Assembly (NCBI RefSeq): GCF_001570725.1
Contig: NZ_BCNV01000001.1
Location: 1,302,001-1,366,000 of the forward strand
Reading direction: 5' to 3'
Source: Paenibacillus amylolyticus
GTDB lineage: Bacteria > Bacillota > Bacilli > Paenibacillales > Paenibacillaceae
DNA: 64,000 nt
Part shown: positions 1-64,000 of the stretch, in pieces
How positions within the stretch are numbered: the first letter of the stretch is position 1
Layout: each line of letters opens with the position of its first letter
Translations under genes and position numbers: made by a program
The notes under the pieces: model-generated
Told to the model about the DNA's origin: nothing
Seen by the model: only the letters and a program-made list of their open reading frames with translations
The model's database searches: none

Positions 1-2
1 CG

Positions 3-932
3 GATCCGAAGAAGGTAGAGGCATTTCGGAAGCAGTTCCCACAGGCTCAAGTCGCAGCATCGGAAGCTGAGGTGCTCGCAGATGATGAGGTGTTGCTGGT
101 GGCAAGTGCAGCAATCACTTCAGATCGTGCGCCGCTTGGCATGAGAGTTCTGGCCGCAGGCAAGGATTATTTTACAGACAAAGCCCCATTTACCACGCTG
201 GAGCAATTAAAACTTGCACGAGAAGAAGTGAAGCGAACAGGCAAGAAGTATATGGTGTATTACAGTGAACGACTGCATGTAGAAAGTGCAATCTATGCGG
301 GGCAGCTCATTGAACAAGGGGCAATCGGCAAAGTAGTGCAAGTTATGGGTACAGGCCCGCATCGCTTAAATGCTGGAGGAAGACCCGACTGGTTCTTCAA
401 GCATGAGCAGTATGGCGGCATTCTCTGTGATATTGGGAGTCACCAGATCGAACAATTTCTGACGTTTGCATCATGTACGGACGCTGAGGTAGGGTTCAGT
501 CGTGTGCATAACTTCAATCACCCACAGTTCCCTGAACTGGAGGACTTCGGCGAAGCTTCGCTGATCGGGGACAACGGAGCTTCCGGTTACTTCCGAGTGG
601 ACTGGTTCACACCGGATGGTCTGGGCACATGGGGCGATGGGCGTACAGTTATTCTGGGAACGGACGGTTATATTGAGCTGCGGAAGTATATCGATGTTGC
701 GAGAGAGCCGGAAGGTGATCAAGTCTATCTGGTAAACCATGAAGGTGAGTTTCGCTACAGCGTGAAGGGCAAGGTCGGTTATCCGTTCTTCGGTCAGCTG
801 ATTCGCGATTGTCTGGATCGAACCGAGACAGCCATGACGCAGGAACATGCCTTTAAAGCGGCAGAACTCTGCCTGATTGCACAACATAAAGCGATGAGCG
901 AGCGCGTGGTGTGGAGTAGCGGAGCGAAGTAA
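3..932 (+). CDS. Gfo/Idh/MocA family oxidoreductase, 5' end cut by window
   Basis: This is the C-terminal part of an NAD(P)-dependent sugar or inositol-type dehydrogenase of the Gfo/Idh/MocA family. The frame is open to the left edge, so the true start lies outside the window and the GTG at 72 is internal. Visible features are the catalytic-region motif EKPF-like 'DKAPFTTLEQ', a 'GGILCDIGSHQIEQFL' stretch matching the conserved G-DxGxH substrate-binding helix of the family, and a C-terminal helix ending at the stop. The N-terminal Rossmann glycine motif is missing because of the cut. It is followed by a terminator, so it ends a transcription unit and belongs to the ordinary chromosome left of the cassette array. 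The exact substrate cannot be told. Confidence 0.88.
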   Translation, partial: DPKKVEAFRKQFPQAQVAASEAEVLADDEVLLVASAAITSDRAPLGMRVLAAGKDYFTDKAPFTTLEQLKLAREEVKRTGKKYMVYYSERLHVESAIYAGQLIEQGAIGKVVQVMGTGPHRLNAGGRPDWFFKHEQYGGILCDIGSHQIEQFLTFASCTDAEVGFSRVHNFNHPQFPELEDFGEASLIGDNGASGYFRVDWFTPDGLGTWGDGRTVILGTDGYIELRKYIDVAREPEGDQVYLVNHEGEFRYSVKGKVGYPFFGQLIRDCLDRTETAMTQEHAFKAAELCLIAQHKAMSERVVWSSGAK

Positions 933-1056
933 ATGTTTTAGGTGAAGGGGATCAAAGGTTGATCGCTAAAGGTTATTCGTAATTTTTCTATTGTTGCGTG
1001 AAGAAAGAGTAGCCCAAATGTTAAACTGCATCCAACATGTTAGTTACCTAACGAAT

Positions 1057-1136
1057 GGAGCAGTTCGCACTGGGGCTGCTTTTTTTTAGTATCTTCGTGA
1101 CTTCGCAGATGGATTAATATGGGTTATATTATATGT
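1057..1136 (+). repeat. Left copy of imperfect repeat flanking the array
   Basis: The terminator and the following 50 bases (ACTTCGCAGATGGA, then a GTTATATT AT-rich block) resemble 23732-23813 over their whole length: GGAGCAG hairpin, T run, TCTTC, ACTTCGCA, ATGGA, GTTATATT and ATATG occur in the same order and spacing. The AT-rich block may hold a promoter reading into the array, but no clean -35/-10 pair can be assigned. Confidence 0.5.
1059..1087 (+). terminator. Intrinsic terminator after the dehydrogenase
   Basis: AGCAG (1059-1063) pairs with CTGCT (1076-1080), followed directly by seven T. The stem is short but the T tract is strong. A related terminator lies at 23734-23766 on the other side of the cassette array. 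Confidence 0.55.
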
Positions 1137-1167
1137 AGTTCGGATATTCGTTAAAAAGAGAGGTGTT

Positions 1168-1195
1168 TACGAAGTTCGTAGATATGATGTTAGCC
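1168..1195 (+). other. Left boundary of cassette array (candidate attI-like region)
   Basis: The first cassette begins at GTTAGCC (1189-1195). Its partner is GGCTAAC at 1652-1658, and the match extends to eight bases. No palindromic attC lies upstream of this GTT, as expected for an attI-side junction rather than another cassette. A 13-base palindrome TACGAAGTTCGTA (1168-1180) ends eight bases before the crossover G. This may be a binding element or chance. No integrase gene is present in the 1.2 kb visible upstream. Confidence 0.4.
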
Positions 1196-1232
1196 GAAAT
1201 TATTGCGATAGTAAAAAGAAAGAAGGATTGTT

Positions 1233-1622
1233 ATGGGGAAATATGGTGAAGCAGCAGTGAAAGCTGTCAATTATCTTAAAGAACATAAACATGGTGATCC
1301 AATTAAAGCATGGAATGAAGTGACAATAGAAATATTTGGTGAAGGTAGCTCTTCACAGAAAAAGGGATGCCCGAAAAACACTTTTTTAGGTCTATGCGAA
1401 GCAGGTCTACTTGAAAGCATTCCAAGAGGAGTTTACACAAATTCAAAAAAGAATAAAGCATACGGGCTAAAGGCAGTAAAAATATTAGGTGAGATTGATA
1501 AGGATAAGGATATACATCAAAAAGTATTATGGAAAGAAGTAATTGGAGATCAAAACGTTAAGTACAATTCACAAATGGATGTCATTCTAGGACTATGGAA
1601 AGAAGGGATGATCAGGCTTTGA
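1233..1622 (+). CDS. DUF6979-like conserved protein (cassette 1)
   Basis: A 129-residue soluble protein of unknown function. The N-terminus 'MGKYGEAAVKAV', the segment 'KKGCPKNTFLGLCEAGLL' and the following 'GVYTNSKKNK' match my recollection of the DUF6979 family, small stand-alone proteins of bacteria; this is recognition from memory, not a search. A GAAGG ribosome site lies about eight bases before the ATG. It is the only gene of cassette 1, starts 38 bases after the cassette border, and its stop lies 29 bases before the attC. No signal peptide or membrane segment is present. Confidence 0.75.
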   Translation: MGKYGEAAVKAVNYLKEHKHGDPIKAWNEVTIEIFGEGSSSQKKGCPKNTFLGLCEAGLLESIPRGVYTNSKKNKAYGLKAVKILGEIDKDKDIHQKVLWKEVIGDQNVKYNSQMDVILGLWKEGMIRL

Positions 1623-1651
1623 GTGGCTAACTCGAAGAAGACAATAACTCC

Positions 1652-1747
1652 GGCTAACATAATATTCACGCTGCGGACATTCGTCCTTGGTCTGGCAGTC
1701 GCCAGACACCCGACATACGTTGGGTCGTGAATACAGGAACGTTATGC
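1652..1747 (+). repeat. attC1 (96-nt class)
   Basis: R'' is GGCTAAC (1652-1658) and R' is GTTATGC (1741-1747). Inner arms ATTCACG and CGTGAAT pair, and two internal hairpins (CGGACATTCGTCC and CCCGACATACGTTGGG) fill the centre. R'' pairs with the start of cassette 1; R' belongs to cassette 2. Confidence 0.87.
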
Positions 1748-1792
1748 GTAATATCTGGAAAATGAAAATTATATTAGAAAGAGAGATACTTA

Positions 1793-2260
1793 ATGAATAT
1801 ATTTTCTATAGATATGCAGACAAGTAAATATGTCAATGTAGAACATCCTGTAATAACGATTGATGGAATTCCGTTTGATTTATATCTTCATAATTTGTAT
1901 CCAGATAATTTATATTTAGGTTTAATTCCGACAATTACTGATTGGATTGGACTGAAGGAAGAAGCAGAGTTAGTACTAAGACGTTTTCTTTCAGAAGAAG
2001 AGATTGTTATTTTACCAATATTAATGTGTCCGGATGATTGCGATTTAACATGTACACTAATTGTTGCTGAAGTTTTAAAATTAAATGATCAAGTGATTTG
2101 GAGACGGATTGGAGTGGATTCTAGTAATCTAGGAATACCATATAATTATGAGTTAGTCGGGAAAGAAGTTACCTGGTTAGATTTAGTGCCCAAAATGAAA
2201 TTTAGCAAGGATAAATATATTGAGAATCTTAAAACCATTTATAAACATAGTATCTCGTAG
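1793..2260 (+). CDS. Hypothetical protein (cassette 2)
   Basis: A 155-residue acidic soluble protein that I do not recognise. It is rich in hydrophobic beta-type stretches (for example 'IVILPILMCPDDCDLT' near the middle) and ends in a basic helix. The size and style are like immunity proteins or small hypothetical proteins common in cassette arrays, but no motif supports a function. An AGAGAG stretch precedes the ATG, so the start is moderately supported. It is the only gene between the attC sites on either side. Confidence 0.72.
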   Translation: MNIFSIDMQTSKYVNVEHPVITIDGIPFDLYLHNLYPDNLYLGLIPTITDWIGLKEEAELVLRRFLSEEEIVILPILMCPDDCDLTCTLIVAEVLKLNDQVIWRRIGVDSSNLGIPYNYELVGKEVTWLDLVPKMKFSKDKYIENLKTIYKHSIS

Positions 2261-2274
2261 AAGTCAGGTACTAC

Positions 2275-2468
2275 GCATAACATAATATTCACGCTTCGGG
2301 CCATTCGGCCCTCGGTCTGGCCGGAGTCAGAAGTGGATTCGATGATGCTATTCGCAGTAGGGGGGAAGTGAATTCAGCCAGACACATCCGCACCGACTAA
2401 CCGCATCCCGACCGATCCCGTTGGTCGCTTAAGTCGGTGGAACGTCGTGAATACAGGGAACGTTATCG
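2275..2468 (+). repeat. attC2 (long class, 194 nt)
   Basis: R'' GCATAAC (2275-2281) pairs with the start of cassette 2 over ten bases (GTTATGCGTA). R' is GTTATCG (2462-2468). Outer arms ATATTCACG/CGTGAATA are conserved. The centre is expanded and includes the ACACATCCGCACCGACTAACCG block also seen in attC9 and attC13. Confidence 0.85.
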
Positions 2469-2757
2469 GAACAGACTTGCAATAGGATTAAAAAAACCTA
2501 AGTTTATGGGAAACAAGATCGAATGACATCGGAAGACAAGATCGGATGAAAAAACGAAGTGAAGAATAAAGATCAAGTAACATTCAAAAGATCAATCGAC
2601 ATATTGAAGAACGAAGACCAATGAAAGTCAAAGGACATAAAAAATCGAAGAACAATGAGATCCCAAAGACACATAAAAACCGATAAAGATGAAGGAACGA
2701 TTGGAAGATCAAAGAGCAATTTGCAGTAGATTCGAAGAAGGCAAGACCGTCCGATAA
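2463..2757 (+). other. Cassette 3 body without a convincing gene
   Basis: About 290 bases between the attC sites hold no plus-strand frame of useful length. The sequence is purine-rich and contains many degenerate repeats of GAAGA, AAGATCRA and GATCGAA words. The one long minus-strand frame here runs through attC3 and looks like an artefact. The unit still obeys the cassette end rule (GTTATCGG/CCGATAAC), so it is a cassette that carries no obvious protein. It could encode a small RNA or be decayed. Confidence 0.55.
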
Positions 2758-2866
2758 CATAATATTCAAGCTGTGGCTCCGTTGGAGCCTTGGTCTGAGA
2801 GAAGGATTTCGAGGAGGTATTTCAGCAGACAACCCCTTGGGGTTCATGAATACAGGAACGTTATAT
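2752..2866 (+). repeat. attC3 (115-nt class)
   Basis: R'' CGATAAC (2752-2758) and R' GTTATAT (2860-2866). The centre contains GGCTCCGTTGGAGCC and ACCCCTTGGGGTT hairpins, a variant shared with attC14 and attC15. Confidence 0.83.
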
Positions 2867-2912
2867 GCAACCTAAGATAGGGAAACCATAGAATAAAATA
2901 ATAAGACTTTAA

Positions 2913-3044
2913 ATGTATTATTGCTGTTATTTGATTAGTGCAAAAGCATTTAACAGTAGGCTTAAAGAGAACTTAATGACAGAAGTAGGACTAAGTCAGA
3001 AAATTAAAATTGGGAACAATAAATACAAAGTCGCTTCAGAGTAG
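2913..3044 (+). CDS. Possible small protein, 43 residues (cassette 4 leader)
   Basis: A short frame beginning 'MYYCCYLISAKAF' and ending '...NKYKVASE' near the start of cassette 4. There is no clear ribosome site, so it may be a gene remnant displaced by later insertion of the SAMD9-like gene or the 118-bp repeat. No family is recognised. It is reported because it is the only protein-like frame in the 540 bases before the large gene. Confidence 0.22.
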   Translation: MYYCCYLISAKAFNSRLKENLMTEVGLSQKIKIGNNKYKVASE

Positions 3045-3210
3045 ACAATAAATAGGAGAAAGAGAAAGTTTTTAAATAAAAGTGACTCGAAAAACATTAA
3101 GAGAAATCTAAAAAGTCATTGTAGAAAGATAGGAAGAAGACATGAAATTAAGAAAAAAATGATAATATGAAATTAATTTCTGACGTTGTGAGTTTTAAAA
3201 AATATAGATT

Positions 3211-3328
3211 GAATCAATTTCATAATACCTTTGGTTGCTTCAATCAAGGCTAGATATAGATAAAAACGATTTAATTTGTCTATATCTAGTTTCAGAATCG
3301 ATCATTTAATGAGTTATGAAATTGATTC
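3211..3328. repeat. 118-bp palindromic repeat, copy 1 (MITE-like)
   Basis: The ends are a perfect 15-base inverted repeat (GAATCAATTTCATAA and its complement). Inside is a second inverted pair, CTAGATATAGA and TCTATATCTAG. A copy of the same length and order lies at 61193-61309. No coding capacity. It sits about 80 bases before the SAMD9-like start, so it may affect expression of that gene. Confidence 0.75.
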
Positions 3329-3408
3329 AGATTGAAAAATATTTTAAAGGTGTTTTAAAAATTTTCTAGAAATACTGATAAATAGATATTTGAGAGGATG
3401 TATGAATT

Positions 3409-6400
3409 TTGGAGAGAACATTGACTGTAACATTGTTGGAGAAATTTTTAGAATCTACAGAAGGTTGGATAGTTGATTTTAAAAAAAAAAATTATGATAT
3501 TGGAGATGAAAAAAGTAAAGCTAGTTTTGTGAAAGACATTCTTTCGATGGCAAATACAGAAAGAGACAAATCAGCATTCATCATAATAGGGGTCTCTCAA
3601 AAGGACAAGTACAAAAATTTTGAAAATATTGATACTGGCATAGACGACAATCCATTTCAGACACTGATTCGTAGTTGTGTTGAGCCTATAGTTACACAAT
3701 TTTTATATTATACTTTCCCATATAAAGGCTATACTTTAGGTGTTTTTGAAATTCCACGTACTTCAGGAGGGCCATATTATTCTAATAAGAACATTTCTAC
3801 AAAATTAAAAGCTAAGGAGATTTACTACAGGCAAGGAACAACTAATTCAGAGGCTAACGATTTGAAAAAAGCTGAAATATCCAATTGGATGAAAGGGATG
3901 AGAAGTGAGTCATGGCGTAATATTATGGAGTATGCTAACGGTTTTGATGATAAAACTAATAATTACATATTAATTATCGGTCCAGATATTTACTTTAGCC
4001 AAGAACAACTTCGATCTTTTTCTCGTGTTTCATGGAGCGGCATTATTGATATATCTGTTGCTTCTGAAGATCAAGGGTTATATAAAGCGACACAGCAAGC
4101 ATTGAAAGAAAAACGAGGAGTACATTTAATAACGAAGGAATCTGAGAACATTCCTTCGTTTTACGAGAATAATACACTTTTTTGGATAATGGCTGGTGGA
4201 GAAAGAGCAATAGGCCAAGGTAACATTAGCAGACGAGAATGGAACAAAAATTATGCGAAAATGACTAGAAATTACTTGGGAGTAATGAGAAATAGTATGA
4301 CTAAGCCCATTGTAATTATTAGCATTGTTAATAATGAAGAATATATACAAACATTAGACGATATGATTCAACCTATGTTTGATTTGACTACCTTTACCCA
4401 TCTTATTCTGAGTATTGATGCGGACAAAAAAACAGCGATTGAAGATGATGATTTTTTAAAGATTTCTGTAAGTTCAATCGACTTATATCAATGCATGAAT
4501 GAAATAGAAGATAATTCGCAAATTAATTACAAACCGAGTTTACCTGCTAAAAATAACACAACAAAACACATAAATGAAACAGCTTGGTTGCAAGAAGAAT
4601 TAACAGTTGTTTATAAAAATATAGAGTCTTCTATAGAACGTGAAGAAGGCTATACTACAAACCAGTTCTATAAAGGACATTTACTACGATGGGATGAAAT
4701 GAACCCGCCTAAAGATATTATACGTGATATATACATATCACATTTAGATAGAATAAAAACTAGCTTATTTAACTTAGACTTTGCAAACAACATGATCGAA
4801 CTGGATTACTCCGCTGGTGCCGGTGCTACAACTTTTGTACGAAGACTATCGTGGGATCTTCATACTTATTATCCAACAGTAATTGTGGATAGAATATCGG
4901 TTGCCACTGAAAGTAGGATAAAGTTCCTTCATGATCAAACTGAACTACCCATTTTAATATTTATTGATACTTTACAAGCAAGTGTAAGTAATATCAATGA
5001 GTTAAAACGATCTTTAGAAGTGGCTAATATAAAATTTTTCATGTACGTAACTAAAAGGCATTTAAATCATAAACCTAAAAATTCTCTTTACTCTTTGAGT
5101 GCAAGCCTTCAAAAGTCTGAGAATAATGCCTTCAAAGTTAAATATTTAGAGCTTGTTGAACAAGAAAACGTAAGTTTGCAGGTTAAGATGAGAAGAAAAA
5201 AAGCCGTTGAGGATGTTTTTAATAAAATCTATATGCCTTCGGCTCCTTTCTTTTATGGTTTAGCTGCGTATGAAGATGAGTTTATTACATTGGAAAAATA
5301 TGTAGGTAACCGCTTAGAGTTATGTACAGAAGATCAAAGAGTCATTCTTCTTACAATTGCTATAGCTTATTATTATGGTTCTGCAGAAATTCCATCTTCT
5401 TTATTTAAAAGCTACTTTAATATGAAAGGAATGAATAAATTAGAAAATATATTGAACAAAGGACAAATGGAATTAATTTTTCAAAAAGATTGGCAGTATA
5501 AACCAATGCACTATTATGTTGCAAAAGAAATTATTATGAATTTATGTCTAAATGGTTCTAAAGATAGAAGAGCATGGAAAAATAGATTGAAAGAAAGTTT
5601 ATTTACTTTTATAGATATAATATCGAGTGAAGGAAATAGGGATAATATATTAGTTGGTGAATTAACAAAAATTATTTTTTTTGATAGAGATAATAATGAT
5701 GAGTATCAAGAGTTATTCTCAAATGCTATTAGCGATTTACCATCCAATGAGGCTAAAAGAGAAGTTTTTCAAAAATTAGTAGATAGTTTCCCTAACAAAG
5801 CTCATACTCATGGACACTTTTCAAGATTTTATAATTATGTGCTAAAAGATTATAATTCTGCCTTGGAACAGATAAACATTGCTGTAACTATATCTCCAAG
5901 AGATTATAATTTGTTGCATATAAAAGGAACATGCATAAGATCAAAAATAATTGATGAAATAAGCAATAAATGGAATGAAATGGATATAACTAGAGAAGAA
6001 CTTATTACTATAATTGAGCGAGATACTGAATATGCAGAAGAATGTTTTATTGTTTCTAGAGAATTAAAACCATCAAATATGTACGCCTATGAATCTCAAA
6101 TTATGATGCTTGTGGACTGTGTAAAGCGATATAAGGAGGTTTACTATCCAAGTGGAACATTTGAGGAAATTATTAAAATTTCTTACAATTATTGGTGTTC
6201 AAATTTCATTGATAAGGCTAGAGAGATTTTGAATGAAGCGGAACGTGTACAAAATGATTTGAAAACCAAATTTAGAAAAGAAGAATGTAAAGCGAAGTTA
6301 GCAGAGACTGTTGGGGATTTATCATTAGCAATTCAGGGATGGAGTAATTTGCTTTCCAACAAAGATGTTTTTCATCCACCCATACGTAGAAACATTGTAA

Positions 6401-7071
6401 ATGCTTATAAAGAGTTTGCAGATAATAAGTGGGTTAATGTTCCCATAGAAAAAAAAATGCGTGCTCTGAAGCTTTTAGAGGAGAATATTGAGGAAGAATC
6501 TGAAAATTCTCGAAATATTATAATGTGGATTGATTTAGTTCGTAGGATTCCAGAGACACAAGAGAATAAGTTAGATCTTATAATTGAAAGATTGCAGTAT
6601 TGGAACAAAGACAATAATTTATTAGTCAATTATTACTCTTTTGTATTTTTTACTCTAAGATCAATATTAAATAACTCTCAAGCTGATGTGAAAAAAGTTG
6701 AACATTATCAAAGTATAAGTGCTGGATTAGCAAGAAATTTACCAAGGCGAAAGTATGCAAGAGATTGGTATGATGCTGCAGGAAATGGGGTTTACTCGTT
6801 AGTAGACAATCATGATCTACGTGAAAAATATCCGTCTCTTGAATTTGATGATAGATTAGAAAAAATTGATTCGGTTATCGGAAGAATTCAAACTATTGAT
6901 CGTGAAGAGTCAGGCACAATTCTTTTGTCTTCAGGTTTGCAAGTACACTTCAATCCTGCTCATAATTCAGATGTGAAATTCTATAAAGGGAAAGATAGCG
7001 GAGAGAAAGTATCTTTTAAACTTGCTTTTAGCTATGAAGGATTACGAGCTTACCAAGTAAAACGTGTTTAA
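3409..7071 (+). CDS. SAMD9-like AlbA_2 / P-loop NTPase / TPR protein (cassette 4)
   Basis: A 1220-residue protein with the domain order of SAMD9-family predicted STAND-type NTPases, minus the SAM domain. Residues 8-165 resemble a Schlafen AlbA_2 domain ('VDFKKK', 'SMANTERDKSAFIIIGV'). Residues about 180-345 form an alpha/beta segment in the place of the SIR2-like region. Residues 440-600 carry a P-loop variant, AGAGATT (469-475), lacking the usual lysine, followed by 'FVRRLSWDL' and a Walker-B-like 'LIFIDT' with Asp520. Helical repeats of TPR type follow from about 780. The last 65 residues look like a small OB/cold-shock-type barrel. SAMD9 proteins act in innate antiviral responses in animals, and bacterial relatives are suspected defence proteins. 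A defence role here is inference. The TTG start with GAGAGG 11 bases upstream is the only good start; nearby ATGs are out of frame. It is single-copy, has no partner gene in its cassette, and is exceptionally large for cassette cargo. Confidence 0.75.
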   Translation: MERTLTVTLLEKFLESTEGWIVDFKKKNYDIGDEKSKASFVKDILSMANTERDKSAFIIIGVSQKDKYKNFENIDTGIDDNPFQTLIRSCVEPIVTQFLYYTFPYKGYTLGVFEIPRTSGGPYYSNKNISTKLKAKEIYYRQGTTNSEANDLKKAEISNWMKGMRSESWRNIMEYANGFDDKTNNYILIIGPDIYFSQEQLRSFSRVSWSGIIDISVASEDQGLYKATQQALKEKRGVHLITKESENIPSFYENNTLFWIMAGGERAIGQGNISRREWNKNYAKMTRNYLGVMRNSMTKPIVIISIVNNEEYIQTLDDMIQPMFDLTTFTHLILSIDADKKTAIEDDDFLKISVSSIDLYQCMNEIEDNSQINYKPSLPAKNNTTKHINETAWLQEELTVVYKNIESSIEREEGYTTNQFYKGHLLRWDEMNPPKDIIRDIYISHLDRIKTSLFNLDFANNMIELDYSAGAGATTFVRRLSWDLHTYYPTVIVDRISVATESRIKFLHDQTELPILIFIDTLQASVSNINELKRSLEVANIKFFMYVTKRHLNHKPKNSLYSLSASLQKSENNAFKVKYLELVEQENVSLQVKMRRKKAVEDVFNKIYMPSAPFFYGLAAYEDEFITLEKYVGNRLELCTEDQRVILLTIAIAYYYGSAEIPSSLFKSYFNMKGMNKLENILNKGQMELIFQKDWQYKPMHYYVAKEIIMNLCLNGSKDRRAWKNRLKESLFTFIDIISSEGNRDNILVGELTKIIFFDRDNNDEYQELFSNAISDLPSNEAKREVFQKLVDSFPNKAHTHGHFSRFYNYVLKDYNSALEQINIAVTISPRDYNLLHIKGTCIRSKIIDEISNKWNEMDITREELITIIERDTEYAEECFIVSRELKPSNMYAYESQIMMLVDCVKRYKEVYYPSGTFEEIIKISYNYWCSNFIDKAREILNEAERVQNDLKTKFRKEECKAKLAETVGDLSLAIQGWSNLLSNKDVFHPPIRRNIVNAYKEFADNKWVNVPIEKKMRALKLLEENIEEESENSRNIIMWIDLVRRIPETQENKLDLIIERLQYWNKDNNLLVNYYSFVFFTLRSILNNSQADVKKVEHYQSISAGLARNLPRRKYARDWYDAAGNGVYSLVDNHDLREKYPSLEFDDRLEKIDSVIGRIQTIDREESGTILLSSGLQVHFNPAHNSDVKFYKGKDSGEKVSFKLAFSYEGLRAYQVKRV

Positions 7072-7141
7072 AATATTTTATTGTCAATATAAGTTGTAAT
7101 ATTGCTTCTTGTTAATGGTTATTTATATGTCGTTTTCTTTT

Positions 7142-7196
7142 AGAAGCTACTGTCTACTGGATTCAATAGTCTTTCACATTTAGGTAGCTTTTCTTC
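7142..7196 (+). terminator. Probable terminator of the SAMD9-like gene
   Basis: AAGCTAC (7144-7150) pairs with GTAGCTT (7184-7190) and is followed by a T-rich tail TTCTTCTT. The loop is long, so strength is uncertain. Confidence 0.4.
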
Positions 7197-7357
7197 TTAA
7201 GTCACTTGTCGTCCTGCTTTATTAGAAGAACAAAATAACAGTATAACAATCTATACCTTGGAACTAATATTTGCTAGATAACAGTATATATTGTGTAATG
7301 CATTGTGGAACAATGTATTGAAATTGTAAAAAATTAAAAATTAAAGGAAAAGAGAAT

Positions 7358-7390
7358 AAAAACGCCGATTTCTCGATCGGCGTTTTTGGT
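7358..7390 (+). terminator. Strong intrinsic terminator
   Basis: AAAAACGCCGAT (7358-7369) and ATCGGCGTTTTT (7376-7387) form a perfect 12-bp stem with a six-base loop and T run. It can work on either strand. The 260 bases after it up to attC4 hold no convincing gene, only purine-rich sequence like cassette 3. Confidence 0.85.
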
Positions 7391-7658
7391 TTAGGACAAA
7401 AAATATTTGAAAATTAAAGGAAATTACAGATCTAAGAACGATTAAAGTCTGAGATTTAGGTTTGGAAGTAGAAACACGGTGTTGCTTTAGATCAGGTGAA
7501 CGAAATAAGGAAGTTTGAAAATACTTTTAAACCAAAGAGAATTTGAGAAAGCTTGAGGAAGAGTTGAAAAAATATTGGTAAAAGATAGAAAGAAAGCTTA
7601 GGATTAAAGAAGGAAAAGATCGAATAATTTTAAAAAAATTTGGAAGGGCATAGGCAGC

Positions 7659-7754
7659 ATATAACATAATATTCACGCTGAGGTCATACGCTCTTGGTCC
7701 GGCATTCACCGGACACTCGACATGCATCGAGTCGTGAATACAGGAACGTTATCC
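7659..7754 (+). repeat. attC4 (96-nt class)
   Basis: R'' ATATAAC (7659-7665; extended GCATATAAC) pairs with the start of cassette 4, GTTATATGC, 4.8 kb upstream. This proves that the whole SAMD9-like segment is one unit. R' is GTTATCC (7748-7754). Confidence 0.87.
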
Positions 7755-7815
7755 GAAACCACTGCAAGACTTGAATACATAAAGAAATTCAAATTTATAA
7801 AAGGGAGTTTTGTAA

Positions 7816-8376
7816 ATGATATGGGAATCCAGCTATTGGAAAGAAGATCTTTTAAAACTTTCAGACAAGATTAATAAAGTGTATTTATCAACAGCATACG
7901 ATGATGATATGTTGGTGGAGTTTGAGAAAGACATAATGATCGTAATGTATTCAGTTAGAAAGCTAGTTGAAGCCAAAAAATTATCTGCTAATACTGAACA
8001 AATACAATTACAAGTTAAATCATTTAGAAACAGAAAAAATGTTACAAGATTGAATTGGCATAGAATTCAAGAATTATATGATTTAGATTTAACATCAAAT
8101 GAAAGTATAAAGGCAAGTTATTTATATAATCAGATAATACATAGTTACATTTTTCTAGTTTCACTGAATGAAGAGGGAATTGTAGAAGGATTTTATTTCA
8201 CTTCTGATAGGACACGGAATCAAAAATTGTTTTATATTGCATTAAGGCAATTAGATAGGTATATAAATATAGTTGGAAATGATAATCCTGTAGAAGAAAG
8301 ATACGAATACAACAAAATTATTGAAGATTATATAAACGTTGCAAGCACATCGAAGAGGGATCATGGCATCGGATAA
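7816..8376 (+). CDS. Hypothetical protein (cassette 5)
   Basis: A 186-residue, mostly helical soluble protein, unrecognised. It begins 'MIWESSYWKEDLLKL' and is rich in Lys, Asn and Tyr. A GGGAG site lies nine bases before the ATG. The last codons and the TAA stop (8374-8376) lie inside the R'' of attC5, so the final residues are encoded by the recombination site and would change if the next cassette were excised imprecisely. Function unknown. Confidence 0.72.
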   Translation: MIWESSYWKEDLLKLSDKINKVYLSTAYDDDMLVEFEKDIMIVMYSVRKLVEAKKLSANTEQIQLQVKSFRNRKNVTRLNWHRIQELYDLDLTSNESIKASYLYNQIIHSYIFLVSLNEEGIVEGFYFTSDRTRNQKLFYIALRQLDRYINIVGNDNPVEERYEYNKIIEDYINVASTSKRDHGIG

Positions 8377-8466
8377 CATAATATTCACGCTGCGGACAGT
8401 CGTCCTTGGCCTGGCATTCGCCAGGCACTCGACATGCGTCGGGTCGTGAATACAGGAACGTTATAA
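8371..8466 (+). repeat. attC5 (96-nt class)
   Basis: R'' GGATAAC (8371-8377) pairs with GTTATCCGA at the start of cassette 5 over nine bases. R' is GTTATAA (8460-8466). Overlaps the stop of the upstream gene. Confidence 0.87.
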
Positions 8467-8511
8467 GAAATTGGCGAAGAGCTTTAAAAATCTTTAAAGT
8501 TGGTGATCTCG

Positions 8512-8841
8512 ATGAAGGAACCAGTGATTATTGAGCCGTACAGCGATAATTGGCCAAGTCACTATAATGAATTAAGAGCCCAGATCATAACGGAAATTGG
8601 CTCTGATGTATATAAAATTGATCATATTGGATCGACGGCAGTAGCGGGCTTAGCAGCTAAGCCCATTATTGATATTCAGATATCTGTGAGGGATTTAAAA
8701 AAAATAGAGACAATGATATCGGGACTTGCATCTTTAGGACATCATTATCGTTCAGATAATGATGATTTAACTAAGAGATATTTCAGAGCTCATTTACAAT
8801 TCAATTCAATCATAAAGAAAAACACCTTGCTGAAAAATTAG
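8512..8841 (+). pseudogene. Truncated GrpB-family protein (cassette 6)
   Basis: The 5' half of a GrpB-type nucleotidyltransferase-fold protein. 'IIEPYSDNWPSHYNELRAQI' and 'IDHIGSTAVAGLAAKPIIDIQI' are the family's N-terminal motifs, but the protein stops after about 109 residues, whereas the full-length relative at 19728 in the same array has 180. The segment after 'YFRAHLQF' does not match GrpB; it changes into another coding remnant. I chose the ATG at 8512 over the GTG at 8500 because the protein then starts at the family's usual N-terminus. Probably non-functional. Confidence 0.65.
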
Positions 8842-9112
8842 GAAGTATAGAATTAATAAAAAAATTATCATTGATAAGAGTTTAGAAACTAACGACCTAA
8901 AAATTTTACTAGTCACTGACCATGATTTAGGAAACATTGATCGTTATAATTTTAGAGAAATTCCGATGATAGAAGATACTGATTTGTATTTACCTAAAAA
9001 TTTTACTCTTGTTTATGCTAGTGCTGATAAAAAGAATGACAGCATATTAAATAGTATGATTAGTCAATGTGACCAGGAAGCTGGTAGAATTTTGAAGGAA
9101 ACAATGCAGTGA
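8803..9112 (+). pseudogene. 3' remnant of an unidentified gene fused to the GrpB fragment
   Basis: Two frames carry protein-like sequence: 'HKEKHLAEKLGSIELIKK' (from 8811) and then, one frame over, 'IIIDKSLETNDLKILLVTDH' continuing to '...CDQEAGRILKETMQ' with TGA at 9110-9112. Together they look like the C-terminal 100 residues of one gene with a frameshift near 8855. It has no start of its own. The family is unknown. The arrangement suggests a deletion that joined two cassettes and removed the attC between them. Confidence 0.45.
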
Positions 9113-9145
9113 TTTTAGTAAGAAGCTCAAGAAGACAGTAACAGC

Positions 9146-9241
9146 GTATAACATAATATTCACGCTGCGAGCATTCGCTCTTGGCCCGGCATTCGCCGGA
9201 CACCCGACATATGTCGGGTCGTGAATACAGGAATGTTATCT
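9146..9241 (+). repeat. attC6 (96-nt class)
   Basis: R'' GTATAAC (9146-9152), R' GTTATCT (9235-9241). The match to the start of cassette 6 is only GTTATA, which fits the idea that cassette 6 is a fusion of two units. Confidence 0.85.
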
Positions 9242-9277
9242 GTAATTCATAAACAATTTACTTAAGGGGGTTGAAAA

Positions 9278-9940
9278 GTGGAATATAAAAAATATCAAGT
9301 TGATGTAGATAGCATTAAGGTAGAACCCGATACTGAAGGTTGCAAAGTTAGATCTTTGTTACAATTAAGCTTGAATAAGATTTCGAATAGTAAAAATGTA
9401 ACTATAATTATGATGAATCCTTCAAAAGCAAATCAGAAATCCTCTGATCAAACAATCAATAGAATCATTGATTTTTTCTATAATGAGCAAACATTAAATG
9501 TGAAAAATATAAAAGTTGTTAATCTATTCTCTTTTTATAATCCAAAGTCAATTACATTACATGAAAATGTGAACTTATCAGAAGAAAAATTAAGTCTTTT
9601 AGTACAAAATAATCAAAACGTAATTGGATTATCGATCAAAGAGAGTGACTATGTTTTTTTAGGATGGGGAAACAGTCCTGAAGGATTTTACGAAACTGCT
9701 TTTTATTCTCAAGTGATTTATGTGTTGGCAGAAATCAAGCGTTATAAAGAGAAGAAAACTTTTGTATTTAAGATTGATAATAAAAGGGCTAACTCTCAAG
9801 AGACCTTGACTAAATCTAAAAACCCTGTCCATCCAATTAATGGACCGATACTAGACAAGGTAGAAGTGAAAATTGATTCTTTGTATAGAATATTACCAAC
9901 AGATAATAAAGAGATTTTAGATGGAATTCATGAACTATAG
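9278..9940 (+). CDS. DUF1643 family protein (cassette 7)
   Basis: A 220-residue DUF1643 protein of unknown function. Family hallmarks are 'IIMMNPSKANQKSSDQT' near residue 45, 'KVVNLFSFYNPKS' near residue 85 and a late 'KNPVHPINGPI'. Such genes often sit in mobile or defence-rich regions. The GTG start is set by a strong AAGGGGG site at 9264-9270. The TAG stop (9938-9940) overlaps the first bases of the R'' of attC7. Confidence 0.8.
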   Translation: MEYKKYQVDVDSIKVEPDTEGCKVRSLLQLSLNKISNSKNVTIIMMNPSKANQKSSDQTINRIIDFFYNEQTLNVKNIKVVNLFSFYNPKSITLHENVNLSEEKLSLLVQNNQNVIGLSIKESDYVFLGWGNSPEGFYETAFYSQVIYVLAEIKRYKEKKTFVFKIDNKRANSQETLTKSKNPVHPINGPILDKVEVKIDSLYRILPTDNKEILDGIHEL

Positions 9941-10035
9941 ATAACATAATATTCACGCTGCGGACATACGTCCTGGGTCCGACATCCGTCGGACACTCAG
10001 CATACGCTGAGTCGTGAAATACAGGAACGTTAGAT
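9939..10035 (+). repeat. attC7 (97 nt)
   Basis: R'' AGATAAC (9939-9945) matches GTTATCT at the start of cassette 7. R' is GTTAGAT (10029-10035). Confidence 0.86.
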
Positions 10036-10061
10036 GACATTATTAAAATGAGGAGCAACGA

Positions 10062-11067
10062 ATGATGGAAGAAAGAGAAGTTAAAGAATATGTAATAGAA
10101 GATCTTGTAGAAAATGGAGTAGAAGAAGAAACTTCAAAGAAAGGGAACATTACAGAGTTTCTAAATAGAATAGAAGATGGGATTATAGAGGCTAAGTCTC
10201 AAATTAAGAAGACGACAAAAGATAAGAAAGCATATTTTGGATTGTCAATTGCTTTTGCTGCTCCAATAGCTGCAAAATATTTTGGTCAATTTAATCTTAA
10301 TAATACTACACCTTGTTGGAAAAGGTAAAGCTTCTATATTTACTGGCTTTTGCAATTACCATGATCAAAATATATTTCAGCCAATTGAAGAAAATGAATA
10401 TAGACTAAATGATTTAAAACAAAATTACTTGTTTGCTTATCGAGCATTTGCTTTAGCGTACTATGAACGGCATAGTACATTTGGCTTTATGAAAGAACAC
10501 TTTCAAATCAAGAAACAGCGTGGAGATAATACAGAAGAAATTGAACAAAAAATTCAGTTTTACGAAAAACATTTGAATTTCATAGAGAATTTAAGAAATA
10601 GTATGAACAGCAACTTAGATAATAAGCGATTTGAAAGAATCAGTACAGAAGTTTTAGTTTGGCCACGTAATTATGGAGTAGCAGCTACTTCTATGTTTTT
10701 TGTAGATAAGGATGTGCAAGGGAAGGTGATAAATAATCCTTTGTATTATATTTCTCCATTCTTTTTTACTATTATACCTACGGAAAGCAATACAGTTGTT
10801 TTAATGAGTTACCTTACAAAGGATAAAAATAGATACAAATTTTTAAAAGATCAAATTGTAAAAGCACCGTTGGATCAACAAAAGGTTTTGATCTCTAATA
10901 TTCTTGCGATGAACGTAGAGAACTTTTTTATTTCACCAAAACAATGGAATAAAACTCTTATTGAGATTCGACAACTTTATACTGAGATTTTGAAAAATAC
11001 TATGGGAAAAGAGAAGCCTGGAATAGGCCATTTTAAAAAATTAAATATATTTCTAGATATTGATTGA
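10062..11067 (+). pseudogene. Frameshifted hypothetical protein (cassette 8)
   Basis: Two overlapping frames form what looks like one gene of about 330 residues. Frame one starts at ATG 10062 after AGGAG and runs to 10328, with a charged N-terminus and a short hydrophobic stretch 'GLSIAFAAPIAAKYF'. Frame two takes over near 10310 ('LVGKGKASIFTGF') and continues to 11067. It has no ribosome site of its own, so a one-base indel around 10305-10312 is the simplest reading. No slippery heptamer is visible to suggest programmed frameshifting. Family unknown. Alternative readings are two overlapping genes or a sequencing error. Confidence 0.55.
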
Positions 11068-11103
11068 TTCATTGTAAGGTTATTCATAGTAGTTGACACC
11101 TTC

Positions 11104-11198
11104 ACATAACATAATATTCACACTGCGGGCATACGCCCTAGGTCTGCATTCGCCAGACACCCGACATGCGTCGAGTCGTGAATACAGGAACGTTAGGT
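11104..11198 (+). repeat. attC8 (95 nt)
   Basis: R'' ACATAAC (11104-11110), R' GTTAGGT (11192-11198). Partner match to the start of cassette 8 is partial (GTTA, then GA further on). Confidence 0.82.
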
Positions 11199-11202
11199 GA
11201 AA

Positions 11203-11751
11203 TCAAAGCTTTTCTTCAAAAATGTCTTTATCATAAAGAAAAGATTTATCTATTACTCTTTTAAATCCTTGAATGTCATTCAAAGTTGGTTTATTTGATA
11301 CTATTACTTTATCCTCAATTGTTACACGATGAATGTATAATTTAATTTTATATTGAGATCCAACAGGAGGGTTAATAGGGGCCATAGAATCTGTTACGAC
11401 TTCAGAATCTATCAGTACATAATGAATTGAGCGTTTTTTAATTAGACTCAAGACACTGTATACTCCAGGTACTGAGGCGAAAGCTAGAACAAAATAAACT
11501 AAGAAAAGAGCTACATAAAACTCTATTTGTTCATCACCAGCTGCAAGTGAAGTGAAATATAGTGCGATTATTGCGGTAATTATTGATGCAAAGAAAGACT
11601 GAATCAAGAATATTACTATGTTCTTTTGATCATTCATTAGCAATCTTTCGATTTTTGTTGTTCTTGCCAGAGCAACTATTCTAATAATTAGAACGATAGC
11701 TCCAATTAATGATGGCACACTTAAATAAGGCAAGAATTCTTTAATTTCCAA
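11203..11751 (-). CDS. Membrane protein in inverted orientation (cassette 9)
   Basis: A 182-residue protein with one hydrophobic segment near the N-terminus ('SVPSLIGAIVLIIRIVAL') and two more in the middle ('IQSFFASIITAIIALYF', 'VALFLVYFVLAFASV'), then a soluble C-terminal half of about 80 residues. Function unknown. The start is a TTG at 11751 on the minus strand, placed by AGGAGG seven bases before it; the upstream ATG in frame lacks such a site. It is the only gene of the array pointing against the cassette direction, so it must have its own promoter in the roughly 70 bases before attC9. In other arrays inverted cargo is often a toxin-antitoxin unit, but no second gene is seen here. Confidence 0.75.
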   Translation of the reverse strand: MEIKEFLPYLSVPSLIGAIVLIIRIVALARTTKIERLLMNDQKNIVIFLIQSFFASIITAIIALYFTSLAAGDEQIEFYVALFLVYFVLAFASVPGVYSVLSLIKKRSIHYVLIDSEVVTDSMAPINPPVGSQYKIKLYIHRVTIEDKVIVSNKPTLNDIQGFKRVIDKSFLYDKDIFEEKL

Positions 11752-11825
11752 TTTATCTCCTCCTAAATTTAATATGATTAAATATATCAAACATTAGGAA
11801 GAATATTCAAGATGGCTTTAACTTC

Positions 11826-11984
11826 ACCTAACATCATATCCACGTATCGGAGCCTGACGGCTCCTCGGTTCGCCCGAAGAGGAATGGCAAGGTGGCTGAC
11901 ACATCCGCACCGACTAACCGCATCGCGGCCACTCCCGTTGGTCATTTAAGTTGGTGGGACGTCGTGGATACAGGAACGTTAGCT
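11826..11984 (+). repeat. attC9 (159-nt class)
   Basis: R'' ACCTAAC (11826-11832) pairs with the start of cassette 9 over ten bases (GTTAGGTGAA). R' is GTTAGCT (11978-11984). The inner arm is ATCCACG/CGTGGAT, a compensatory change from ATTCACG/CGTGAAT in other sites, which supports selection on the hairpin. Confidence 0.87.
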
Positions 11985-12015
11985 GAAATTCTTGCAAATA
12001 AAAGGAGAAATAATA

Positions 12016-12915
12016 ATGCCTAGTATATTTCTTAGTCATACAAGTATTGACAAGCCATTTGTAGAAAAACTCGCAAGAGATTTAAAAAGAATAGGTGTTA
12101 ATGTTTGGTTTGATAAGTGGGAAATAAAAATCGGTGATTCTATTACATGGAAAATTGAAGAGGGAATTAGAGAAAACGAATTTCTAGGGATAGTATTATC
12201 ACCAGAAGCGCTAAATTCAGAGTGGGTTAAGAGTGAGCTAGGGGCTGCATGGGTAAAGCAAATGCAAACCAAAAAAGTTTTTGTTTTGCCGATTTTTTAT
12301 AGAGAATGTCAGATACCATATTTTTTATCAGATCGCAGATTTGCAGATTTTAGAAGTGATTATGAAAGTGGTTTTAGTGAATTAGCTACTATATTTGGCA
12401 TTGAAGAAACAGAAGCAATAACACAAGATAATTGGAGAAAGTTTGTCAAAAACAAGAAAGTTAATTGGAAAAAATATAAAATTAAAGAATTTGAACAATT
12501 AGTAACAACATTAGTTGATAGAGCGTATGATTACAAGTGGTCTGCTTGGGTTGGTGGTACTGCCAATGAATACTCCATAACTTTTTATTGCTCTATTAAA
12601 AAGGAGAATGCGTATTTAAGCAAATCTATCTCAATTAAGTTAGTTGGAGAAAGTAATGCTTATATGGCAAGTTTTAAGAATGAATCAAATCCTAATAACA
12701 TTAAAGTAAGTGATTTCGATACATACATTGGCAACTCGGTTGACGCATGTGATGAGTACGTATGGAGATTTATAGATGACATTAATTCGGAAAATGGTAC
12801 TCCAACCGGTAAGCCATACTATCATACTGAACGATTTTCAAGAGGTAATGAAATCCATGAAGCAGCAAAAGAGATCATTAATAAGTTTAATTGGTACAAA
12901 GGAGATAAGTTGTAA
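12016..12915 (+). CDS. TIR-domain protein (cassette 10)
   Basis: A 299-residue protein with an N-terminal TIR domain (residues 1-130): 'MPSIFLSHTSIDK' start, 'VWFDKWEIKIGDS' BB-loop region, and 'SPEALNSEWVKSELGAAW' holding Glu74, which aligns by motif with the NADase glutamate of SARM1-type TIRs (WVxxE). The C-terminal half (140-299) is an unrecognised soluble domain. Bacterial TIR proteins usually cleave NAD+ or make cyclic ADP-ribose signals, often in abortive-infection defence; activity here is inferred from motifs. AAAGGAG (12001-12007) fixes the ATG at 12016. It is alone in its cassette, so any trigger must be built in or supplied from elsewhere. Confidence 0.85.
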   Translation: MPSIFLSHTSIDKPFVEKLARDLKRIGVNVWFDKWEIKIGDSITWKIEEGIRENEFLGIVLSPEALNSEWVKSELGAAWVKQMQTKKVFVLPIFYRECQIPYFLSDRRFADFRSDYESGFSELATIFGIEETEAITQDNWRKFVKNKKVNWKKYKIKEFEQLVTTLVDRAYDYKWSAWVGGTANEYSITFYCSIKKENAYLSKSISIKLVGESNAYMASFKNESNPNNIKVSDFDTYIGNSVDACDEYVWRFIDDINSENGTPTGKPYYHTERFSRGNEIHEAAKEIINKFNWYKGDKL

Positions 12916-12940
12916 GTGGTGCAAAGAAGACAATAACATC

Positions 12941-13100
12941 GGCTAACAAAGTATTCACTCGTCGGTCTAACGCCCTCGGTCCGCAGGAGATTTTGGCAGG
13001 GGAGTAGTTTCAGCGGACAAGTCCTGCGAGCCTAAGTCTGACGCCCCGTTCCCTCCGGTCACTTAAGGCTCTCGGCTTCGTGAATACCCAAACGTTATAC
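12941..13100 (+). repeat. attC10 (160-nt class)
   Basis: R'' GGCTAAC (12941-12947), R' GTTATAC (13094-13100). The centre contains CCTAAGTCTGACG and CTTAAGGCTCTCGG blocks shared with attC12. Confidence 0.84.
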
Positions 13101-13125
13101 GAAACACTTCGAAAGCAGGAAAAAC

Positions 13126-13569
13126 ATGAAAACAAATAAGGCGATGAGAAATTTATTGAATGAGCTTGCTCAATCAAACGAATCGATCAGTTCGAATTTA
13201 TTTAACCCTACTTTTCATGAATGGGACAATTGCATTGTAATTGATGCTTCAAGTTTAAGAGAGACAGATTCTATTGAAGAAACCATTTATCAAGATCGGA
13301 CGGATTTAGAAGCCTCAATTAATCATTACCATATAGAGGATTTAAGGACTGGACTAAAACTCATTTCGAATTGGAAAGAGAATATAAAGTTGAATTACTC
13401 TGAAAAAGAATTTATTTTAATTTTAAGTTTTACAATTGAAGGAGAAGATGTGGTCATTAGATTCTATCAATTTAGACATGATGAACCTGAATGGATTAAA
13501 TTAAATGACCTTGAAGGTTATAAAGAAGAAGCTATATTAGTAATTGAGATTTTGAATGCAGTTCAATGA
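13126..13569 (+). CDS. Hypothetical protein (cassette 11)
   Basis: A 147-residue acidic soluble protein beginning 'MKTNKAMRNLLNELAQSNE', not recognised. It has alternating charged helices and a beta-rich centre ('FILILSFTIEGEDVVIRF'). Its shape is similar to that of the broken gene of cassette 12 (both have a helical N-terminus, a YxF/VxF beta centre and an acidic tail), but I cannot show homology. The ribosome site is weak (AGCAGG nine bases upstream). It is the only gene in the cassette. Confidence 0.7.
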   Translation: MKTNKAMRNLLNELAQSNESISSNLFNPTFHEWDNCIVIDASSLRETDSIEETIYQDRTDLEASINHYHIEDLRTGLKLISNWKENIKLNYSEKEFILILSFTIEGEDVVIRFYQFRHDEPEWIKLNDLEGYKEEAILVIEILNAVQ

Positions 13570-13582
13570 TGCGAAATGCTTC

Positions 13583-13705
13583 GTATAACATAATATTCAA
13601 GCAGCGGCTCTTAACAGAGCCTTGGTCTGCTGGATGAATTTCGTGGGAGCGTTTCAGCAGACACATCCGACTAAGTTGGACATCGTGAATACAGGAAAGT
13701 TATAC
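13583..13705 (+). repeat. attC11 (123 nt)
   Basis: R'' GTATAAC (13583-13589) pairs with GTTATACGAA at the start of cassette 11 over ten bases. R' is GTTATAC (13699-13705). The distal inner sequence reads ACAGGAAAG in place of the usual ACAGGAACG. Confidence 0.85.
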
Positions 13706-13723
13706 GACAATTCGGGAAAGTTG

Positions 13724-14316
13724 GTGAAGAACCATTTATCAGATATTTTAAAAAGAGTTTCAAAATGCGATATTTGAAGATGACGTTTATCTTCGTCCAG
13801 TCATCACAAAAGAGACGGGTGAAGACTTAATCGTTGAGTTCCATGTTTTTTTATATTTTACCGATTTAATCATTCAAAAATGGGAAGTTGAATTTAAACA
13901 AGTTAGAGAATATAAAATTACTTTAGATTTTATTGAAGATATAGAACTCGAGACTAATCATCCATTATTACTCGAATATCTTGAACCAACGAATGAATTA
14001 TATTTCAAAGGGGTATCAAATGAAGTTTTTAAAGTCATTGGAGAACTATTAATTGAACATCAAAAAGTGACAGACAAATGGATTGAATTTCAACATTTTA
14101 TGAATGGATCACTTGAATGGCTCTTAAACCAACAACAGGGACTTCTTGCCAAAGGACCTGAGACAATTATTAAAACATACTAAGGAAGTGTTAGAAAGGA
14201 ATCATCTTAATCCAAACATTATAAAGCTCGAATCAGATCATGAAGAATTAAAAGTAGCAATATTAGGAAAGTCATTTGTGATATGTAAGGAATTGGGATT
14301 CGAGAGAATTTTGTAG
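13724..14316 (+). pseudogene. Doubly frameshifted hypothetical gene (cassette 12)
   Basis: One gene of about 195 codons is spread over three frames. It starts at GTG 13724 ('KNHLSDILKRV'), shifts near 13762 into 'FQNAIFEDDVYLRPVITKE', which continues to '...LLNQQQGLLAKG', and shifts again near 14160 into 'LRQLLKHTKEVLERNHLNPN', which ends '...GFERIL' at TAG 14314-14316. Each part reads as sensible protein, so two indels in an intact ancestor are the simplest account. Family unknown. The cassette ends are perfectly preserved although the cargo is dead. Confidence 0.6.
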
Positions 14317-14341
14317 TGTAATCGTGGAAGTCCGAATTGTC

Positions 14342-14501
14342 GTATAACAACATATTCACGAATTGGGTCATTCGCCCCTTGGTCTGACCGGAGATTTAGC
14401 AGGAAGCGCATGCAGTCAGACAACCCTGCAAGCCTAAGTCTTCGACCCACTCCCTATGGTCGTTTAAGGCTCTCGGGGTCGTGAATACAAGAATGTTATC
14501 T
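14342..14501 (+). repeat. attC12 (160-nt class)
   Basis: R'' GTATAAC (14342-14348) with its upstream bases pairs with the start of cassette 12 over seventeen bases, the longest partner match in the array. R' is GTTATCT (14495-14501). Confidence 0.88.
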
Positions 14502-14533
14502 GACATAAACTTATTACATTTTAGGAGCAAATA

Positions 14534-15253
14534 ATGAATATCACTTTCTCGAAATGGGTGCAATATTATCGAAGAAACAATCAAAACCTCAAATATATTC
14601 ATTGGGATGACAACTACAAATTAACAACTAATGAAAGAAAAATAATCATTAAGTCAATTCAACAGTTTCAATTAGGAGAAAACTCTGAAGGTAAACACTT
14701 AATTAAACGTGCGCAAGAATATGTACATCAGACACAAGATCAGGATTACTATGAAGCGCTTATAGAATTCATTAAAGAAGAACAAAGGCACGCTAGAGAT
14801 CTAGGCAGATTTATGAAGTTACAGAGAATCCCACTCCTTCGTAGACATTGGGTGGACAATGTATTTAGGAGATTACGTCGATATGCGAGTCTAGAACAAT
14901 CAGTCATTGTTCTATTAACCGCTGAGATCATTGCTAAGCTGTACTATAGAGCCTTGCAAAAATCTACAAAGTCAGAAGTATTAATAGATTTATGTAGTCA
15001 GATTTTAAGTGATGAGGAGAAACATGTTCAGTTTCAATCCGAAACACTTCATAAATTTGCTCAAAATAGAAACGTTCTCTTTAACAGAATAGTTCATATC
15101 CTTCGTAGAATCCTTTTTGAAGGAACGTTAATTATAGTGTGGTATCAACATAAGCCTGTATTTAAAGCTGGGGGATATAAACTGAAAAGTTATTACTATG
15201 AATGCCGTCATGAGTTTAACTTAACAAAGAAGATTATAGCTAATTCACAGTAA
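14534..15253 (+). CDS. Ferritin-like (di-iron fold) protein (cassette 13)
   Basis: A 239-residue helical protein with a ferritin-like four-helix pattern. Candidate metal ligands sit in 'EFIKEEQRHARDLGRF' (ExxRH), 'LTAEIIAKLYYRAL' and 'ILSDEEKHVQFQSE' (DExxH), the spacing expected of a carboxylate-bridged di-iron site. The substrate is unknown; relatives range from rubrerythrin-type proteins to tRNA or fatty-acid hydroxylases. A clear AGGAGC site lies eight bases before the ATG. It is the only gene of the cassette and ends 11 bases before the attC. The C-terminal 60 residues are hydrophobic and basic and could lie at a membrane. Confidence 0.78.
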   Translation: MNITFSKWVQYYRRNNQNLKYIHWDDNYKLTTNERKIIIKSIQQFQLGENSEGKHLIKRAQEYVHQTQDQDYYEALIEFIKEEQRHARDLGRFMKLQRIPLLRRHWVDNVFRRLRRYASLEQSVIVLLTAEIIAKLYYRALQKSTKSEVLIDLCSQILSDEEKHVQFQSETLHKFAQNRNVLFNRIVHILRRILFEGTLIIVWYQHKPVFKAGGYKLKSYYYECRHEFNLTKKIIANSQ

Positions 15254-15264
15254 AGGTTTACGTC

Positions 15265-15432
15265 AGATAACATTATATCCAAGCTTTGGGTCCTGACGCT
15301 CCCTCGGTCAGCCCTAAGGGAATTGGCAGGGAAGTGGAATCAGGCGGACACATCCGCACGGACTAACCGCATCGCGGTCGCCCTTAACGTGGCTTAAGTC
15401 GGTGGGGCGTCGTGGATACAGTAACGTTATAG
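15265..15432 (+). repeat. attC13 (168-nt class)
   Basis: R'' AGATAAC (15265-15271) pairs with GTTATCTGAC at the cassette 13 start, and after two mismatches the match resumes (TAAAC). R' is GTTATAG (15426-15432). The inner arm variant is ATATCCA/TGGATA. Confidence 0.86.
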
Positions 15433-15490
15433 GAAATCAGCATATAAAAATACAAAATAAATTATTCAAACTCTGAATAGGAGTGAAATC

Positions 15491-16135
15491 ATGCTGGAAG
15501 CGGTTATTTTCGATATGGATGGCACACTATTTCAAACAAACAAAATCTTAGAGTTATCGTTAGAAGAAACATTTTCTGTCTTGAGGTCTCGTAATGAATG
15601 GTCGAGTGAAACTCCAACTCAAAAATATCGTGAAATTATGGGAGTTCCTCTACCAGTAGTTTGGGAAACGTTACTACCGAACCATTCAAACGAAATCAGA
15701 CGAATTGTAGACGAAATCTTCTTGGAGAAGTTAATTGCAAATATTAATTATGGCAACGGTGCACTTTATCCGCATGTTAAAGAAGTTTTTGATTTTTTAA
15801 AACAGGAAGGCTGCTTAATTTTTATTGCAAGTAATGGATTAATCGAATACCTCAATGCTATCGTCAACTGTTACAAGTTAAATAATTGGGTGACAGAAAC
15901 CTTTAGCATCCAACAAATAGAGACTCAGAATAAGAATGACTTAGTTAGATATATTCTTATGAAATATCACATCAACAATGCTGCTGTAGTTGGCGACAGG
16001 ATCTCTGATATCAATGCAGCAAAAAACAATGGATTGAATGCTTTCGGTTGTCGATTTGACTTTGCCCAAGAATGGGAACTTAAACAAGCGGATTATATTA
16101 TTGATGATTTACTTGAATTGAAAAAATATATTTAA
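15491..16135 (+). CDS. HAD-superfamily hydrolase (cassette 14)
   Basis: A 214-residue haloacid-dehalogenase-fold phosphatase. Motif I is 'VIFDMDGTLF' (nucleophile Asp8, acid/base Asp10), motif II is 'LIFIASNG', and motif IV is 'AVVGDRISDINAAKNNG'. A helical cap between motifs I and II makes it a beta-phosphoglucomutase or phosphoglycolate-phosphatase type. The substrate cannot be inferred. AGGAG is well placed before the ATG. All motifs are intact, so it is probably active. Single gene in its cassette. Confidence 0.88.
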   Translation: MLEAVIFDMDGTLFQTNKILELSLEETFSVLRSRNEWSSETPTQKYREIMGVPLPVVWETLLPNHSNEIRRIVDEIFLEKLIANINYGNGALYPHVKEVFDFLKQEGCLIFIASNGLIEYLNAIVNCYKLNNWVTETFSIQQIETQNKNDLVRYILMKYHINNAAVVGDRISDINAAKNNGLNAFGCRFDFAQEWELKQADYIIDDLLELKKYI

Positions 16136-16189
16136 CATCATGGGTAGTGGAGTATTTATGTAAGTATTTTCGAAGCAGACGCTGATATC

Positions 16190-16301
16190 CGATAACATCA
16201 TATTCAAGTAGCGGCTCCTCAGGGAGCCTTGGTCTGCAAGGATCTCGGAGAGGAATTTCGGCAAACAACCCCTTCGGGGTTCATGTACAGGAACGTTTGT
16301 C
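16190..16301 (+). repeat. attC14 (112 nt, altered R')
   Basis: R'' CGATAAC (16190-16196) with upstream bases matches the cassette 14 start at 14 of 16 positions. R' reads GTTTGTC (16295-16301) and the inner right arm has lost part of CGTGAAT, so the site is slightly decayed. Confidence 0.78.
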
Positions 16302-16345
16302 CATAAGAGCTTTAAAACATAATGACACTTTTTGGAGGTTAATTG

Positions 16346-16750
16346 ATGGGAGCATGGGGAACTGGAATTTTCGAGAATGATGATGTATTAGATTGGAAGG
16401 CAGATTTACTTGATTCTGATGACATCGAATTAATTGAAGAGACGATTGAAGAAGTATTAGAAGAAGAATATATTGAGTCAGATTTAGCTTCCAATGCTTT
16501 AGGCGCAATTGAGATCCTTGTAGCATTACAAGGTAATCCTGGGAAAGAAATATTGAATAAACAAAGTAATACGGAGGATCTATATGACTGGATCGATAAA
16601 CATAAAGGTAAAGGAAAAAAACTCATTTCAAAAGCTAAACGAGCAGTTAAGAAAATTAAGAAAGATTCAGAACTAAAAGAGCTATGGGAAGAATCAGAAG
16701 AATACCCAATCTGGTTAAATACAATAAATGACTTAGAAAATCGATTGTAA
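16346..16750 (+). CDS. DUF4259 family protein (cassette 15)
   Basis: A 134-residue acidic protein with the DUF4259 signature 'MGAWGTGIFENDDVLDW' at its N-terminus, followed by an Asp/Glu-rich helical stretch and 'ASNALGAIEILVALQGNPG'. Family function is unknown; members occur as stand-alone small proteins in many bacteria and in toxin-immunity settings. GGAGG (16334-16338) fixes the ATG at 16346 and not the TTG just before it. Intact and alone in its cassette. Confidence 0.85.
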   Translation: MGAWGTGIFENDDVLDWKADLLDSDDIELIEETIEEVLEEEYIESDLASNALGAIEILVALQGNPGKEILNKQSNTEDLYDWIDKHKGKGKKLISKAKRAVKKIKKDSELKELWEESEEYPIWLNTINDLENRL

Positions 16751-16784
16751 AGAAATTGATAGCTTTTCGAGAAGAGGGAACTTC

Positions 16785-16885
16785 ACATAACAAAATATTC
16801 AAGCTGGGGCTCCGTTGGAGCCTTGGTCTGCTGGAAGGGTTCCGATGAGGCAATTTCGGCAGACAACCCCTTTGGGGTTTATAAA
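16785..16885 (+). repeat. attC15 (decayed right half)
   Basis: R'' ACATAAC (16785-16791), AATATTCAAG arm and the GGCTCCGTTGGAGCC and CCCCTTTGGGG hairpins are present, but the distal arm and GTT end are missing. After TTTATAAACC the sequence runs straight into the next gene's leader. Confidence 0.7.
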
Positions 16886-16913
16886 CCTTTACTAACTTCC
16901 AGAAAGGATAAAC

Positions 16914-17462
16914 ATGTATAAGTTAATAACTTTATTGATTTTAGTAGTTCTGTTGGGCTGTTCGGATAATACGCGAAGGAGCTCCGAACAAAATGATGCA
17001 ATAAATGATAGTACTTTGAAGGAGGAACTTAATGAAATGTATACCTATAAAGCTATTACTGAAGAAGATGAAACATTAGAATCCTCAAAATTTCTGGATA
17101 CAGGCATTATTGCGGGTGAAGAAAGTGCGAAGTTTAGAGGATCGCTTCTTACTTTGTTTGGTGAACCGTTATATAAGTCAGATAATGCTGAAGATGCGTA
17201 CTATTATTTAATTGAAGTAAGCGATGATATGAGTAAGTGGTACTATACTGTTTATGAAGGTCCTTCAGGACCTGCTATTGGTTATGATGAAAAGGAAAAC
17301 CAAGCAAACGCAAGGGAAGCCTCCAAAGCTTTGCTAGAGAAAATTAAAGAAACCACACCTTCTGATTTTAATGAAGTCATATATTACGAAGACTTTGACT
17401 CGAAAATTACATATGGATGTAAGAGTGGAGAATGTTTTTATAATGAAAAAGAAGGTCGTTAG
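16914..17462 (+). CDS. Predicted lipoprotein (cassette 16)
   Basis: A 182-residue secreted lipoprotein. A basic start and hydrophobic core are followed by the lipobox 'LLGC' with Cys17, then a Ser/Asn-rich linker and a compact domain containing 'LLTLFGEPLYKSDNAEDAYY' and two cysteines near the C-terminus ('YGCKSGECF') that could form a disulfide. Function unknown. GAAAGG lies seven bases before the ATG. The upstream attC has lost its right end, so this cassette cannot be cut cleanly on its left side. Confidence 0.78.
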   Translation: MYKLITLLILVVLLGCSDNTRRSSEQNDAINDSTLKEELNEMYTYKAITEEDETLESSKFLDTGIIAGEESAKFRGSLLTLFGEPLYKSDNAEDAYYYLIEVSDDMSKWYYTVYEGPSGPAIGYDEKENQANAREASKALLEKIKETTPSDFNEVIYYEDFDSKITYGCKSGECFYNEKEGR

Positions 17463-17496
17463 AACTCGAAGGTATTTCATAGGAGTCATTAACTCC

Positions 17497-17584
17497 AGCT
17501 AACATAATATTCACGCTGCGGGCATACGCCCTTGGTCCGACGGACACCCGAAATACGTCGGGTCGCTAATATATAAAGTTAGTA
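17497..17584 (+). repeat. attC16 (88 nt)
   Basis: R'' AGCTAAC (17497-17503), R' GTTAGTA (17578-17584). The centre is slightly shortened and the right arm reads CGCTAATAT rather than CGTGAATAC, so pairing is weakened. Confidence 0.76.
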
Positions 17585-17652
17585 GAAATCAGGGGAATGC
17601 TTAATTAAATCATAAAGATTAGATAAACTATTAGTTAAGGGCGGGGATTTCA

Positions 17653-18261
17653 ATGAGTAGATTGTTACTAACCTCTTGTGGTTTTTATACTGAAGATATT
17701 AAAAATCAATTTCTGGAGTTTATTGATGGAGATATTTCTAAATTAAAAGTCTCAATTATTACAACAGCATCCCCTTCAAAAGAAACGAATAGATATGCAC
17801 AAAGAGCATTGCAAGAGTTTAAGGACATGGGATTTCAGCATATCAATTTTGTAGATATTGAATTTGATGATCCGCAAATTCTCTTACATAGAGATGTTAT
17901 ATATATCAATGGTGGAAATCCATTTACATTATTGTATTATGCTAAGAAAAGTGGTGCTGATGAAATTATCAGAACACTGGCCGCACAGAATGTGATTATC
18001 GTTGGAGTAAGTGCAGGAACGTTATTACTGGGGCCGAATATTAATATTGTCGATTTCTTTACTCCACAGATGAATACAATGAATTTAACGGATTTTAAGG
18101 CATTAGGTGTAACCGACAAGCTTATTTTTCCCCACTATGATCGAGAGGACATATTTAAAGATAGTACTAATAAAACAATTGAAGAGAGAATAGTAGAATT
18201 TGAATGCAATGAGAACTGTAAGGTGACAAGGCTTAAAGATGATGAATATATCTCAATCTAA
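17653..18261 (+). CDS. Peptidase S51 (dipeptidase E-like) family protein (cassette 17)
   Basis: A 202-residue class I glutamine-amidotransferase-fold protein of peptidase family S51. The nucleophile elbow is 'IVGVSAGTLLLG' (Ser in GxSAG), preceded by 'VIYINGGNPFTLLYY' and followed by 'FPHYDRED', the usual family pattern with a conserved histidine. Dipeptidase E-type enzymes cut Asp-X dipeptides, and other members degrade cyanophycin or act on antibiotic peptides such as microcin C; the substrate here is unknown. A GGCGGGG site lies before the ATG. Intact. Confidence 0.84.
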   Translation: MSRLLLTSCGFYTEDIKNQFLEFIDGDISKLKVSIITTASPSKETNRYAQRALQEFKDMGFQHINFVDIEFDDPQILLHRDVIYINGGNPFTLLYYAKKSGADEIIRTLAAQNVIIVGVSAGTLLLGPNINIVDFFTPQMNTMNLTDFKALGVTDKLIFPHYDREDIFKDSTNKTIEERIVEFECNENCKVTRLKDDEYISI

Positions 18262-18299
18262 TAAACCACGCGCATTGATTCGAAGAAGCCCTGAAATCT

Positions 18300-18418
18300 T
18301 GCTAACACCGTATTCACGCTGCGGGGCAACGCCCCGTGGTCTGCCAGTGGGGGTTCGAGGAAGTAGTATCCAGCAGACAACTAAGCCTCTCGGGTTCGTA
18401 AATACAGGAACGTTATCC
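18300..18418 (+). repeat. attC17 (119 nt)
   Basis: R'' TGCTAAC (18300-18306), R' GTTATCC (18412-18418). With a one-base gap the cassette ends match over about 17 bases (GATTTCAGGG region), and a GGGGCAACGCCCC hairpin lies inside. Confidence 0.82.
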
Positions 18419-18464
18419 GAAAGGCAAGCGATAATACTCTTAATTTTCTGTGAGGAGGAATAGT

Positions 18465-18989
18465 ATGTTTTTTTTACAAATGTCCGGATTCCCAGGATCA
18501 GGAAAATCAAGTTTGGCAAAACAAATATCTAAATTAACGAATGCAGTTATAGTTGATCATGATATCTCTAAAACGGCTCTGTTAGAGGCATTAGACAATC
18601 AAAATCTAAGTATGAATGTCTTAGGTAAAACGTCATATCATATTGATTGGGCATTAATTGAGTTTTATTTAAGTCAAGGGAATAGTGTGATTTTTGATGT
18701 CCCTTGTTTATATGAAAAAATGATAGAGATCGGTGAGCAACTGTGTTTAAAGTATAAGATTAAATACAAATATGTAGAATGTTGCGTGGATAATTACGAG
18801 TTGATTCAGCAACGATTATTAACAAGAGAAAGAAAAATTAGTCAGATAGAGAGCACAACATATGAAGCATTTAAACATGGCATACAACAGAGTAAAAAAT
18901 CTGAAAAATATGAATACTTTATTGTCGACAGTTCTGAACCAATTGAAACATATTTAAATAAAGTAATAGATTACATCAAACTAAAGTGA
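18465..18989 (+). CDS. P-loop kinase-like AAA protein (cassette 18)
   Basis: A 174-residue nucleotide-binding protein of the zeta-toxin/CPT-like small kinase type. Walker A is 'GFPGSGKSSLAKQI', followed by 'VDHDISKTALLEAL', where the Asp may be catalytic, and a 'VIFDVPC' strand. Likely a phosphotransferase for a small molecule or drug; the substrate is unknown. The start at ATG 18465 is set by AGGAGGAA (18453-18460); the GTG overlapping that site is excluded. Related but distinct kinase-like cassettes occur at 22338, and chromosomal ones at 26421, 32750 and 38297. Confidence 0.83.
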   Translation: MFFLQMSGFPGSGKSSLAKQISKLTNAVIVDHDISKTALLEALDNQNLSMNVLGKTSYHIDWALIEFYLSQGNSVIFDVPCLYEKMIEIGEQLCLKYKIKYKYVECCVDNYELIQQRLLTRERKISQIESTTYEAFKHGIQQSKKSEKYEYFIVDSSEPIETYLNKVIDYIKLK

Positions 18990-19013
18990 AATAATCAAGA
19001 TGTCTTGCTCATC

Positions 19014-19109
19014 GGATAACAATATATTCACGCTACGGTTATTAATCATTGGCCCGACATAAGCTGGACACTCATCGTTCACTAGGTCGTGAATACGGGA
19101 GCTTTATGA
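19014..19109 (+). repeat. attC18 (96 nt, mutated crossover base)
   Basis: R'' GGATAAC (19014-19020) pairs with GTTATCCGA. The right end reads CTTTATGA, so the crossover G is replaced by T (19103), although the following TTATGAGAGAGTGATG still matches the end of cassette 19. Confidence 0.8.
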
Positions 19110-19149
19110 GAGAGTGATGTAGACATTATATGGAGGGAGATTATTCTAG

Positions 19150-19653
19150 ATGATTCGAAATACAGTACGAGCATTGATTATCCAGAATGACAATCTTCTA
19201 TTAATAAAGAAAAGAAGAGCAAATATAGGTATTTATTATGTACTGCCTGGAGGAGCTCAAGAAGAGAACGAAACATTGGAACAGGCTTTAAGTCGCGAGT
19301 GTATGGAAGAGTTGGGTATTGAAATATCGAGTAGTGGGTTAGTTTGTGTAAGGGAATACATATCGCGCAATCATGAATACTCTTTCATAATGAAGGAAGT
19401 TCATTCGATTGATTTTATTTATGAGTGCAGCACTCATTTCCTAAATAATGAATTAAGAAGCCTACAATCTGATATTGGACAGGTTGGGATTGAATGGTTA
19501 CCCATTAATGAAATTAAGAGGACAGTGTATAGGCTAGAAGAATCTTTAGAACATTATAAATTTCCTAGAACAACTAATGAGTTCTTTAAAGAATATTTTT
19601 CGGATCAAGTAATAAAACCATATTCTAGCGTAATATTTGAAAGTAATCCATAG
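19150..19653 (+). CDS. Nudix hydrolase (cassette 19)
   Basis: A 167-residue Nudix protein. The Nudix box 'GGAQEENETLEQALSREC' continues to MEELGIE, matching GX5EX7REUXEEXGU, so the Mg-binding glutamates are all present. It starts with a beta strand 'RNTVRALIIQNDNLLLIKKR' typical of MutT-like enzymes. It probably hydrolyses a nucleoside diphosphate derivative; specificity is unknown. GGAGGGAG lies upstream of the ATG. Nudix genes are frequent integron cargo. Confidence 0.9.
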   Translation: MIRNTVRALIIQNDNLLLIKKRRANIGIYYVLPGGAQEENETLEQALSRECMEELGIEISSSGLVCVREYISRNHEYSFIMKEVHSIDFIYECSTHFLNNELRSLQSDIGQVGIEWLPINEIKRTVYRLEESLEHYKFPRTTNEFFKEYFSDQVIKPYSSVIFESNP

Positions 19654-19667
19654 AAAACATCACCATC

Positions 19668-19703
19668 TCATAACACTATATTAACGCATCGGGCATTCGT
19701 ACT
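19668..19703 (+). repeat. attC19 (left half only)
   Basis: R'' TCATAAC (19668-19674) pairs with TTATGAGA of the cassette 19 start. A short CACTATATTAACGCATCGGGCATTCG follows and then the sequence departs into the next gene's leader. The right half is deleted. Confidence 0.68.
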
Positions 19704-19727
19704 TTATTTTTGGGGGGCATCTCAAGG

Positions 19728-20270
19728 ATGAGTAAAAAAACAATAATTATTGAAGAATACAACAATCAATGGCCTGAAATGTTTTTTGATCTGAAATCCA
19801 TCATAGAACATAGACTCGGGGATCTAGTACTAAGAATTGAGCACGTTGGTAGTACCGCAGTACCTGGACTAGCGGCAAAACCTATTTTAGATATGGATGT
19901 AGTAATTGATTCTATGGACTTGCTTCCAGATGTAATTCAAGGATTAGAAAGTTTAGGTTACTATCATGAAGGTAATTTGAGTGTTGAGAACAGAGAAGCT
20001 TTTGCAAGAAAAGATGCAAATGTTCCCTATAGTATTGTAAAAATACAAAAACCTGAACATCATTTATATGTTTGTAATAAAGAGAGCAAAGAGTTATTAA
20101 GACATATATCCTTCAGAGATGCATTGATTAGCAATCCCGAATTTGTAGTCGAATATGCCAATCTAAAGAAAGAACTCGCTATTAAGTATAGGGAAAATCG
20201 ACAGTTTTATACGGATGGGAAGACCGAATTTGTAAATAATGTACTTAATGAATTTGGAAAGAATGTGTAG
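19728..20270 (+). CDS. GrpB family protein (cassette 20)
   Basis: A 180-residue GrpB/UPF0157 protein with the nucleotidyltransferase-like fold. Visible motifs are 'IIEEYNNQWPEMFFDL', 'IEHVGSTAVPGLAAKPILDM' and 'HHLYVCNKES' followed by 'LLRHISFRDAL'. Its reaction is not established. Full length compared with the truncated relative in cassette 6. The ATG at 19728 is preferred because it gives the family's usual N-terminus and has a GGGGGG stretch ten bases upstream. Its left attC is broken, so its cassette start cannot be defined. Confidence 0.88.
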   Translation: MSKKTIIIEEYNNQWPEMFFDLKSIIEHRLGDLVLRIEHVGSTAVPGLAAKPILDMDVVIDSMDLLPDVIQGLESLGYYHEGNLSVENREAFARKDANVPYSIVKIQKPEHHLYVCNKESKELLRHISFRDALISNPEFVVEYANLKKELAIKYRENRQFYTDGKTEFVNNVLNEFGKNV

Positions 20271-20294
20271 GTATTTCAATGGGACTAAGACATC

Positions 20295-20325
20295 CGATAA
20301 CTAATTGAATACAACAACGTTATCG
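20295..20325 (+). repeat. attC20 (31-nt remnant with intact ends)
   Basis: R'' CGATAAC (20295-20301) and R' GTTATCG (20319-20325) remain, but the whole centre is lost, leaving CTAATTGAATACAACAAC between them. CCGATAAC and GTTATCGG happen to be perfectly complementary in the linear form here, unlike most sites. Confidence 0.7.
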
Positions 20326-20350
20326 GAAATCTCACAAAGGATGTGAGAAC

Positions 20351-20620
20351 GTGAATACTAAAGATTTTAGAAAGCTAATCAGGGTGTATTTTGCTCCGAA
20401 ACTACATGAGGTTGGGTTTATGGGAACCGATCATCACTTTGTTAAAACGACTGATAATCACTTTATTTATACTCTGGTGATTCAGGCAGATAAATCCGGT
20501 GGATTTTGTGTTATGGAGATGGGGGTGCATCTAAATTTCCTCCCTAATTCTATTGGTGAATTTAAGTCTTCAAATGAAATGACGACCTATGATTGTGAAT
20601 TCAGAAAACGTCTTAATTAA
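20351..20620 (+). pseudogene. Truncated DUF4304-like protein (cassette 21)
   Basis: An 89-residue N-terminal portion of a DUF4304-type protein ('MNTKDFRKLIRVYFAPKLHE', 'GGFCVMEMGVHLNFLP', 'YDCEFRKRL'); full members are about 130-150 residues as I recall. After the TAA stop the same frame continues sensibly for a few codons ('NPNWFQFHWPR') and then stops again, so the C-terminal part is eroded. GTG start with AAGGATG upstream. It may still make a short protein. Confidence 0.55.
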
Positions 20621-20686
20621 AATCCAAATTGGTTTCAATTTCATTGGCCGAGATAATAGCTAGATCTAAGAAGATTGAAAATTTTG

Positions 20687-20780
20687 GACTAATATGATAT
20701 CCGTGCTTCGCAACCTAAAGGCTCATTGACCGTTCCCTACGGTAAGCTGCTTGAACGTCAGGAATACAACAACGTTAGCC
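20687..20780 (+). repeat. attC21 (degenerate left end)
   Basis: The left end reads GACTAAT in place of a xxxxAAC box, followed by ATGATATCCGTGCTTCG, which resembles attC9. The right end ACAACAACGTTAGCC is intact, with R' GTTAGCC (20774-20780). Confidence 0.65.
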
Positions 20781-20806
20781 AAGTTAATAGTTTAGGAGGA
20801 GTCTAT

Positions 20807-21574
20807 ATGATATTAGAAAAAGTTATAAATAGAATTGCAATACAAAGTGAATATATGGATTTGGTTGATAAGTATATAGAGCATATACTTAACGAATTTA
20901 AAGGTAAGATTCATAGCATTTATATGTGTGGCTCGATTCCAAAAGGAACAGCTCAACCTTTTAAGTCAGATGCAGACTTTACTATTGTATGTGCAAATCC
21001 CGAAGATATTGATTACGAAAGATTGTCAATGATTAAAGACAGGCTTTTGGAAGAATATCCATTCGTCACTAAGGTGGATACGATCATTTGCTCGATTGAT
21101 GATGTATTAAGTAGACCGAATGATTGGGGTTTTTGGATTAAGATCATTTGTGTTTGCATACATGGGGAGGACATTGGTGAAAAAGTACCCGCGATTATAA
21201 TTTCTCCAGAATTCATTTTAGACTTAAATACAGATACCAAGGAGGAAGTAGATCGTGTACATCGTTCACTTTCTAATGTTAGTGATCACTCAATGAAAAC
21301 TAGATATATTAAAGGGTACTCTAAGAGATTAATTCGTGCATTATACTCTTTGGTATTAGAAGATTCAGGGGTATGGGAAGATGAAATCATTAAGATGAAG
21401 AATGCCATATTAAACTATTGCGATATTGACTCCGCTTTAGTTGAGTATCTGTATGCTTGTTACTTGGATAGCGATGTATCTGTTGAAGAGTTTCTGGAAA
21501 TCGCAGATGAAGTATATAGCTATTTTGAGAACGCCTTAAATACAATGGCTGCTTCCAGAAATTTATTTGGCTAA
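20807..21574 (+). CDS. Nucleotidyltransferase-domain protein (cassette 22)
   Basis: A 255-residue protein with an N-terminal Pol-beta-like nucleotidyltransferase domain: 'IYMCGSIPKGTAQPFKSDAD' gives the GS...D(x)D core. A helical C-terminal domain follows, as in aminoglycoside adenylyltransferase-like proteins. Transfer of AMP to a small molecule or drug is plausible but unproven. TAGGAGGAG (20792-20801 region) fixes the ATG at 20807. The TAA stop (21572-21574) lies within R'' of attC22. Confidence 0.84.
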   Translation: MILEKVINRIAIQSEYMDLVDKYIEHILNEFKGKIHSIYMCGSIPKGTAQPFKSDADFTIVCANPEDIDYERLSMIKDRLLEEYPFVTKVDTIICSIDDVLSRPNDWGFWIKIICVCIHGEDIGEKVPAIIISPEFILDLNTDTKEEVDRVHRSLSNVSDHSMKTRYIKGYSKRLIRALYSLVLEDSGVWEDEIIKMKNAILNYCDIDSALVEYLYACYLDSDVSVEEFLEIADEVYSYFENALNTMAASRNLFG

Positions 21575-21666
21575 CAATATATTAACGATCGTAAACACCT
21601 TGAGAAGCGAGTGACCACATCCAGCCCCTAATCCCGTCAGGACATCGCCAATACAAATCGTTATCT
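21569..21666 (+). repeat. attC22 (98 nt)
   Basis: R'' GGCTAAC (21569-21575) pairs with GTTAGCCAA at the cassette 22 start over nine bases. R' is GTTATCT (21660-21666). Centre diverged from the main family. Confidence 0.8.
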
Positions 21667-21694
21667 GAAACTGGCAAGATTGAAAGGAGAAAAT

Positions 21695-22159
21695 ATGATA
21701 CTTGGGTTGTATGAAGCACATTTACCAGTGAGTAACTTACATCAATCAATTGAATTTTATTCTAAATTAGGATTAGAGCTGGCCTGGAGAGATGAAGATA
21801 CAGCGTTCTTCTGGATTGAAAAAGAAAAGAGTTGGGTCGGTCTATGGCAAGGTGAAGAGTATCTCACTTCTTATCATCCATCATTAAGGCATATAGCATT
21901 TCGAGTTAGTTATGAAGATCTTAGAGACAGTGTGAAATGGCTTCAAACTGTTGAAGTAGAGCCTGTCCCATTTGGAAAAAGAGATTCAATAAATCCATTT
22001 GTAAGGCCTAATCAGGGAAATGCTTCAGTCTACTTCAATGATCCAGATGGAAATAGTCTAGAATTAATGTGTTTTGTAAGTGTCCCTAAAAACTTGAAGA
22101 ATATATCCAATAAATTATCAATTGAAGAATGGGAAGATCTTTTGAAAGATAAAAACTAA
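21695..22159 (+). CDS. VOC (glyoxalase/bleomycin-resistance-like) protein (cassette 23)
   Basis: A 154-residue vicinal-oxygen-chelate protein with two beta-alpha-beta-beta-beta repeats. It begins 'LGLYEAHLPVSNLHQSIEFY' with the first metal-ligand histidine and ends with 'NASVYFNDPDGNSLELMC' containing the typical DPDGN-ExM motif. It resembles fosfomycin thiol transferases and glyoxalase-like proteins; the substrate is unknown. AAAGGAG upstream selects the ATG at 21695 over the ATG at 21680. Confidence 0.87.
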   Translation: MILGLYEAHLPVSNLHQSIEFYSKLGLELAWRDEDTAFFWIEKEKSWVGLWQGEEYLTSYHPSLRHIAFRVSYEDLRDSVKWLQTVEVEPVPFGKRDSINPFVRPNQGNASVYFNDPDGNSLELMCFVSVPKNLKNISNKLSIEEWEDLLKDKN

Positions 22160-22196
22160 AGAATGTATTGGGGTATTTAAAAGAAGTATCAGCATC

Positions 22197-22308
22197 AGAT
22201 AACATAATATTTACGCTGCGGCTCCTTCGGAGTCTTGGTCTGCCGTATGAAAGCGCTCCATCAGGTGTGTTCAACTACGTTGAACGTATGAATACAGAAA
22301 CGTTAGGC
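22197..22308 (+). repeat. attC23 (112 nt)
   Basis: R'' AGATAAC (22197-22203) pairs with GTTATCTGA of the cassette 23 start. R' is GTTAGGC (22302-22308). A GGCTCCTTCGGAGTC hairpin lies in the centre. Confidence 0.84.
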
Positions 22309-22337
22309 GAAATAATTGCTAGTGGAAGGAGATTTAA

Positions 22338-22970
22338 ATGCATATTAGAGGAGTAATTCTTGAGGGGTACTCAAATGCAGGGAAGACTTCAGTATTAAAA
22401 GCAATTAAACGATATCAATCACAAGAAGAATCCTCAGAACGGAGCGTAGTTATCCTTGGAGAACATTATTCTCAAATTTTAAATAATAAACATGGAGAAT
22501 ATGTGAGTCTAACGCGAGAAGAACACATTGAGTTACTTAAAGAGAGAGTTGAAATGCTCAAGAAACTTAACGATTGGGCAATTCAACTTGGTCCTGCATC
22601 TAGAGGAACTAGGGGACTATTTTATGTTCTGGAGAGGTTTCACTTAAATCATAGAGCTGCATTTGTAGATTCGGATTTGGAAGAGATAATTAAAATAGAA
22701 GAACAGCTTGAGTCTTTAAACGCCAAGTGTATTTTGCTTACAATCTCTCCTGAAGTTGTAGAAGAAAGAATTAAAAGTAGACAACCCGAAGAATGGATCT
22801 ATAAAACAGAAGAAGATGTAAGATCGTCGGTAAGTGAATTATTAAAAAGCCAAAATGTTTTAAGACATCAAGCTAAAACCTCAAGAGTGCCAACAGTAGA
22901 AATCAATACAGATGGTAAGGATTGGGATGAGTATGTAAGGGTAATCATGGAGGGCAACGACATCGCCTAA
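22338..22970 (+). CDS. P-loop kinase-like protein (cassette 24)
   Basis: A 210-residue P-loop protein. The Walker A variant is 'GVILEGYSNAGKTSVLKAIK', followed by a thymidylate-kinase-like body with 'FYVLERFHLNHRA' and a lid-type 'EERIKSRQPEEW' segment. Likely a nucleotide or small-molecule kinase; the substrate is unknown. GGAAGGAG upstream supports the ATG. The stop TAA (22968-22970) falls inside R'' GCCTAAC of attC24. Its own cassette border GTTAGGC is 35 bases upstream. Confidence 0.82.
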   Translation: MHIRGVILEGYSNAGKTSVLKAIKRYQSQEESSERSVVILGEHYSQILNNKHGEYVSLTREEHIELLKERVEMLKKLNDWAIQLGPASRGTRGLFYVLERFHLNHRAAFVDSDLEEIIKIEEQLESLNAKCILLTISPEVVEERIKSRQPEEWIYKTEEDVRSSVSELLKSQNVLRHQAKTSRVPTVEINTDGKDWDEYVRVIMEGNDIA

Positions 22971-23068
22971 CCAGATGTTCAAGCATCGTCGCTATTGCTA
23001 CTTGGTCGGGTAGAAACTATAAGCAGAAGAATGTATCCAGCCAGACGTATCAGATCAAAACAACAAGC
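22965..23068 (+). repeat. attC24 (decayed last site)
   Basis: R'' GCCTAAC (22965-22971), the only site fitting the classical RYYYAAC consensus exactly, pairs with GTTAGGCGA. The rest keeps fragments such as TTCAAGCATCG and CCAGCCAGACG but no right GTT box. This is the last recognisable site. Confidence 0.65.
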
Positions 23069-23082
23069 ATAGGAGCAATATA

Positions 23083-23484
23083 ATGACAATCATGTTCAAA
23101 GAAATAAAAGATATTGATACACAGGCAATTCAAGAACTGTTTCATTCGGTGGACTGGAAATCAGGAGATTTCCCAGAAGATCTGAGACAAGCAATAAACA
23201 ACTCGCATACGGTTATAACAGCATGGGATGATACCAAATTAGTTGGCTTAATAAATGCGTTGTCTGACGGCGTGATGACAGTATATTTTCATTACATGTT
23301 AGTACACAAAGAATATCAATCATTAGGAATTGGAAAGAGGATGATGGAACATATGATTAGTCGATATTCTAATATCAAAACAAAAGTGCTTATATCTTAT
23401 GATAGTGCAGAAAAATTCTATGGATTATTTGGATTTAAGCCAGAAGAAGGAACTAAAGCCATGTTTATTTCAGATATGGTATAG
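23083..23484 (+). CDS. GNAT acetyltransferase at the distal array edge
   Basis: A 133-residue GNAT-fold N-acetyltransferase. The acetyl-CoA loop is 'HKEYQSLGIGKRMMEHM', and the fold ends in 'AEKFYGLFGFKPEEG'. Substrate unknown. TAGGAGC precedes the ATG. It follows the last degenerate attC and has no attC after it, so it is either the terminal cassette with a lost site or ordinary chromosome. Confidence 0.85.
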   Translation: MTIMFKEIKDIDTQAIQELFHSVDWKSGDFPEDLRQAINNSHTVITAWDDTKLVGLINALSDGVMTVYFHYMLVHKEYQSLGIGKRMMEHMISRYSNIKTKVLISYDSAEKFYGLFGFKPEEGTKAMFISDMV

Positions 23485-23731
23485 CATTTTGTGAGGTTAT
23501 CAAAGGCATTAGATGAGCAAAGCCATCCATTTTTGATTGAATTTTCAGAATAAGGTCACTCATTATGGCAGACTCCACCTTAAAGTCGCTCTTCTCTTGG
23601 TTGGTGATGTTCTAGACAAACACCATTCTACCTAAGATAGGGGCGATTTTTATATAATTGTACCTTTGTAACTCAGGTTTAATTGCGGTAGTTTCTAATC
23701 AAAATACAGATATGAGAGTAGTCTAATATAA

Positions 23732-23813
23732 GGAGCAGCCCGATAATACAGGTTGCTTCTTTTTTTGCTCTTCACACTTCGCAAATGGAACATTGTGCGT
23801 TATATTGGATATG
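23732..23813 (+). repeat. Right copy of flanking repeat, with terminator
   Basis: AGCAGCC and GGTTGCT (23734-23759) with a T run to 23766 form a terminator. The following ACTTCGCAAATGGAACATTG and GTTATATTGGATATG block resembles 1057-1136. Between 23485 and 23731 I see no gene, only degenerate sequence. Confidence 0.5.
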
Positions 23814-23853
23814 ATTTGCTTTCTATAGTAGAAAAATGGAAAGGTGGTCAACC

Positions 23854-24050
23854 TTGGATGAAAATGAACGCTTTCCGATAGGACACTTTGAGCCAAGTCT
23901 TAAATTCTCTAATGAGGACCGATTAGACGGAAACTCCGAACAGAATTGTTAGGTGCAATTACACTGGATATTGCGATTCAAAGAATTGTATGGCACGGGC
24001 AGCATCATATTGCTCAAATTAAATCTTGTATCACATCGCAGAAGTGGTAG
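23854..24050 (+). pseudogene. Internally deleted YfiT/BstA-type DinB gene
   Basis: The TTG start with GAAAGGTGG upstream gives 'DENERFPIGHFEPSLKFSNE', the N-terminus of the YfiT/BstA (bacillithiol transferase-like) family. After a stop and frame change the last 25 codons read 'IQRIVWHGQHHIAQIKS', the family's C-terminal WHGxHHxAHI metal motif, ending at TAG 24048-24050. About 100 codons between the ends are missing. Dead gene; its promoter block is the right copy of the flanking repeat. Confidence 0.65.
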
Positions 24051-24083
24051 GTCTTATACACATCTCAAGTATGGAGGTAACAT

Positions 24084-24479
24084 ATGGGAAATGGAAGGAT
24101 CCTGGGCATAGCGTATAATGTAATTCCAGTGAAAGATTTAGAAGTGTCAGCCGCCTGGTTTGTAAAACATTTTGGATTTAACATTCGCCACCAACGCGAA
24201 GGATATTTGAGTTTATTTCGGGGTGATCGCCCAATTTTGGACTTGATCCAAAGCGATAATGAAACACGAGCGACATTTGAAGTTCATCAGAAAAAGAGAT
24301 GGGTCATTACATTTTTTACTGATGATATTGGTTCTTTACATGACTACTTAACATCAGAGAATGTGAAAGTAGGGGCTGTTAGTGATGAGGGACAATATGG
24401 GAAGTTTTTTGTGTTAGAAGATTTGGACGGTAACTTATTTGATGTATGGGAACACGATGATTGTGAATTGAATTTCTAA
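24084..24479 (+). CDS. VOC family protein
   Basis: A 131-residue glyoxalase/bleomycin-resistance-fold protein. 'YNVIPVKDLEVSAAWFVKHF' opens the first module and 'GKFFVLEDLDGNLFDVWEH' closes the second, giving typical metal-site positions. One domain pair, so it acts as a dimer or pseudo-monomer. Substrate unknown. GGAGG lies nine bases before the ATG. It opens the long plus-strand run of resistance-like genes. Confidence 0.86.
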   Translation: MGNGRILGIAYNVIPVKDLEVSAAWFVKHFGFNIRHQREGYLSLFRGDRPILDLIQSDNETRATFEVHQKKRWVITFFTDDIGSLHDYLTSENVKVGAVSDEGQYGKFFVLEDLDGNLFDVWEHDDCELNF

Positions 24480-24605
24480 TGAAGAGCCTTGGTATGCTGC
24501 TATCATTTACCGAGGATATGCATGTAAACGGATTCAGAAATAGGTGAGCGACTGCATTCGATATATAAAGTCAAATAGAAGTGAGTCCAGATTAGGGGGA
24601 TACGG

Positions 24606-25193
24606 ATGTTGATTGAAGATGAGAACGTATACCCTGACTGTACAGTTGAAATAAGAAGGGTAGACATTGGCGGCTTAACAAAGCCACAGCTTATTCAGAA
24701 ACTGGATGAATACTCTATTTCATTGAATAAATATGGAGAACAGTTATTAAATGATGAGAGATTTGTAGTTTCCAGTACAAAGCAAAGCTTGCAAACGGTT
24801 GAGTTGACCGTCAGACAACTTGGATTTTCGGATAGTGCTACGACTTTTGAGCTCTTTCGAAGAGCAAATGATCTTGGGTTGGAATGTTGTCCGGTCGAGT
24901 TAGGACCTTATCTAAGACTGCAATATTTGGATCAGCCCGAGATATGTTCTACCAATATTTCAGAGGGTAACAAAGCTCCGTCCGGCTCCATTACTATAGC
25001 ATCTGAAGCCTTTACGGAGGATAATGATTTTCCAAAAGGTTTTTATCTCAGACGAATAAACGACACGTTATGGTTACGAGGATATCTTGCCGACCATTTG
25101 CATATTTGGAGCCCTCATGATCGCTTTATCTTCTGCAGGGCTCAGCTTCTATTGTATGAAGATCAGGAAGATATTTTAAAAGGAAAGGAGTGA
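24606..25193 (+). CDS. Conserved hypothetical protein
   Basis: A 195-residue soluble protein that I do not assign. It starts 'MLIEDENVYPDCTVEIRRVD', has a regular helix 'LTKPQLIQKLDEYSISLN' and a later beta-rich half with 'SGSITIASEAF' and 'GFYLRRINDTLWLRGY'. The terms 'helicase' or DUF used for such proteins have no support here. AGGGGGATAC precedes the ATG. It ends seven bases before the next gene, so the two are probably translated together. Confidence 0.72.
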   Translation: MLIEDENVYPDCTVEIRRVDIGGLTKPQLIQKLDEYSISLNKYGEQLLNDERFVVSSTKQSLQTVELTVRQLGFSDSATTFELFRRANDLGLECCPVELGPYLRLQYLDQPEICSTNISEGNKAPSGSITIASEAFTEDNDFPKGFYLRRINDTLWLRGYLADHLHIWSPHDRFIFCRAQLLLYEDQEDILKGKE

Positions 25194-25199
25194 AGATCA

Positions 25200-25853
25200 A
25201 TGGATATCAAAAACAAAAGCGGAGATGTGCTTGGAAAAATTCAAATTGAATCCTTACGCGATAATGCGATTGACCGAATCGTCATTGACTTAAAGCCTGG
25301 TGACGGGAAAGCGATATACACCGCAGATGTTATAGAAAACCAATTCACGCAACAGACCAATTATGCACCCATTTCATGGGAAGACGGTTTGGAACAATTG
25401 CAGAAACATTATTCTCCATGGCAGCCGAAATTTCCGATTGATTCTAATATAGATTCCATTCATGTATTTTATGGATTTGATAATTTAACTCCGCAAGAAA
25501 TTGATGAAATGATTGAAGAAAGTAGCAGGTCAGGCAGAAAAGTAGTGATCCGAGACCTGAAGCCTAATAAGAAGGTTGTGGGCATCAGCATCACGTATAA
25601 AAAATACGGTGGTTATAAACTTAACATTTTCGGGACAACAAAGAGCCGGATCGCAGTGCCTGATCATGGTGGTACTACGGTTAAGGAATCTGCTATACGT
25701 GGCGTCCAAGCATTTTATATTCTCAATAATGAAACTTCCCAATTGATATGGATCGAAGAGGATGTGCATGGGAAGGCACTGCAATACGAGATCATTGGCA
25801 GAAAGATGTCAGAAGATCTTGTGATGAAGATTGCGAAGTCTATGAACGAATAA
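25200..25853 (+). CDS. DUF4367-like protein
   Basis: A 217-residue protein whose C-terminal part ('IRGVQAFYILNNETSQLIWI', then 'QYEIIGRKMSEDLVMKIAKS') resembles the DUF4367 domain found in anti-sigma-type and envelope stress proteins. The usual membrane segment is absent, so it may be a stand-alone cytoplasmic form. AAAGGAG overlaps the end of the preceding gene. Function unknown. Confidence 0.68.
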   Translation: MDIKNKSGDVLGKIQIESLRDNAIDRIVIDLKPGDGKAIYTADVIENQFTQQTNYAPISWEDGLEQLQKHYSPWQPKFPIDSNIDSIHVFYGFDNLTPQEIDEMIEESSRSGRKVVIRDLKPNKKVVGISITYKKYGGYKLNIFGTTKSRIAVPDHGGTTVKESAIRGVQAFYILNNETSQLIWIEEDVHGKALQYEIIGRKMSEDLVMKIAKSMNE

Positions 25854-25883
25854 ATTTTATATTAATCTGAGTGAGGTGCAACG

Positions 25884-26366
25884 ATGAGTTACAAAGCTAT
25901 TCTCATAGACCAATTAAACGCCTGTTATCATGACAAGAGCTGGTTTATTCCGCTTCATGATATTTTGACAGACCTCAATGCGGAAGAGGCCGCTTATGTA
26001 AAGAATGAAGGGGAGTACTCCATCTGGGCGATCGTCAATCATCTTATTTTCTGGAATGAGAAGTGGCTTGAGAGATATATTGCCGAACAGGTCGATGGGC
26101 AGAATTCAGTGAATAATGAGGATACATTCGACATAGGTCTGTCTAACTTGAATGATGTGGAATGGGGCAAGACATTACATAGACTGAAAACCGTCTTTAG
26201 TGATTGGAACAGGGCACTTGAAGATAGTGAAGAGCATAAATTGACCCGTGAAATTCCTTCCTATTTCAACGCGCCATGGTGGGGAGTTGTATCAAATCTA
26301 TGTATTCATAATGCCTATCATATTGGCCAGATCATGCTGCTCAAAAAATCAATGAAACACACGTAG
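25884..26366 (+). CDS. DinB superfamily protein
   Basis: A 160-residue four-helix DinB-type protein. Metal-ligand candidates are His in 'WAIVNHLIFWNEKWLER' and His in 'CIHNAYHIGQIMLLK', the standard three-histidine layout. Family members include thiol transferases and damage-inducible proteins; the role here is unknown. GTGAGGTG upstream of the ATG. Separate from, but in the same direction as, its neighbours. Confidence 0.85.
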   Translation: MSYKAILIDQLNACYHDKSWFIPLHDILTDLNAEEAAYVKNEGEYSIWAIVNHLIFWNEKWLERYIAEQVDGQNSVNNEDTFDIGLSNLNDVEWGKTLHRLKTVFSDWNRALEDSEEHKLTREIPSYFNAPWWGVVSNLCIHNAYHIGQIMLLKKSMKHT

Positions 26367-26420
26367 TACACGCTGTATTACATTTATAAAATTATACTTA
26401 AACAAAGGAAGATGACTATC

Positions 26421-26960
26421 ATGGAAAAAGGCAAAATTATATTTTTGAACGGTGTAACCAGCTCTGGTAAAACTTCAATTGTCGAGGCAATGCAATCATA
26501 CGATGATCCGTTTTTCTATGTTGTGGCTAATGATTTATTTGAAAACACGATTGGTGATAAACATCTTCAGACGAATTACTGGAAGTATCTGAGTGAAGCG
26601 ATTGTAATGATGTATCATACGGCAAAAGTATTTTCAGACCATGGCAAGCTTGTTCTGATCGATAGCGTACTTGTGGAAAGACCGGAGCTCGCGCCGCATT
26701 ATGAACAAGTCAAACAGATTTTTGAAGGGTATCCACTGGATATCGTTGAATTATATTGCCCCCTCGACATCTGCCGTCAGCGGAACATTGAACGTGGGGA
26801 TCGAAGAGAAGAGCAATCGGATGAGCAGCATCAAATCATGGCCAAAAACATCAACTATAGCTACTCCATTGATACAAGTATGAACACACCGGAAGAATGT
26901 GCAGAGAAGATTATTGCAGCGCTGTTCAAGCCCCATCATGAACCGTTGAAAAATATGTAA
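26421..26960 (+). CDS. Chloramphenicol phosphotransferase-like kinase
   Basis: A P-loop kinase of about 179 residues, of the CPT (chloramphenicol 3-O-phosphotransferase) family. Walker A is 'IIFLNGVTSSGKTSIVEAMQ', followed by 'YVVANDLFEN' with the Asp at the position of the catalytic base of CPT. Further on are 'VLIDSVLVE' and the lid 'CRQRNIERGDRRE'. It may phosphorylate a drug or another small alcohol; the substrate is unproven. An ATG at 26412 is also possible, but AAGGAAG spacing favours 26421. Confidence 0.83.
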   Translation: MEKGKIIFLNGVTSSGKTSIVEAMQSYDDPFFYVVANDLFENTIGDKHLQTNYWKYLSEAIVMMYHTAKVFSDHGKLVLIDSVLVERPELAPHYEQVKQIFEGYPLDIVELYCPLDICRQRNIERGDRREEQSDEQHQIMAKNINYSYSIDTSMNTPEECAEKIIAALFKPHHEPLKNM

Positions 26961-27032
26961 AGATTATATTACGAAGCTGTAGCGGAATCGATATCTAGTA
27001 ACAACTTTGTCTGCTTTAGTCTGGAGGATTAA

Positions 27033-27842
27033 ATGAGGAATTCAATGGAGTTACAAACAAGAAAAAGTATAGTTGATGATTTAAAGTCAATGGGGATAAG
27101 GGAGGGCATGACGGTAATCGTGCATACCTCCTTCAAAGCAATAGGTAAGGTTATAGGCGGCCCGGTAAGTGTTATTTTAGCTCTGGAAGAAGCCGTTGGA
27201 ACCAATGGAACCATTGTCATGCCTACTCAAACAGAACATCTTTGTGAACCTTCAGAGCATGACGCGAACCTGTCTCCAGAGGAAATTGAGTTCATCAAAG
27301 ACAATATGCCTATTTATTATCCTGATCTAACCCCAACCTCGTATATGGGTATCATTCCTGAGGTGTTTCGGAGGCAAGATGGTGTGTTACGAAGCTCACA
27401 TCCGCACATGTCTTTTGCTGCCTGGGGGAAAGAGGCAAAACGGATAACGGAAGACCATAACTTGCATTATGCATTAAATGAGAAATCTCCGTTAGGAAAA
27501 ATCTATGATTTGAGTGGATACATTCTGTTACTTGGTGCGCCAACAAATTGTAACACCTCCTTGCACTTGGCAGAGTATAAACAGCAGAATACATTTATTA
27601 AGCCAAAAGTCTGGGGAGTAAAAATGCTGGTGGATGGAATTGAACAATGGACTACATACGATGATATTAACAATGAATCGGATGATTTTGAATTAATTTT
27701 TAATGAGTTTAAGATCCAGACTAACGCTGTTACCGAAGGAATGGTAGGGAAAGCTGTGAGTTATTTGATACCCCAAAGAGAGATGGTTGATTATGCTTTG
27801 GGATGGATGAATCGGAACCGAAGAGAACATATAGATCAGTGA
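27033..27842 (+). CDS. AAC(3)-family aminoglycoside N-acetyltransferase-like protein
   Basis: A 269-residue antibiotic acetyltransferase of the AAC(3)/YokD family. Family motifs are 'VIVHTSFKAIGKVIGGPVSV', 'GTIVMPTQTEH', 'LRSSHPHMSFAAWG' and 'ILLLGAPTNCNTSLHLAEY' with the conserved catalytic histidine region. It transfers acetyl from acetyl-CoA to the 3-amino group of 2-deoxystreptamine in true AAC(3) enzymes; whether this chromosomal member confers resistance is unknown. GGAGG precedes the ATG. It ends before a DinB gene. Confidence 0.9.
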   Translation: MRNSMELQTRKSIVDDLKSMGIREGMTVIVHTSFKAIGKVIGGPVSVILALEEAVGTNGTIVMPTQTEHLCEPSEHDANLSPEEIEFIKDNMPIYYPDLTPTSYMGIIPEVFRRQDGVLRSSHPHMSFAAWGKEAKRITEDHNLHYALNEKSPLGKIYDLSGYILLLGAPTNCNTSLHLAEYKQQNTFIKPKVWGVKMLVDGIEQWTTYDDINNESDDFELIFNEFKIQTNAVTEGMVGKAVSYLIPQREMVDYALGWMNRNRREHIDQ

Positions 27843-27877
27843 AACATTGCAAAAAGAAAGAAGGGGGAAATGTAATC

Positions 27878-28357
27878 ATGACCAAAGAGATTGAACATTT
27901 GCTTCAAGCTTTTGAAGAATGGGCATTGTTTGTCAAGACAATGATTCATCTCCAGGAGAGGATATGGAATTCAAGCTTGGAAGAGGGGAAGTGGACCATG
28001 AAATCCATTGTCAGCCATGTGATGTTATGGGACCGATATTTTTACAAGGAAGCGATTGAGAAGATTACTCTGAAGCAGCCAGTTACGTTGAAACATATGA
28101 ATTTTGAAGAGTTTAATCGCAAAGCTATTGAATTTGGTAACCGCACAGAGACGTCCGAAATCGTAAATAAGGCGATCACATACCGCCATAAAATTATGAA
28201 TGACATTCGAGGGTTATCGGAGGAACAGCTTCATCAGACGTATTTAGACGCAGAGGGGAACGTATTTTATATTCCCCAATACCTTAAAGATTTTATATGG
28301 CATGACCAGCATCATATGGAACCGTTAAAAACATATCTTGAAAGTCTTGAAGCGTAA
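27878..28357 (+). CDS. DinB-like protein
   Basis: A 159-residue DinB-superfamily protein. 'WTMKSIVSHVMLWDRYFY' supplies the first histidine and 'FIWHDQHHMEPLKTYL' the last two. The ATG at 27878 is fixed by AAGGGGGAA; the frame is open further upstream only because it overlaps the end of the AAC(3) gene. Likely a metal-dependent thiol transferase or related; not assigned further. Confidence 0.82.
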   Translation: MTKEIEHLLQAFEEWALFVKTMIHLQERIWNSSLEEGKWTMKSIVSHVMLWDRYFYKEAIEKITLKQPVTLKHMNFEEFNRKAIEFGNRTETSEIVNKAITYRHKIMNDIRGLSEEQLHQTYLDAEGNVFYIPQYLKDFIWHDQHHMEPLKTYLESLEA

Positions 28358-28443
28358 AGGATTTAGCATGTAGGGACGGCATGGAATACAGCAGGTGGCG
28401 TGTTTTAAATATAATACGTATCCCAAACCACGGAGGAATTGTA

Positions 28444-29379
28444 GTGAGTACACATACGATTGAATTAACTCAGGAAAATCTGATCGGTTCATTTACCAAT
28501 GAGGTAACTCCCATTTTGAGCGTGAAATCTGGTGACTCCATTCGTTTTCAGACGCTGGATGCGGGCTGGGGAACGGGTGTGAGTTATGCGGAACGCATGA
28601 AACCTTTTGAACGACAAGGTGAAAAAGATGGAGGTCATGCATTAATCGGTCCGATCTATATCGAAGAGGCAAAGCAAGGACAGACGTTGGAGATTGTTTT
28701 CAATGAGATCGTACCCGGGAGTTATGGGTTTACTTCCGCTGGCGGATATCCAAACTGGCAGAACCAGAAGTTACATCTAACAGAGATTGAAGAACTGTCA
28801 CTGAATTGGACGCTTGATCGCCAAACGATGAGTGGAACCTGTGAAATACATGGAAAACCCTTCACGGTATCTCTCTCGCCGTTCATGGGTGTAGTGGGCA
28901 TGCCGCCAGAGTCAGGAGGAATTCATACGACATGGCCGCCCCGCTGTTGTGGAGGGAACATCGACTGCAAGGAACTGTTGCCGGGAAGTAAATTATACTT
29001 ACCTATCCCCGTAGACGGAGGTTATCTGGCGATTGGTGATGGTCATGCACGGCAGGGAGATGGTGAAGTCAGCTGTCAGGCCATTGAATGTGCAATGGAG
29101 CTTGTCGATATCACGATCAACGTGATTGATGATATGATTTTGACCAATCCTCGTGCACATACGCCGTCAGGCTGGCTTACCTTCGGTTTTCATGAAGATC
29201 TGAATGAGGCTACCGTTCAAGCATTAGACGGCATGTTAACTCTGATGGGTGAGTTGTACGGACTAGATCGAGTGGAAGCGATTGCACTTGGAAGCGCGGT
29301 AATTGACCTGCGTATCACCCAAATTGTGAATGGTGTGAAGGGTGTGCATGCTGTCCTTCCACATGATGCTTTTAAGTAA
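28444..29379 (+). CDS. Acetamidase/formamidase family protein
   Basis: A 311-residue protein of the FmdA/AmdA family that hydrolyses small amides such as formamide or acetamide to ammonia and the acid. Recognisable are 'SVKSGDSIRFQTLDAGWG', 'GVVGMPPESGGIHTTWPPRC', 'CCGGNIDCKELLPGS' and 'GDGHARQGDGEV', the metal- and substrate-binding core. The GTG start lies behind a good GGAGG. Length is normal for the short members of the family. Likely intact nitrogen-scavenging enzyme. Confidence 0.9.
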   Translation: MSTHTIELTQENLIGSFTNEVTPILSVKSGDSIRFQTLDAGWGTGVSYAERMKPFERQGEKDGGHALIGPIYIEEAKQGQTLEIVFNEIVPGSYGFTSAGGYPNWQNQKLHLTEIEELSLNWTLDRQTMSGTCEIHGKPFTVSLSPFMGVVGMPPESGGIHTTWPPRCCGGNIDCKELLPGSKLYLPIPVDGGYLAIGDGHARQGDGEVSCQAIECAMELVDITINVIDDMILTNPRAHTPSGWLTFGFHEDLNEATVQALDGMLTLMGELYGLDRVEAIALGSAVIDLRITQIVNGVKGVHAVLPHDAFK

Positions 29380-29427
29380 TTTAAGGCCGGTTATACGTCG
29401 TATTAGATGGACTTGGGGGTCGATAAA

Positions 29428-29826
29428 ATGAAAGGTAGACCACAGATCGTTTTAGATATCGCGGGTGTTTTGTTAAGTAATATGTCGTTGACCTGTTGGA
29501 AAGATATAAGTCAGGAAACCAACCTATCCGCAGAATCTTTGAGAGTACATTTTGCAGGAATCAAACGAAAGCTCTGGACTGGAATGATGAGGGAAGAAGA
29601 GTTCTGGCAATCGTTGAAGGAGATGTATCCCGAATTATCAATCAGCCGAGCGAAAGACATCTTGTACAATTCAATTGTTCCCCTACCAGCCGCTAAATAC
29701 CTTGAGCGATGGAGTGGGTCCGCCGATATCCATCTGCTCAGCAATCATTGTAAGGAATGGATTGAGCCGAAGCTGAGCCATTTAAGCTCATTTACCAAAA
29801 GTATAACCATCTCTAATCAAGTGTGA
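29428..29826 (+). CDS. Truncated HAD-like hydrolase
   Basis: A 132-residue protein resembling the first two thirds of a HAD hydrolase. The motif I region reads 'IVLDIAGVLLSN', where the second catalytic Asp is replaced by Gly if aligned as DxAG, and motif II is 'DIHLLSNHCKEW'. It ends at 'FTKSITISNQV', just before the expected KPD and motif IV region, so the catalytic set is incomplete. Either a decayed gene or a non-catalytic remnant. TTGGGGGT precedes the ATG. Confidence 0.6.
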   Translation: MKGRPQIVLDIAGVLLSNMSLTCWKDISQETNLSAESLRVHFAGIKRKLWTGMMREEEFWQSLKEMYPELSISRAKDILYNSIVPLPAAKYLERWSGSADIHLLSNHCKEWIEPKLSHLSSFTKSITISNQV

Positions 29827-29890
29827 AGTTTAGTCATTACTAAGGAAGTTCGACAATAAATAACAAGTATACATGTAGTTCGTCTATGAA

Positions 29891-30340
29891 CTACACTCCA
29901 AATTGCTTGAGATGATGATCCAAATGTTTATAGATGCCTATACCCCATTGCTCAGGTGTTAAGTTTCCGAAAAAAGGATGAGGGTGAGTGGAGCATTTTT
30001 CTGGACCACCACGTTGGAGAGTTGTAATCTTTTGTTTCAGTTTCTCTTTCTCTACCATAAACTCTCTGTTGCCTTCTATGATAATTGTTGGGATGGTCGA
30101 CATATTATGAGGTAATGGCTTTTCATTATAAAACATCGATTTGGCAAACCTCCCAACGAACCTCCCCAGCAATCCTCTAGGTGGAAAAGCGTTCCCCATG
30201 GGAATATCTTGAAATGCCGAGCAGTGAGCCAGCATTTGAGCAGCCTGCATGCTACCCCATTCAGGTTTGGTATTCGCACGGAGTCGATCAATACGCTTCA
30301 CGATTTCTGCAGCATGGGTTTTATTAAAGATACTTTTCAT
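29891..30340 (-). CDS. DUF1569 family protein
   Basis: A 149-residue DinB-like protein of the DUF1569 type: 'GSMQAAQMLAHCSAFQD' supplies the first histidine and 'IYKHLDHHLKQFGV' the last ones. The start ATG at 30340 is set by GGAGTG upstream on the minus strand; the longer open frame has no such site. It is one of the few minus-strand genes between 24 and 47 kb. Function unknown. Confidence 0.82.
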   Translation of the reverse strand: MKSIFNKTHAAEIVKRIDRLRANTKPEWGSMQAAQMLAHCSAFQDIPMGNAFPPRGLLGRFVGRFAKSMFYNEKPLPHNMSTIPTIIIEGNREFMVEKEKLKQKITTLQRGGPEKCSTHPHPFFGNLTPEQWGIGIYKHLDHHLKQFGV

Positions 30341-30525
30341 AAGAACACTCCAATCATCCATCTTTTTTGATTTCACTTCTCCATAGCGATTAAAGGTTTC
30401 GGAAGTTGAAATCGAGAATATGATAATATGGGTATTTTAACCAATTTAAATCGATTTAACAATGAATAGATTTTTTGTTTCTCCAGTTAGAAGTAATAAA
30501 AGTATAGATACAAGACAGAAGTTAG

Positions 30526-31089
30526 TTGTCTAACCTTTTTAGACAGTGCTGGAATGACTCCTCATTTGAGCGACTTGGAACATTTCTAGCCAGAGACGTA
30601 CATTCTCTCATCAGGGATAATTATGAATTGGATTTGCCGCTTATGAACCTGTTTGATCCCAAAGCTGATGAGCACGATCTTGTTCCTGACCATTTGAAGA
30701 AATTGGTCGAACATGTTCTTAGTGTACCGGGTACAGGAAAATCAACCTTAATTCATGGAGATTACGGGCCACATAATGTACTTATCTCCAATGATTCAAT
30801 GCATATTATTGATTGGGAATGGGCAGCATGGGGCCATCTCTTGTATGATGTTGCGTGGGTCATATGGTTTGTGAATCTTCATTATCCGTACTTCGCTAAG
30901 GAACTATCAGAAGTTTTCTTGAACGCGTATAAAGAACATTCATATCTTCCAATAACAAACGATTTAATCAAGGCTTATTCAACATCCAAAGTGATACATA
31001 TAATAAATCCAATCAAGTACGCAAATACAGATGTAAAGGCCGAGTGGCTACGGAGGTTGAAGTGGACTTTACAGACTCGTTTTGTATAA
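30526..31089 (+). pseudogene. APH-type phosphotransferase lacking its N-terminal lobe
   Basis: A frame of 187 residues covers the C-terminal lobe of an aminoglycoside/choline-kinase-type phosphotransferase: the catalytic loop 'TLIHGDYGPHNVLIS' and the metal-binding 'HIIDWEWAAWGHLLYDVAW'. The ATP-binding N-lobe is missing, and the TTG start has only weak upstream signals. About 100 residues are lost relative to the family, so it is probably a remnant. Confidence 0.65.
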
Positions 31090-31151
31090 AACGTGTAAGA
31101 TAGCCCGTGTGGCAAGAGGTTTGCATAACAACGTGAAAGGAGTGATGTCGT

Positions 31152-31211
31152 ATGATAAACAATATGAATATGAGTAGAAGAAATGGAGTTGCCAGAGGTG
31201 TTTTTGTCTAG
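31152..31211 (+). CDS. Putative leader peptide (19 residues)
   Basis: The short frame 'MINNMNMSRRNGVARGVFV' has an ideal AAAGGAG site (31136-31142) nine bases upstream. Its stop abuts the left arm of a 9-bp hairpin. It lies 70 bases before a GNAT gene. The layout is that of leader peptides controlling antibiotic-resistance genes by ribosome stalling. No homology is claimed. Confidence 0.45.
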   Translation: MINNMNMSRRNGVARGVFV

Positions 31212-31272
31212 CGCAGAGGACCCAAGGAAGGGTTCCGAGGGATTCCTCTGCGTAATTTTCACGAGGAGGAAT
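31212..31272 (+). promoter_or_regulatory. Candidate attenuator with alternative pairings
   Basis: CGCAGAGGA (31212-31220) pairs perfectly with TCCTCTGCG (31244-31252). Alternatively ATTCCTC (31242-31248) pairs perfectly with GAGGAAT (31266-31272), which covers the Shine-Dalgarno of the next gene. The two structures exclude each other. Confidence 0.45.
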
Positions 31273-31280
31273 TTCAAACT

Positions 31281-31727
31281 ATGATTCATTTAAAACCTGT
31301 ATCGGTGGATAATTGGTATGCATGTACTCAACTGAATGTAACTGAAGAGCAAAGAAAAAGTTTTCCCGCGCCGGTTGTATATTGGATTGCTGAATCCAAG
31401 GTCGTAACCGACTTTCGACCCACTGCCATCTATTACGATTCGGATCTGGTTGGATTTTCTGTGTACTCAGATCAGCCGGATCATGAGGATAACTACTGGC
31501 TTCTTGTTCTAATGGTAGATACAAAATATCAGGGCAGAGGTTATGGAAAAGAATCATTGAGGCAGTTGATTGATCTAATGAAAGAATCGCTAAAATGTAA
31601 ACGTATCATGATTGGACACAGGCCGGAAAATGGTATCGCAGGGAATCTGTATGAATCACTTGGTTTTCACAGAGTAAATGAGGGATTGATCGATGGCGAA
31701 GTCGTTCGGCTCCTACGATGCAAATAG
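31281..31727 (+). CDS. GNAT acetyltransferase (BltD/spermidine-acetyltransferase-like)
   Basis: A 148-residue GNAT protein. It starts 'MIHLKPVSVDNWYACTQLNV', a pattern I associate with BltD- and PaiA-like polyamine or drug acetyltransferases; 'MVDTKYQGRGYGKESLRQLI' is the acetyl-CoA loop and 'GNLYESLGFHRVNEG' the C-terminal strand. It is closely similar in layout to the genes at 38860 and 39418. AGGAGG lies 11 bases upstream and may be masked by the attenuator described above. Substrate unknown. Confidence 0.86.
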   Translation: MIHLKPVSVDNWYACTQLNVTEEQRKSFPAPVVYWIAESKVVTDFRPTAIYYDSDLVGFSVYSDQPDHEDNYWLLVLMVDTKYQGRGYGKESLRQLIDLMKESLKCKRIMIGHRPENGIAGNLYESLGFHRVNEGLIDGEVVRLLRCK

Positions 31728-31772
31728 AGCCAAAACACACGGGATTTGGATTGTAAAGGAGGGAGCTTTTCT

Positions 31773-32096
31773 TTGAAGCATTTACAAGTTATTTTCTCAT
31801 TACTCTTTATCATGTTAGGAATTGTGATTATTACGATCTCGAAAATGATTGAAGAGGTGATTCCCAAGCTAGGGTATGCAGCATTCCAGTCAGCAGCAGC
31901 TGGCAGTTATACTCCGAGTGATTATCAAGTAAATCTTGAACTGAATTATTGGATTGGAGCGATATGTATTTTGGGTGGAGTTATCTGTTTATTAGCTAGA
32001 ATGAATTGGGTTCAGAATTCCATCCGTGAAATGAATATAAGAAACAGAGCGTTTGATGAAACTCAAAATTATGATGATACAAGAGAACAGAAGTAG
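31773..32096 (+). CDS. Small membrane protein
   Basis: A 107-residue protein with two hydrophobic helices ('VIFSLLFIMLGIVIITI' near residue 5 and 'WIGAICILGGVICLLA' near residue 60) and a polar linker and tail. Function unknown. The TTG start is set by AAAGGAGGGAG seven bases upstream. A second two-helix protein of similar plan lies at 45831. Confidence 0.7.
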   Translation: MKHLQVIFSLLFIMLGIVIITISKMIEEVIPKLGYAAFQSAAAGSYTPSDYQVNLELNYWIGAICILGGVICLLARMNWVQNSIREMNIRNRAFDETQNYDDTREQK

Positions 32097-32134
32097 TATA
32101 TGATATGACATAAAAAAAGAAAGGGCAGATTGAT

Positions 32135-32668
32135 ATGATTACATTTCAATACTTTGAACCGGAAGATTTTGATCAACTGATCGAATGGAGTGGGGACGAA
32201 GCGTTTCTGCTCCAGTGGGCCGGGCCTGGGTTCCATTATCCACTTTCCAGGGAACAACTTTCTGATTATTTGGATGGTGCGAATGATAAGAACACTTCGA
32301 ACAAGTTCATATATAAAGTGGTGGATGAATCCACTCAGGAGATTGTGGGCCATATTGCTCTTGGTGGTATCGATCGATATAATCGTTCAGGGCGCATTGG
32401 TAAGGTGCTCCTTGGCAAACCATATCAGGGTAAAGGATATGGGAAGCAAATGATTGATGAGGCACTACGAATTGGATTTGAAGAGGAAGGATTGCATCGG
32501 ATCAGTCTGGGCGTTTTTGATTTTAATGCATCAGCCATCCGATGTTATGAGAAAGCAGGCTTCGTGCAAGAAGGACTTATTCGCGATGCTAGAAGATATG
32601 AAGATACATTCTGGAATCTAATCGAAATGAGCATTTTGGAAGATGAATGGAAAAAAAACGTTACTTAA
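32135..32668 (+). CDS. GNAT acetyltransferase (RimJ/RimL type)
   Basis: A 177-residue GNAT protein of the RimJ/RimL class. 'GHIALGGIDRYNRSGRIGKV' and the acetyl-CoA loop 'PYQGKGYGKQMIDEALRIGF' are followed by 'ASAIRCYEKAGFVQEGLIRD', the hallmark C-terminal segment of this class. It probably acetylates a protein N-terminus, polyamine or drug amine. GAAAGG precedes the ATG. Confidence 0.88.
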   Translation: MITFQYFEPEDFDQLIEWSGDEAFLLQWAGPGFHYPLSREQLSDYLDGANDKNTSNKFIYKVVDESTQEIVGHIALGGIDRYNRSGRIGKVLLGKPYQGKGYGKQMIDEALRIGFEEEGLHRISLGVFDFNASAIRCYEKAGFVQEGLIRDARRYEDTFWNLIEMSILEDEWKKNVT

Positions 32669-32673
32669 TGTAG

Positions 32674-32723
32674 AAGGAGCATACCCTTGGATGTAAAAGC
32701 TTGACTACATGGTTGTGCTCCTT
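32674..32723 (+). terminator. Hairpin, probable terminator
   Basis: AAGGAGCA and TGCTCCTT (32716-32723) form an 8-bp stem around a 35-base loop with an inner GGATGT/ACTACAT pairing. Only a weak T tail. Confidence 0.4.
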
Positions 32724-32749
32724 TATAACATTCAGATTGGAGTGATTAA

Positions 32750-33280
32750 ATGATCATCATGATTAACGGAGCATTTGGTTCCGGAAAAACTTCGGCAGCA
32801 GAAGCGCTTCAGCCTTTGATTGCAAACAGCATGATCTACGATCCAGAAGAAATTGGTTATATGCTTAGAAAACTTCTCCCAGAAAATTGTAGAGAGGAGA
32901 GGGAACGGACGGATGATTTTCAAGATATCGATCTATGGAAAATTCTAACCGTAAAGACGGCAAAAGAAGTAAAGCAAAAATACAACAAACACTTAATCAT
33001 CCCCATGACCATCTATAAAGAGGAAAACTTTCATTACATCTATAGCGGGTTTAAAGAGATCGATCAGGACATTCATCATTTTTGCCTAACGGCCAAAGAA
33101 AAGACGATTTATCATCGTTTGGCTAAACGCGGAGATGAATATGGAAGCTGGCAGTATCAACAAGCACCAAAGTGTGTTGAAGCTTTCAAGGATGAACAAT
33201 TTCAAACTTACATCGCTACCGATCATCTGGAGACCAGTGAAATCATAGATATCATATTGACGAAAGTCCTATCCAAATAA
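32750..33280 (+). CDS. TmrB-like tunicamycin-resistance ATP-binding protein
   Basis: A 176-residue homologue of Bacillus subtilis TmrB. Shared features are 'MINGAFGSGKTSAAEAL' (Walker A), 'YDPEEIGYMLRKLLPENC', 'DDFQDIDLWK', 'LIIPMTIY' and the late 'SWQYQQAPKCVEAF'. TmrB is a membrane-associated ATP-binding protein that gives tunicamycin resistance. This version is about 20 residues shorter at the C-terminus, where TmrB has the amphipathic helix for membrane attachment, so localisation may differ. Confidence 0.85.
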   Translation: MIIMINGAFGSGKTSAAEALQPLIANSMIYDPEEIGYMLRKLLPENCREERERTDDFQDIDLWKILTVKTAKEVKQKYNKHLIIPMTIYKEENFHYIYSGFKEIDQDIHHFCLTAKEKTIYHRLAKRGDEYGSWQYQQAPKCVEAFKDEQFQTYIATDHLETSEIIDIILTKVLSK

Positions 33281-33309
33281 TTACCATTCGTTTTTAATAG
33301 GAGAGGTTT

Positions 33310-33663
33310 ATGATGATGATTTTACATGTACTCTTAAGAAAAGAATGGGAAGCCGCGTTGATCAATGGGGTATACAGAGCAGCATCCTTAGAAAAAGAAG
33401 GTTTCATTCATTGCTCACCTGTACATAAGATTATAGCTGTGGCTAATTATAATTACCTTGGGACAAAGGGGTTAGTATTACTTGGCTTGGATGCATCTAA
33501 AATAAAATCCAAAGTTGTATGGGAAGATCTGTATAATGAAGGCAGGGAATATCCTCATATTTACGGTGAGTTAAATCTAGACGCCGTAGTTCATACATAT
33601 GATTTTGAGCCTAATGAAGAAGGGAGATTTTCGCTACCTGCTGATTTAGAGAAAATACAGTGA
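33310..33663 (+). CDS. DUF952 family protein
   Basis: A 117-residue DUF952 protein: 'EGFIHCSPVHKIIAVANYNY' and the C-terminal 'FPHIYG-like' stretch 'EYPHIYGELNLDAVV' are family hallmarks, including the conserved histidines of a possible ADP-ribosyltransferase-like fold. Function unknown. GGAGAGG precedes a run of three ATGs, so the exact start is uncertain by one or two codons. Confidence 0.85.
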   Translation: MMMILHVLLRKEWEAALINGVYRAASLEKEGFIHCSPVHKIIAVANYNYLGTKGLVLLGLDASKIKSKVVWEDLYNEGREYPHIYGELNLDAVVHTYDFEPNEEGRFSLPADLEKIQ

Positions 33664-33728
33664 GTTCGAAGTTCATAGATAGACGCTGATACCGTTGAAG
33701 AAAATGAATAGAAGAGGATGGATGGTCA

Positions 33729-34223
33729 TTGACGATAGTGACTTTTGAAGAAGTAACCGAGCAGCACCTCCCTGAAATTAGAGCTATTTATAACTACTAT
33801 GTATTGAACACAACCATTTCGTTTCATACGGAGGAATTAGATCTTGATCAGATTAAAACCTCTGTCATGAACAAGGATACCCGATATAAAACTTACGTAA
33901 TTCTTGAAAACAATCAAATGATGGGCTATGTACTGATCACCCAATATAAGAGTAAACAGGCATATGACATATGCGGAGAAGTCACCATATATTTGCAGCC
34001 CGATATTTTGGGAAAAGGCTTGGGGAAACAAGCATTACGTTTTATTGAGAAGGTTGCAAAAGAACAAGGATTCCATACGTTAATTGCGACGATTTGCATG
34101 GAGAATACCAGAAGTAAATCTTTATTTGAGAGAAATGGATATGAGCAATGTGCTCTATTTAAAGAGATCGGATATAAATTTGATAGAAAACTGGATATTG
34201 GAAGTTTCCAAAAGATATTGTAA
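33729..34223 (+). CDS. GNAT acetyltransferase (PAT/MnaT-like)
   Basis: A 164-residue GNAT protein resembling phosphinothricin/methionine-sulfoximine acetyltransferases: 'LPEIRAIYNYYVLNTTISF' at the N-terminus, 'VTIYLQPDILGKGLGKQALR' as the CoA loop, and 'IATICMENTRSKSLFERNGY' near the C-terminus. A TTG start with AGAGGATGG upstream. The substrate is probably an amino-acid-like toxin, by family analogy only. Confidence 0.86.
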   Translation: MTIVTFEEVTEQHLPEIRAIYNYYVLNTTISFHTEELDLDQIKTSVMNKDTRYKTYVILENNQMMGYVLITQYKSKQAYDICGEVTIYLQPDILGKGLGKQALRFIEKVAKEQGFHTLIATICMENTRSKSLFERNGYEQCALFKEIGYKFDRKLDIGSFQKIL

Positions 34224-34246
34224 TTGGATTGTTGGGGGGATTAACG

Positions 34247-34789
34247 ATGTCTCGCATTAATGGAGAAAGAATTGTGTTAAGAGAATACCAGGATTCTGAT
34301 GTGGATTACATCAAACAATGGGTGAACGATCCGGAAATCACAGGGACTTTATCAGATAATTTTTTGTATCCTCATTCGAGTTATGAGACGGAGTCCTTTT
34401 TCAGAACAATGGTTGAAGGCAAGTCTTCAAATAAAAGTTTTATTATCGGGTTGAAAGATTCGTTAGAATATATAGGTCAGATTGATCTGTACAAAATTGA
34501 TTGGAAAAACCGCTTTGCATCTTTAGCAATTGTAATAGGAAGAAAAGAATTTCTAGGTAAAGGTTATGGGAGTGAAGCCATTCGTATCCTACAGAAGTTT
34601 GTCTTTGAAGAGCTAAATTTAAATAGATTAGAACTTGAAGTGTATGAGTACAATGAGATTGCTTACAAGAGTTATTTAAAATGTGGCTTTAAAGAAGAGG
34701 GGAGATATAGAAAGAAGATATATAAAAAGGGGAAATACTGGGATGGTGTTTGCATGAGTATCTTAAAAACTGAATATGAGCAGTCATAG
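34247..34789 (+). CDS. GNAT acetyltransferase (RimL/SpeG-like)
   Basis: A 180-residue GNAT protein: 'RIVLREYQDSDVDYIKQWVN', 'FLGKGYGSEAIRILQKFVFE' (CoA loop) and 'NEIAYKSYLKCGFKEEGRYR' are present in family order. GGGGGGA (34234-34240) selects the ATG at 34247. It lies only 23 bases after the preceding GNAT gene, so they form an operon of two acetyltransferases. Substrate unknown. Confidence 0.87.
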   Translation: MSRINGERIVLREYQDSDVDYIKQWVNDPEITGTLSDNFLYPHSSYETESFFRTMVEGKSSNKSFIIGLKDSLEYIGQIDLYKIDWKNRFASLAIVIGRKEFLGKGYGSEAIRILQKFVFEELNLNRLELEVYEYNEIAYKSYLKCGFKEEGRYRKKIYKKGKYWDGVCMSILKTEYEQS

Positions 34790-34845
34790 TCTCAGAAGGC
34801 ATCCGTGATATAAAAGATCAATTTGAGAGGAAACAACTTTATTGT

Positions 34846-34875
34846 AAAAGAGACAGCAAAAAAGCTGCCCCTTTT
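34846..34875. terminator. Bidirectional terminator between convergent genes
   Basis: AAAAGAGACAGC and GCTGCCCCTTTT pair around six A, with two mismatches. It can end the plus-strand GNAT operon and the minus-strand SMI1-type gene. Confidence 0.6.
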
Positions 34876-34922
34876 ATTCATCTAAACTGATCTATGTTTA
34901 ACTGTATACAAACCTACCGAAG

Positions 34923-35510
34923 TTACTCTTCTTCGTTTAGAAAAACAAAACCGCTGTCAATAAGCCCCTGTAAATACTCGTCAAAGCTGTTTGCAATCAC
35001 TACGTATTCGTCAGGGTCGTGCAAAAAGCGAACAATTTGACCGTGTACACCTTCATCAGTAGGGTTAAAATCAATATAAAGTCTGGATGTTCCACCATTA
35101 TTCATACAGTCTGAAAAGTGAATGTATTTCCCCGGAAGAAGCCCCTCACGATTGATTTTAGAGTCAACGGCATCCTCTTCATCTTCGTATTCTAAAAGAT
35201 AAGAGACGTCTTCTTCATTTTTTGAACTTTCGAGCATTTGTTGGGTAGACAGTAAATAATACGGATATCTACCTTCTCCAACATCTGAGCCAAGAATACA
35301 AACCGTAATTTCTTTATCTCCGTACTTCCTCCAATATGTACCATCAATATTTTCAAGTAAACCGATGAGTGATTCTGGACAATTTGGATATTTTGATCTT
35401 AATGTAGTTATATCTTCTTTCGTAGCACCGCTCGCTGTATTCAGTTCCTCAAGTTCTTCTGATGATAATGCTGCTCTCAATCCATTTAAAAATTTGTTTA
35501 CCAAATCCAT
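34923..35510 (-). CDS. SMI1/KNR4 family protein
   Basis: A 195-residue acidic protein of the SMI1/KNR4 (SUKH) superfamily: 'SGATKEDITTLRSKYPNCPE' opening helix pair, 'GTYWRKYG' and 'SDCMNNGGTSRLYIDFNP', a typical SUKH strand motif. Many SUKH proteins are immunity proteins against polymorphic toxins, but no toxin gene is adjacent. GGGAGG precedes the ATG on the minus strand. Confidence 0.82.
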   Translation of the reverse strand: MDLVNKFLNGLRAALSSEELEELNTASGATKEDITTLRSKYPNCPESLIGLLENIDGTYWRKYGDKEITVCILGSDVGEGRYPYYLLSTQQMLESSKNEEDVSYLLEYEDEEDAVDSKINREGLLPGKYIHFSDCMNNGGTSRLYIDFNPTDEGVHGQIVRFLHDPDEYVVIANSFDEYLQGLIDSGFVFLNEEE

Positions 35511-35799
35511 TATGTTGACCTCCCAATCATAAAATATAAAGCAAATATACGCAGATAAAGTAAAGGTACTGCGTTGGTGTGAAAAATCTTTCCCCTACAA
35601 TATGTTCTGTATCCTAAGATCAGTTTATCATTTTTCTCTAGTTTAGTGATAACTACAAGTATTAACTATCGGTCTGGTGAAAAAGGCGCTTGGGATTAAC
35701 TGCTAAGGTTGGATAGACCCTCCCATGCTTTCGTAGTACAATTATGTAAGTAATTGGAATGATTAGTTTTATAGTAACGATATAGAGGAGCGAAATATA

Positions 35800-35889
35800 T
35801 TGTCATTACATATGCTGCACGGCAATTTTAATACATATGATAGGCGTTTTATGAGAGTTTTGCTCACTCGCTCATCAACCACGATGTGA
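35800..35889 (+). CDS. Putative leader peptide (29 residues)
   Basis: The short TTG-initiated frame 'MSLHMLHGNFNTYDRR' ending in '...LLTRSSTTM' has AGAGGAGCG well placed upstream. Its last codons lie inside a hairpin (CTCACTC 35863-35869 with GAGTGAG 35888-35894). It is 72 bases before a methyltransferase gene. The rest of 35511-35961 holds no gene. The design resembles leader peptides of resistance methylases. Confidence 0.38.
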   Translation: MSLHMLHGNFNTYDRRFMRVLLTRSSTTM

Positions 35890-35894
35890 GTGAG
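35863..35894 (+). promoter_or_regulatory. Hairpin overlapping the leader frame
   Basis: A 7-bp perfect stem CTCACTC/GAGTGAG with flanking TTTT and GAAAA that can extend it. It is followed by TCTCCTATAAT. No T tract on the plus strand, so it would act on translation rather than as a terminator. Confidence 0.4.
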
Positions 35895-35961
35895 TGAAAA
35901 TCTCCTATAATATTTGAAAATTTATGAATGCGATTACATCATATGAGGGAGGGATTTCACT

Positions 35962-36840
35962 TTGTCTGATTACTATTGGGATGACCAAATCGAATATCTG
36001 AAGAATACGCGATGGCTTTACTATAACGATGATTATCTTGAGTTTTTGGTTCAACGTGTATGGAAGATTGAAAAGTCGGTAGATATTATCGACTATGGAT
36101 GTGGTTTTGGCTATCTTGGCCTGAAGCTACTTCCTTTATTACCCGAAGGATCAACCTATACCGGATTGGACAAAGGAAAAGAATTGATTAAGCAGGCCCA
36201 AGATATTTTCTCAAAGACCTCTTTTCAAACGACTTTTATAGTAGATGACATTGAAACGGTGCAAGTGGAACGCCAATACGATATTGCTATGAGTCATGCC
36301 TTCTTATTACATATGACGGAGCCTGTCACTATTATTCAGAAGATGATCGACAGTGTAGTAGATGAGGGTAGAATCATATGCTTTGAACCTCATTGGATCG
36401 CTAATATGTCAAACTTTGAATTGCATGGACTTGAACAATCGAAGATTATTCAACTTGGTGTTCTCCAAAAATTGTTCGAGGAGGATACCAAGCGGAGTGG
36501 TAAAGACGGAAATATGGGGATGAAAATCCCAATTCTGCTTAGTCAACTTGGCGTGAGAAATGTAGAATGCCGGATGAGTGACAAGGTTAACTTCTTAGAT
36601 CAACACATTGCAGATTCGGATAAGGAAAAGCTTTTTCATGCATTAAAAGAAGAAGGACTGGGACAAGAACCAAATGCCAGAAATGAAGTAGTTGCTCAAC
36701 TGATCGAAAGAGGACTGAATCCAGAAGAAGCGAATCGACAATATGAGGCAGAGAGTGTTTTTACTAAGAATTTCAGTGAGAACTCATGGCTAACCTATGC
36801 TCCTAATATGAAAATTACATCGGGAATAGTGACGAGATAG
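35962..36840 (+). CDS. Class I SAM-dependent methyltransferase
   Basis: A 292-residue methyltransferase. Motif I is 'VDIIDYGCGFGYLGLKLLPL', with an acidic end of strand two at 'YTGLDKGKELIKQAQ' and motif IV-like 'YDIAMSHAFLLHM'. The N-terminal 40 and C-terminal 110 residues are specific extensions. The substrate is unknown; it lacks the NPPY motif of Erm and other adenine methylases. A TTG start behind GGGAGGG. A short upstream frame may regulate it. Confidence 0.84.
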   Translation: MSDYYWDDQIEYLKNTRWLYYNDDYLEFLVQRVWKIEKSVDIIDYGCGFGYLGLKLLPLLPEGSTYTGLDKGKELIKQAQDIFSKTSFQTTFIVDDIETVQVERQYDIAMSHAFLLHMTEPVTIIQKMIDSVVDEGRIICFEPHWIANMSNFELHGLEQSKIIQLGVLQKLFEEDTKRSGKDGNMGMKIPILLSQLGVRNVECRMSDKVNFLDQHIADSDKEKLFHALKEEGLGQEPNARNEVVAQLIERGLNPEEANRQYEAESVFTKNFSENSWLTYAPNMKITSGIVTR

Positions 36841-36874
36841 GTGAACTGTTTCTATTACACATAAGGAGGCACAC

Positions 36875-37234
36875 ATGATGATATATCGGAGAAAAACCTA
36901 TATTATTGCGACTTTTTTTGTAGAAGAGTTCAACGCTCTATTTAATGATATTTTGCTACCATCTCAATTGAAATACGGATCAAGACTTATTGGGAGATGG
37001 CACACACCAATCGATGATGAAACCAGTGAAATTTTTGCGATGTGGGAATACGATACCCTTGAACAATACGAAGAGATTGAGAAAAAGATAAAATCAGATA
37101 CAGAACACGTAAAGCGAGTTCAAGCCCGTTTTGACCAAATCGGAAAACATCGGTATAAAGAAGTATTTCGTGACGAGATAAGGCAAGCGTTTTTCACATC
37201 GACAGTAGATCGCAAACAAACGATTTTGAAGTGA
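36875..37234 (+). CDS. NIPSNAP family protein
   Basis: A 119-residue ferredoxin-like-fold protein of the NIPSNAP type: 'MIYRRKTYIIATFFVEEFNA', 'GSRLIGRWHTPIDDETSEIF' and 'MWEYDTLEQYEEIEKKIKSD'. Its biochemical role is not established. TAAGGAGG precedes the ATG. It is followed after 20 bases by a GNAT gene, probably in one transcript. Confidence 0.85.
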   Translation: MMIYRRKTYIIATFFVEEFNALFNDILLPSQLKYGSRLIGRWHTPIDDETSEIFAMWEYDTLEQYEEIEKKIKSDTEHVKRVQARFDQIGKHRYKEVFRDEIRQAFFTSTVDRKQTILK

Positions 37235-37254
37235 ATACAAAAGGAGCTGAGAGA

Positions 37255-37755
37255 ATGATGGAGACAGAACGACTTATGTTTCGGAAATATACCAAAAATG
37301 ATTTTGATTTACTTTTTGAGATGACAAGTGAGCCGAATATGATGAAGTTTATTAGACATGGAGGACCCTGGACGAAGGAAGAAACCATGCAAAGTCTGGA
37401 AAAGTTCATTAACTGGAATAAAGACGATAAGGGGTTGTTCCTCGCATTTAACAAAGAGGACAATAAGCTAATTGGAACCTCTGGACTCATTCCTCAAATC
37501 ATTGAAGGCAAGGATGAGCTTGAGGTCGGTTACTGGGTTGTAGAGCAATACTGGGGAATGGGTTACGGATACGAACAAGCAAAAGCATGGAAAGAATACG
37601 GTATGGATCATTTGAAACAGAGTCGATTAATATCTTTAATTCAACATGGCAATGTGGGCTCTATGAAAGTCGCGCAAAAGAATGGTATGGAACACGAGAA
37701 GGATGTAGACATAATCGGGAAAAATGTAGCAGTTTACTCGATTGAGGTGAAATGA
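37255..37755 (+). CDS. GNAT acetyltransferase
   Basis: A 166-residue GNAT protein: 'METERLMFRKYTKNDFDLLF', 'ELEVGYWVVEQYWGMGYGYE' (strand 4 and CoA loop) and 'NVGSMKVAQKNGMEHEKDVD'. The ATG at 37255 is preferred to the upstream GTG because AAAGGAG is nine bases before it. Its stop overlaps the next start (ATGA), so the two are translationally coupled. Confidence 0.86.
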   Translation: MMETERLMFRKYTKNDFDLLFEMTSEPNMMKFIRHGGPWTKEETMQSLEKFINWNKDDKGLFLAFNKEDNKLIGTSGLIPQIIEGKDELEVGYWVVEQYWGMGYGYEQAKAWKEYGMDHLKQSRLISLIQHGNVGSMKVAQKNGMEHEKDVDIIGKNVAVYSIEVK

Positions 37756-38300
37756 ATATGACTCCATTTCCTGAACTAGAAACCAAAAGATTGCTGCTAA
37801 AAGAGATTAGACAGAGTGATTCCCAAGACATATTTCATATTTTTTCTTCAGATGAAGTTACAAAATTCTACGATGTAGAAAGTTTTAAGAATATGAAACA
37901 AGCAGAAGCTCTCATACAAAGGTGGAATGAACGATTCGAAAATGGTCAGGTTATCCGCTGGGGAATTGCTTTGAAGTCGGACGGTAGAGTTATTGGTACA
38001 TGCGGATTTCATGGTTGGTTGAAACAACATCATAAAGCTGCGATGGGATATGAGTTAGCACCGGAGTTCTGGCAGCAGGGTTATATGACCGAGGTTGCTC
38101 AAGAAATCGTTGAATACGGATTTAACAACCTTGAATTAAACAGGATTGAAGCCTTTGTAGAGCCCGAGAACACGGGATCAAGAGAATTGCTTAAGAAAAT
38201 TGGTTTTAGTGAAGAAGGCATATTAAAAGAAAATTATTATTGGAAAGATCGATTTGTTGATAATGTTATCTATGCATTTTTGAAGAAAGAATATGTATGA
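37752..38300 (+). CDS. GNAT acetyltransferase (RimJ/RimL type)
   Basis: A 182-residue GNAT protein: 'LETKRLLLKEIRQSDSQDIF', 'APEFWQQGYMTEVAQEIVEY' (CoA loop) and 'NTGSRELLKKIGFSEEGILK', with the expected order and length. It overlaps the preceding gene by four bases and the next one by four bases, so it is the middle gene of a coupled set of four. Substrate unknown. Confidence 0.88.
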   Translation: MNMTPFPELETKRLLLKEIRQSDSQDIFHIFSSDEVTKFYDVESFKNMKQAEALIQRWNERFENGQVIRWGIALKSDGRVIGTCGFHGWLKQHHKAAMGYELAPEFWQQGYMTEVAQEIVEYGFNNLELNRIEAFVEPENTGSRELLKKIGFSEEGILKENYYWKDRFVDNVIYAFLKKEYV

Positions 38301-38866
38301 GAATACGAATTATTGGATCTTGCGGTAGTGGGAAATCAACAATAGCCAAAGCATTATCGGATAAATACGGTATTCCTTCTTATGAATTAGACAATCTCAT
38401 CTGGGACAGAAGCGTAGAAAATCTGAGATATCCTGAAAGTGTTAGGGATGAATCTGTCCAATCTATTGTCAGTTCAGAGGCTTGGATCATAGAAGGAGTG
38501 CAGTGCAAAGATTGGACAATAAAGTCCATCCAGGAAGCAGATTTGATTTTTGTATTAGCTCCAAATGTTTTCATTAGAGATTATCGGATTATAAAGAGGT
38601 TTGTATTATCTAGAATGGGCTTGCAACCGTGGAATTACAAGCAGTCCTTCAAGAACTTATGCATGATGATTGTGAAGTGGAACCATCAATATAATATAGA
38701 AGAAGTTATATGTACAATTAACAAAAACCATAAGACTGCAACAATCACGAAGAATAAAAAACAAGTGAACCAGTTGATTGAACATCATTTGGAAGTGGTT
38801 GTAAGTGAGAGTGAAAAGAACGTTAGAATTAATCAAAGATTATCGAAAGAGGAGATACAGTGGTGA
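38297..38866 (+). CDS. P-loop kinase-like protein (FlaR/topology-modulation type)
   Basis: A 189-residue nucleotide-binding protein: 'RIRIIGSCGSGKSTIAKALS' (Walker A), 'YELDNLIWDRSVENL', 'AWIIEGVQCKDWT' and 'ADLIFVLAPNVFIRDYRIIK', as in small adenylate-kinase-like proteins annotated as DNA topology modulation or FlaR. The true substrate is unknown. It starts within the end of the preceding GNAT gene and overlaps the next by seven bases. Confidence 0.83.
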   Translation: MRIRIIGSCGSGKSTIAKALSDKYGIPSYELDNLIWDRSVENLRYPESVRDESVQSIVSSEAWIIEGVQCKDWTIKSIQEADLIFVLAPNVFIRDYRIIKRFVLSRMGLQPWNYKQSFKNLCMMIVKWNHQYNIEEVICTINKNHKTATITKNKKQVNQLIEHHLEVVVSESEKNVRINQRLSKEEIQW

Positions 38867-39321
38867 ATATAAAGATACAACCAGTCACACGAGAGAATTG
38901 GGAAGAAGCGCTGAAGATCTCTTTGTATGAACACCAAGTCTCATTAGTTCCATCTGTTATTGAGGGGATCGCTTACGCCTATATAAAACCGTGGGATGAA
39001 GCATTTGATCCTTACGTACTTGAGATCGATGGGAAGGTTATTGGTTTCTTTTATCTGAGTTATACGCCAGATAGTACAGATAATTACTGGATTGGTGGTT
39101 TTCAAATCGATCAATCTTATCAAGGTAAAGGAATGGGGAAACTCGCTATAAGAGCCATTCTAGATTACATCACGAAGCAGCATCCATTATGCAAGATTAT
39201 TTCATTAACGGTTGAACGGGATAACGAAATAGCACAGAACTTGTACAAGAGCATGTCCTTCATTAGTGGGGATAGAACCAATTCAGATGATGAAGTGATC
39301 TACAGGTTGGCAATAGAATGA
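38860..39321 (+). CDS. GNAT acetyltransferase (BltD/PaiA-like)
   Basis: A 153-residue GNAT protein: 'KIQPVTRENWEEALKISLYE' N-terminus as in polyamine acetyltransferases, 'IDQSYQGKGMGKLAIRAILD' CoA loop and 'AQNLYKSMSFISGDRTNSDD'. Two GTG codons in a row can serve as start, behind GAGGAG. Last gene of the coupled set. The 96 bases after it hold a short remnant without a start. Confidence 0.86.
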   Translation: MVNIKIQPVTRENWEEALKISLYEHQVSLVPSVIEGIAYAYIKPWDEAFDPYVLEIDGKVIGFFYLSYTPDSTDNYWIGGFQIDQSYQGKGMGKLAIRAILDYITKQHPLCKIISLTVERDNEIAQNLYKSMSFISGDRTNSDDEVIYRLAIE

Positions 39322-39417
39322 TAGACTCAGCATTATATCTATATGAAGAAGGTAATAGAGCATTTGGTAAGATAGATGAATATCTGGCTGAACAAAACAC
39401 AACTAGGAAGTGATAAG

Positions 39418-39894
39418 ATGATTAGTTTGAGAAAAATTACGCTGGATAATCGTCGTGCCATATTTAATCTGGAGGTCTCGGATGATCAACGGCAATTCGT
39501 GGCCTCCAATCTGTCGAGTGTAGCCTCATGTTATGTTCTTTCCCAAAATGGAGGTCATCCATTTCCTTTTGCTATATATATGGACGATCAACCGGTAGGA
39601 TTTGTGATGATTACCTATGGCATTACTGGATATGACCTACCCTCTATCGCGGATAGTAGTTATTGCATCCTGAGACTGATGATTGATCATCAGTATCAAA
39701 ACCGTGGATATGGACGACAAGCTATAGTAGAAATTCTGGAATATATTCGTACATACCCAGCTGGACCTGCACAATATTGCTGGATTTCTTATAGTCCCGA
39801 AAATGTCAGCGCGAAAAAATTATATGAAAGCTTTGGTTTCGTTGACAACGGCGAGATCTGTCATGATGAGTTAATAACCGTATTGGAGCTTTGA
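39418..39894 (+). CDS. GNAT acetyltransferase (BltD/PaiA-like)
   Basis: A 158-residue GNAT protein: 'MISLRKITLDNRRAIFNLEV', 'MIDHQYQNRGYGRQAIVEIL' CoA loop and 'SAKKLYESFGFVDNGEICHD'. It matches the pattern of Bacillus BltD and other spermidine acetyltransferases. The ATG at 39418 follows AGGAAGTG. It is the third member of this subtype in the window (with 31281 and 38860), so local duplication with divergence is possible. Confidence 0.87.
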   Translation: MISLRKITLDNRRAIFNLEVSDDQRQFVASNLSSVASCYVLSQNGGHPFPFAIYMDDQPVGFVMITYGITGYDLPSIADSSYCILRLMIDHQYQNRGYGRQAIVEILEYIRTYPAGPAQYCWISYSPENVSAKKLYESFGFVDNGEICHDELITVLEL

Positions 39895-39976
39895 ATCATA
39901 GGAGAAGGGAGTCATTTATATTACTGAATTTAATGATCTCGAAAGAGAGATAAAACGAAATAAAGCGGAGAGCTGC

Positions 39977-40810
39977 ATGATATACCGAGAAAACTCAATT
40001 CAATATGAATTTTATCGAAATCGAAAAACGAAAGAAAAACAACATAAAGTGAATTCAATTACAAAAAGTGTGCTCTCCGCATTGGTGGGAATCGCTATAC
40101 AGCAGGGTTACATTGAGAATGAGGATGTCCCAATTGTGAATTATTTTAACGATCTGGATGACAGCAAAAAGGGGATTACGATTAAGCACCTATTAACGAT
40201 GTCCTCGGGCTTGCACTATCCAGGGAATGAAGCTATGATTCCATCTAAGAATTGGATAAAATTTGTTCTTGAACAACCTGTTGAATTCGAACCAGGAATC
40301 CAAATGAAATATAGTTGCGGAAGTTCTCATATACTTAGCGCCATATTACAGAAGGCGACTGGTATCAACACTTCGGAATTTGCAAAAAAGAACTTATTTG
40401 CACCTCTAGGTATTAACGAATTCCATTGGTATCAGGATACACAAGGGATTGCCATAGGTGGTTTTGGTTTGCGAATGAAGATCGAAGACATGTTGAAGTT
40501 TGGGGTGTTATACGCTCAGAATGGGGAGTGGAATTCTAAACAACTCATCTCTGCTGACTGGATTGCTAGAAGTGTAAGTCCTTCTCTTACTTCCGAACCC
40601 TTATATAGCTACCACTGGCGCATAATGAAAAGCATCAAGGAAGAAGATGCTGAAAATAAAACGTTTTATGCTATGGGTATGGGCGGTGGACGAGGGCAAT
40701 ATATCTTTGTTAACCAAAAGCGAGGATTGGTTGCGGTATTCACAACGATTATATCCGATGATAACTTGTTACCACTTCACTGGTTTAAAAATTATATTCT
40801 GAAAGAATAG
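39977..40810 (+). CDS. Class C beta-lactamase-fold serine hydrolase
   Basis: A serine hydrolase of at least 277 residues with the SxxK motif in 'VNSITKSVLSALVGIAIQQG', a second motif region 'MKYSCGSSHILSAILQK' and a late 'GMGGGRGQYIFV' stretch in place of KTG. There is no signal peptide, so it is cytoplasmic, like esterase or peptidase members. The frame is open upstream to about 39918 behind AAGGGAG; an ATT or other rare start there would add 20 residues typical for the family, so the N-terminus is uncertain. Confidence 0.8.
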   Translation: MIYRENSIQYEFYRNRKTKEKQHKVNSITKSVLSALVGIAIQQGYIENEDVPIVNYFNDLDDSKKGITIKHLLTMSSGLHYPGNEAMIPSKNWIKFVLEQPVEFEPGIQMKYSCGSSHILSAILQKATGINTSEFAKKNLFAPLGINEFHWYQDTQGIAIGGFGLRMKIEDMLKFGVLYAQNGEWNSKQLISADWIARSVSPSLTSEPLYSYHWRIMKSIKEEDAENKTFYAMGMGGGRGQYIFVNQKRGLVAVFTTIISDDNLLPLHWFKNYILKE

Positions 40811-40836
40811 TTGTTGAAGGGAGAGATAGCAACACC

Positions 40837-41370
40837 ATGATAACGTATAGAACATTGACTCTTGAAGATGTAAACCAGTTGCAGGAAATAGATCGTTCGG
40901 AACATATTGATCTCATTTATGAAATGAGAGAGAACGGATTGGTTGAGCTAGAACAAAATCATGAGTGCTCAAACTGGGATGCAAAGCTTTTGGATGAGAT
41001 TCAAAATCGATATGTCTATCAACTAGAACAAGGCGGCATGGCGTATGGCGCTTTTGCTAAAGATCGATTAATTGGGTTCGGGGTGCTGGCACATCAATAC
41101 AGAGGAAGAGAATGTAATCAATTACAAATTGACTTGATGTATGTCTCTCAGGCGTACAGAAGACAAGGTATTGGAAAACGTATTCTGAACCAGTTAAGTG
41201 AAGAGGTCAAGAAACGTGGAGCGCGATATCTGTATATTTCCTCCACAGAGACGAGATCGGCGGTATCCTTTTACAGAAGCCAGGGCAGTCAAATTGCAAG
41301 CGAGATTGATCAGGAACTCTACGACAAAGAGCCGAAAGATATACACATGATAAAGGAGCTGGGCACATGA
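40837..41370 (+). CDS. GNAT acetyltransferase
   Basis: A 177-residue GNAT protein: 'YRTLTLEDVNQLQEIDRSEH', 'DLMYVSQAYRRQGIGKRILN' CoA loop and 'SAVSFYRSQGSQIASEIDQE'. GGGAGAG lies before the ATG. Its end overlaps the start of the next gene by four bases, pointing to coupled translation. Substrate unknown. Confidence 0.86.
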   Translation: MITYRTLTLEDVNQLQEIDRSEHIDLIYEMRENGLVELEQNHECSNWDAKLLDEIQNRYVYQLEQGGMAYGAFAKDRLIGFGVLAHQYRGRECNQLQIDLMYVSQAYRRQGIGKRILNQLSEEVKKRGARYLYISSTETRSAVSFYRSQGSQIASEIDQELYDKEPKDIHMIKELGT

Positions 41371-42002
41371 CAACGGTTGGCATACTCGGAACCATTCATA
41401 ATCCAGAACTCAGGGAGCGATATCATTGTTCCCTTTCCCTTTACAAGGATGTGATTCATGAGTTTAAGCCAGATATTATTTGCGGTGAAGTTCATCCACA
41501 GAGCTGGCTGAGGTATCTGAAGGACAAAAATGATAGAGGATACTGGGGAGAACCGGCCAGTGAGTATTGGGATTTGATATTCCCTTTGTGCGAGGAGCAT
41601 AACATCCCATTTGTCCCTATTGATTGGTTTGAACTGGATGTGTGGAATGCTTTTGATCCATTCAACGGTTATACGGGCGAGGAACGCCAAGAACTTGAAC
41701 AACGGGATGATCACTGGTTTGCGGAACAAATGGAGACGTATAGGTTCGGCGATATTCCTTTTAATTCAAATGAGTTCGATAGCGTAACCAAACAAAAATA
41801 TGAATGGTTGTATCAGGTAAACCCGAAGGCACAGAACTTTCGCTGGGTTGTACGTAATCAGATTATGATTCAAAGAGTCAAAAATACAGTTGAAGCTCAT
41901 CCAGGAAAACGAATCCTCTGTATCGTAGGAGCCGATCATAATTACATCTTCCAGGAAGACCTGCTGAAAGAACAAGTTGAATTGTTGTATCCATTACGGT
42001 AA
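41367..42002 (+). CDS. TraB/ChaN/EreA-like superfamily protein
   Basis: A 211-residue protein. 'TTVGILGTIHN' near the N-terminus, 'PDIICGEVHPQSWLRYL' and the C-terminal 'RILCIVGADHNYIFQEDLL' give the paired GTxH, GExH and GADH motifs of the EreA/ChaN/TraB metalloenzyme-like superfamily, which includes erythromycin esterases. I cannot tell whether it is an esterase or something else. The start overlaps the stop of the preceding GNAT. Confidence 0.65.
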   Translation: MTTVGILGTIHNPELRERYHCSLSLYKDVIHEFKPDIICGEVHPQSWLRYLKDKNDRGYWGEPASEYWDLIFPLCEEHNIPFVPIDWFELDVWNAFDPFNGYTGEERQELEQRDDHWFAEQMETYRFGDIPFNSNEFDSVTKQKYEWLYQVNPKAQNFRWVVRNQIMIQRVKNTVEAHPGKRILCIVGADHNYIFQEDLLKEQVELLYPLR

Positions 42003-42053
42003 AGGAACCGTTGGTAGAATTGCAAATGAAACTTGATATTTAAGGAGCGTCAC

Positions 42054-43091
42054 ATGCGCAAAAAAGTACGTAAGATACTCAAGTACAGCATATTTAGTAT
42101 TATTTTAATGGTTGTAGTAGCTCTGATATTTCCTACATGGACACCTAAAATTAAAGGTGAAAACAGCATCAGCATGTTAGAGCAGGTCGAAATTAACGGA
42201 GCAGGACATGAAGTCATGATCAGGGGTGCTGATCGGAGTAACCCAATCCTGATTTTTGTGCATGGTGGGCCTGGATGCTCTGAGATTCCTTATGTTAGGA
42301 AGTATCAACAGGACCTTGAGCAACACTTCACTGTGGTGCATTACGATCAACGTGGGAGTGGAAAGTCCTATCACTTTTCTGAAGATTACTCGAATCTGAC
42401 AACAGATGTATTAGTAGATGATTTGTTAGCGTTAAGGAATTATGTAACTGAGGAGTTAGGTCAAGAGAAGGTTATATTAATCGGTCATTCATTTGGTACA
42501 TACATCGGGATGAAAGCTGCGGCTAAAGCACCCACTCAGTTTCACGCTTATATAGGCATTGGACAGATGGCGAACACACTTCAGAGCGAACTGGAAAGTT
42601 TGGAGTACACGTACGAGCAAGCGAAACAAGCCCGTAATGCAGAGGACGTTAAAAAACTGGAGCTAATTCGCAGCTCGATCGAGCAAGGAAAGGAACTTAC
42701 GCCTAGAATTTTGTTGCAAAAGTACGGTGGTGCAGCCAGGCTCATCCATGAGAATAGAGATTATATCTTAGGATTCCTGTTTAATCCCGAATACAATGGG
42801 ATGGATATGATTCGCTTTTATTCAGGGATGTTCAGTTCACAAGACATCTTACTGAAGGAAGCATTTGATCAAAATTTACCTGATATTGTTGATCATCTGG
42901 AGATTCCTACTTATTTTGTGATGGGTAAATATGATTATATGACTACTGCGAATGCTGCACGTGATTATTTTGATGTGTTGGATGCACCGATCAAAGATTT
43001 CATTGTATTCAATGAGTCTGCGCATTACCCACAGTTTGAGGAGAAAGAAAAATTCGTACACTGGTTACAAGAGTTATTTTTAAAAGACTAG
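42054..43091 (+). CDS. Alpha/beta hydrolase (proline iminopeptidase-like), membrane-anchored
   Basis: A 345-residue alpha/beta hydrolase preceded by a basic N-terminus and one hydrophobic helix ('YSIFSIILMVVVALIF'), so probably membrane-anchored or secreted. 'PILIFVHGGPGCSEIPYVRK' is the oxyanion loop, 'VILIGHSFGTYIGMK' the nucleophile elbow (GHSFG), 'GKYDYMTT' the acid region and 'ESAHYPQFEE' the histidine. TTAAGGAGC fixes the ATG at 42054. Peptidase or esterase; substrate unknown. Confidence 0.87.
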   Translation: MRKKVRKILKYSIFSIILMVVVALIFPTWTPKIKGENSISMLEQVEINGAGHEVMIRGADRSNPILIFVHGGPGCSEIPYVRKYQQDLEQHFTVVHYDQRGSGKSYHFSEDYSNLTTDVLVDDLLALRNYVTEELGQEKVILIGHSFGTYIGMKAAAKAPTQFHAYIGIGQMANTLQSELESLEYTYEQAKQARNAEDVKKLELIRSSIEQGKELTPRILLQKYGGAARLIHENRDYILGFLFNPEYNGMDMIRFYSGMFSSQDILLKEAFDQNLPDIVDHLEIPTYFVMGKYDYMTTANAARDYFDVLDAPIKDFIVFNESAHYPQFEEKEKFVHWLQELFLKD

Positions 43092-43108
43092 AGAGGAGCG
43101 AGATCCTA

Positions 43109-43525
43109 TTGTTGAGCCCATTTATTGAGCTTGAAGAAGAGAGTGATGAGAGTTACCTATGCTATGTTCTGCAAAATGCAGTGCAAATATTTAAACATTC
43201 CATACAGGATGAGGATTTAAACGATGTCCGAATATATGTGTCCACGAATACACAATTAGATTTGATTGCTAATAAAATAGAAGACTATGTTAAATGGTTT
43301 TCAACTTGTGAGATTGTCTTTCGAGAATACTATGAGAACGAACTTCATCAAAAGGTACATAAGGGCTGGTTTAATGAGATTGAAGTGTACCGTGTAGATA
43401 TAATATTTAACAGTATATCCGATTACGGCGCAACAATATCGTGCGGAGACAATATCTTGCAAGATCACATCATGATTGTTGATTTTAATAGAGAACAAAT
43501 TCAAGCAATCCACTTAAATGGATAG
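43109..43525 (+). CDS. Hypothetical protein
   Basis: A 138-residue acidic soluble protein, unrecognised. It begins 'MLSPFIELEEESDESYLCYV' and ends in a beta-rich segment 'DYGATISCGDNILQDHIMIV'. A TTG start with GAGAGGAGCGAG upstream and a 17-base gap from the hydrolase suggest it is the last gene of that transcript. Nothing indicates function. The following 200 bases hold AT-rich sequence, likely the cellulase promoter region. Confidence 0.68.
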   Translation: MLSPFIELEEESDESYLCYVLQNAVQIFKHSIQDEDLNDVRIYVSTNTQLDLIANKIEDYVKWFSTCEIVFREYYENELHQKVHKGWFNEIEVYRVDIIFNSISDYGATISCGDNILQDHIMIVDFNREQIQAIHLNG

Positions 43526-43731
43526 ATGGAGTAATTTGTAATAATAAGTGAAAATAAACACGAAATATATCGCTTTATTTTCCATATATGTGTTATTATG
43601 TTGATGGTAGACGAAAAATTCATTTGTTTGATCGATAGGAAGGGAGGCACGGGTCTCGAATCATTCAATCTGTATTGATAGATTAACTGTACTGCTTGTT
43701 AAAAAATAATAGAATAAGCGGAGGTATGGGT

Positions 43732-44919
43732 ATGTTCAAAAAATGGAAGAAGTTTGGCATCAGCAGCTTGGCACTAGTATTACTGGCTGCGGCGGCCTTT
43801 ACTGGATGGAGCACTAAAGCATCAGCAGCGGACGCTTCACAAATCGTGTCTGAGATGGGTGCAGGATGGAATCTGGGCAACCAGTTGGAAGCAGCGGTGA
43901 ACGGTACACCGAATGAGACAGCTTGGGGCAATCCTACGGTAACTCCAGAGTTAATCAAAAAAGTGAAAGCTGCTGGCTTCAAATCCATTCGTATTCCCGT
44001 TTCCTATTTGAATAACATTGGAAGCGCTCCCAACTATACAATCAATGCGGCATGGCTGAATCGAATTCAGCAAGTCGTGGATTATGCGTACAATGAAGGT
44101 CTGTATGTCATCATCAATATTCATGGCGATGGATACAATTCCGTCCAAGGTGGATGGCTGCTCGTGAATGGTGGCAATCAGACTGCCATTAAGGAAAAGT
44201 ATAAAAAGGTGTGGCAACAGATTGCCACCAAGTTCAGCAACTACAATGACCGTCTGATTTTTGAATCCATGAACGAAGTATTCGATGGCAACTATGGTAA
44301 TCCGAACTCGGCGTATTACGCCAACCTGAATGCCTACAATCAGATTTTTGTGGATACAGTTCGTCAAACTGGAGGAAACAACAATGCCAGATGGTTGCTG
44401 ATTCCGGGCTGGAATACCAATATTGACTTCACCGTTGGTAATTATGGCTTTGTTCTCCCAACAGATAATTTCAGATCCTCGGCAATTCCTAGTTCGCAGA
44501 AGAGAATCATGATCTCGGCGCACTATTACTCTCCGTGGGATTTCGCTGGTGAGGAAAACGGTAATATCACGCAGTGGGGTGCAACAGCTACGAACCCTGC
44601 CAAAAAGTCTACGTGGGGACAAGAGGATTATCTGGAAGCACAGTTTAAGTCCATGTACGATAAATTTGTGACTCAAGGTTATCCTGTGGTAATTGGTGAA
44701 TTCGGTTCGATTGATAAAACGTCGTATGATTCAACCAACAACGTATATCGTGCTGCATATGCAAAAGCAGTTACAGCAAAAGCCAAAAAATACAAAATGG
44801 TTCCTGTGTATTGGGACAACGGACATAACGGTCAACATGGATTCGCTTTGTTTAACCGTTCAAATAATACCGTGACGCAGCAAAACATCATTAATGCGAT
44901 CATGCAAGGTCTTCAATAA
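43732..44919 (+). CDS. Secreted GH5 endoglucanase
   Basis: A 395-residue cellulase of glycoside hydrolase family 5. The signal peptide spans residues 1 to about 33 ('MFKKWKKFGISSLALVLLAA' then AxA before 'ADASQ'). The catalytic domain starts 'EMGAGWNLGNQLEA'; the acid/base is Glu182 in 'FESMNEVFDG' and the nucleophile Glu323 in 'VIGEFGS'. No carbohydrate-binding module follows. GGAGG (43720-43724) best supports the ATG at 43732; the ATG at 43726 is too close. It hydrolyses beta-1,4-glucans outside the cell. Its own terminator follows, so it is a single-gene unit. Confidence 0.93.
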   Translation: MFKKWKKFGISSLALVLLAAAAFTGWSTKASAADASQIVSEMGAGWNLGNQLEAAVNGTPNETAWGNPTVTPELIKKVKAAGFKSIRIPVSYLNNIGSAPNYTINAAWLNRIQQVVDYAYNEGLYVIINIHGDGYNSVQGGWLLVNGGNQTAIKEKYKKVWQQIATKFSNYNDRLIFESMNEVFDGNYGNPNSAYYANLNAYNQIFVDTVRQTGGNNNARWLLIPGWNTNIDFTVGNYGFVLPTDNFRSSAIPSSQKRIMISAHYYSPWDFAGEENGNITQWGATATNPAKKSTWGQEDYLEAQFKSMYDKFVTQGYPVVIGEFGSIDKTSYDSTNNVYRAAYAKAVTAKAKKYKMVPVYWDNGHNGQHGFALFNRSNNTVTQQNIINAIMQGLQ

Positions 44920-44942
44920 TTTCCTGTCTTTCTGTATCCGTG

Positions 44943-44982
44943 AAAAAGGCGTGTCCCTGCAAAAGGGACATGCCTTTTTTTG
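44943..44982 (+). terminator. Strong intrinsic terminator after the cellulase
   Basis: AAAAAGGCGTGTCCC pairs with GGGACATGCCTTTTTTT, with one G-T pair, a seven-base loop and a T run. After it, to about 45100, no gene is seen. Confidence 0.85.
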
Positions 44983-45122
44983 TGCTACGGGAGGTGAAAA
45001 TGAGCAACATTTACCAATACATTTTACATAAGCCATATACAGAATTCATTAAATCCCACACTACCTTTTATATACTTAATTTGCTTGATATAGCGGACTA
45101 AAAGGACTAGGTGGTAGACAGA

Positions 45123-45662
45123 ATGTTAAAAAAACGTGATTTGCAGGAATGCCATTCACTGTACAGCTTAATGATGGACCCCGCAGTGTCTCCTTACGTT
45201 CGTTATGCATGCCAATCGTATGAAGAATATCTATTCCTGACCAAACAATTGATGGCCGAAGAAGAGCAAAAGACGGCGATATCCCGAACCATTTTGAATG
45301 AAGCAGGACAGCCTATTGGTACCATTGATCTGTATCATATCGAGCATCAAACAGGATTCTTAGCGACATGGATTGGATCACCGTATTTTGGGAATGGTTA
45401 CAGCCAAAGAGCGAAATCAGCCTTTTTCGTTGAGCTGTTTCTGGAACATGACATTAAAACGGTATTTATGAAGATTCGTAAGCAAAATATAAGGTCCAGA
45501 AAAGCAGTAGAAAAACTGCCATATGTGAAGTTAGCCAATGATGCGTATCCAGATGTATATCAATTCATCAATGCCAAGGAGCAGCTCTATGATCTGTATC
45601 ATGTAGAACGGTCAGCCTTTTTCGAAAATAGTATGGATCTGCACCATGTAGTAGCTACGTAA
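45123..45662 (+). CDS. GNAT acetyltransferase (divergent)
   Basis: A 179-residue GNAT-fold protein. 'PIGTIDLYHIEHQTGFLATW' and the loop 'YFGNGYSQRAKSAFFVELFL' are recognisable, but the CoA loop lacks the usual QGxGxG form (GNGYSQRA), so acetyl-CoA binding may be altered. 'NIRSRKAVEKLPYVKL' is the C-terminal motif. ATG 45123 with GGTGG upstream, or GTG 45111. Confidence 0.72.
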   Translation: MLKKRDLQECHSLYSLMMDPAVSPYVRYACQSYEEYLFLTKQLMAEEEQKTAISRTILNEAGQPIGTIDLYHIEHQTGFLATWIGSPYFGNGYSQRAKSAFFVELFLEHDIKTVFMKIRKQNIRSRKAVEKLPYVKLANDAYPDVYQFINAKEQLYDLYHVERSAFFENSMDLHHVVAT

Positions 45663-45683
45663 ACTGTTCAGAGAGCGTACAAC

Positions 45684-45707
45684 AGCGCCGTCAGTGATGA
45701 CGACGCT
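45684..45707 (+). terminator. Possible terminator hairpin
   Basis: AGCG-CGTC (45684-45692) pairs with GACG-CGCT (45699-45707), with one bulged pair position. The T tract is weak. Confidence 0.35.
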
Positions 45708-45830
45708 ATTTGCTATGATGAAATGGGACGAGATTCGTTGATATTAATGCAGGAATATGGAATAGAGAACCGAAAGACATTAAGGAGATAACTTCATAAA
45801 TAGTGGACGGATAAAAAAAGGAGGCGTGAC

Positions 45831-46106
45831 ATGAACAATATTAATAAGATTTTGGGTGTAATTCTCATGCTTGGCAGTGTGTTTATTGCGACGATGGAGA
45901 GAATTTCAATAAGAGTATCAGCCGCCATAGTAGAAGCAGGTTATGCTTCAGGGGGGAACAACGTACCTCAGTTTGCTCAGATGAATGATAATTCAACAGG
46001 GTTACTCGTATACTTCATGTTCTTGGTTGGATTTGTACTATTGGTCGCGGGATTTCCGGGGAGTTATAAGAAAAATCGTAATCACGCCCATACCAAAGAA
46101 GTTTAG
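45831..46106 (+). CDS. Small membrane protein
   Basis: A 91-residue protein with a first hydrophobic helix at the N-terminus ('ILGVILMLGSVFIATM') and a second near the C-terminus ('LLVYFMFLVGFVLLVAGF'), ending in a basic tail. It matches the plan of the protein at 31773, including the short polar linker with Ala/Gly-rich sequence. AAAGGAGGCG precedes the ATG. Function unknown. Confidence 0.72.
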   Translation: MNNINKILGVILMLGSVFIATMERISIRVSAAIVEAGYASGGNNVPQFAQMNDNSTGLLVYFMFLVGFVLLVAGFPGSYKKNRNHAHTKEV

Positions 46107-46127
46107 CTTTATTTAGGAGGGATGAGA

Positions 46128-46922
46128 TTGTCCGAACAGGAGGAAACGTTCACAGGAGGTAATGTGAATCAGGTGGTCAGAATAGGCGAGACGGTTCGCC
46201 GGCATGCCAAACCAAATCCATATGTGCATGAACTGCTTTTACATCTCGAAAAAGTTGGTTATCACCATACTCCTCGATTTCTGGGAATAGATGAACAGGG
46301 GAGAGAAATACTTTCTTACCTCGAAGGAATCGTTCCAGGCAATGACTACCCTGAGATCGAAGAGGATATGTGGTCAGACGAATCTTTAATAGAAATCGCT
46401 AAACTGTTGAGAAGTTACCATGATGCGACCGTTGGATTCACAACAACATCAGAGTCAATGAACAGATATCCAGGCATAACAGAAGATGAAGTTGTATGTC
46501 ATAACGATTTTGCGCCGTATAATATGGTGTACAAGGGTGAACGTCCTCAAGGAATTATTGATTTTGATATGGCAGGTCCGGGTCCGCGAATGTGGGATAT
46601 CGCCTATGCCTTGTATACATCCGTTCCGCTCGCAGATTTTTCACCAAAGATGGATGGAAAAGGTGTTGTAACTTACACTAGCCAGGCGCACGGAACTGTT
46701 CGAAAAGAACGCATTGCATTATTCATGACTACGTACGGGTTGAGTGTGCCAGCAGATTTGAAGGAATGGGTCATATCCCGTATCCGTTTTATGTGTAAAA
46801 CACTGACTGATCGTGCGGCTGCGGGGGAACTCGCTTTTATAAAAATGATAGAAGAAGGTCATCTTGCACACTATGAGAAAGAGCTTATCTTTCTGGGAAA
46901 GTATTTCGATGACTGGATCTGA
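46128..46922 (+). CDS. Aminoglycoside phosphotransferase (APH) family protein
   Basis: A 264-residue kinase of the APH/choline-kinase fold, with both lobes present: N-lobe 'GGNVNQVVRIGETVRRHAKP', the catalytic loop 'VVCHNDFAPYNMVY' and the metal-binding 'GIIDFDMAGPGPRMWDIAYA'. The substrate is unknown; APH-fold proteins phosphorylate drugs, sugars or choline. TTG 46128 is preferred as start because AGGAGG (46115-46120) is too close to the ATG at 46122. Unlike the fragment at 30526 this gene is intact. Confidence 0.86.
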   Translation: MSEQEETFTGGNVNQVVRIGETVRRHAKPNPYVHELLLHLEKVGYHHTPRFLGIDEQGREILSYLEGIVPGNDYPEIEEDMWSDESLIEIAKLLRSYHDATVGFTTTSESMNRYPGITEDEVVCHNDFAPYNMVYKGERPQGIIDFDMAGPGPRMWDIAYALYTSVPLADFSPKMDGKGVVTYTSQAHGTVRKERIALFMTTYGLSVPADLKEWVISRIRFMCKTLTDRAAAGELAFIKMIEEGHLAHYEKELIFLGKYFDDWI

Positions 46923-46954
46923 TGACTGGATCTAATGAAGGAGTGATTGGTTCA

Positions 46955-47377
46955 ATGTACAAACTCAAAACAACCATAACAGACCAAAGTGTCATAGAAT
47001 TTATTGAGCTGATCGAGAATCCAAAGAAACGTGAGGACGCCTATCAATTACTAGATATTTTCACGGAGACGACAGGTTATGATGCAAAAATGTGGGGACC
47101 GAGTATTATCGGATTGGGTGCATATCATTACAAATATGAATCGGGTCACGAAGGGGATGCACCTCTAGTGGGCTTCTCGCCACGAAAGGCAAAGATTAGT
47201 TTATATTTTGCCACAGGGGATAGCGAGCGAGAAGATCTATTAAAGGACTTTGGAAAACATACAACAGGCAAAGCATGTGTATACATCAACAAGATAGCAG
47301 ACATCGATTTGGATGTGTTGAAAGCGCTAATTGTGCAGTCTGTCCGGTTTCTCAAAGAAACCTATCCGGATCAATAG
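46955..47377 (+). CDS. DUF1801 family protein
   Basis: A 140-residue YdhG/DUF1801 protein: 'YDAKMWGPSIIGLGAYHYKY', 'PLVGFSPRKAKISLYF' and 'GKHTTGKACVYINKIADIDL' are family hallmarks. Function not established. AAGGAGTG lies before the ATG at 46955; the longer frame starts inside the end of the APH gene. Last gene of the plus-strand accessory run. Confidence 0.86.
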   Translation: MYKLKTTITDQSVIEFIELIENPKKREDAYQLLDIFTETTGYDAKMWGPSIIGLGAYHYKYESGHEGDAPLVGFSPRKAKISLYFATGDSEREDLLKDFGKHTTGKACVYINKIADIDLDVLKALIVQSVRFLKETYPDQ

Positions 47378-47465
47378 AATAACTCGACAAACTATCTACA
47401 CACACTGAATTACTTGAGTAAAGAGACCGCGTCTCTCTCCGCCAGCACATATGTGATTAATGTTC

Positions 47466-47502
47466 AAACAGGCTGTCTTGCAGGTTAAGACAACCTGTTT
47501 TC
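47466..47502 (+). terminator. Intrinsic terminator ending the accessory run
   Basis: AAACAGG and CCTGTTT with inner GTCTT/AAGAC form the stem, followed by TTCTTTGC. Confidence 0.7.
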
Positions 47503-47640
47503 TTTGCTTTTGGATCTCATCCATAAGTGGGGAGTTATTATTTCCATATAACCTGTGTGTTCCGTACTGAAAACATCTATTGTATATGTTGACCAGTACC
47601 CAGGATCAGCTATCAAAAAAAGGATACGCTAAGATTCCTC

Positions 47641-49905
47641 CTACCGTGTAGATTCCCCGTACGCTCGAATCTCGATCAACTCCGCGTACCTGCTGCCATT
47701 GGTGGCATCAATGCTTACCCTAAGCGCCTGTGCATCCACAGGTGTGTTCAGGGAATGAATGATTTTTCTTCTGCGGTTTTCCGTTACACGTAAAATCTCG
47801 ATCCATTCCCCAGACCCACTCAATACTTCCACCCGATAATCGCGCACAAGTTCAGGCATGACGCGGAATGTTGTGCGATGGTGATGCAAATTAACCAGGT
47901 CCTCGTTCACATCATCGTTGAACGTCAAGTGCAGCTCAGCCAAGGTCTGTGGCTCTGCCCATGTCAGTTGCACCCATTCTGGCTTGCCAGACTGCATCGG
48001 CTGCGACATCCACTGCTGCGGCCCTCCGAACGGGCGATGGTAACCGTTGACTGTGTTGTCCACTGAATAGGCCATGGTCTCAGAGAGGGTACGAGAGCAG
48101 AACGGCTGACGCGCCAACCCTTGCATGGACCATAATACGACAGGCTGATCCGTGGCGTGGTCTTCCAAATTTTTGGACACATGGTTATCTTCCGTTCTGA
48201 AGAAGATCAGCACCCCGCTGTGTGCTTCCGTGGAATGGTAGAGGGTGACGGATGCATTCGCCTTGATGATGATAAAAGCATTCTGCGGTTCTTCCGGTCG
48301 CCATTCGAGCGGAAGCTTCACCCACTGGGCGGTTCCCGCCGTCACGTTAACGGTCGCCGTAACTTGTAACGAATGCGGGACGTAGTTCTCCTTACGCCCC
48401 GTATCCCACAGCTCTACCGTCAGCACGGTATCGCTGGATGCATCCAGCAGCAGCTCCAGACCGCTGAGCACTGGATGCACAGGCAGCAGCAGGGCAACAT
48501 CCGTAACCAACGGGTACGTCTCGCCAGGCTGCTCAAGAGCGATGCCCGTCAGCGTGCTGGAGGCTGTAGCCTTGGCACGCCGGGCCAGATCCAGCTCATC
48601 GTGGCTGCGCACCCCGATGATGGAAGCGTCCTGCCGCAGCAACGTCTGCTGCAGCACCGCAAGATGCCTCGCGTGCAGCTCGCGCGGCGACACCCCCATG
48701 GACGCGCAGAGCGCCGCGCCCGTACCCGCGGCTTCGCCGATGACCGCGCATGTGGCCATGACGCGCGTCGTGCCGAAGGCGACATGCGAAGCGCTGATGT
48801 CGCGTCCGGCCATGAGCATATTCCGCACATTCGCGGAATACAACGAGCGGAACGGCACGTGATATATGCCATCGGCATGCATATGCTTCGAGCCGCTCGC
48901 TTCGGCGTACATGCCCTGCGGGGGATGCAGGTCAATGGACCAGCCGCCAAAGGCAACGGCATCCGGGAACTCCCGCTGGCTGATAATATCGTTCTGGGTG
49001 AGCACATAGTCACCCTTGAAGCGGCGGTACTCCCTTTTGCCAGGTAGCGAACCGATCCACTCCAAAGTCATATGGTCTGCATCGAACTTGCCGGAGTTCT
49101 TGATATAGTCCCAGATCCCGTAGATCACGGACCACAGCTCATCACGGATCAGCTCATTGTCATGAACGGTGTCATGTTCACCGCCCCATTCGATCCACCA
49201 GTAATGACAACCGGAATCCCCGCTGCGAATGACCCGGCGAATCGGAATGCTCGTCTGCGTGATATCCTTGGCAAAAGAAGGCGGGATATAACGGACAGGT
49301 GCACCCGTATCCTTGGTATAAAAGAGGAGCGTACTGCCCAGCGTGATCTGATCAGCCACCTCTGGCGCCCATTCTTCACCAAATTCGCTGCGGGCTTCCC
49401 GGCCGAGTGTGAACTTAGCTCCAGCCAGGAAGCCCACCAGTCCATCGCCCGTACAGTCCAGATAGATCTGACTCTCGAATCGGATTTTGCGCTCAGAGCC
49501 CATCATCCATCCGGTAACGGAGGTGATCATGCGTTCCTCGCCATCCCCAGTGGCCTCGACTTCATGTACATCGGTATTTAGATACAGAGTAATGTTGGGT
49601 TCAGCTCGAACGGCTTCCAGAATAACCAAGTCCCATAGATAAGGATTGCCCTCCGGATTACGATACTGATTCTCTACAAACAGTTCCCCCATGATGCCTG
49701 TCTCGCGGGCATAACGGTTAATCCCGTGGGCGGTAGCGCCGCATACCCACACGCGTACTTCGCTGCTGGAATTGCCGCCGAGAACGGGTCGATTTTGCAC
49801 CAACGCGACTTGTTGGCCCAGTCGTGCCGCAGATATAGCCGCGCATACGCCAGCAAGCCCACCCCCGATGACGGTGATATCCGGTTTAACGAGTTCGTGT
49901 TTCAT
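47641..49905 (-). CDS. FAD-dependent oxidoreductase with discoidin-like C-terminus
   Basis: A 754-residue protein of the FAD_oxidored type. The dinucleotide motif is 'DITVIGGGLAGVCAAISAAR', followed by 'GGNSSSEVRVWVCGATAH' and 'YLDCTGDGLVGFLAGA', typical of the family found in polysaccharide-use loci. The last 150 residues ('YRVEVLSGSGEWIEILRVTE') look like an F5/8-type beta sandwich. No signal peptide. The start ATG at 49905 has GAGAGGTG upstream. It faces away from the AraC gene at 50051, so the 145 bases between hold divergent promoters. Probably oxidises a sugar-related compound. Confidence 0.87.
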   Translation of the reverse strand: MKHELVKPDITVIGGGLAGVCAAISAARLGQQVALVQNRPVLGGNSSSEVRVWVCGATAHGINRYARETGIMGELFVENQYRNPEGNPYLWDLVILEAVRAEPNITLYLNTDVHEVEATGDGEERMITSVTGWMMGSERKIRFESQIYLDCTGDGLVGFLAGAKFTLGREARSEFGEEWAPEVADQITLGSTLLFYTKDTGAPVRYIPPSFAKDITQTSIPIRRVIRSGDSGCHYWWIEWGGEHDTVHDNELIRDELWSVIYGIWDYIKNSGKFDADHMTLEWIGSLPGKREYRRFKGDYVLTQNDIISQREFPDAVAFGGWSIDLHPPQGMYAEASGSKHMHADGIYHVPFRSLYSANVRNMLMAGRDISASHVAFGTTRVMATCAVIGEAAGTGAALCASMGVSPRELHARHLAVLQQTLLRQDASIIGVRSHDELDLARRAKATASSTLTGIALEQPGETYPLVTDVALLLPVHPVLSGLELLLDASSDTVLTVELWDTGRKENYVPHSLQVTATVNVTAGTAQWVKLPLEWRPEEPQNAFIIIKANASVTLYHSTEAHSGVLIFFRTEDNHVSKNLEDHATDQPVVLWSMQGLARQPFCSRTLSETMAYSVDNTVNGYHRPFGGPQQWMSQPMQSGKPEWVQLTWAEPQTLAELHLTFNDDVNEDLVNLHHHRTTFRVMPELVRDYRVEVLSGSGEWIEILRVTENRRRKIIHSLNTPVDAQALRVSIDATNGSRYAELIEIRAYGESTR

Positions 49906-50050
49906 AAGAACACCTCTCTCATTGAATGTAAAGGAGCCTAAGCTCATATTTCATATCTATAATTTCATATTAGTTCTATATATTTACTTTTCAAATACAC
50001 TATATTATCATCGAGCATATACTTTATTTCACAGCAAAGGCAGGTGTGTC

Positions 50051-50818
50051 ATGGACCTCCTTAATCACATCTACTGGAAGAAGAAAGCTGCATTTGCGTT
50101 GGCAGAAGATATCTACGACGCTTGGGTGGTCTTTGCCGTTGAAGAGGGCGTATTCCGTTACGAGATTGGGGGGCAGACCGGAGAGGCGGGTTTTGCTGAT
50201 CTGGTGTTGTGTCCACCTCACGTGCCTTTTCGCAGAGAGACGATAACCCCGCTGACGTTTCACTATATGCAGTTCACTTGTGACGCCGCAGAGGATGAGT
50301 GCCTTCTACCGCCAATCGGAAAATCGCAGATTAATGATACGAAGCGGCTAGCTTCAACGTATGCGTATCTGCGTCAGGCGAGCGAGGAGAACGATGCAGT
50401 TACAACAGGATGGAAGACCCATTTGATGATGGATTTGTGGCAATTGTATCAATGGGAGCAGAGACAGAGCAGTCTGATGGAACGAAAGTTCACGGAAGAT
50501 GCTCTCATGGCTGAAGCGGCAGTTTTGTTGGAGGAGTGGGCAGGAGAGGCGGTCAGTCTCCGAGCATTGGCCGAGCGTCTGGCTTTGAGTCCAGTTCAGT
50601 TCACCCGAAGGTTCCGGGAGGCCTTTCAAGAAACACCATCCGATTATCTGAAAGCGATCCGTCTCAAAAAGGCAAAAGCCTTGCTGGCAGATAGCCGTCT
50701 CACCCTAACGCAGATAGCCGAGAGATGTGGGTATGAGAACGGATTTTATCTGAGCCGTGTATTTTCGTCCACCATAGGAATCAGTCCCTCGGAGTATCGG
50801 AGAAGACATCAAGTATGA
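50051..50818 (+). CDS. AraC-family transcriptional regulator
   Basis: A 255-residue regulator with an N-terminal cupin-like sensing part and two C-terminal helix-turn-helix motifs: 'VSLRALAERLALSPVQFTRR' and 'LTLTQIAERCGYENGFYLSR', ending 'GISPSEYRRRHQV'. It probably controls the divergent FAD oxidoreductase gene. AGGCAGGTG before the ATG. Confidence 0.9.
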   Translation: MDLLNHIYWKKKAAFALAEDIYDAWVVFAVEEGVFRYEIGGQTGEAGFADLVLCPPHVPFRRETITPLTFHYMQFTCDAAEDECLLPPIGKSQINDTKRLASTYAYLRQASEENDAVTTGWKTHLMMDLWQLYQWEQRQSSLMERKFTEDALMAEAAVLLEEWAGEAVSLRALAERLALSPVQFTRRFREAFQETPSDYLKAIRLKKAKALLADSRLTLTQIAERCGYENGFYLSRVFSSTIGISPSEYRRRHQV

Positions 50819-51022
50819 GGTGAAGCGTCTCGTCTATCTAGCCATCCATCCACTCATTTCATCCATTTATTTCTTTTTTACACCAATAGAACATATCTGT
50901 GCATTTCACACGAAAGCAGGCAACGAATATCACAAATCCATGCAAATCATTCGCCCCCGGCTGTAAATGGCAGGCAGGTGCTATAATGGGGTCATTAATT
51001 GTAGGGGAGCGAGCGCAAAGGA

Positions 51023-52843
51023 ATGAAGAAGCCAAACTGGAAGAGTTGGTTGCCACAGCGGCTCAGGTACCGTCTGTTCGGTGCATTTGTGTTGTTAATT
51101 CTCTTGCCGTTCAGTGCATTGAATGTCTACAATTATCAGCAGATTGAATCCTTGGTCGAGCAGAAAATCAGTGAACAGAGTCATGAACAGCTGGTGCAGA
51201 TGTACCGCTCTCTGGAGGATCAGATGAGTATCGCCTTCAAAACGCTCATTTTTCTGGAACAGGATTCTGCGGTAAGAAGTGTGCTCACCTCCCCGGACAA
51301 TCGTACTCCGCTTGAGAACAAGGCGCTGGTGGAAGAGAAGTTCAAGATGATCAATAACAGTTTCTTTCTATATAATCCTTCGGTGTACTTTACCTTGCTG
51401 GATTTTCATGATAGCGTTTACACTTCGTATTTGCCGAAAAAAGCACTGGCGTATGGCCCCTATCTGGAGCAATTCCGCGAGCGTCTTGGAGAAATAACGA
51501 TCCCAAAAGGGGGTGCAGATGCGCCCCCGCTTCAACCGGAAGAACTTTTCTATCGCTGGGATGCACGGGATACCAACCATGTGCTCAAGGAGTTATCCTC
51601 CAGCCCGTACCTGTTGTCGCTGTATGCCTACATGAAAGATAGCGGCGGCAAGCGCTACGGACTGGCTCGGATCAGCATTGATTACTCTTACTGGTTCCAA
51701 ACGATGCTGAAGGATTCACAGAGTAACCGGGAGTACTTTCTGATTACAGGTAGCGGGGAGACCATCGCCCGTTCATCCAAAACAGCTACGCTTTCCCCGG
51801 AAGTTACGCGTGAAATAGCTCTTCATCCGGCACAGGCGTATCTAACTGATCCAGCTTCGGATACGCTGATTAACTACGTGTACATTGAATCACTGGATTG
51901 GTATATGGTGAATCGCATTCCACTTTCCATTTTGTTTACAGAGATATCTGAGCTTAAGCAACGTTACTTTCTGACCTTTTTTGGCTTCACAGGCGCATTT
52001 GTGCTGATGGCTTTTATGATTTCGGCAACGTTCACACGCCCTTTGTCGCATCTGCAGAAACAGATGAAGGAGGTTGTCCGCAAAAACCTCAAGATTCGTA
52101 TTCCTGAGGGCCACAGCCGTGGAGAAGTACTGGAACTGACACGTACGTTTAATACGATGCTGGATGATGCCAATCAGATGATCAATAGGCTCAAGACGGA
52201 GGAACGCCAGAAGGAAGCGGTACATTTTCATATGCTCCTGGCTCAGATGAATCCGCACTTTCTCCTGAACACATTGAATACAATGAAATGGAGTGCGATC
52301 CGCAGCGGGAATGAAGAAATCTCAGAGATGTGTGTTTCCCTGGGAAAATTGCTGGAGGTCAGCTTGAATTCACAGGTCGAATTGGTTTACCTGAAGGATG
52401 AGATCGAACTGGTTCAAGCCTACCTTCATATCCAGCGGATTCGTTACCGCGATAGCTTCGAGGTGACTTGTGAATTTGACGATAAGCTGGAGTACGCACT
52501 GGTGCCCAAGCTGAGCTTGCAGCCACTGGTCGAGAACGCCATTCACCACGGTGTTGGACCACAGGAGCAGCTTGGTCAGATCCGTATCAGCATATATAGG
52601 CAAGACACAGGAACACTGATGCTGGAGGTGGCAGACAACGGAATCGGAATGGAGGAATCCCGGCGTCAGCAGGTAACCCGGACGCGTCCGGGAATCGGCC
52701 TATCCAACCTCAGGGAACGATTGCGGTTATTGTTCAAAGGTCAAAGTAAACTTGAAATAATGGATAATCAACCAGGGACATTAGTGAGGTTCAGCATTCC
52801 TTTTTTGTTGTCGACGCCTTACGTACAGAAGCGGTCTGACTAG
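51023..52843 (+). CDS. YesM-type sensor histidine kinase
   Basis: A 606-residue membrane kinase. TM1 is near residues 18-37 ('LFGAFVLLILLPFSAL'), an extracellular sensor domain follows to about 305, and TM2 is at about 312-333, followed by a HAMP domain. The HisKA_7TM-type His_kinase motif 'LLAQMNPHFLLNTLNTMKW' holds phospho-acceptor His412. The ATPase boxes are 'LVENAIHHGV' (N) and 'VADNGIGM' (G1). Such kinases sense extracellular sugars and pair with AraC-type response regulators. The start ATG follows GGAATG-type sequence. The next gene is the partner regulator, 72 bases on, after a perfect hairpin. Confidence 0.92.
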   Translation: MKKPNWKSWLPQRLRYRLFGAFVLLILLPFSALNVYNYQQIESLVEQKISEQSHEQLVQMYRSLEDQMSIAFKTLIFLEQDSAVRSVLTSPDNRTPLENKALVEEKFKMINNSFFLYNPSVYFTLLDFHDSVYTSYLPKKALAYGPYLEQFRERLGEITIPKGGADAPPLQPEELFYRWDARDTNHVLKELSSSPYLLSLYAYMKDSGGKRYGLARISIDYSYWFQTMLKDSQSNREYFLITGSGETIARSSKTATLSPEVTREIALHPAQAYLTDPASDTLINYVYIESLDWYMVNRIPLSILFTEISELKQRYFLTFFGFTGAFVLMAFMISATFTRPLSHLQKQMKEVVRKNLKIRIPEGHSRGEVLELTRTFNTMLDDANQMINRLKTEERQKEAVHFHMLLAQMNPHFLLNTLNTMKWSAIRSGNEEISEMCVSLGKLLEVSLNSQVELVYLKDEIELVQAYLHIQRIRYRDSFEVTCEFDDKLEYALVPKLSLQPLVENAIHHGVGPQEQLGQIRISIYRQDTGTLMLEVADNGIGMEESRRQQVTRTRPGIGLSNLRERLRLLFKGQSKLEIMDNQPGTLVRFSIPFLLSTPYVQKRSD

Positions 52844-52844
52844 A

Positions 52845-52886
52845 GACGTGTCTGAAAACTCGCGCTTCGGAGGTTTCAGACACGTC
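52845..52886 (+). promoter_or_regulatory. Perfect 13-bp hairpin between kinase and regulator genes
   Basis: GACGTGTCTGAAA (52845-52857) and TTTCAGACACGTC (52874-52886) pair without mismatch around a 16-base loop. No T run follows, so full termination is unlikely; it could set the expression ratio of kinase to regulator or protect an RNA end. Confidence 0.6.
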
Positions 52887-52915
52887 CCGGACGACTAGAG
52901 AGGGGAATCCTGAAC

Positions 52916-53767
52916 ATGTGGAAGGTATTGCTTGTAGAAGATGAGGTATTTGTACGGGAGTCGGTGCGAGAGATTATTTCCTGGGAAGAGCTGGGCTTCA
53001 CGGTCATCGGAGAATCCGGTAATGGGACCGAAGCGCTGGCGATGATCATACAGGACACACCGGATTTGGTGCTGACCGATATTGTCATGCCGGGTATGGA
53101 TGGTCTGGAATTACTCAAACAGACCCGTCAGGCCGGGTTAAAGACCAAGTTTGTGATGCTCACCTGTATGGGGGAGTTCGAATATGTGCGCCGTGCGATG
53201 GAATATGGGGCTTCGAATTATATTCTGAAGCTGTCCATGAGTGTGAATTCGCTGCGTGATACACTCCGTAAAGTTAGTGCGGAACTGGGAGCTTCGGCGG
53301 AAGTACGAACGGAGGCAGACCATCATGAAGTGCCATCTCCATCTCCGTTAATTACATCATCGCCTGCTTCGCCTAATTCTCTGACGGTCTCTTCAGCGCC
53401 CCCGCCTGAGACGGACCTTCCGTTCACACCTGTTCGTGAGCCGAATGTGAAGCATCCGGAGATTAGTAAAATTATTGAGTACATTGGACAGCATTACGAC
53501 CAGGACATTACCGTCAAATCCATGTCACGATATGTGATGATGGGCGAGAATTATGTGAGTGCTTTGTTCAAAAAGAAAACCGGTCATACCCTCATTCACT
53601 ACTTACACGGGGTACGGATGGAGAAAGCGGCTGAATACTTGCGCGAGACGGATCTTCCTGTACAGGAGATTGGTTACCGGGTAGGGTTCGGAAGCGATAA
53701 TTATTTCATCAAAATATTCAAGCGTTGGACCGGTTGCACGCCCAGCCAGTATCGCCATCGCTCGTGA
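52916..53767 (+). CDS. YesN-type response regulator (REC plus AraC)
   Basis: A 283-residue regulator. The receiver domain spans residues 1-120 with acidic pocket 'VEDE', phospho-acceptor Asp55 in 'VLTDIVMPGMDG' and the conserved lysine in 'NYILKLSMS'. A Pro/Ser-rich linker (about 130-175) joins it to a two-HTH AraC domain ('MSRYVMMGENYVSALFKKKT', 'VQEIGYRVGFGSDNYFIKIF'). It is expected to activate the downstream sugar transporter genes when phosphorylated by the kinase at 51023. Confidence 0.93.
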   Translation: MWKVLLVEDEVFVRESVREIISWEELGFTVIGESGNGTEALAMIIQDTPDLVLTDIVMPGMDGLELLKQTRQAGLKTKFVMLTCMGEFEYVRRAMEYGASNYILKLSMSVNSLRDTLRKVSAELGASAEVRTEADHHEVPSPSPLITSSPASPNSLTVSSAPPPETDLPFTPVREPNVKHPEISKIIEYIGQHYDQDITVKSMSRYVMMGENYVSALFKKKTGHTLIHYLHGVRMEKAAEYLRETDLPVQEIGYRVGFGSDNYFIKIFKRWTGCTPSQYRHRS

Positions 53768-53935
53768 CTCACAGGATGAGTAGAAGGAATATGTGTATTG
53801 AGTGCTCAGTCAAGCACAAGTAAATCCGTATTTTTGTTCAATTCGAATCATGGATATGTATCTTATGAACCCAGCAAGGTCCCTGCTACGATGTAACGGA
53901 AGGTACACTTCAATTCAGGGAGGTCATGTGACCAG

Positions 53936-55252
53936 ATGAGAATCAAAAAAGGATTAACGGGATTAATCGTAGGTGCGCTGATGCTGGGCTTGCTTGCCGG
54001 CTGTGTAGGTAAAAATGAAACGAACGGTGGAGATAACGGAGGTGGAGCGGCAGGTGGAAAAGTGAAGCTCACCATGTGGGGCGCGGTACCGCCCGAGAAT
54101 GGTCCACAGGAAGTGGTGGATACCTGGAATGCGGAGCATCCTGATATTCAGGTGGAATATGTGCGGTTTGTGAATGACGATGATGGCAACCTGAAGCTGG
54201 ATACGGCGCTGTCCACGGGGCAGAACGTTGATTTATATGTCAACTACACCCTCACGAATCTGGATAAACGTATCAAGGGTGGAACAGCACTGGATCTGGG
54301 CGAGTTCACCGACTACAACATTGATGAGAAAATGGGTGAAGATGCGGCTTCCTGGAAAGTGGACGGCAAATATTACGGGATGCCGACCAAGAAAAATGCT
54401 GCCTTCTTCGCTTTAAATATGAAAGCGCTTGATCAGGCCGGACTGAGTGTACCAACAGCCTGGACATGGGATGAAGCCCGTGAATATGCACTCAAGCTGA
54501 AGGCTGCTGGCTTCAAATACGGATTGGTGCAGCATACCGCTTCCTATGTAGATCCGCTTGATTCCGTTCTGGTGAAGAACGGCTATGTTAAGGCAGACGG
54601 TACTTCCAACCTCGATGATCCACTCGTTACCAAATGGCTGGAGACGTTGAACGGAATGATGAAGGAGGATGCAACGACCCCTCCACTCGGGGAGCAGCTG
54701 ACTTCTAAAATGCCGGTGGAGAACATGTTCCTTGGCAGTGAGTCTGCCATGATCAACATTGGCGAATGGCTGATCCGTACATCGAACAACATGACCGAGT
54801 TCCCTCGGGATTGGAAAATCGCTTTTGCCCCTGTACCGAGACTGGCTGAACAGGAAGCAGATATGGTGAAGAGCGGAGGACTGGGTGACTTTATCGCGAT
54901 TAATTCCAAGTCGAAAAATAAAGAAGCTGCATGGGAGTTCCTGAAATGGTACGCCGATGGGGGTATGATGCCAATGGCTGCGGGTGGACGTCTGCCTTCC
55001 TCGAATGCGGTCGATCAACAGACTGCTATTGATCATCTGCTCGGTGATTATGCCGATTCCTATGATAAAGAGTCACTGGAATTTGTGTTGTATGGTGACG
55101 AGACACCTACGTTTGTCCGCAGCATTGCACAAGAGGTGGTCGATCTGCGTGCACAGGAGTATGAAAAGTTCTTCCTTGGTAACCAGACTGCAGAAATTAC
55201 GGTACAGAACATGGTCAAACGCCATAATGACTGGCTGAAGCAGAATCAATAG
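53936..55252 (+). CDS. Sugar ABC transporter substrate-binding lipoprotein
   Basis: A 438-residue extracellular solute-binding protein of family 1. The lipoprotein signal 'LMLGLLAGC' gives Cys23, followed by a Gly/Asn-rich linker, and the mature domain begins 'VKLTMWGAVPPENGPQEVVD'. Later features 'AAWEFLKWYADGGMMPMAAG' are typical of this family. It delivers an oligosaccharide to the two permeases at 55519 and 56419. GGGAGGTC lies before the ATG. An intrinsic terminator follows, which would raise its level over the permeases. Confidence 0.92.
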   Translation: MRIKKGLTGLIVGALMLGLLAGCVGKNETNGGDNGGGAAGGKVKLTMWGAVPPENGPQEVVDTWNAEHPDIQVEYVRFVNDDDGNLKLDTALSTGQNVDLYVNYTLTNLDKRIKGGTALDLGEFTDYNIDEKMGEDAASWKVDGKYYGMPTKKNAAFFALNMKALDQAGLSVPTAWTWDEAREYALKLKAAGFKYGLVQHTASYVDPLDSVLVKNGYVKADGTSNLDDPLVTKWLETLNGMMKEDATTPPLGEQLTSKMPVENMFLGSESAMINIGEWLIRTSNNMTEFPRDWKIAFAPVPRLAEQEADMVKSGGLGDFIAINSKSKNKEAAWEFLKWYADGGMMPMAAGGRLPSSNAVDQQTAIDHLLGDYADSYDKESLEFVLYGDETPTFVRSIAQEVVDLRAQEYEKFFLGNQTAEITVQNMVKRHNDWLKQNQ

Positions 55253-55276
55253 AATGCAAAAGCGATGAGTCCAAAG

Positions 55277-55300
55277 GCCGTCCCCAATGGGACGGTTTTT
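55277..55300 (+). terminator. Terminator after the binding protein
   Basis: CCGTCCC (55277-55283) pairs with GGGACGG (55288-55294) around CAAT, then five T. Probably partial, with read-through into the permease genes. The next 220 bases hold no gene. Confidence 0.85.
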
Positions 55301-55518
55301 CTATATAAGCAATAGAACAATAGAGCATTAGATGTATGGCATTAGCTAGGGCTTTCCGGGCTAAAGGAAATAGAACAATTCCATGTTGCTTCCCTCCCCA
55401 AAGGCAATGCCGAAATGCATATATCTGTGATATCAGGTACAGGGTTATGTTCCTTAAATGTTAGAGGACATCTTGTTATGCTTAATTCCAGAACAGATGT
55501 TAAGGAGTGGGGGAGCAT

Positions 55519-56400
55519 ATGCATAAATCCTGGATGAAACGGCAGAGCAGGCTCGGGTATCTGTTTATTGGGCCCAATATGATTGGCGTGCTGTTGTTTT
55601 TTATTATACCGGCTGTCTATTCGTTCTATCTCATGTTCACCGATTATAAATTCATGAGCCCGGAGACGAATTTCGTCGGGCTGGACAATATCCGCCGAAT
55701 GTTGAATGATGATCTGTTTGGCGTGGCGCTACGAAATACATTTGTCTTTCTGTTAGCTGTTCCGGTATCAATGGGGTTGGCATTTATCGTGGCTGTAGCG
55801 CTGAACAAGTCCGTGTACTGGCAAAAAACGCTGCGTGCCCTCTATTTCATGCCCTATATCACCAGCGGTGTTGCCATCGCCTTTGTCTGGATGCTGCTGT
55901 TCCAGCCAACGTCGGGGCCGATTAACGGTTTCTTGCGCGGGATCGGTATTACGAATCCACCCGGCTGGTTATCGACAACGGAGTGGTCCATGTATGCGAT
56001 TGATATCATCTGGATCTGGTTCATGCTGGGTTACAACATGATTATTTATCTGGCAGCTTTGCAGGAAATCCCGGAGGAATTGGTTGAGGCTGCACGTATT
56101 GATGGAGCCCGTCCCTGGCAGACGATACGCCAAGTAATCTGGCCGCTTGTAAGCCCGACTACCTTTTTGCTGCTGATTACAGGGCTGATTATGACCATCA
56201 AGAACTTTGGTATCATTCAGGCGATTACCCAGGGTGGGCCAGGGAACAGCACAACCGTGCTGTCGCTCTTTATTTATCAAAATGCCTTCCGATATTACGA
56301 GATGGGATACGCTGCCGCCATTAGCTGGGCGCTCTTTGCCATCATCATGATCTTCACTGTATTGCAGTGGCTCGGTCAGAAACGTTGGGTTCACTATTAA
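55519..56400 (+). CDS. Sugar ABC transporter permease 1
   Basis: A 293-residue inner-membrane permease with six hydrophobic segments, starting with 'FIGPNMIGVLLFFIIPAVYS'. The EAA loop contacting the ATPase is 'EIPEELVEAARIDGARPWQT'. It resembles MalF/UgpA/LplB-type permeases of family 1 sugar transporters. ATG 55519 is chosen over GTG 55507 for spacing. The ATPase subunit is not in the window; Paenibacillus often uses a shared MsmX-type ATPase. Confidence 0.92.
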   Translation: MHKSWMKRQSRLGYLFIGPNMIGVLLFFIIPAVYSFYLMFTDYKFMSPETNFVGLDNIRRMLNDDLFGVALRNTFVFLLAVPVSMGLAFIVAVALNKSVYWQKTLRALYFMPYITSGVAIAFVWMLLFQPTSGPINGFLRGIGITNPPGWLSTTEWSMYAIDIIWIWFMLGYNMIIYLAALQEIPEELVEAARIDGARPWQTIRQVIWPLVSPTTFLLLITGLIMTIKNFGIIQAITQGGPGNSTTVLSLFIYQNAFRYYEMGYAAAISWALFAIIMIFTVLQWLGQKRWVHY

Positions 56401-56418
56401 GGAGGGGAGGGAATCGTT

Positions 56419-57309
56419 ATGGAGAAACCAATTGCCACGAACGCGAAGCCCACAGCTCCGCAATCACCTAAAGTTCGCATGGAGTCCTTGACGCAGATTC
56501 GGAGAATCATACTGACGCTTCTTATGGCCGGTTTTGCCTTACTGATGATTATGCCGTTCATCTGGATGATCAGCACGTCGTTCAAATCTCCTGCGGACGT
56601 ATTCACCTATCCCATCCAGTGGATACCCTCCAGCCTGAACTGGGAGCACCACATTAAGGTCTGGAGCGGAGCGGATACCTTTGCGACGTATTATCTGAAC
56701 TCGTTGAAAATATCGCTAATTAGCACGGTCGGAGCTGTATTTCTCTCAGCTTTTGCAGCCTATGGCTTCGCACGGATTCAATTCAAAGGTCGGGAGACAC
56801 TGTTCCTGATCTATCTCTCGATGATGATGGTGCCGCCACAGGTGCTTTTTGTACCCAAGTTTCTGATGTTTGAGTGGGTCGGCATATATAATACGCATTG
56901 GGCCTTGATCCTGCCTGGAATGTTCACAATCTTTGGGGTGTTTATGCTGCGACAGTTCTTCCTGTCGGTGCCATCGGAGATCTCGGAAGCGGCGTTCATC
57001 GACGGTGCTGGACACCTGCGTATATTCTTCAGGCTGATACTGCCACTGGCGAAGCCTGCGCTGGCTACACTAGCGATCATAGACTTCTCCTGGCATTGGA
57101 ATGATTATGAGAACGCGCTCGTGTTCCTGATCGACAAAGACCTGTACACCGTACCGCTCGGATTGCAGAACTTTATTCTGGAGAACAATGTGGACTACAA
57201 TGGCATGATGGCCGCTGCCACGGCAGGCATTATTCCGATGATTATCGTTTTTCTGGTGGGACAGCATTACATTATCCAGGGCGTGGCTGGAAGTGCAGTG
57301 AAGGGTTAA
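56419..57309 (+). CDS. Sugar ABC transporter permease 2
   Basis: A 296-residue partner permease of the MalG/UgpE type: an N-terminal cytoplasmic arm, six hydrophobic segments ('LLMAGFALLMIMPFIWMIST' first) and the EAA loop 'VPSEISEAAFIDGAGHLRIF'. It starts 18 bases after permease 1 behind GGAGGGGAGGG, so the two are made together. The transported sugar is unknown; the nearby cellulase and FAD oxidoreductase suggest plant-derived glycans. Confidence 0.92.
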   Translation: MEKPIATNAKPTAPQSPKVRMESLTQIRRIILTLLMAGFALLMIMPFIWMISTSFKSPADVFTYPIQWIPSSLNWEHHIKVWSGADTFATYYLNSLKISLISTVGAVFLSAFAAYGFARIQFKGRETLFLIYLSMMMVPPQVLFVPKFLMFEWVGIYNTHWALILPGMFTIFGVFMLRQFFLSVPSEISEAAFIDGAGHLRIFFRLILPLAKPALATLAIIDFSWHWNDYENALVFLIDKDLYTVPLGLQNFILENNVDYNGMMAAATAGIIPMIIVFLVGQHYIIQGVAGSAVKG

Positions 57310-57437
57310 AGCTGCTATCACTGTGATCCTATAATATTACCCTTTTGCTGAACGAGGAGATTTTCGCGGCAGAAGGGTTTTCTGTTGAAAGGGAGAATTA
57401 ATCCATGATCAGAGTTTATCCATTGGAGGAGATTTTT

Positions 57438-57914
57438 ATGGAAATGAAAGTCATTACATTGCCCGCTTTTCACGTTGTAGGATACTTAATCGAAGCGACT
57501 GTAGAAGAGTTCGAATCGGGGCTGGGCAAGAGCCACTATCATAAGCTTGTTGAGAGAAAAGATGAAATTCAACATCGAAAAAATGATAATGTCATGTTGA
57601 TGCAGATGTACCCGATCAATGAAGATTTCAACGCAAAGACTGATAAATTTACACATCTATTGGGATATGAAGTAACTAGTTTGGAGAATGTCCCATCCGA
57701 GATGATAAGTCATGACGTCCCTGACAGCCAATATGTGACGTGCACGCATCGAGGAGTTGAGTCAGAGATTGGTGATACATACGATTATGTCTATGGACAG
57801 TGGATCTGTGAGAACGGACATGAACCCAAAGACTATGATTTTGAAATTTGGGATGAGCGTTATCAACCGGAAAGTGCCAGCAATGAGATTGATATATATG
57901 TAGCTTTGCAGTGA
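57438..57914 (+). CDS. GyrI-like effector-binding domain protein
   Basis: A 158-residue stand-alone GyrI/AraC effector-binding protein: 'VITLPAFHVVGYLIEATVEE' opening strand and 'DSQYVTCTHRGVESEIGDTY' central motif, ending 'EIDIYVALQ'. Relatives bind hydrophobic small molecules or hydrolyse cyclopropane compounds. GGAGGAG sets the ATG at 57438 rather than 57405. Single gene. Confidence 0.86.
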   Translation: MEMKVITLPAFHVVGYLIEATVEEFESGLGKSHYHKLVERKDEIQHRKNDNVMLMQMYPINEDFNAKTDKFTHLLGYEVTSLENVPSEMISHDVPDSQYVTCTHRGVESEIGDTYDYVYGQWICENGHEPKDYDFEIWDERYQPESASNEIDIYVALQ

Positions 57915-57956
57915 TTTTATCGGGATTCATGGGACACTTTTAAATGAAGGAAGAGG

Positions 57957-58439
57957 ATGTTGTTGAAGCTGAGTATAGTCATATTTATTGTTTTTGTATT
58001 GTGTGGTATTTCCTCGTTCTTTCTAACCTTTTTTCCTAGTTGGATCTTTTTAAATTTGATTGGAGTAGTATTTGGAGTATTTGCACTTGGTATGGGGTTG
58101 TTTCATGGCATGAAGCAAATAATAAACATCGTAAAACGAATATCTTTCAAGTGCTGTTGCATTATTTTTGGTATCAGCTTGATATTACTTTTTGCTCCTA
58201 AGACAGTGTCGGGTATCCAGGATATAGGTCCTTATCTCTCCCAAGATTATGAAACAATAACAGGTAAACCGAACTATATAGGGTCCATGGGCAGGAAATG
58301 GAGGGAACAAACCATCGAAATAAATCAAATGGAATTGATTAACACTCGGGATATTGCCTGGAAAGATCGTGATAAAACGCTGGAAATAAAGTATCTGCCC
58401 AGAACCAAATATGTTATGAGTATTAGAGCAGTTGAGTAA
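57957..58439 (+). CDS. Membrane protein of unknown function
   Basis: A 160-residue protein with three hydrophobic helices in the first 85 residues ('LSIVIFIVFVLCGISSFFL', 'FLNLIGVVFGVFALGMGLF', 'CIIFGISLILLFAP') and a soluble C-terminal 75 residues containing 'GPYLSQDYETITGKPNYIG'. Not recognised. GAAGGAAGAGG precedes the ATG. Confidence 0.72.
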   Translation: MLLKLSIVIFIVFVLCGISSFFLTFFPSWIFLNLIGVVFGVFALGMGLFHGMKQIINIVKRISFKCCCIIFGISLILLFAPKTVSGIQDIGPYLSQDYETITGKPNYIGSMGRKWREQTIEINQMELINTRDIAWKDRDKTLEIKYLPRTKYVMSIRAVE

Positions 58440-58576
58440 TCGATATATTTTGAAAATCTCTGAGTCTAATCTGAACGATCAATTCTTTCCCCAATACAAT
58501 AGTTCAAACTTCGTATATAATATAAAATCATATGATTCTATATGACTACATAACTATCGCGAGGTGCACTAGACTT

Positions 58577-59125
58577 ATGCCAACCATCTATGACTTTACC
58601 GTAACCAGAACCAGTGGAGAGCGTTTCCCACTCTATCAATATGAAGGAAAGCCTGTGCTCATCGTAAACACGGCAAGTAAATGTAAATATACGCACCAGT
58701 TCGATGACATGCAGAAACTGTATGACCAGTACAAGGATCAAGGGCTTCAGATTATTGGTTTCCCGTGCAACCAGTTTGCAGAGCAGGAGCCAGGAAGCAG
58801 TTCGGAAGCAGAATCCTTCTGTCAGATTAACTATGGTGTGAAATTTCCGATGTTCTCCAAACTGGATGTGAATGGAGAGGCGGCACACCCACTCTACGAC
58901 TTTTTGAAAAGATCAGGTCCTTTTGCTGGCTTTGATGAGACAGATATACAGGCTAAACTATTAAAATTGATGGTGGCCGATAAAGCACCAGAATGGTTAC
59001 ATGGAGATGCGATCAAATGGAATTTCACGAAATTCCTCATTGATGCAGAGGGTCGGGTGGTCAGACGCTTCGAACCGATCGACTCCATCGACGAGATTCA
59101 AGAAAGTATTAAACAGCTTCTATAA
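58577..59125 (+). CDS. Glutathione peroxidase family thiol peroxidase
   Basis: A 182-residue GPx-fold peroxidase of the bacterial Cys type: 'VLIVNTASKCKYTHQFDDMQ' holds the peroxidatic cysteine, 'GFPCNQFAEQEPGS' the second cysteine and Gln, and 'IKWNFTKFLIDAEGRVVRRF' the catalytic Trp/Asn. It reduces peroxides, probably with thioredoxin or bacillithiol as donor because Bacillota lack glutathione. ATG 58577 gives the family's normal N-terminus. Confidence 0.92.
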   Translation: MPTIYDFTVTRTSGERFPLYQYEGKPVLIVNTASKCKYTHQFDDMQKLYDQYKDQGLQIIGFPCNQFAEQEPGSSSEAESFCQINYGVKFPMFSKLDVNGEAAHPLYDFLKRSGPFAGFDETDIQAKLLKLMVADKAPEWLHGDAIKWNFTKFLIDAEGRVVRRFEPIDSIDEIQESIKQLL

Positions 59126-59195
59126 TTTCACTTTCATATATCCTATAGGGGCATGACCGAGTCATTTCCCTCTCCCGAACAGGAGGTGCATGAAT

Positions 59196-60053
59196 GTGCC
59201 GAGTATGATGCAATTTAGTGCTCCACTGGAGTATAGCTACCGTTCCACCAGTACGTATAACCCGGGCAAGTCAGATGGATTCCATTCACATCCACACTAT
59301 GAGATTTATTATTTTCATGCTGGAGAATGTACCTATATCATAGGAGACCGGGTATACAACCTGGAGCCGGGTGATCTGGTGCTGATGCATGGCTTGACTC
59401 TTCATCGACCGCATCCGAAACCCGGCAGTGCTTATGAGCGAAGCACACTGCATTTTGATCCGTCTGCCATTCGCAGCAACCTGCATCCGGACCGCATGGT
59501 TGAAGTACTGAAGCCATTTGAAGAACTCAGAAATTGCCGAGTCAATCTGACAGGAGAGACCCGCTCTGAATTCGAAGCGCTATTGCATGATCTTCATCGA
59601 CTGTCTCAAAGTCAGACCAGTTACAGACAGGAGCGCATGAATGTGCGGTTGTGTGATCTGTTGTATTTTGTAGCAGAGATCTGCCAGGGCAATGTGGAAG
59701 AACACCTTCCTTCATCGGAGAGGGAGCGGCATATACAGCACATTATCCGTTATGTGGATACGCACTATATGAAGGATATTGGTCTGGATGATTTGGCACT
59801 GGAATTACATCTGTCGAAGCCATATCTGGCAGGCATGTTCAAGGAAATGACAGGGCTGACGATATTCAAATATCTGTATGACCGTCGCATCAATCAGGCG
59901 AAGCTGTTGTTTCAGTTCCAGCCGGAAATCACCGTGACAGAAGCGAGTCGATTGTCCGGTTTCAAACGCCTTTCGCATTTTAGCCGGATGTTCAAACAAA
60001 GTGTCGGATGTTCGCCTGATCTGTATCGTTCCCAATTGCATCGCCAAACATAG
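59196..60053 (+). CDS. AraC-family regulator with cupin sensor
   Basis: A 285-residue regulator: cupin domain with 'HSHPHYEIYYFHAGECTYII' and 'NLEPGDLVLMHGLTLHRPHP' histidines, then two HTH motifs ('IGLDDLALELHLSKPYLAGM', 'TVTEASRLSGFKRLSHFSRM'). The first is an imperfect AraC box, the second typical. GTG 59196 fits the AGGAGG (59181-59186) spacing; ATG 59190 is only three bases from it. The target is unknown. Confidence 0.88.
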   Translation: MPSMMQFSAPLEYSYRSTSTYNPGKSDGFHSHPHYEIYYFHAGECTYIIGDRVYNLEPGDLVLMHGLTLHRPHPKPGSAYERSTLHFDPSAIRSNLHPDRMVEVLKPFEELRNCRVNLTGETRSEFEALLHDLHRLSQSQTSYRQERMNVRLCDLLYFVAEICQGNVEEHLPSSERERHIQHIIRYVDTHYMKDIGLDDLALELHLSKPYLAGMFKEMTGLTIFKYLYDRRINQAKLLFQFQPEITVTEASRLSGFKRLSHFSRMFKQSVGCSPDLYRSQLHRQT

Positions 60054-60064
60054 AAGTCTTCTGT

Positions 60065-60097
60065 GAGCTGACCAGCTTGTCTGGTTGGCTTTTTTTG
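60065..60097 (+). terminator. Intrinsic terminator after the AraC gene
   Basis: GAGCTGACCAG and CTGGTTGGCT pair around CTTGT, then seven T. Confidence 0.8.
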
Positions 60098-60190
60098 TTG
60101 ATTTTCTTTCAGGAAATGCACATCACCTTGTTTAGAGGACAGGCAGAACAGGTAAAGAAAGGGTAATGAAACCAGAGGAGGCGATCATGA

Positions 60191-60445
60191 ATGAAAGAGC
60201 GCACACCGGATCAGAATAACAGCGATACCCGTCAGGAACGATCCCATGACAATCCCGAACAATATGAGACGGAGCAAGAAAGTTTGCTTGACCGACATGA
60301 AGAAGAACAGACTGTAGATCCAATTCCGATGGAAGATCTGAATATGGAGGCTCAGGAAGAGAAGAATAAAGATCAGACGAAAAGCAACTCGTCTACCGAA
60401 GAGAAATACCGGGCGGATTATCGCAAAAAGGCGAGCGAAGGATAA
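60191..60445 (+). CDS. Small acidic, probably disordered protein
   Basis: An 84-residue highly charged protein ('MKERTPDQNNSDTRQERSHD' start, Glu/Gln-rich) with no hydrophobic core. Function unknown. AGGAGG is 10-14 bases upstream; ATG 60187 is out of frame. Length and composition fit small Paenibacillus hypothetical proteins. Confidence 0.65.
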   Translation: MKERTPDQNNSDTRQERSHDNPEQYETEQESLLDRHEEEQTVDPIPMEDLNMEAQEEKNKDQTKSNSSTEEKYRADYRKKASEG

Positions 60446-60594
60446 TTCCAATTGCTGTTTTGCGCAATTAGGTTGAAGTATTTTTCGGTGAATGTATATT
60501 TAGTGAAAATAAAATAGTTTGTTGACTAATGTATGTTACTATATTATAGTTACTATGTTGGCAAATGAAAAACAATTTTGGGAGGCGAATAATA

Positions 60595-61194
60595 ATGACT
60601 ACTTTTTTTGACGCATTAAAAAACAGAAGATCTTATTACGGAATCAGCAAGGAATCTACAATTTCGGATGCTAAAATCCAGGAAATCGTAGAAGAAGCGG
60701 TGAAATATACACCAACTTCCTTTAACTCACAAACATCTCGTGCCGTTGTATTGCTCGGTGAACAACATGATAAATTGTGGAATCACACAGAAGAAATTTT
60801 GCGTGAAGTGGTAGGTAATGAAGAAGCCTTCAAATCCACAGCTGAGAAAATGACCGGATTCCGCAGTGGCTATGGTACGGTTCTCTTCTTCGAGGACAAC
60901 AATGTGATCGCACAGCTTCAACAAAATTTTGCAGCTTATGCAGATAACTTTCCGATCTGGGCTAACCAATCCAACGGTATGTTGCAACTGGTAATCTGGA
61001 CTGCTTTGGAACAAGAAGGTCTGGGTGCATCTTTGCAGCACTACAACCCATTGATTGACGAGAAGGTTAAACAAGAATGGAACATTCCTGAGAACTGGAG
61101 ATTGATCGCTCAGATGCCATTTGGTAAACCAACAGCAACACCAGGTGAGAAAGAATTCCAACCAATTGAAGAGCGCGTAAAAGTACACAAATAA
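60595..61194 (+). CDS. Nitroreductase family protein
   Basis: A 199-residue FMN-dependent nitroreductase-fold protein of the short HBN/YdgI-like group: 'FFDALKNRRSYYGISKESTI', 'YTPTSFNSQTSRAVVLLG' (phosphate-binding), 'FFEDNNVIAQLQQNFAAYAD' and 'GLGASLQHYNPLIDEKVKQE'. Likely a dimeric NAD(P)H oxidoreductase. GGGAGGC lies before the ATG. The 118-bp repeat starts within its stop codon. Confidence 0.9.
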   Translation: MTTFFDALKNRRSYYGISKESTISDAKIQEIVEEAVKYTPTSFNSQTSRAVVLLGEQHDKLWNHTEEILREVVGNEEAFKSTAEKMTGFRSGYGTVLFFEDNNVIAQLQQNFAAYADNFPIWANQSNGMLQLVIWTALEQEGLGASLQHYNPLIDEKVKQEWNIPENWRLIAQMPFGKPTATPGEKEFQPIEERVKVHK

Positions 61195-61309
61195 ATCAAT
61201 TTCATAATACCTTTAGCTGCTTCAATCAAGGCTAGATATAGATCAAAATGTTTCAATTTGTCTATATCTAGTTACATAAATTCATTTTAATGAGTTATGA
61301 AATTGATTT
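61193..61309. repeat. 118-bp palindromic repeat, copy 2 (MITE-like)
   Basis: AAATCAATTTCATAA and its complement form the ends, with inner CTAGATATAGA-type and TCTATATCTAG arms as in copy 1 (3211-3328). Central bases and the loop differ at several positions. It may end the nitroreductase transcript. Confidence 0.75.
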
Positions 61310-61347
61310 AAGTAAGCTTCGCATTTCCCAACATTTAACCACATACG

Positions 61348-61406
61348 GCCTCGCTTCAATTTGATACGATGATAGTTGATCGTAATCCAATGAAGCGAGG
61401 CTTTTT
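61348..61406 (+). promoter_or_regulatory. Terminator-like hairpin masking the SLH-GH18 start
   Basis: GCCTCGCTTCA (61348-61358) pairs perfectly with TGAAGCGAGGC (61391-61401), with an inner TACGAT/ATCGTA pairing and five T after it. The 3' arm holds GCGAGG, the only ribosome site for the GTG at 61410. Confidence 0.6.
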
Positions 61407-61409
61407 GAT

Positions 61410-63041
61410 GTGAATAATAGATTAAAAGACATAACGAACCAACGTTTATGGAAAATGGCTTTATGCGGGATATTAGCTCTTGGATCGGTGGCTGGATACA
61501 GTTCTCCCGTTCAGGCTGCAAGCGTACAGCAACAGTTTCAGGATACGCGTACCAGTTATGCCAAGGATGCCATTACACATTTGGTGGACAAAGGCATTGC
61601 TGCCGGTACGTCAGAGACTACGTTTGAACCGAAGAAAGCCGTTACTCGTGCAGAATTTGCGACATTTGCGGTGAGATTGCTAGGTTTGAAGCCGGTTAAA
61701 AATAATATTAATCCCTATCAGGATATAAGCATGAATGCTTGGTATTACGGTAACGTTGCCGCCATGACGAATCTTTTTATTTTGGAGGGTAAGGGTCAGG
61801 GAACGTTCCAGCCTAATGCTTCCATTACGCGTGAAGAAGCGGCTGCTTTACTTGTTCGAATGTTAAAACAACAACCCGTAGAGACATCACTCTTGTCTTC
61901 AACCTATTTTGACGCAGATGATATCTCGGACTGGGCACGCCCTTATGTGCAGACGGTATATCAGCTTGGACTGATGAAGGGAAGCGGGGGCGTGTTCCGA
62001 CCACATGATCAGGTAACTCGCGAAGAAGCAGCCGTAATGCTCGATGCCATTTTACAAAAGAAAACATGGTCTGAGCAGTTACAACGTGGGGATGAGCTCG
62101 GCGTTCAGCTGGGGTGGCAATATAACTCCACTACAGCTGAATTCAAGAAGCAAGTGGAGCAGTCTGAAGTGAATACGCTGGTCCCGCGCTGGTTTTTCCT
62201 GAACAGCAGTATGAAAGTAACAGATCACGCCGACCCGGCATTGATCTCCTGGGCATCCGCCACAGACAGGCAGCTATGGCCATTGCTTGGGAATCGTTCA
62301 GATTCGGCACTCACCCATCAGATGTTATCCAGTTCGGTCAACCGAGCGGCAGTGATCTCACAGGTAGCCGCTTATGTCAAAACTTATAAACTGGACGGCA
62401 TTAATGTGGACTTCGAGAATGTTGATCCAGCGGATCGTGAAGGGTTAACGGCATTTGTCACCTCCTTGACGGCTACGTTGCACGCACTGGGTGCAGTAGT
62501 GTCTGTGGATGTATCACCAGACCTCGGTACAGATTGGACGGATGCATTTGATTATGCCAAACTGGGTGCTGTATCGGATTATATGGTGCTGATGGGATAC
62601 GAGGAACACTGGAACGGTGATCCGAAAGCAGGATCAGTGGCGTCTCTTCCATGGGTGGAAAAGGCATTGGATACTATGCTCTCTGAAGTAGTACGTGCCA
62701 AAACGATTTTGGCCTTGCCGCTATATACACGAGACTGGTCTTCAGTCAATCCGGCAGCTAGCTCCTGGGACATTACACTGGCAGAACAGGGAACGCGTGC
62801 ACATGCCACGGGATCTGTAAGACGATGGGATGCGAGTCTGGTTCAATATATTATTGGGTACAACAGTAACGGTATGCCAAGATATATATGGGCAGAGGAA
62901 AGCCGTTCGTTATCAGCTAAAGTGTTGATGAGTGAGCAACGGCAGATTGCTGGACTGGCATACTGGTATATGGGCGGCGAAACAGCCGATGTATGGAACG
63001 CCATTTCGAATGCATCACGATTTGAATCATATAACTTCTAA
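61410..63041 (+). CDS. S-layer-homology GH18-type cell-wall protein
   Basis: A 543-residue exported protein. Signal peptide at residues 1 to about 36, ending 'SSPVQA'. Three SLH repeats (about 45-215), which anchor proteins to cell-wall polymers, begin 'DAITHLVDKGIAAGTSETTF'. The C-terminal half is a GH18 barrel with the catalytic 'LDGINVDFENVDP' (DGxNxDFE) and later 'MVLMGYEEHWNGDPKAG'. It resembles YaaH-type spore or cell-wall glycosidases. The GTG start gives a normal signal peptide, although its ribosome site lies in a hairpin. Confidence 0.88.
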   Translation: MNNRLKDITNQRLWKMALCGILALGSVAGYSSPVQAASVQQQFQDTRTSYAKDAITHLVDKGIAAGTSETTFEPKKAVTRAEFATFAVRLLGLKPVKNNINPYQDISMNAWYYGNVAAMTNLFILEGKGQGTFQPNASITREEAAALLVRMLKQQPVETSLLSSTYFDADDISDWARPYVQTVYQLGLMKGSGGVFRPHDQVTREEAAVMLDAILQKKTWSEQLQRGDELGVQLGWQYNSTTAEFKKQVEQSEVNTLVPRWFFLNSSMKVTDHADPALISWASATDRQLWPLLGNRSDSALTHQMLSSSVNRAAVISQVAAYVKTYKLDGINVDFENVDPADREGLTAFVTSLTATLHALGAVVSVDVSPDLGTDWTDAFDYAKLGAVSDYMVLMGYEEHWNGDPKAGSVASLPWVEKALDTMLSEVVRAKTILALPLYTRDWSSVNPAASSWDITLAEQGTRAHATGSVRRWDASLVQYIIGYNSNGMPRYIWAEESRSLSAKVLMSEQRQIAGLAYWYMGGETADVWNAISNASRFESYNF

Positions 63042-63142
63042 ATATTCATGAATCTGATAGACTCAAACGAACCGTGATTCCAGCGGATGGTTTGGGTCTG
63101 TTTATTTTGGTATAAGATAAGCAATAAGAGGACGCGTTAAGT

Positions 63143-63340
63143 TTGACTGAACGGTTTAATGTATATAAGGACAAATATATATATATTGAGCTAAACAGTT
63201 ACACAAAACGGAGAGGACAGAAAGAGCCTGAAGAAGCGAAGCGTGCGCCTAAAAGCTTTCTGAAAGAAAGCTGCATCGAAAGCATACGCTTATCCCCGGA
63301 TTTACCCTTTGCAAAAGGTATTCAAAAAATCTGGGGATAA
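63143..63340 (+). CDS. Small basic hypothetical protein
   Basis: A 65-residue Lys/Arg-rich frame starting with TTG ('MTERFNVYKDKYIYIELNSY'). GAGGACGC lies about ten bases upstream. Not recognised and possibly not expressed. Confidence 0.35.
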   Translation: MTERFNVYKDKYIYIELNSYTKRRGQKEPEEAKRAPKSFLKESCIESIRLSPDLPFAKGIQKIWG

Positions 63341-63427
63341 CAGCGATCGGAAGGTTGTTCTGTCATCGGAGTGATCAGTGTAAATATTCTTTAGTTTCAA
63401 TGTATATAGTTCAGGAGGAGAAGGAGC

Positions 63428-64000
63428 ATGCGAGAGGTTGATTGCATAATCGTAGGTGGAGGGCTCGCAGGGCTTCAGGCAGCCATTCAGCTTGGACGTT
63501 ATTCGGCCCATCAGGTGTTGGTGATCGATGCGGGAGAGGGTAGATCGACGTTGTGTCGGACGTATCATAATATTCTTGGGTTCCCCGATGGGGTGTCCGG
63601 TGAAGAACTCCGTGCCCGAGGCAGGTTGCAGGCAGAACGAACCGGTGTATCTTTTGAGAAAGACCGTATCGTTAAAGCGGGCCGTCAGGGTGAGCAGATT
63701 CAATTATTCGGTACTTCAGGATCTGAATATAGAAGTAAAACCGTGCTATTAGCAACGGGGCTTTCAGATAGAGTTCCGGACATTCCAGGATTAACCCCTA
63801 CGCTTGGCCGAACAGTCTATGTCTGCCCTGATTGCGACGGCTATGAGATCCAGGATCAACGTACAGTTCTGTTGGGATCTGGTGAAGCAGGTGCCAATAT
63901 GGCGATGATTTTAATTCAACGTACGAATGATCTGTTATATATCAATCATGAGCAGGCCCCCATATCTGCAGAGCTTCATCGTAGCATGAAAGAGGCGGGC
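63428..64000 (+). CDS. Thioredoxin-reductase-like FAD/NAD(P) oxidoreductase, 3' end cut by window
   Basis: The N-terminal 191 residues of a pyridine-nucleotide disulfide oxidoreductase-like protein: 'DCIIVGGGLAGLQAAIQLGR' (FAD-binding), 'HNILGFPDGVSGEELRARGR', 'TVLLATGLSDRVPDIPGL' and the redox pair in 'VCPDCDGYEIQDQRTV' (CPDC). The second dinucleotide motif 'VLLGSGEAGANMAMILI' follows, then the frame runs off the window. AAGGAG precedes the ATG. Confidence 0.88.
   Translation, partial: MREVDCIIVGGGLAGLQAAIQLGRYSAHQVLVIDAGEGRSTLCRTYHNILGFPDGVSGEELRARGRLQAERTGVSFEKDRIVKAGRQGEQIQLFGTSGSEYRSKTVLLATGLSDRVPDIPGLTPTLGRTVYVCPDCDGYEIQDQRTVLLGSGEAGANMAMILIQRTNDLLYINHEQAPISAELHRSMKEAG

What the first reader, a model, noticed from the sequence alone, without database searches (positions are those of the whole stretch)
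1189..23068. Integron-type cassette array (about 24 attC-like sites) in a Paenibacillus-like chromosome, no integrase
Seen directly: the left box of each palindrome (xxxxAAC) is complementary to the start (GTTxxxx) of the unit before it, with unit-specific matches of 6 to 17 bases. This is the exact linear form expected of integron cassettes. Known: integrons are mainly described in Proteobacteria and some other phyla, and reports in Bacillota are rare. Inference: a Gram-positive integron or a CALIN fed by an integrase elsewhere.
Basis: partly seen in the sequence, partly recalled or inferred. Interest (0 to 1): 0.95.

Follow-up and report, generated by a model that had tools for sequence, protein, structure and literature searches.

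The report
Hidden integron class in Paenibacillus bacteria
Chromosomes of Paenibacillus and related bacteria carry arrays of small gene units bounded by foldable DNA sites, two of the three in this genome beside a recombinase gene that likely captures and shuffles them, so a phylum in which integrons were reported as extremely rare appears to have its own, unusual kind.

Summary
The window (C1:1302001-1366000 of a 6.76 Mb Paenibacillus genome) has 24 same-strand attC-like sites at 1653-23068: 19 with both arms, 5 degraded. Complementarity between a unit's two ends is unit-specific (148 matches; 96.6±5.4 in 20,000 re-pairings, maximum 118). The sites fold as cloverleaves with strong covariation. 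No integrase is in the window, but of 16 tyrosine-recombinase domain matches in the genome the two best are intact genes (371, 389 aa), each followed by an attI-like segment and an array; all 41 model hits lie in these two arrays and the window. Sites occur in 73/75 genomes of the genus, 152/245 (16/19 genera) of the family, 5/398 of a phylum sample. Window cassettes recur elsewhere in new places, the shared DNA starting at GTT. So it most likely works as an integron. It is not a standard one: 19/19 tested integrases lack the ~41-residue insert found in 16/16 IntI, carry an extra, possibly HARP-like N-terminal domain, and read towards the cassettes; the sites have a 4/7-nt central loop and a conserved 2-nt mismatch. 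Verdict: new variant of a known kind. No recombination was shown experimentally.

The parts
1129..1191 (+). attI-like left end of the array (TTATATGTAGTTCGGATATT...GTGTTTACGAAGTTCGTAGATATGATGTT); related to the segment behind both integrase genes; cut predicted in GTT 1189-1191
   Evidence: like copies behind integrases and at the matching place in L051, L054, L055, L058, L061, L062
1653..1743 (+). attC-like site 1
   Evidence: 107.5 bits
2276..2464 (+). attC-like site 2 (long variable part)
   Evidence: 54.5 bits
2753..2862 (+). attC-like site 3
   Evidence: 83.1 bits
7660..7750 (+). attC-like site 4
   Evidence: 103.9 bits
8372..8462 (+). attC-like site 5
   Evidence: 109.8 bits
9147..9237 (+). 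attC-like site 6
   Evidence: 106.9 bits
9940..10031 (+). attC-like site 7
   Evidence: 102.4 bits
11105..11194 (+). attC-like site 8
   Evidence: 94.6 bits
11827..11980 (+). attC-like site 9 (long)
   Evidence: 45.7 bits
12942..13096 (+). attC-like site 10 (long)
   Evidence: 51.4 bits
13584..13701 (+). attC-like site 11
   Evidence: 77.8 bits
14343..14497 (+). attC-like site 12 (long)
   Evidence: 52 bits
15266..15428 (+). attC-like site 13 (long)
   Evidence: 49.1 bits
16191..16297 (+). attC-like site 14
   Evidence: 61.9 bits
16786..16894 (+). attC-like site 15, right arm lost
   Evidence: 43.8 bits
17498..17580 (+). attC-like site 16
   Evidence: 76.4 bits
18301..18414 (+). attC-like site 17
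   Evidence: 73.2 bits
19015..19105 (+). attC-like site 18 (TTT in place of GTT)
   Evidence: 74.1 bits
19669..19748 (+). attC-like site 19, truncated
   Evidence: 19 bits
20296..20321 (+). attC-like site 20, only the outer arms left
   Evidence: sequence
20688..20776 (+). attC-like site 21, degenerate
   Evidence: 17.5 bits
21570..21662 (+). attC-like site 22, diverged; not found by the model
22198..22304 (+). attC-like site 23
   Evidence: 61.4 bits
22966..23068 (+). attC-like site 24, right arm lost; its end is approximate
1233..1622 (+). cassette 1 gene, DUF6979
1793..2260 (+). cassette 2 gene, unknown; same gene stands first behind attI in L042
3409..7071 (+). cassette gene, Schlafen AlbA_2 protein with a weak STAND NTPase match, 1220 aa
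7816..8376 (+). cassette gene, unknown
8500..8841 (+). cassette gene, GrpB fragment
9278..9940 (+). cassette gene, DUF1643
10282..11067 (+). cassette gene, unknown (with ORF 10062-10328)
11203..11790 (-). cassette gene, unknown; the only ORF over 100 aa on the - strand in the array
11992..12915 (+). cassette gene, TIR domain protein
13126..13569 (+). cassette gene, not scanned
13699..14494 (+). cassette 12 (whole unit); its homologue stands directly behind attI in L051
14534..15253 (+). cassette gene, ferritin-like (below cut-off)
15491..16135 (+). cassette gene, HAD hydrolase
16343..16750 (+). cassette gene, DUF4259
16914..17462 (+). cassette gene, not scanned
17653..18261 (+). cassette gene, peptidase S51
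18450..18989 (+). cassette gene, AAA_33 kinase-like
19150..19653 (+). cassette 19 gene, NUDIX; the cassette stands directly behind attI in L058
19710..20270 (+). cassette gene, GrpB
20726..21574 (+). cassette gene, nucleotidyltransferase domain
21680..22159 (+). cassette gene, glyoxalase/VOC
22338..22970 (+). last cassette gene, nucleotide kinase-like (below cut-off)

Best explanation
The window holds an integrase-less cassette array of an integron-type system, whose units are predicted to be cut out as circles and inserted next to attI by one of the two recombinases encoded 0.84 and 0.88 Mb away on the same contig. Likely mechanism: a cassette end site folds as a single strand (probably the bottom strand) into a cloverleaf whose foot is made of the two ends of the same cassette; a tyrosine recombinase bound to the folded site joins it at G/TT to the double-stranded attI site, placing the newest cassette first; older cassettes move away and their sites decay. 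The recombinase is not of the IntI clade: it lacks the IntI insert that handles an extrahelical base and has an N-terminal, possibly HARP-like domain, which I infer could hold or anneal the single-stranded substrate instead. Shown: sites, structure conservation, unit-specific ends, linkage to integrase and attI, natural re-arrangements whose shared DNA begins at GTT. Inferred: catalysis, strand choice, role of the N-terminal domain, use of the window array by the distant integrases.
For: Linkage: of 16 Phage_integrase matches in the genome the two best are intact genes (C1:426832-427947 and 463709-464878), followed by attI-like DNA and arrays; all 41 model hits at E<=1 (150 of 1561 first-look candidates were scored) are on one strand in these two arrays and the window. 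In 15 of 16 Paenibacillus loci found by the integrase alone, sites follow it (110 sites, all on its strand, 109 downstream, 1 upstream); the 16th ends with the contig. In 17 loci of six other genera, sites follow the integrase in 16, 145 of 147 on its strand; the 17th ends with the contig. Structure: 19 of 22 pairs change on both sides, 424 cells against 130±15 shuffled. Ends. Movement: at the matching place of other genomes, attI is followed at GTT by window cassette 12 (L051, same species) or 19 (L058); cassette 12 is also inside L054, cassette 19 inside L042 and L047, cassette 1 inside L034 and L042, and cassette 2's gene is first behind an integrase-linked attI in L042; every one of these matches begins at base 1 or 2 of the unit. 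Of 22 homologous cassette pairs, 16 have a different left and 13 a different right neighbour; in the 16, identity is 88-100% from GTT rightwards and as low as 31% (position -4) and 62% (-1) left of it. Core mismatches grow with distance from attI in 22 of 29 loci (p=0.0035). Circle-form sites: bottom strand more stable in 153, top in 50 of 205. 195 of 213 units have their longest ORF on the array's strand.
Against: No excision, circle or insertion was observed; all is comparative. The integrase fails the IntI-insert criterion, and that insert is described as essential for integron function (PMC8138268, passage). 21 of 75 genomes of the genus have sites but no integrase match at E<=1e-50, and many integrase matches contain stops or are partial. 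In three of the recurring copies (cassette 1 in L034 and L042, cassette 2 in L042) the shared DNA ends at or before the left arm of the site, so gene and site body do not always travel together. In the 13 pairs with different right neighbours the site just before GTT is itself only 46-100% identical, and 8 of 13 differ in site length; their shared site content (median 0.43) barely exceeds the 95th percentile of random pairs (0.42; median 0.09). A second strand test (A.C versus G.T mispairs) is inconclusive: 86 to 51, but 28 A.C fall in one pair. HARP-likeness is weak.
Confidence: 0.87

Rival explanations
1. Classical IntI-type integron (or CALIN) acquired by horizontal transfer from Gram-negative bacteria.
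For: Same layout (cassettes, attC, attI); the integrase's best PDB sequence match is the integron integrase IntI4, 2a3v.
Against: Distance from the GKG motif to HxLRH is 66 residues in 18 and 67 in one of 19 integrases of this family, and 107 in 16 of 16 IntI; IntI form their own clade, 100/100; no TIGR02249 match over its cut-off in the genome; GTTRRRY in only 54 of 213 units; sites present in 16 of 19 sampled genera of the family.
Confidence: 0.04
2. The sites are RNA elements (terminators or stability hairpins) or a dispersed repeat between genes, not recombination sites.
For: Covariation would also arise from RNA folding; sites lie between genes on one strand.
Against: RNA function does not predict complementarity of the far start and end of the same unit, linkage to one recombinase family, an attI, or shared DNA that begins at GTT. 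No Rfam family matches the sites.
Confidence: 0.04
3. Cassettes move by double-stranded Xer-type recombination (pdif-like modules, recalled) or by general homologous recombination between repeats.
For: The integrase is Xer/XerA-like (NF040815 over its cut-off for one copy); repeats could recombine by RecA; gene and site body are sometimes separated at the site's left arm, as recombination inside the conserved core would do.
Against: Variable hairpins kept by compensatory change and the extended stem made by a cassette's own two ends are not needed for double-stranded sites; attI shares only a short core with attC, yet is a junction.
Confidence: 0.1
4. The window array is a dead relic: the system worked once, but this array is no longer served.
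For: No integrase within it; 5 of 24 sites decayed.
Against: Sites 1-8 next to attI score 54-110 bits, seven of them over 83, the same-species genome G001 has a different cassette behind attI there, and intact integrases exist in the genome. Compatible with the main reading apart from present activity.
Confidence: 0.25

Closest known systems
Integrons with IntI integrases (sedentary chromosomal integrons and CALINs)
   Same: Mostly one-gene, same-strand units with a foldable site at the end; attI beside a tyrosine recombinase; cassette-specific R''/R' complementarity; junction at GTT; folding energy favours the bottom strand; decay away from attI.
   Different: No IntI insert; extra N-terminal domain; integrase reads towards the array (in classical integrons it usually reads away, recalled); R box is GTTAnnnGA with a 9 bp + 2-nt mismatch + about 5 bp foot; inner stem without extrahelical base; 4/7-nt central loop; three-armed variable part. 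Extrahelical bases and the I2 helix as IntI contacts: PMC3053210, passages read.
XerA / archaeal Xer recombinases (NF040815, PDB 4a8e, 5hxy)
   Same: Catalytic domain fold and sequence.
   Different: Xer proteins resolve chromosome dimers (PMC8138268, passage); here the enzyme sits at the head of cassette arrays and has an extra domain.
OTH-22-1 structured DNA motif (PMC8632094)
   Same: Described as a likely novel attC form with RYYYAAC and 1887 representatives in several phyla (passage read).
   Different: RYYYAAC fits only 54 of 213 units here; the word Paenibacillus does not occur in that paper's main text; whether the two overlap was not tested.
SMARCAL1 HARP domain (PF07443, PDB 4o66)
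   Same: Weak profile and fold similarity of integrase residues 26-112.
   Different: HARP is known from SNF2-type annealing helicases (recalled); here it would be fused to a tyrosine recombinase.

Membership tests
Integron (IntI type) | Array of gene cassettes each ended by an attC site | tested here: met
Integron (IntI type) | attC body foldable, with base pairs kept by covariation | tested here: met
Integron (IntI type) | R'' of a cassette complementary to the R' at its own start | tested here: met
Integron (IntI type) | R box consensus GTTRRRY / RYYYAAC | tested here: not met
   54 of 213 units fit either half; 180 of 213 fit GTTAnnnGA
Integron (IntI type) | Two extrahelical bases on one side of the L stem | tested here: not met
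   No bulge conserved in the inner stem; instead a central loop of 4 (264 of 268 measured) against 7 nt (241 of 254 measured; 308 sites tried)
Integron (IntI type) | attI site beside the integrase gene | tested here: met
   behind both own integrases and, by eye, in 13 of the 16 loci; similar cores printed for 14 of 15 loci tried in other genera, by a loose pattern
Integron (IntI type) | Integrase with the IntI-specific insert (patch III / I2 helix) | tested here: not met
   66-67 against 107 residues; gap in the 2a3v alignment
Integron (IntI type) | Integrase inside the IntI clade | tested here: not met
   16 IntI rows are one clade, 100/100, without the 19 rows of this family; bootstrap not fully settled, few and long outgroups
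Integron (IntI type) | Junctions at G/TT in natural re-arrangements | tested here: met
   left ends; right ends are less sharp
Integron (IntI type) | Preference for the folded bottom strand | tested here: inconclusive
   Folding energy favours bottom in 153, top in 50 of 205; mispair test undecided; no assay
Integron (IntI type) | Promoter (Pc) driving the first cassettes | not tested
   -
Integron (IntI type) | Integrase catalyses attI x attC recombination | not testable with these tools
   needs an assay
XerA (NF040815) | Score over the family cut-off of 220 bits | tested here: inconclusive
   225.8 for one copy, 215.2 for the other
HARP domain | Pfam HARP over its cut-off, or clear fold match | tested here: inconclusive
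   14.8 bits (cut-off 25); 36 of 87 relatives match at E<=1, best 2.8e-5; Foldseek rank 1 is 4o66 but E 0.23, prob 0.69, no match at E<=0.001

The most novel reading that the evidence does not exclude
Paenibacillaceae own a separate class of integron, built on an Xer-like integrase in which a HARP-type annealing domain does the work that the IntI insert does elsewhere, with its own attC code (outer-stem mismatch and 4/7 central loop); cassette recombination through folded single strands thus has at least two molecular solutions, and most of a large Gram-positive family carries one of them unnoticed.
Probability: 0.6. Interest if true: 0.95.

Novelty: new variant of a known kind. Interest (0 to 1): 0.92.

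Why it matters
Integrons are described as extremely rare in Firmicutes: IntegronFinder 2.0 reports one complete integron there (Limnochorda pilosa) and a few CALIN (PMC9024848, passages read). Here one family shows sites in 152 of 245 sampled genomes. If the integrase works, it gives (a) a second, natural solution to recombining folded single-stranded sites, which can separate what is essential (fold, G/TT, asymmetry) from what is IntI-specific (insert, extrahelical bases); (b) a gene-capture engine native to a Gram-positive family, with cassettes such as TIR, Schlafen AlbA_2, NUDIX and kinase-like genes; (c) a reason to re-scan other phyla with searches that do not start from IntI.

Tried and rejected
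Classical IntI origin: rejected by the missing insert and by the tree. Known RNA family: in window 1-24000 only two hits up to E 1, both at 7313-7392 and far below their cut-offs; none at L026:3300-5200. SOS control: a script looked for GAACN4GTTC and two looser forms in 400 bp before 11 integrase genes; nine had none, two had one match of unprinted form about 400 bp upstream; no conclusion. Bottom-strand test by A.C/G.T mispairs: undecided, 58 to 51 once the one dominating pair is set aside. Viral contigs: no exact match to GTGAATACAGGAACGTTAT. Phylum sample of 398: beyond the genus one weak hit only (G361, 45 bits); only a few genomes of that sample are of the same family. HARP: no proof; the full-length model's structure lists show only recombinases and their relatives, the domain alone gives 4o66 at rank 1 with E 0.23, unrelated proteins at ranks 2-4 and XPB domains at ranks 6, 9 and 11.

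Literature: ten searches pairing integron, attC, CALIN or cassettes with Paenibacillus, Paenibacillaceae, Bacillales, Firmicutes, Bacillota, Gram-positive or tyrosine recombinase listed no report of this system. I saw listings and abstract beginnings for all and passages of seven papers, none whole. PMC11089894 screened 5,565 plant-associated genomes, Bacillales among them, and found integrons in 864; its main text does not hold the words Paenibacillus or Firmicutes. In one search (40 of 43 listed) most 'attC' hits look like misprints of ATCC, judged from titles. No preprints or most subscription journals were covered, and IntegronFinder could not be run, so some of the 'few CALIN' in Firmicutes may be these sites.

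Caps and dropped rows: genome-wide model counts rest on the best first-look candidates only (150, 53 a genome, 16, 10), so hits per genome are lower bounds; 14 of 131 sites lacked AAC or GTT at the expected place; 308 sites gave 213 units with both ends; 8 of 213 units with sites over 170 nt left out; spacers measured in 254 and 268 of 308 sites. L045 left out of A5. Of the 19 integrases, two are from this genome and 17 are homologues picked by hand from the 120 listed; several of those have no named host and one is named as a Clostridia MAG, and their own arrays were not checked. The 16 IntI are two plasmid genes and 14 picked from 120 listed. One search's 30 genomes were picked mainly for their site hits; 17 of its 24 matches were fetched.

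Full report
OBSERVATION. The left core AACATAATATTCACG occurs 25 times in the window against 3.5±2.0 in shuffles, the right core GTGAATACAGGAACGTT 17 times against 0.17±0.43. Reading the sequence gives 24 sites, all on the + strand, 1653-23068; 19 have both arms, five are degraded. The start of a unit is complementary to its end: 148 matches over 21 scorable units against 96.6±5.4 after re-pairing, maximum 118 of 20,000 (one unit was scored out of register, which works against the result). Ends of the same site pair less well (4.4 against 7.0 of 10). With 97 units from 18 other loci (two arrays of this genome and loci of other Paenibacillus), positions 1-6 after GTT match in 87-99%, position 7 in 34%, position 8 in 2%, positions 9-13 in 76-89%. 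After re-pairing, the variable positions 2-4 and 9-13 match in 27-56%; positions 1, 5 and 6 (80-99%) and the mismatch at 7-8 (25%, 2%) are conserved sequence and so do not depend on pairing. The foot of the folded site is thus 9 bp, a conserved 2-base mismatch, then about 5 bp specific to the cassette.

SITE ANATOMY. The consensus fold has a TATTCA(CG)/(CG)TGAATA inner stem and three hairpin arms. On 110 sites from other Paenibacillus loci, 19 of 22 pairs show changes on both sides, 424 such cells against 130±15 shuffled, 93.5% of cells paired against 34-44% with partners slid (this alignment was fitted to the model, so it leans towards the structure). Between AAC and the inner stem are 4 nt in 264 of 268 measured sites; between the stem and GTT 7 nt in 241 of 254: a fixed 3-nt asymmetry. 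Built in circular form (own end + body + own start), the bottom strand folds better in 153 and the top in 50 of 205 sites (means -28.6 and -27.2 kcal/mol), and circular form beats the linear junction by 6.3 kcal/mol on the bottom strand (the sites are related, so the p-value is not taken at face value).

THE INTEGRASE. The window is G000:C1:1302001-1366000. Of 16 Phage_integrase matches in the genome the two best, C1:426832-427947 (371 aa) and C1:463709-464878 (389 aa), are intact. Each is followed by a conserved segment ending ...GGTATTTACGAAGTnCATAAATTAGATGTTA, and the window array begins with a relative of it. All 41 hits of the site model in the genome, all on the + strand, fall in three clusters: 9 and 13 behind the two integrases and 19 in the window. 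NCBIfam places the protein near XerA (225.8 and 215.2 bits, cut-off 220) and below the integron-integrase cut-off (209 and 199 against 265). The best solved-structure match by sequence is IntI4, 2a3v, but with a hole: GKG to HxLRH is 66 residues in 18 and 67 in one of 19 integrases of this family (two from this genome, 17 homologues) and 107 in 16 of 16 IntI. IntI rows form one clade (100/100), apart from this family (bootstrap not fully settled, long branches among the outgroups). About 110 residues precede the recombinase part; most of them are confidently modelled as a small alpha/beta domain. HARP is suggested by Pfam in 36 of 87 relatives at E<=1, best 2.8e-5 (14.8 bits against a cut-off of 25 for the own protein), by a PDB profile search (4o66, E 1.6, second of two hits) and by Foldseek (4o66 first, E 0.23; XPB domains at ranks 6, 9 and 11 among unrelated proteins). 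Each line is weak; together I call it possibly HARP-like.

LINKAGE AND SPREAD. The integrase alone fetched 16 loci from named Paenibacillus records; the site model then found 110 sites in 15 of them, all on the integrase's strand, 109 downstream and 1 upstream; the 16th locus ends with its contig. The attI segment is seen behind the integrase in 13 of the 16 (by eye). The site model hits 73 of 75 genomes of the genus at E<=1e-3; the integrase search hits 52 of 75 at E<=1e-50, many of the matches with stops or partial; the two genomes without sites also lack the integrase, and 21 have sites without it. In the family 152 of 245 genomes in 16 of 19 genera have sites; in the phylum sample 5 of 398, four of them in the genus and one weak hit elsewhere. 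From 30 family genomes that I picked mainly for their hits, 23 have the integrase at E<=1e-45; I fetched 17 of these loci, from six other genera: sites follow the integrase in 16, with 145 of 147 sites on its strand; the 17th ends with its contig. A loosely attI-like core, in some cases GAAGTTCGTGAATAAGAC|GTTA, was printed for 14 of 15 loci tried.

MOVEMENT. At the place of the window array in other genomes the flank is the same but cassettes differ. In the same-species genome G001 (L051) attI is followed by window cassette 12, in L058 by cassette 19, each joined at GTT. In L053 cassette 1 stands behind attI as it does in the window, but at 97% identity where the flanking gene is at 77%, which suggests exchange. 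Cassette 12 also lies inside L054, cassette 19 inside L042 and L047, cassette 1 inside L034 and L042; cassette 2's gene (506 of 721 bases, 98%) is first behind an integrase-linked attI in L042. All these matches begin at base 1 or 2 of the unit. Those of cassettes 12 and 19 and of cassette 1 in L053 run through the site; those of cassette 1 in L034 and L042 and of cassette 2 in L042 stop at or before the site's left arm, so gene and site body can come apart. In L058 the base before TT is G, as in attI, while the window copy of that cassette has T there, which fits a cut between G and TT (one case). Among 213 units, 22 homologous pairs were found: 16 with a different left neighbour (6 the same) and 13 with a different right one (6 the same). 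In the first group identity is 88-100% from GTT rightwards; left of GTT it falls to 62% (position -1) and 31% (-4), other positions being conserved core. In the second it falls to 54, 31 and 31% at the three variable bases after GTTA, but the site before GTT is also only 46-100% identical and 8 of 13 differ in length, so the right boundary is less sharp. Core mismatches grow with distance from attI in 22 of 29 loci, median rho 0.35, p=0.0035. The longest ORF is on the array's strand in 195 of 213 units, opposite in 11, absent in 7, and where present fills a median 85% of the unit.

MECHANISM. Most likely the integrase binds a folded single-stranded attC, cuts next to GTT and joins it to attI. 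Shown by sequence: sites, folds, own-end complementarity, attI, linkage, breakpoints. Inferred: catalysis, bottom-strand use, the roles of the mismatch, the 4/7 loop and the N-terminal domain, and service of the window array by integrases at 0.84-0.88 Mb. In IntI the insert's I2 helix contacts an extrahelical base (PMC3053210, passages) and the insert is called essential for integron function (PMC8138268, passage); an enzyme without it needs another way to hold the substrate, and the added domain is the obvious candidate.

AGAINST. There is no experiment. A second strand test was undecided. Many genomes keep sites without a detectable intact integrase, as in a decaying or shared system. Window units 8, 15 and 17 pair poorly. 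Some recurring cassettes carry another site body. The phylogeny is shallow in outgroups. IntegronFinder was not available, so how many sites are already recorded as CALIN is unknown.

NOVELTY. Ten paper searches (listed under Tried and rejected) showed no report of this system in the open-licence library. IntegronFinder 2.0 names one complete integron in Firmicutes and a few CALIN; a review lists Firmicutes among integron-bearing phyla without detail in the passage seen (PMC8618304). The closest hint is the OTH-22-1 attC-like motif. I rate it a new variant of a known kind: it works like an integron but fails tested defining features of the IntI type, the insert, the clade and the classical attC boxes and bulges.

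Noticed in passing
L026:3630-3710, L025:1740-1833 and six more loci (alignment A6): A ~70-nt leader just before the integrase gene, TTCCGAAAGCATCGGAAGG..TCTGATTCCCTA..GGGATGAAGA..CCTTCCTTTTT, strongly conserved in the 8 loci aligned, looks like a hairpin plus terminator; possibly a transcription-attenuation switch for the integrase. No Rfam match.
   Followed up: partly
L048:7923-16963 (Chryseobacterium plasmid NZ_CP041688.1): A 41%-identical integrase, matched from query residue 50 on and so including part of the N-terminal domain, is followed by four 282-nt repeats 2.1-3.1 kb apart with one to three genes between: perhaps an analogous array in Bacteroidota with quite different repeats.
   Followed up: partly
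window 23751-23813: A stretch of about 63 bp beyond the array is 73% identical to the DNA upstream of the attI-like end (window 1074-1135; E 2e-5): a possible relic of a second attI.
   Followed up: partly
window 3409-7071: Very large cassette (unit of 4.8 kb) with a 1220-aa Schlafen AlbA_2 protein, and a TIR-domain cassette at 11992-12915: possible defence genes carried as cassettes; PADLOC was not run.
   Followed up: no
Acinetobacter plasmids, e.g. NZ_CP104735.1 (hit H14): Recombinases 45-46% identical to the integrase over residues 166-387 or less occur on Acinetobacter plasmids; context not examined.
   Followed up: no
L098:3844-3938 and 4178-4272: The two sites on the strand opposite to the integrase among 147 in other genera: perhaps an inverted piece of array.
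   Followed up: no
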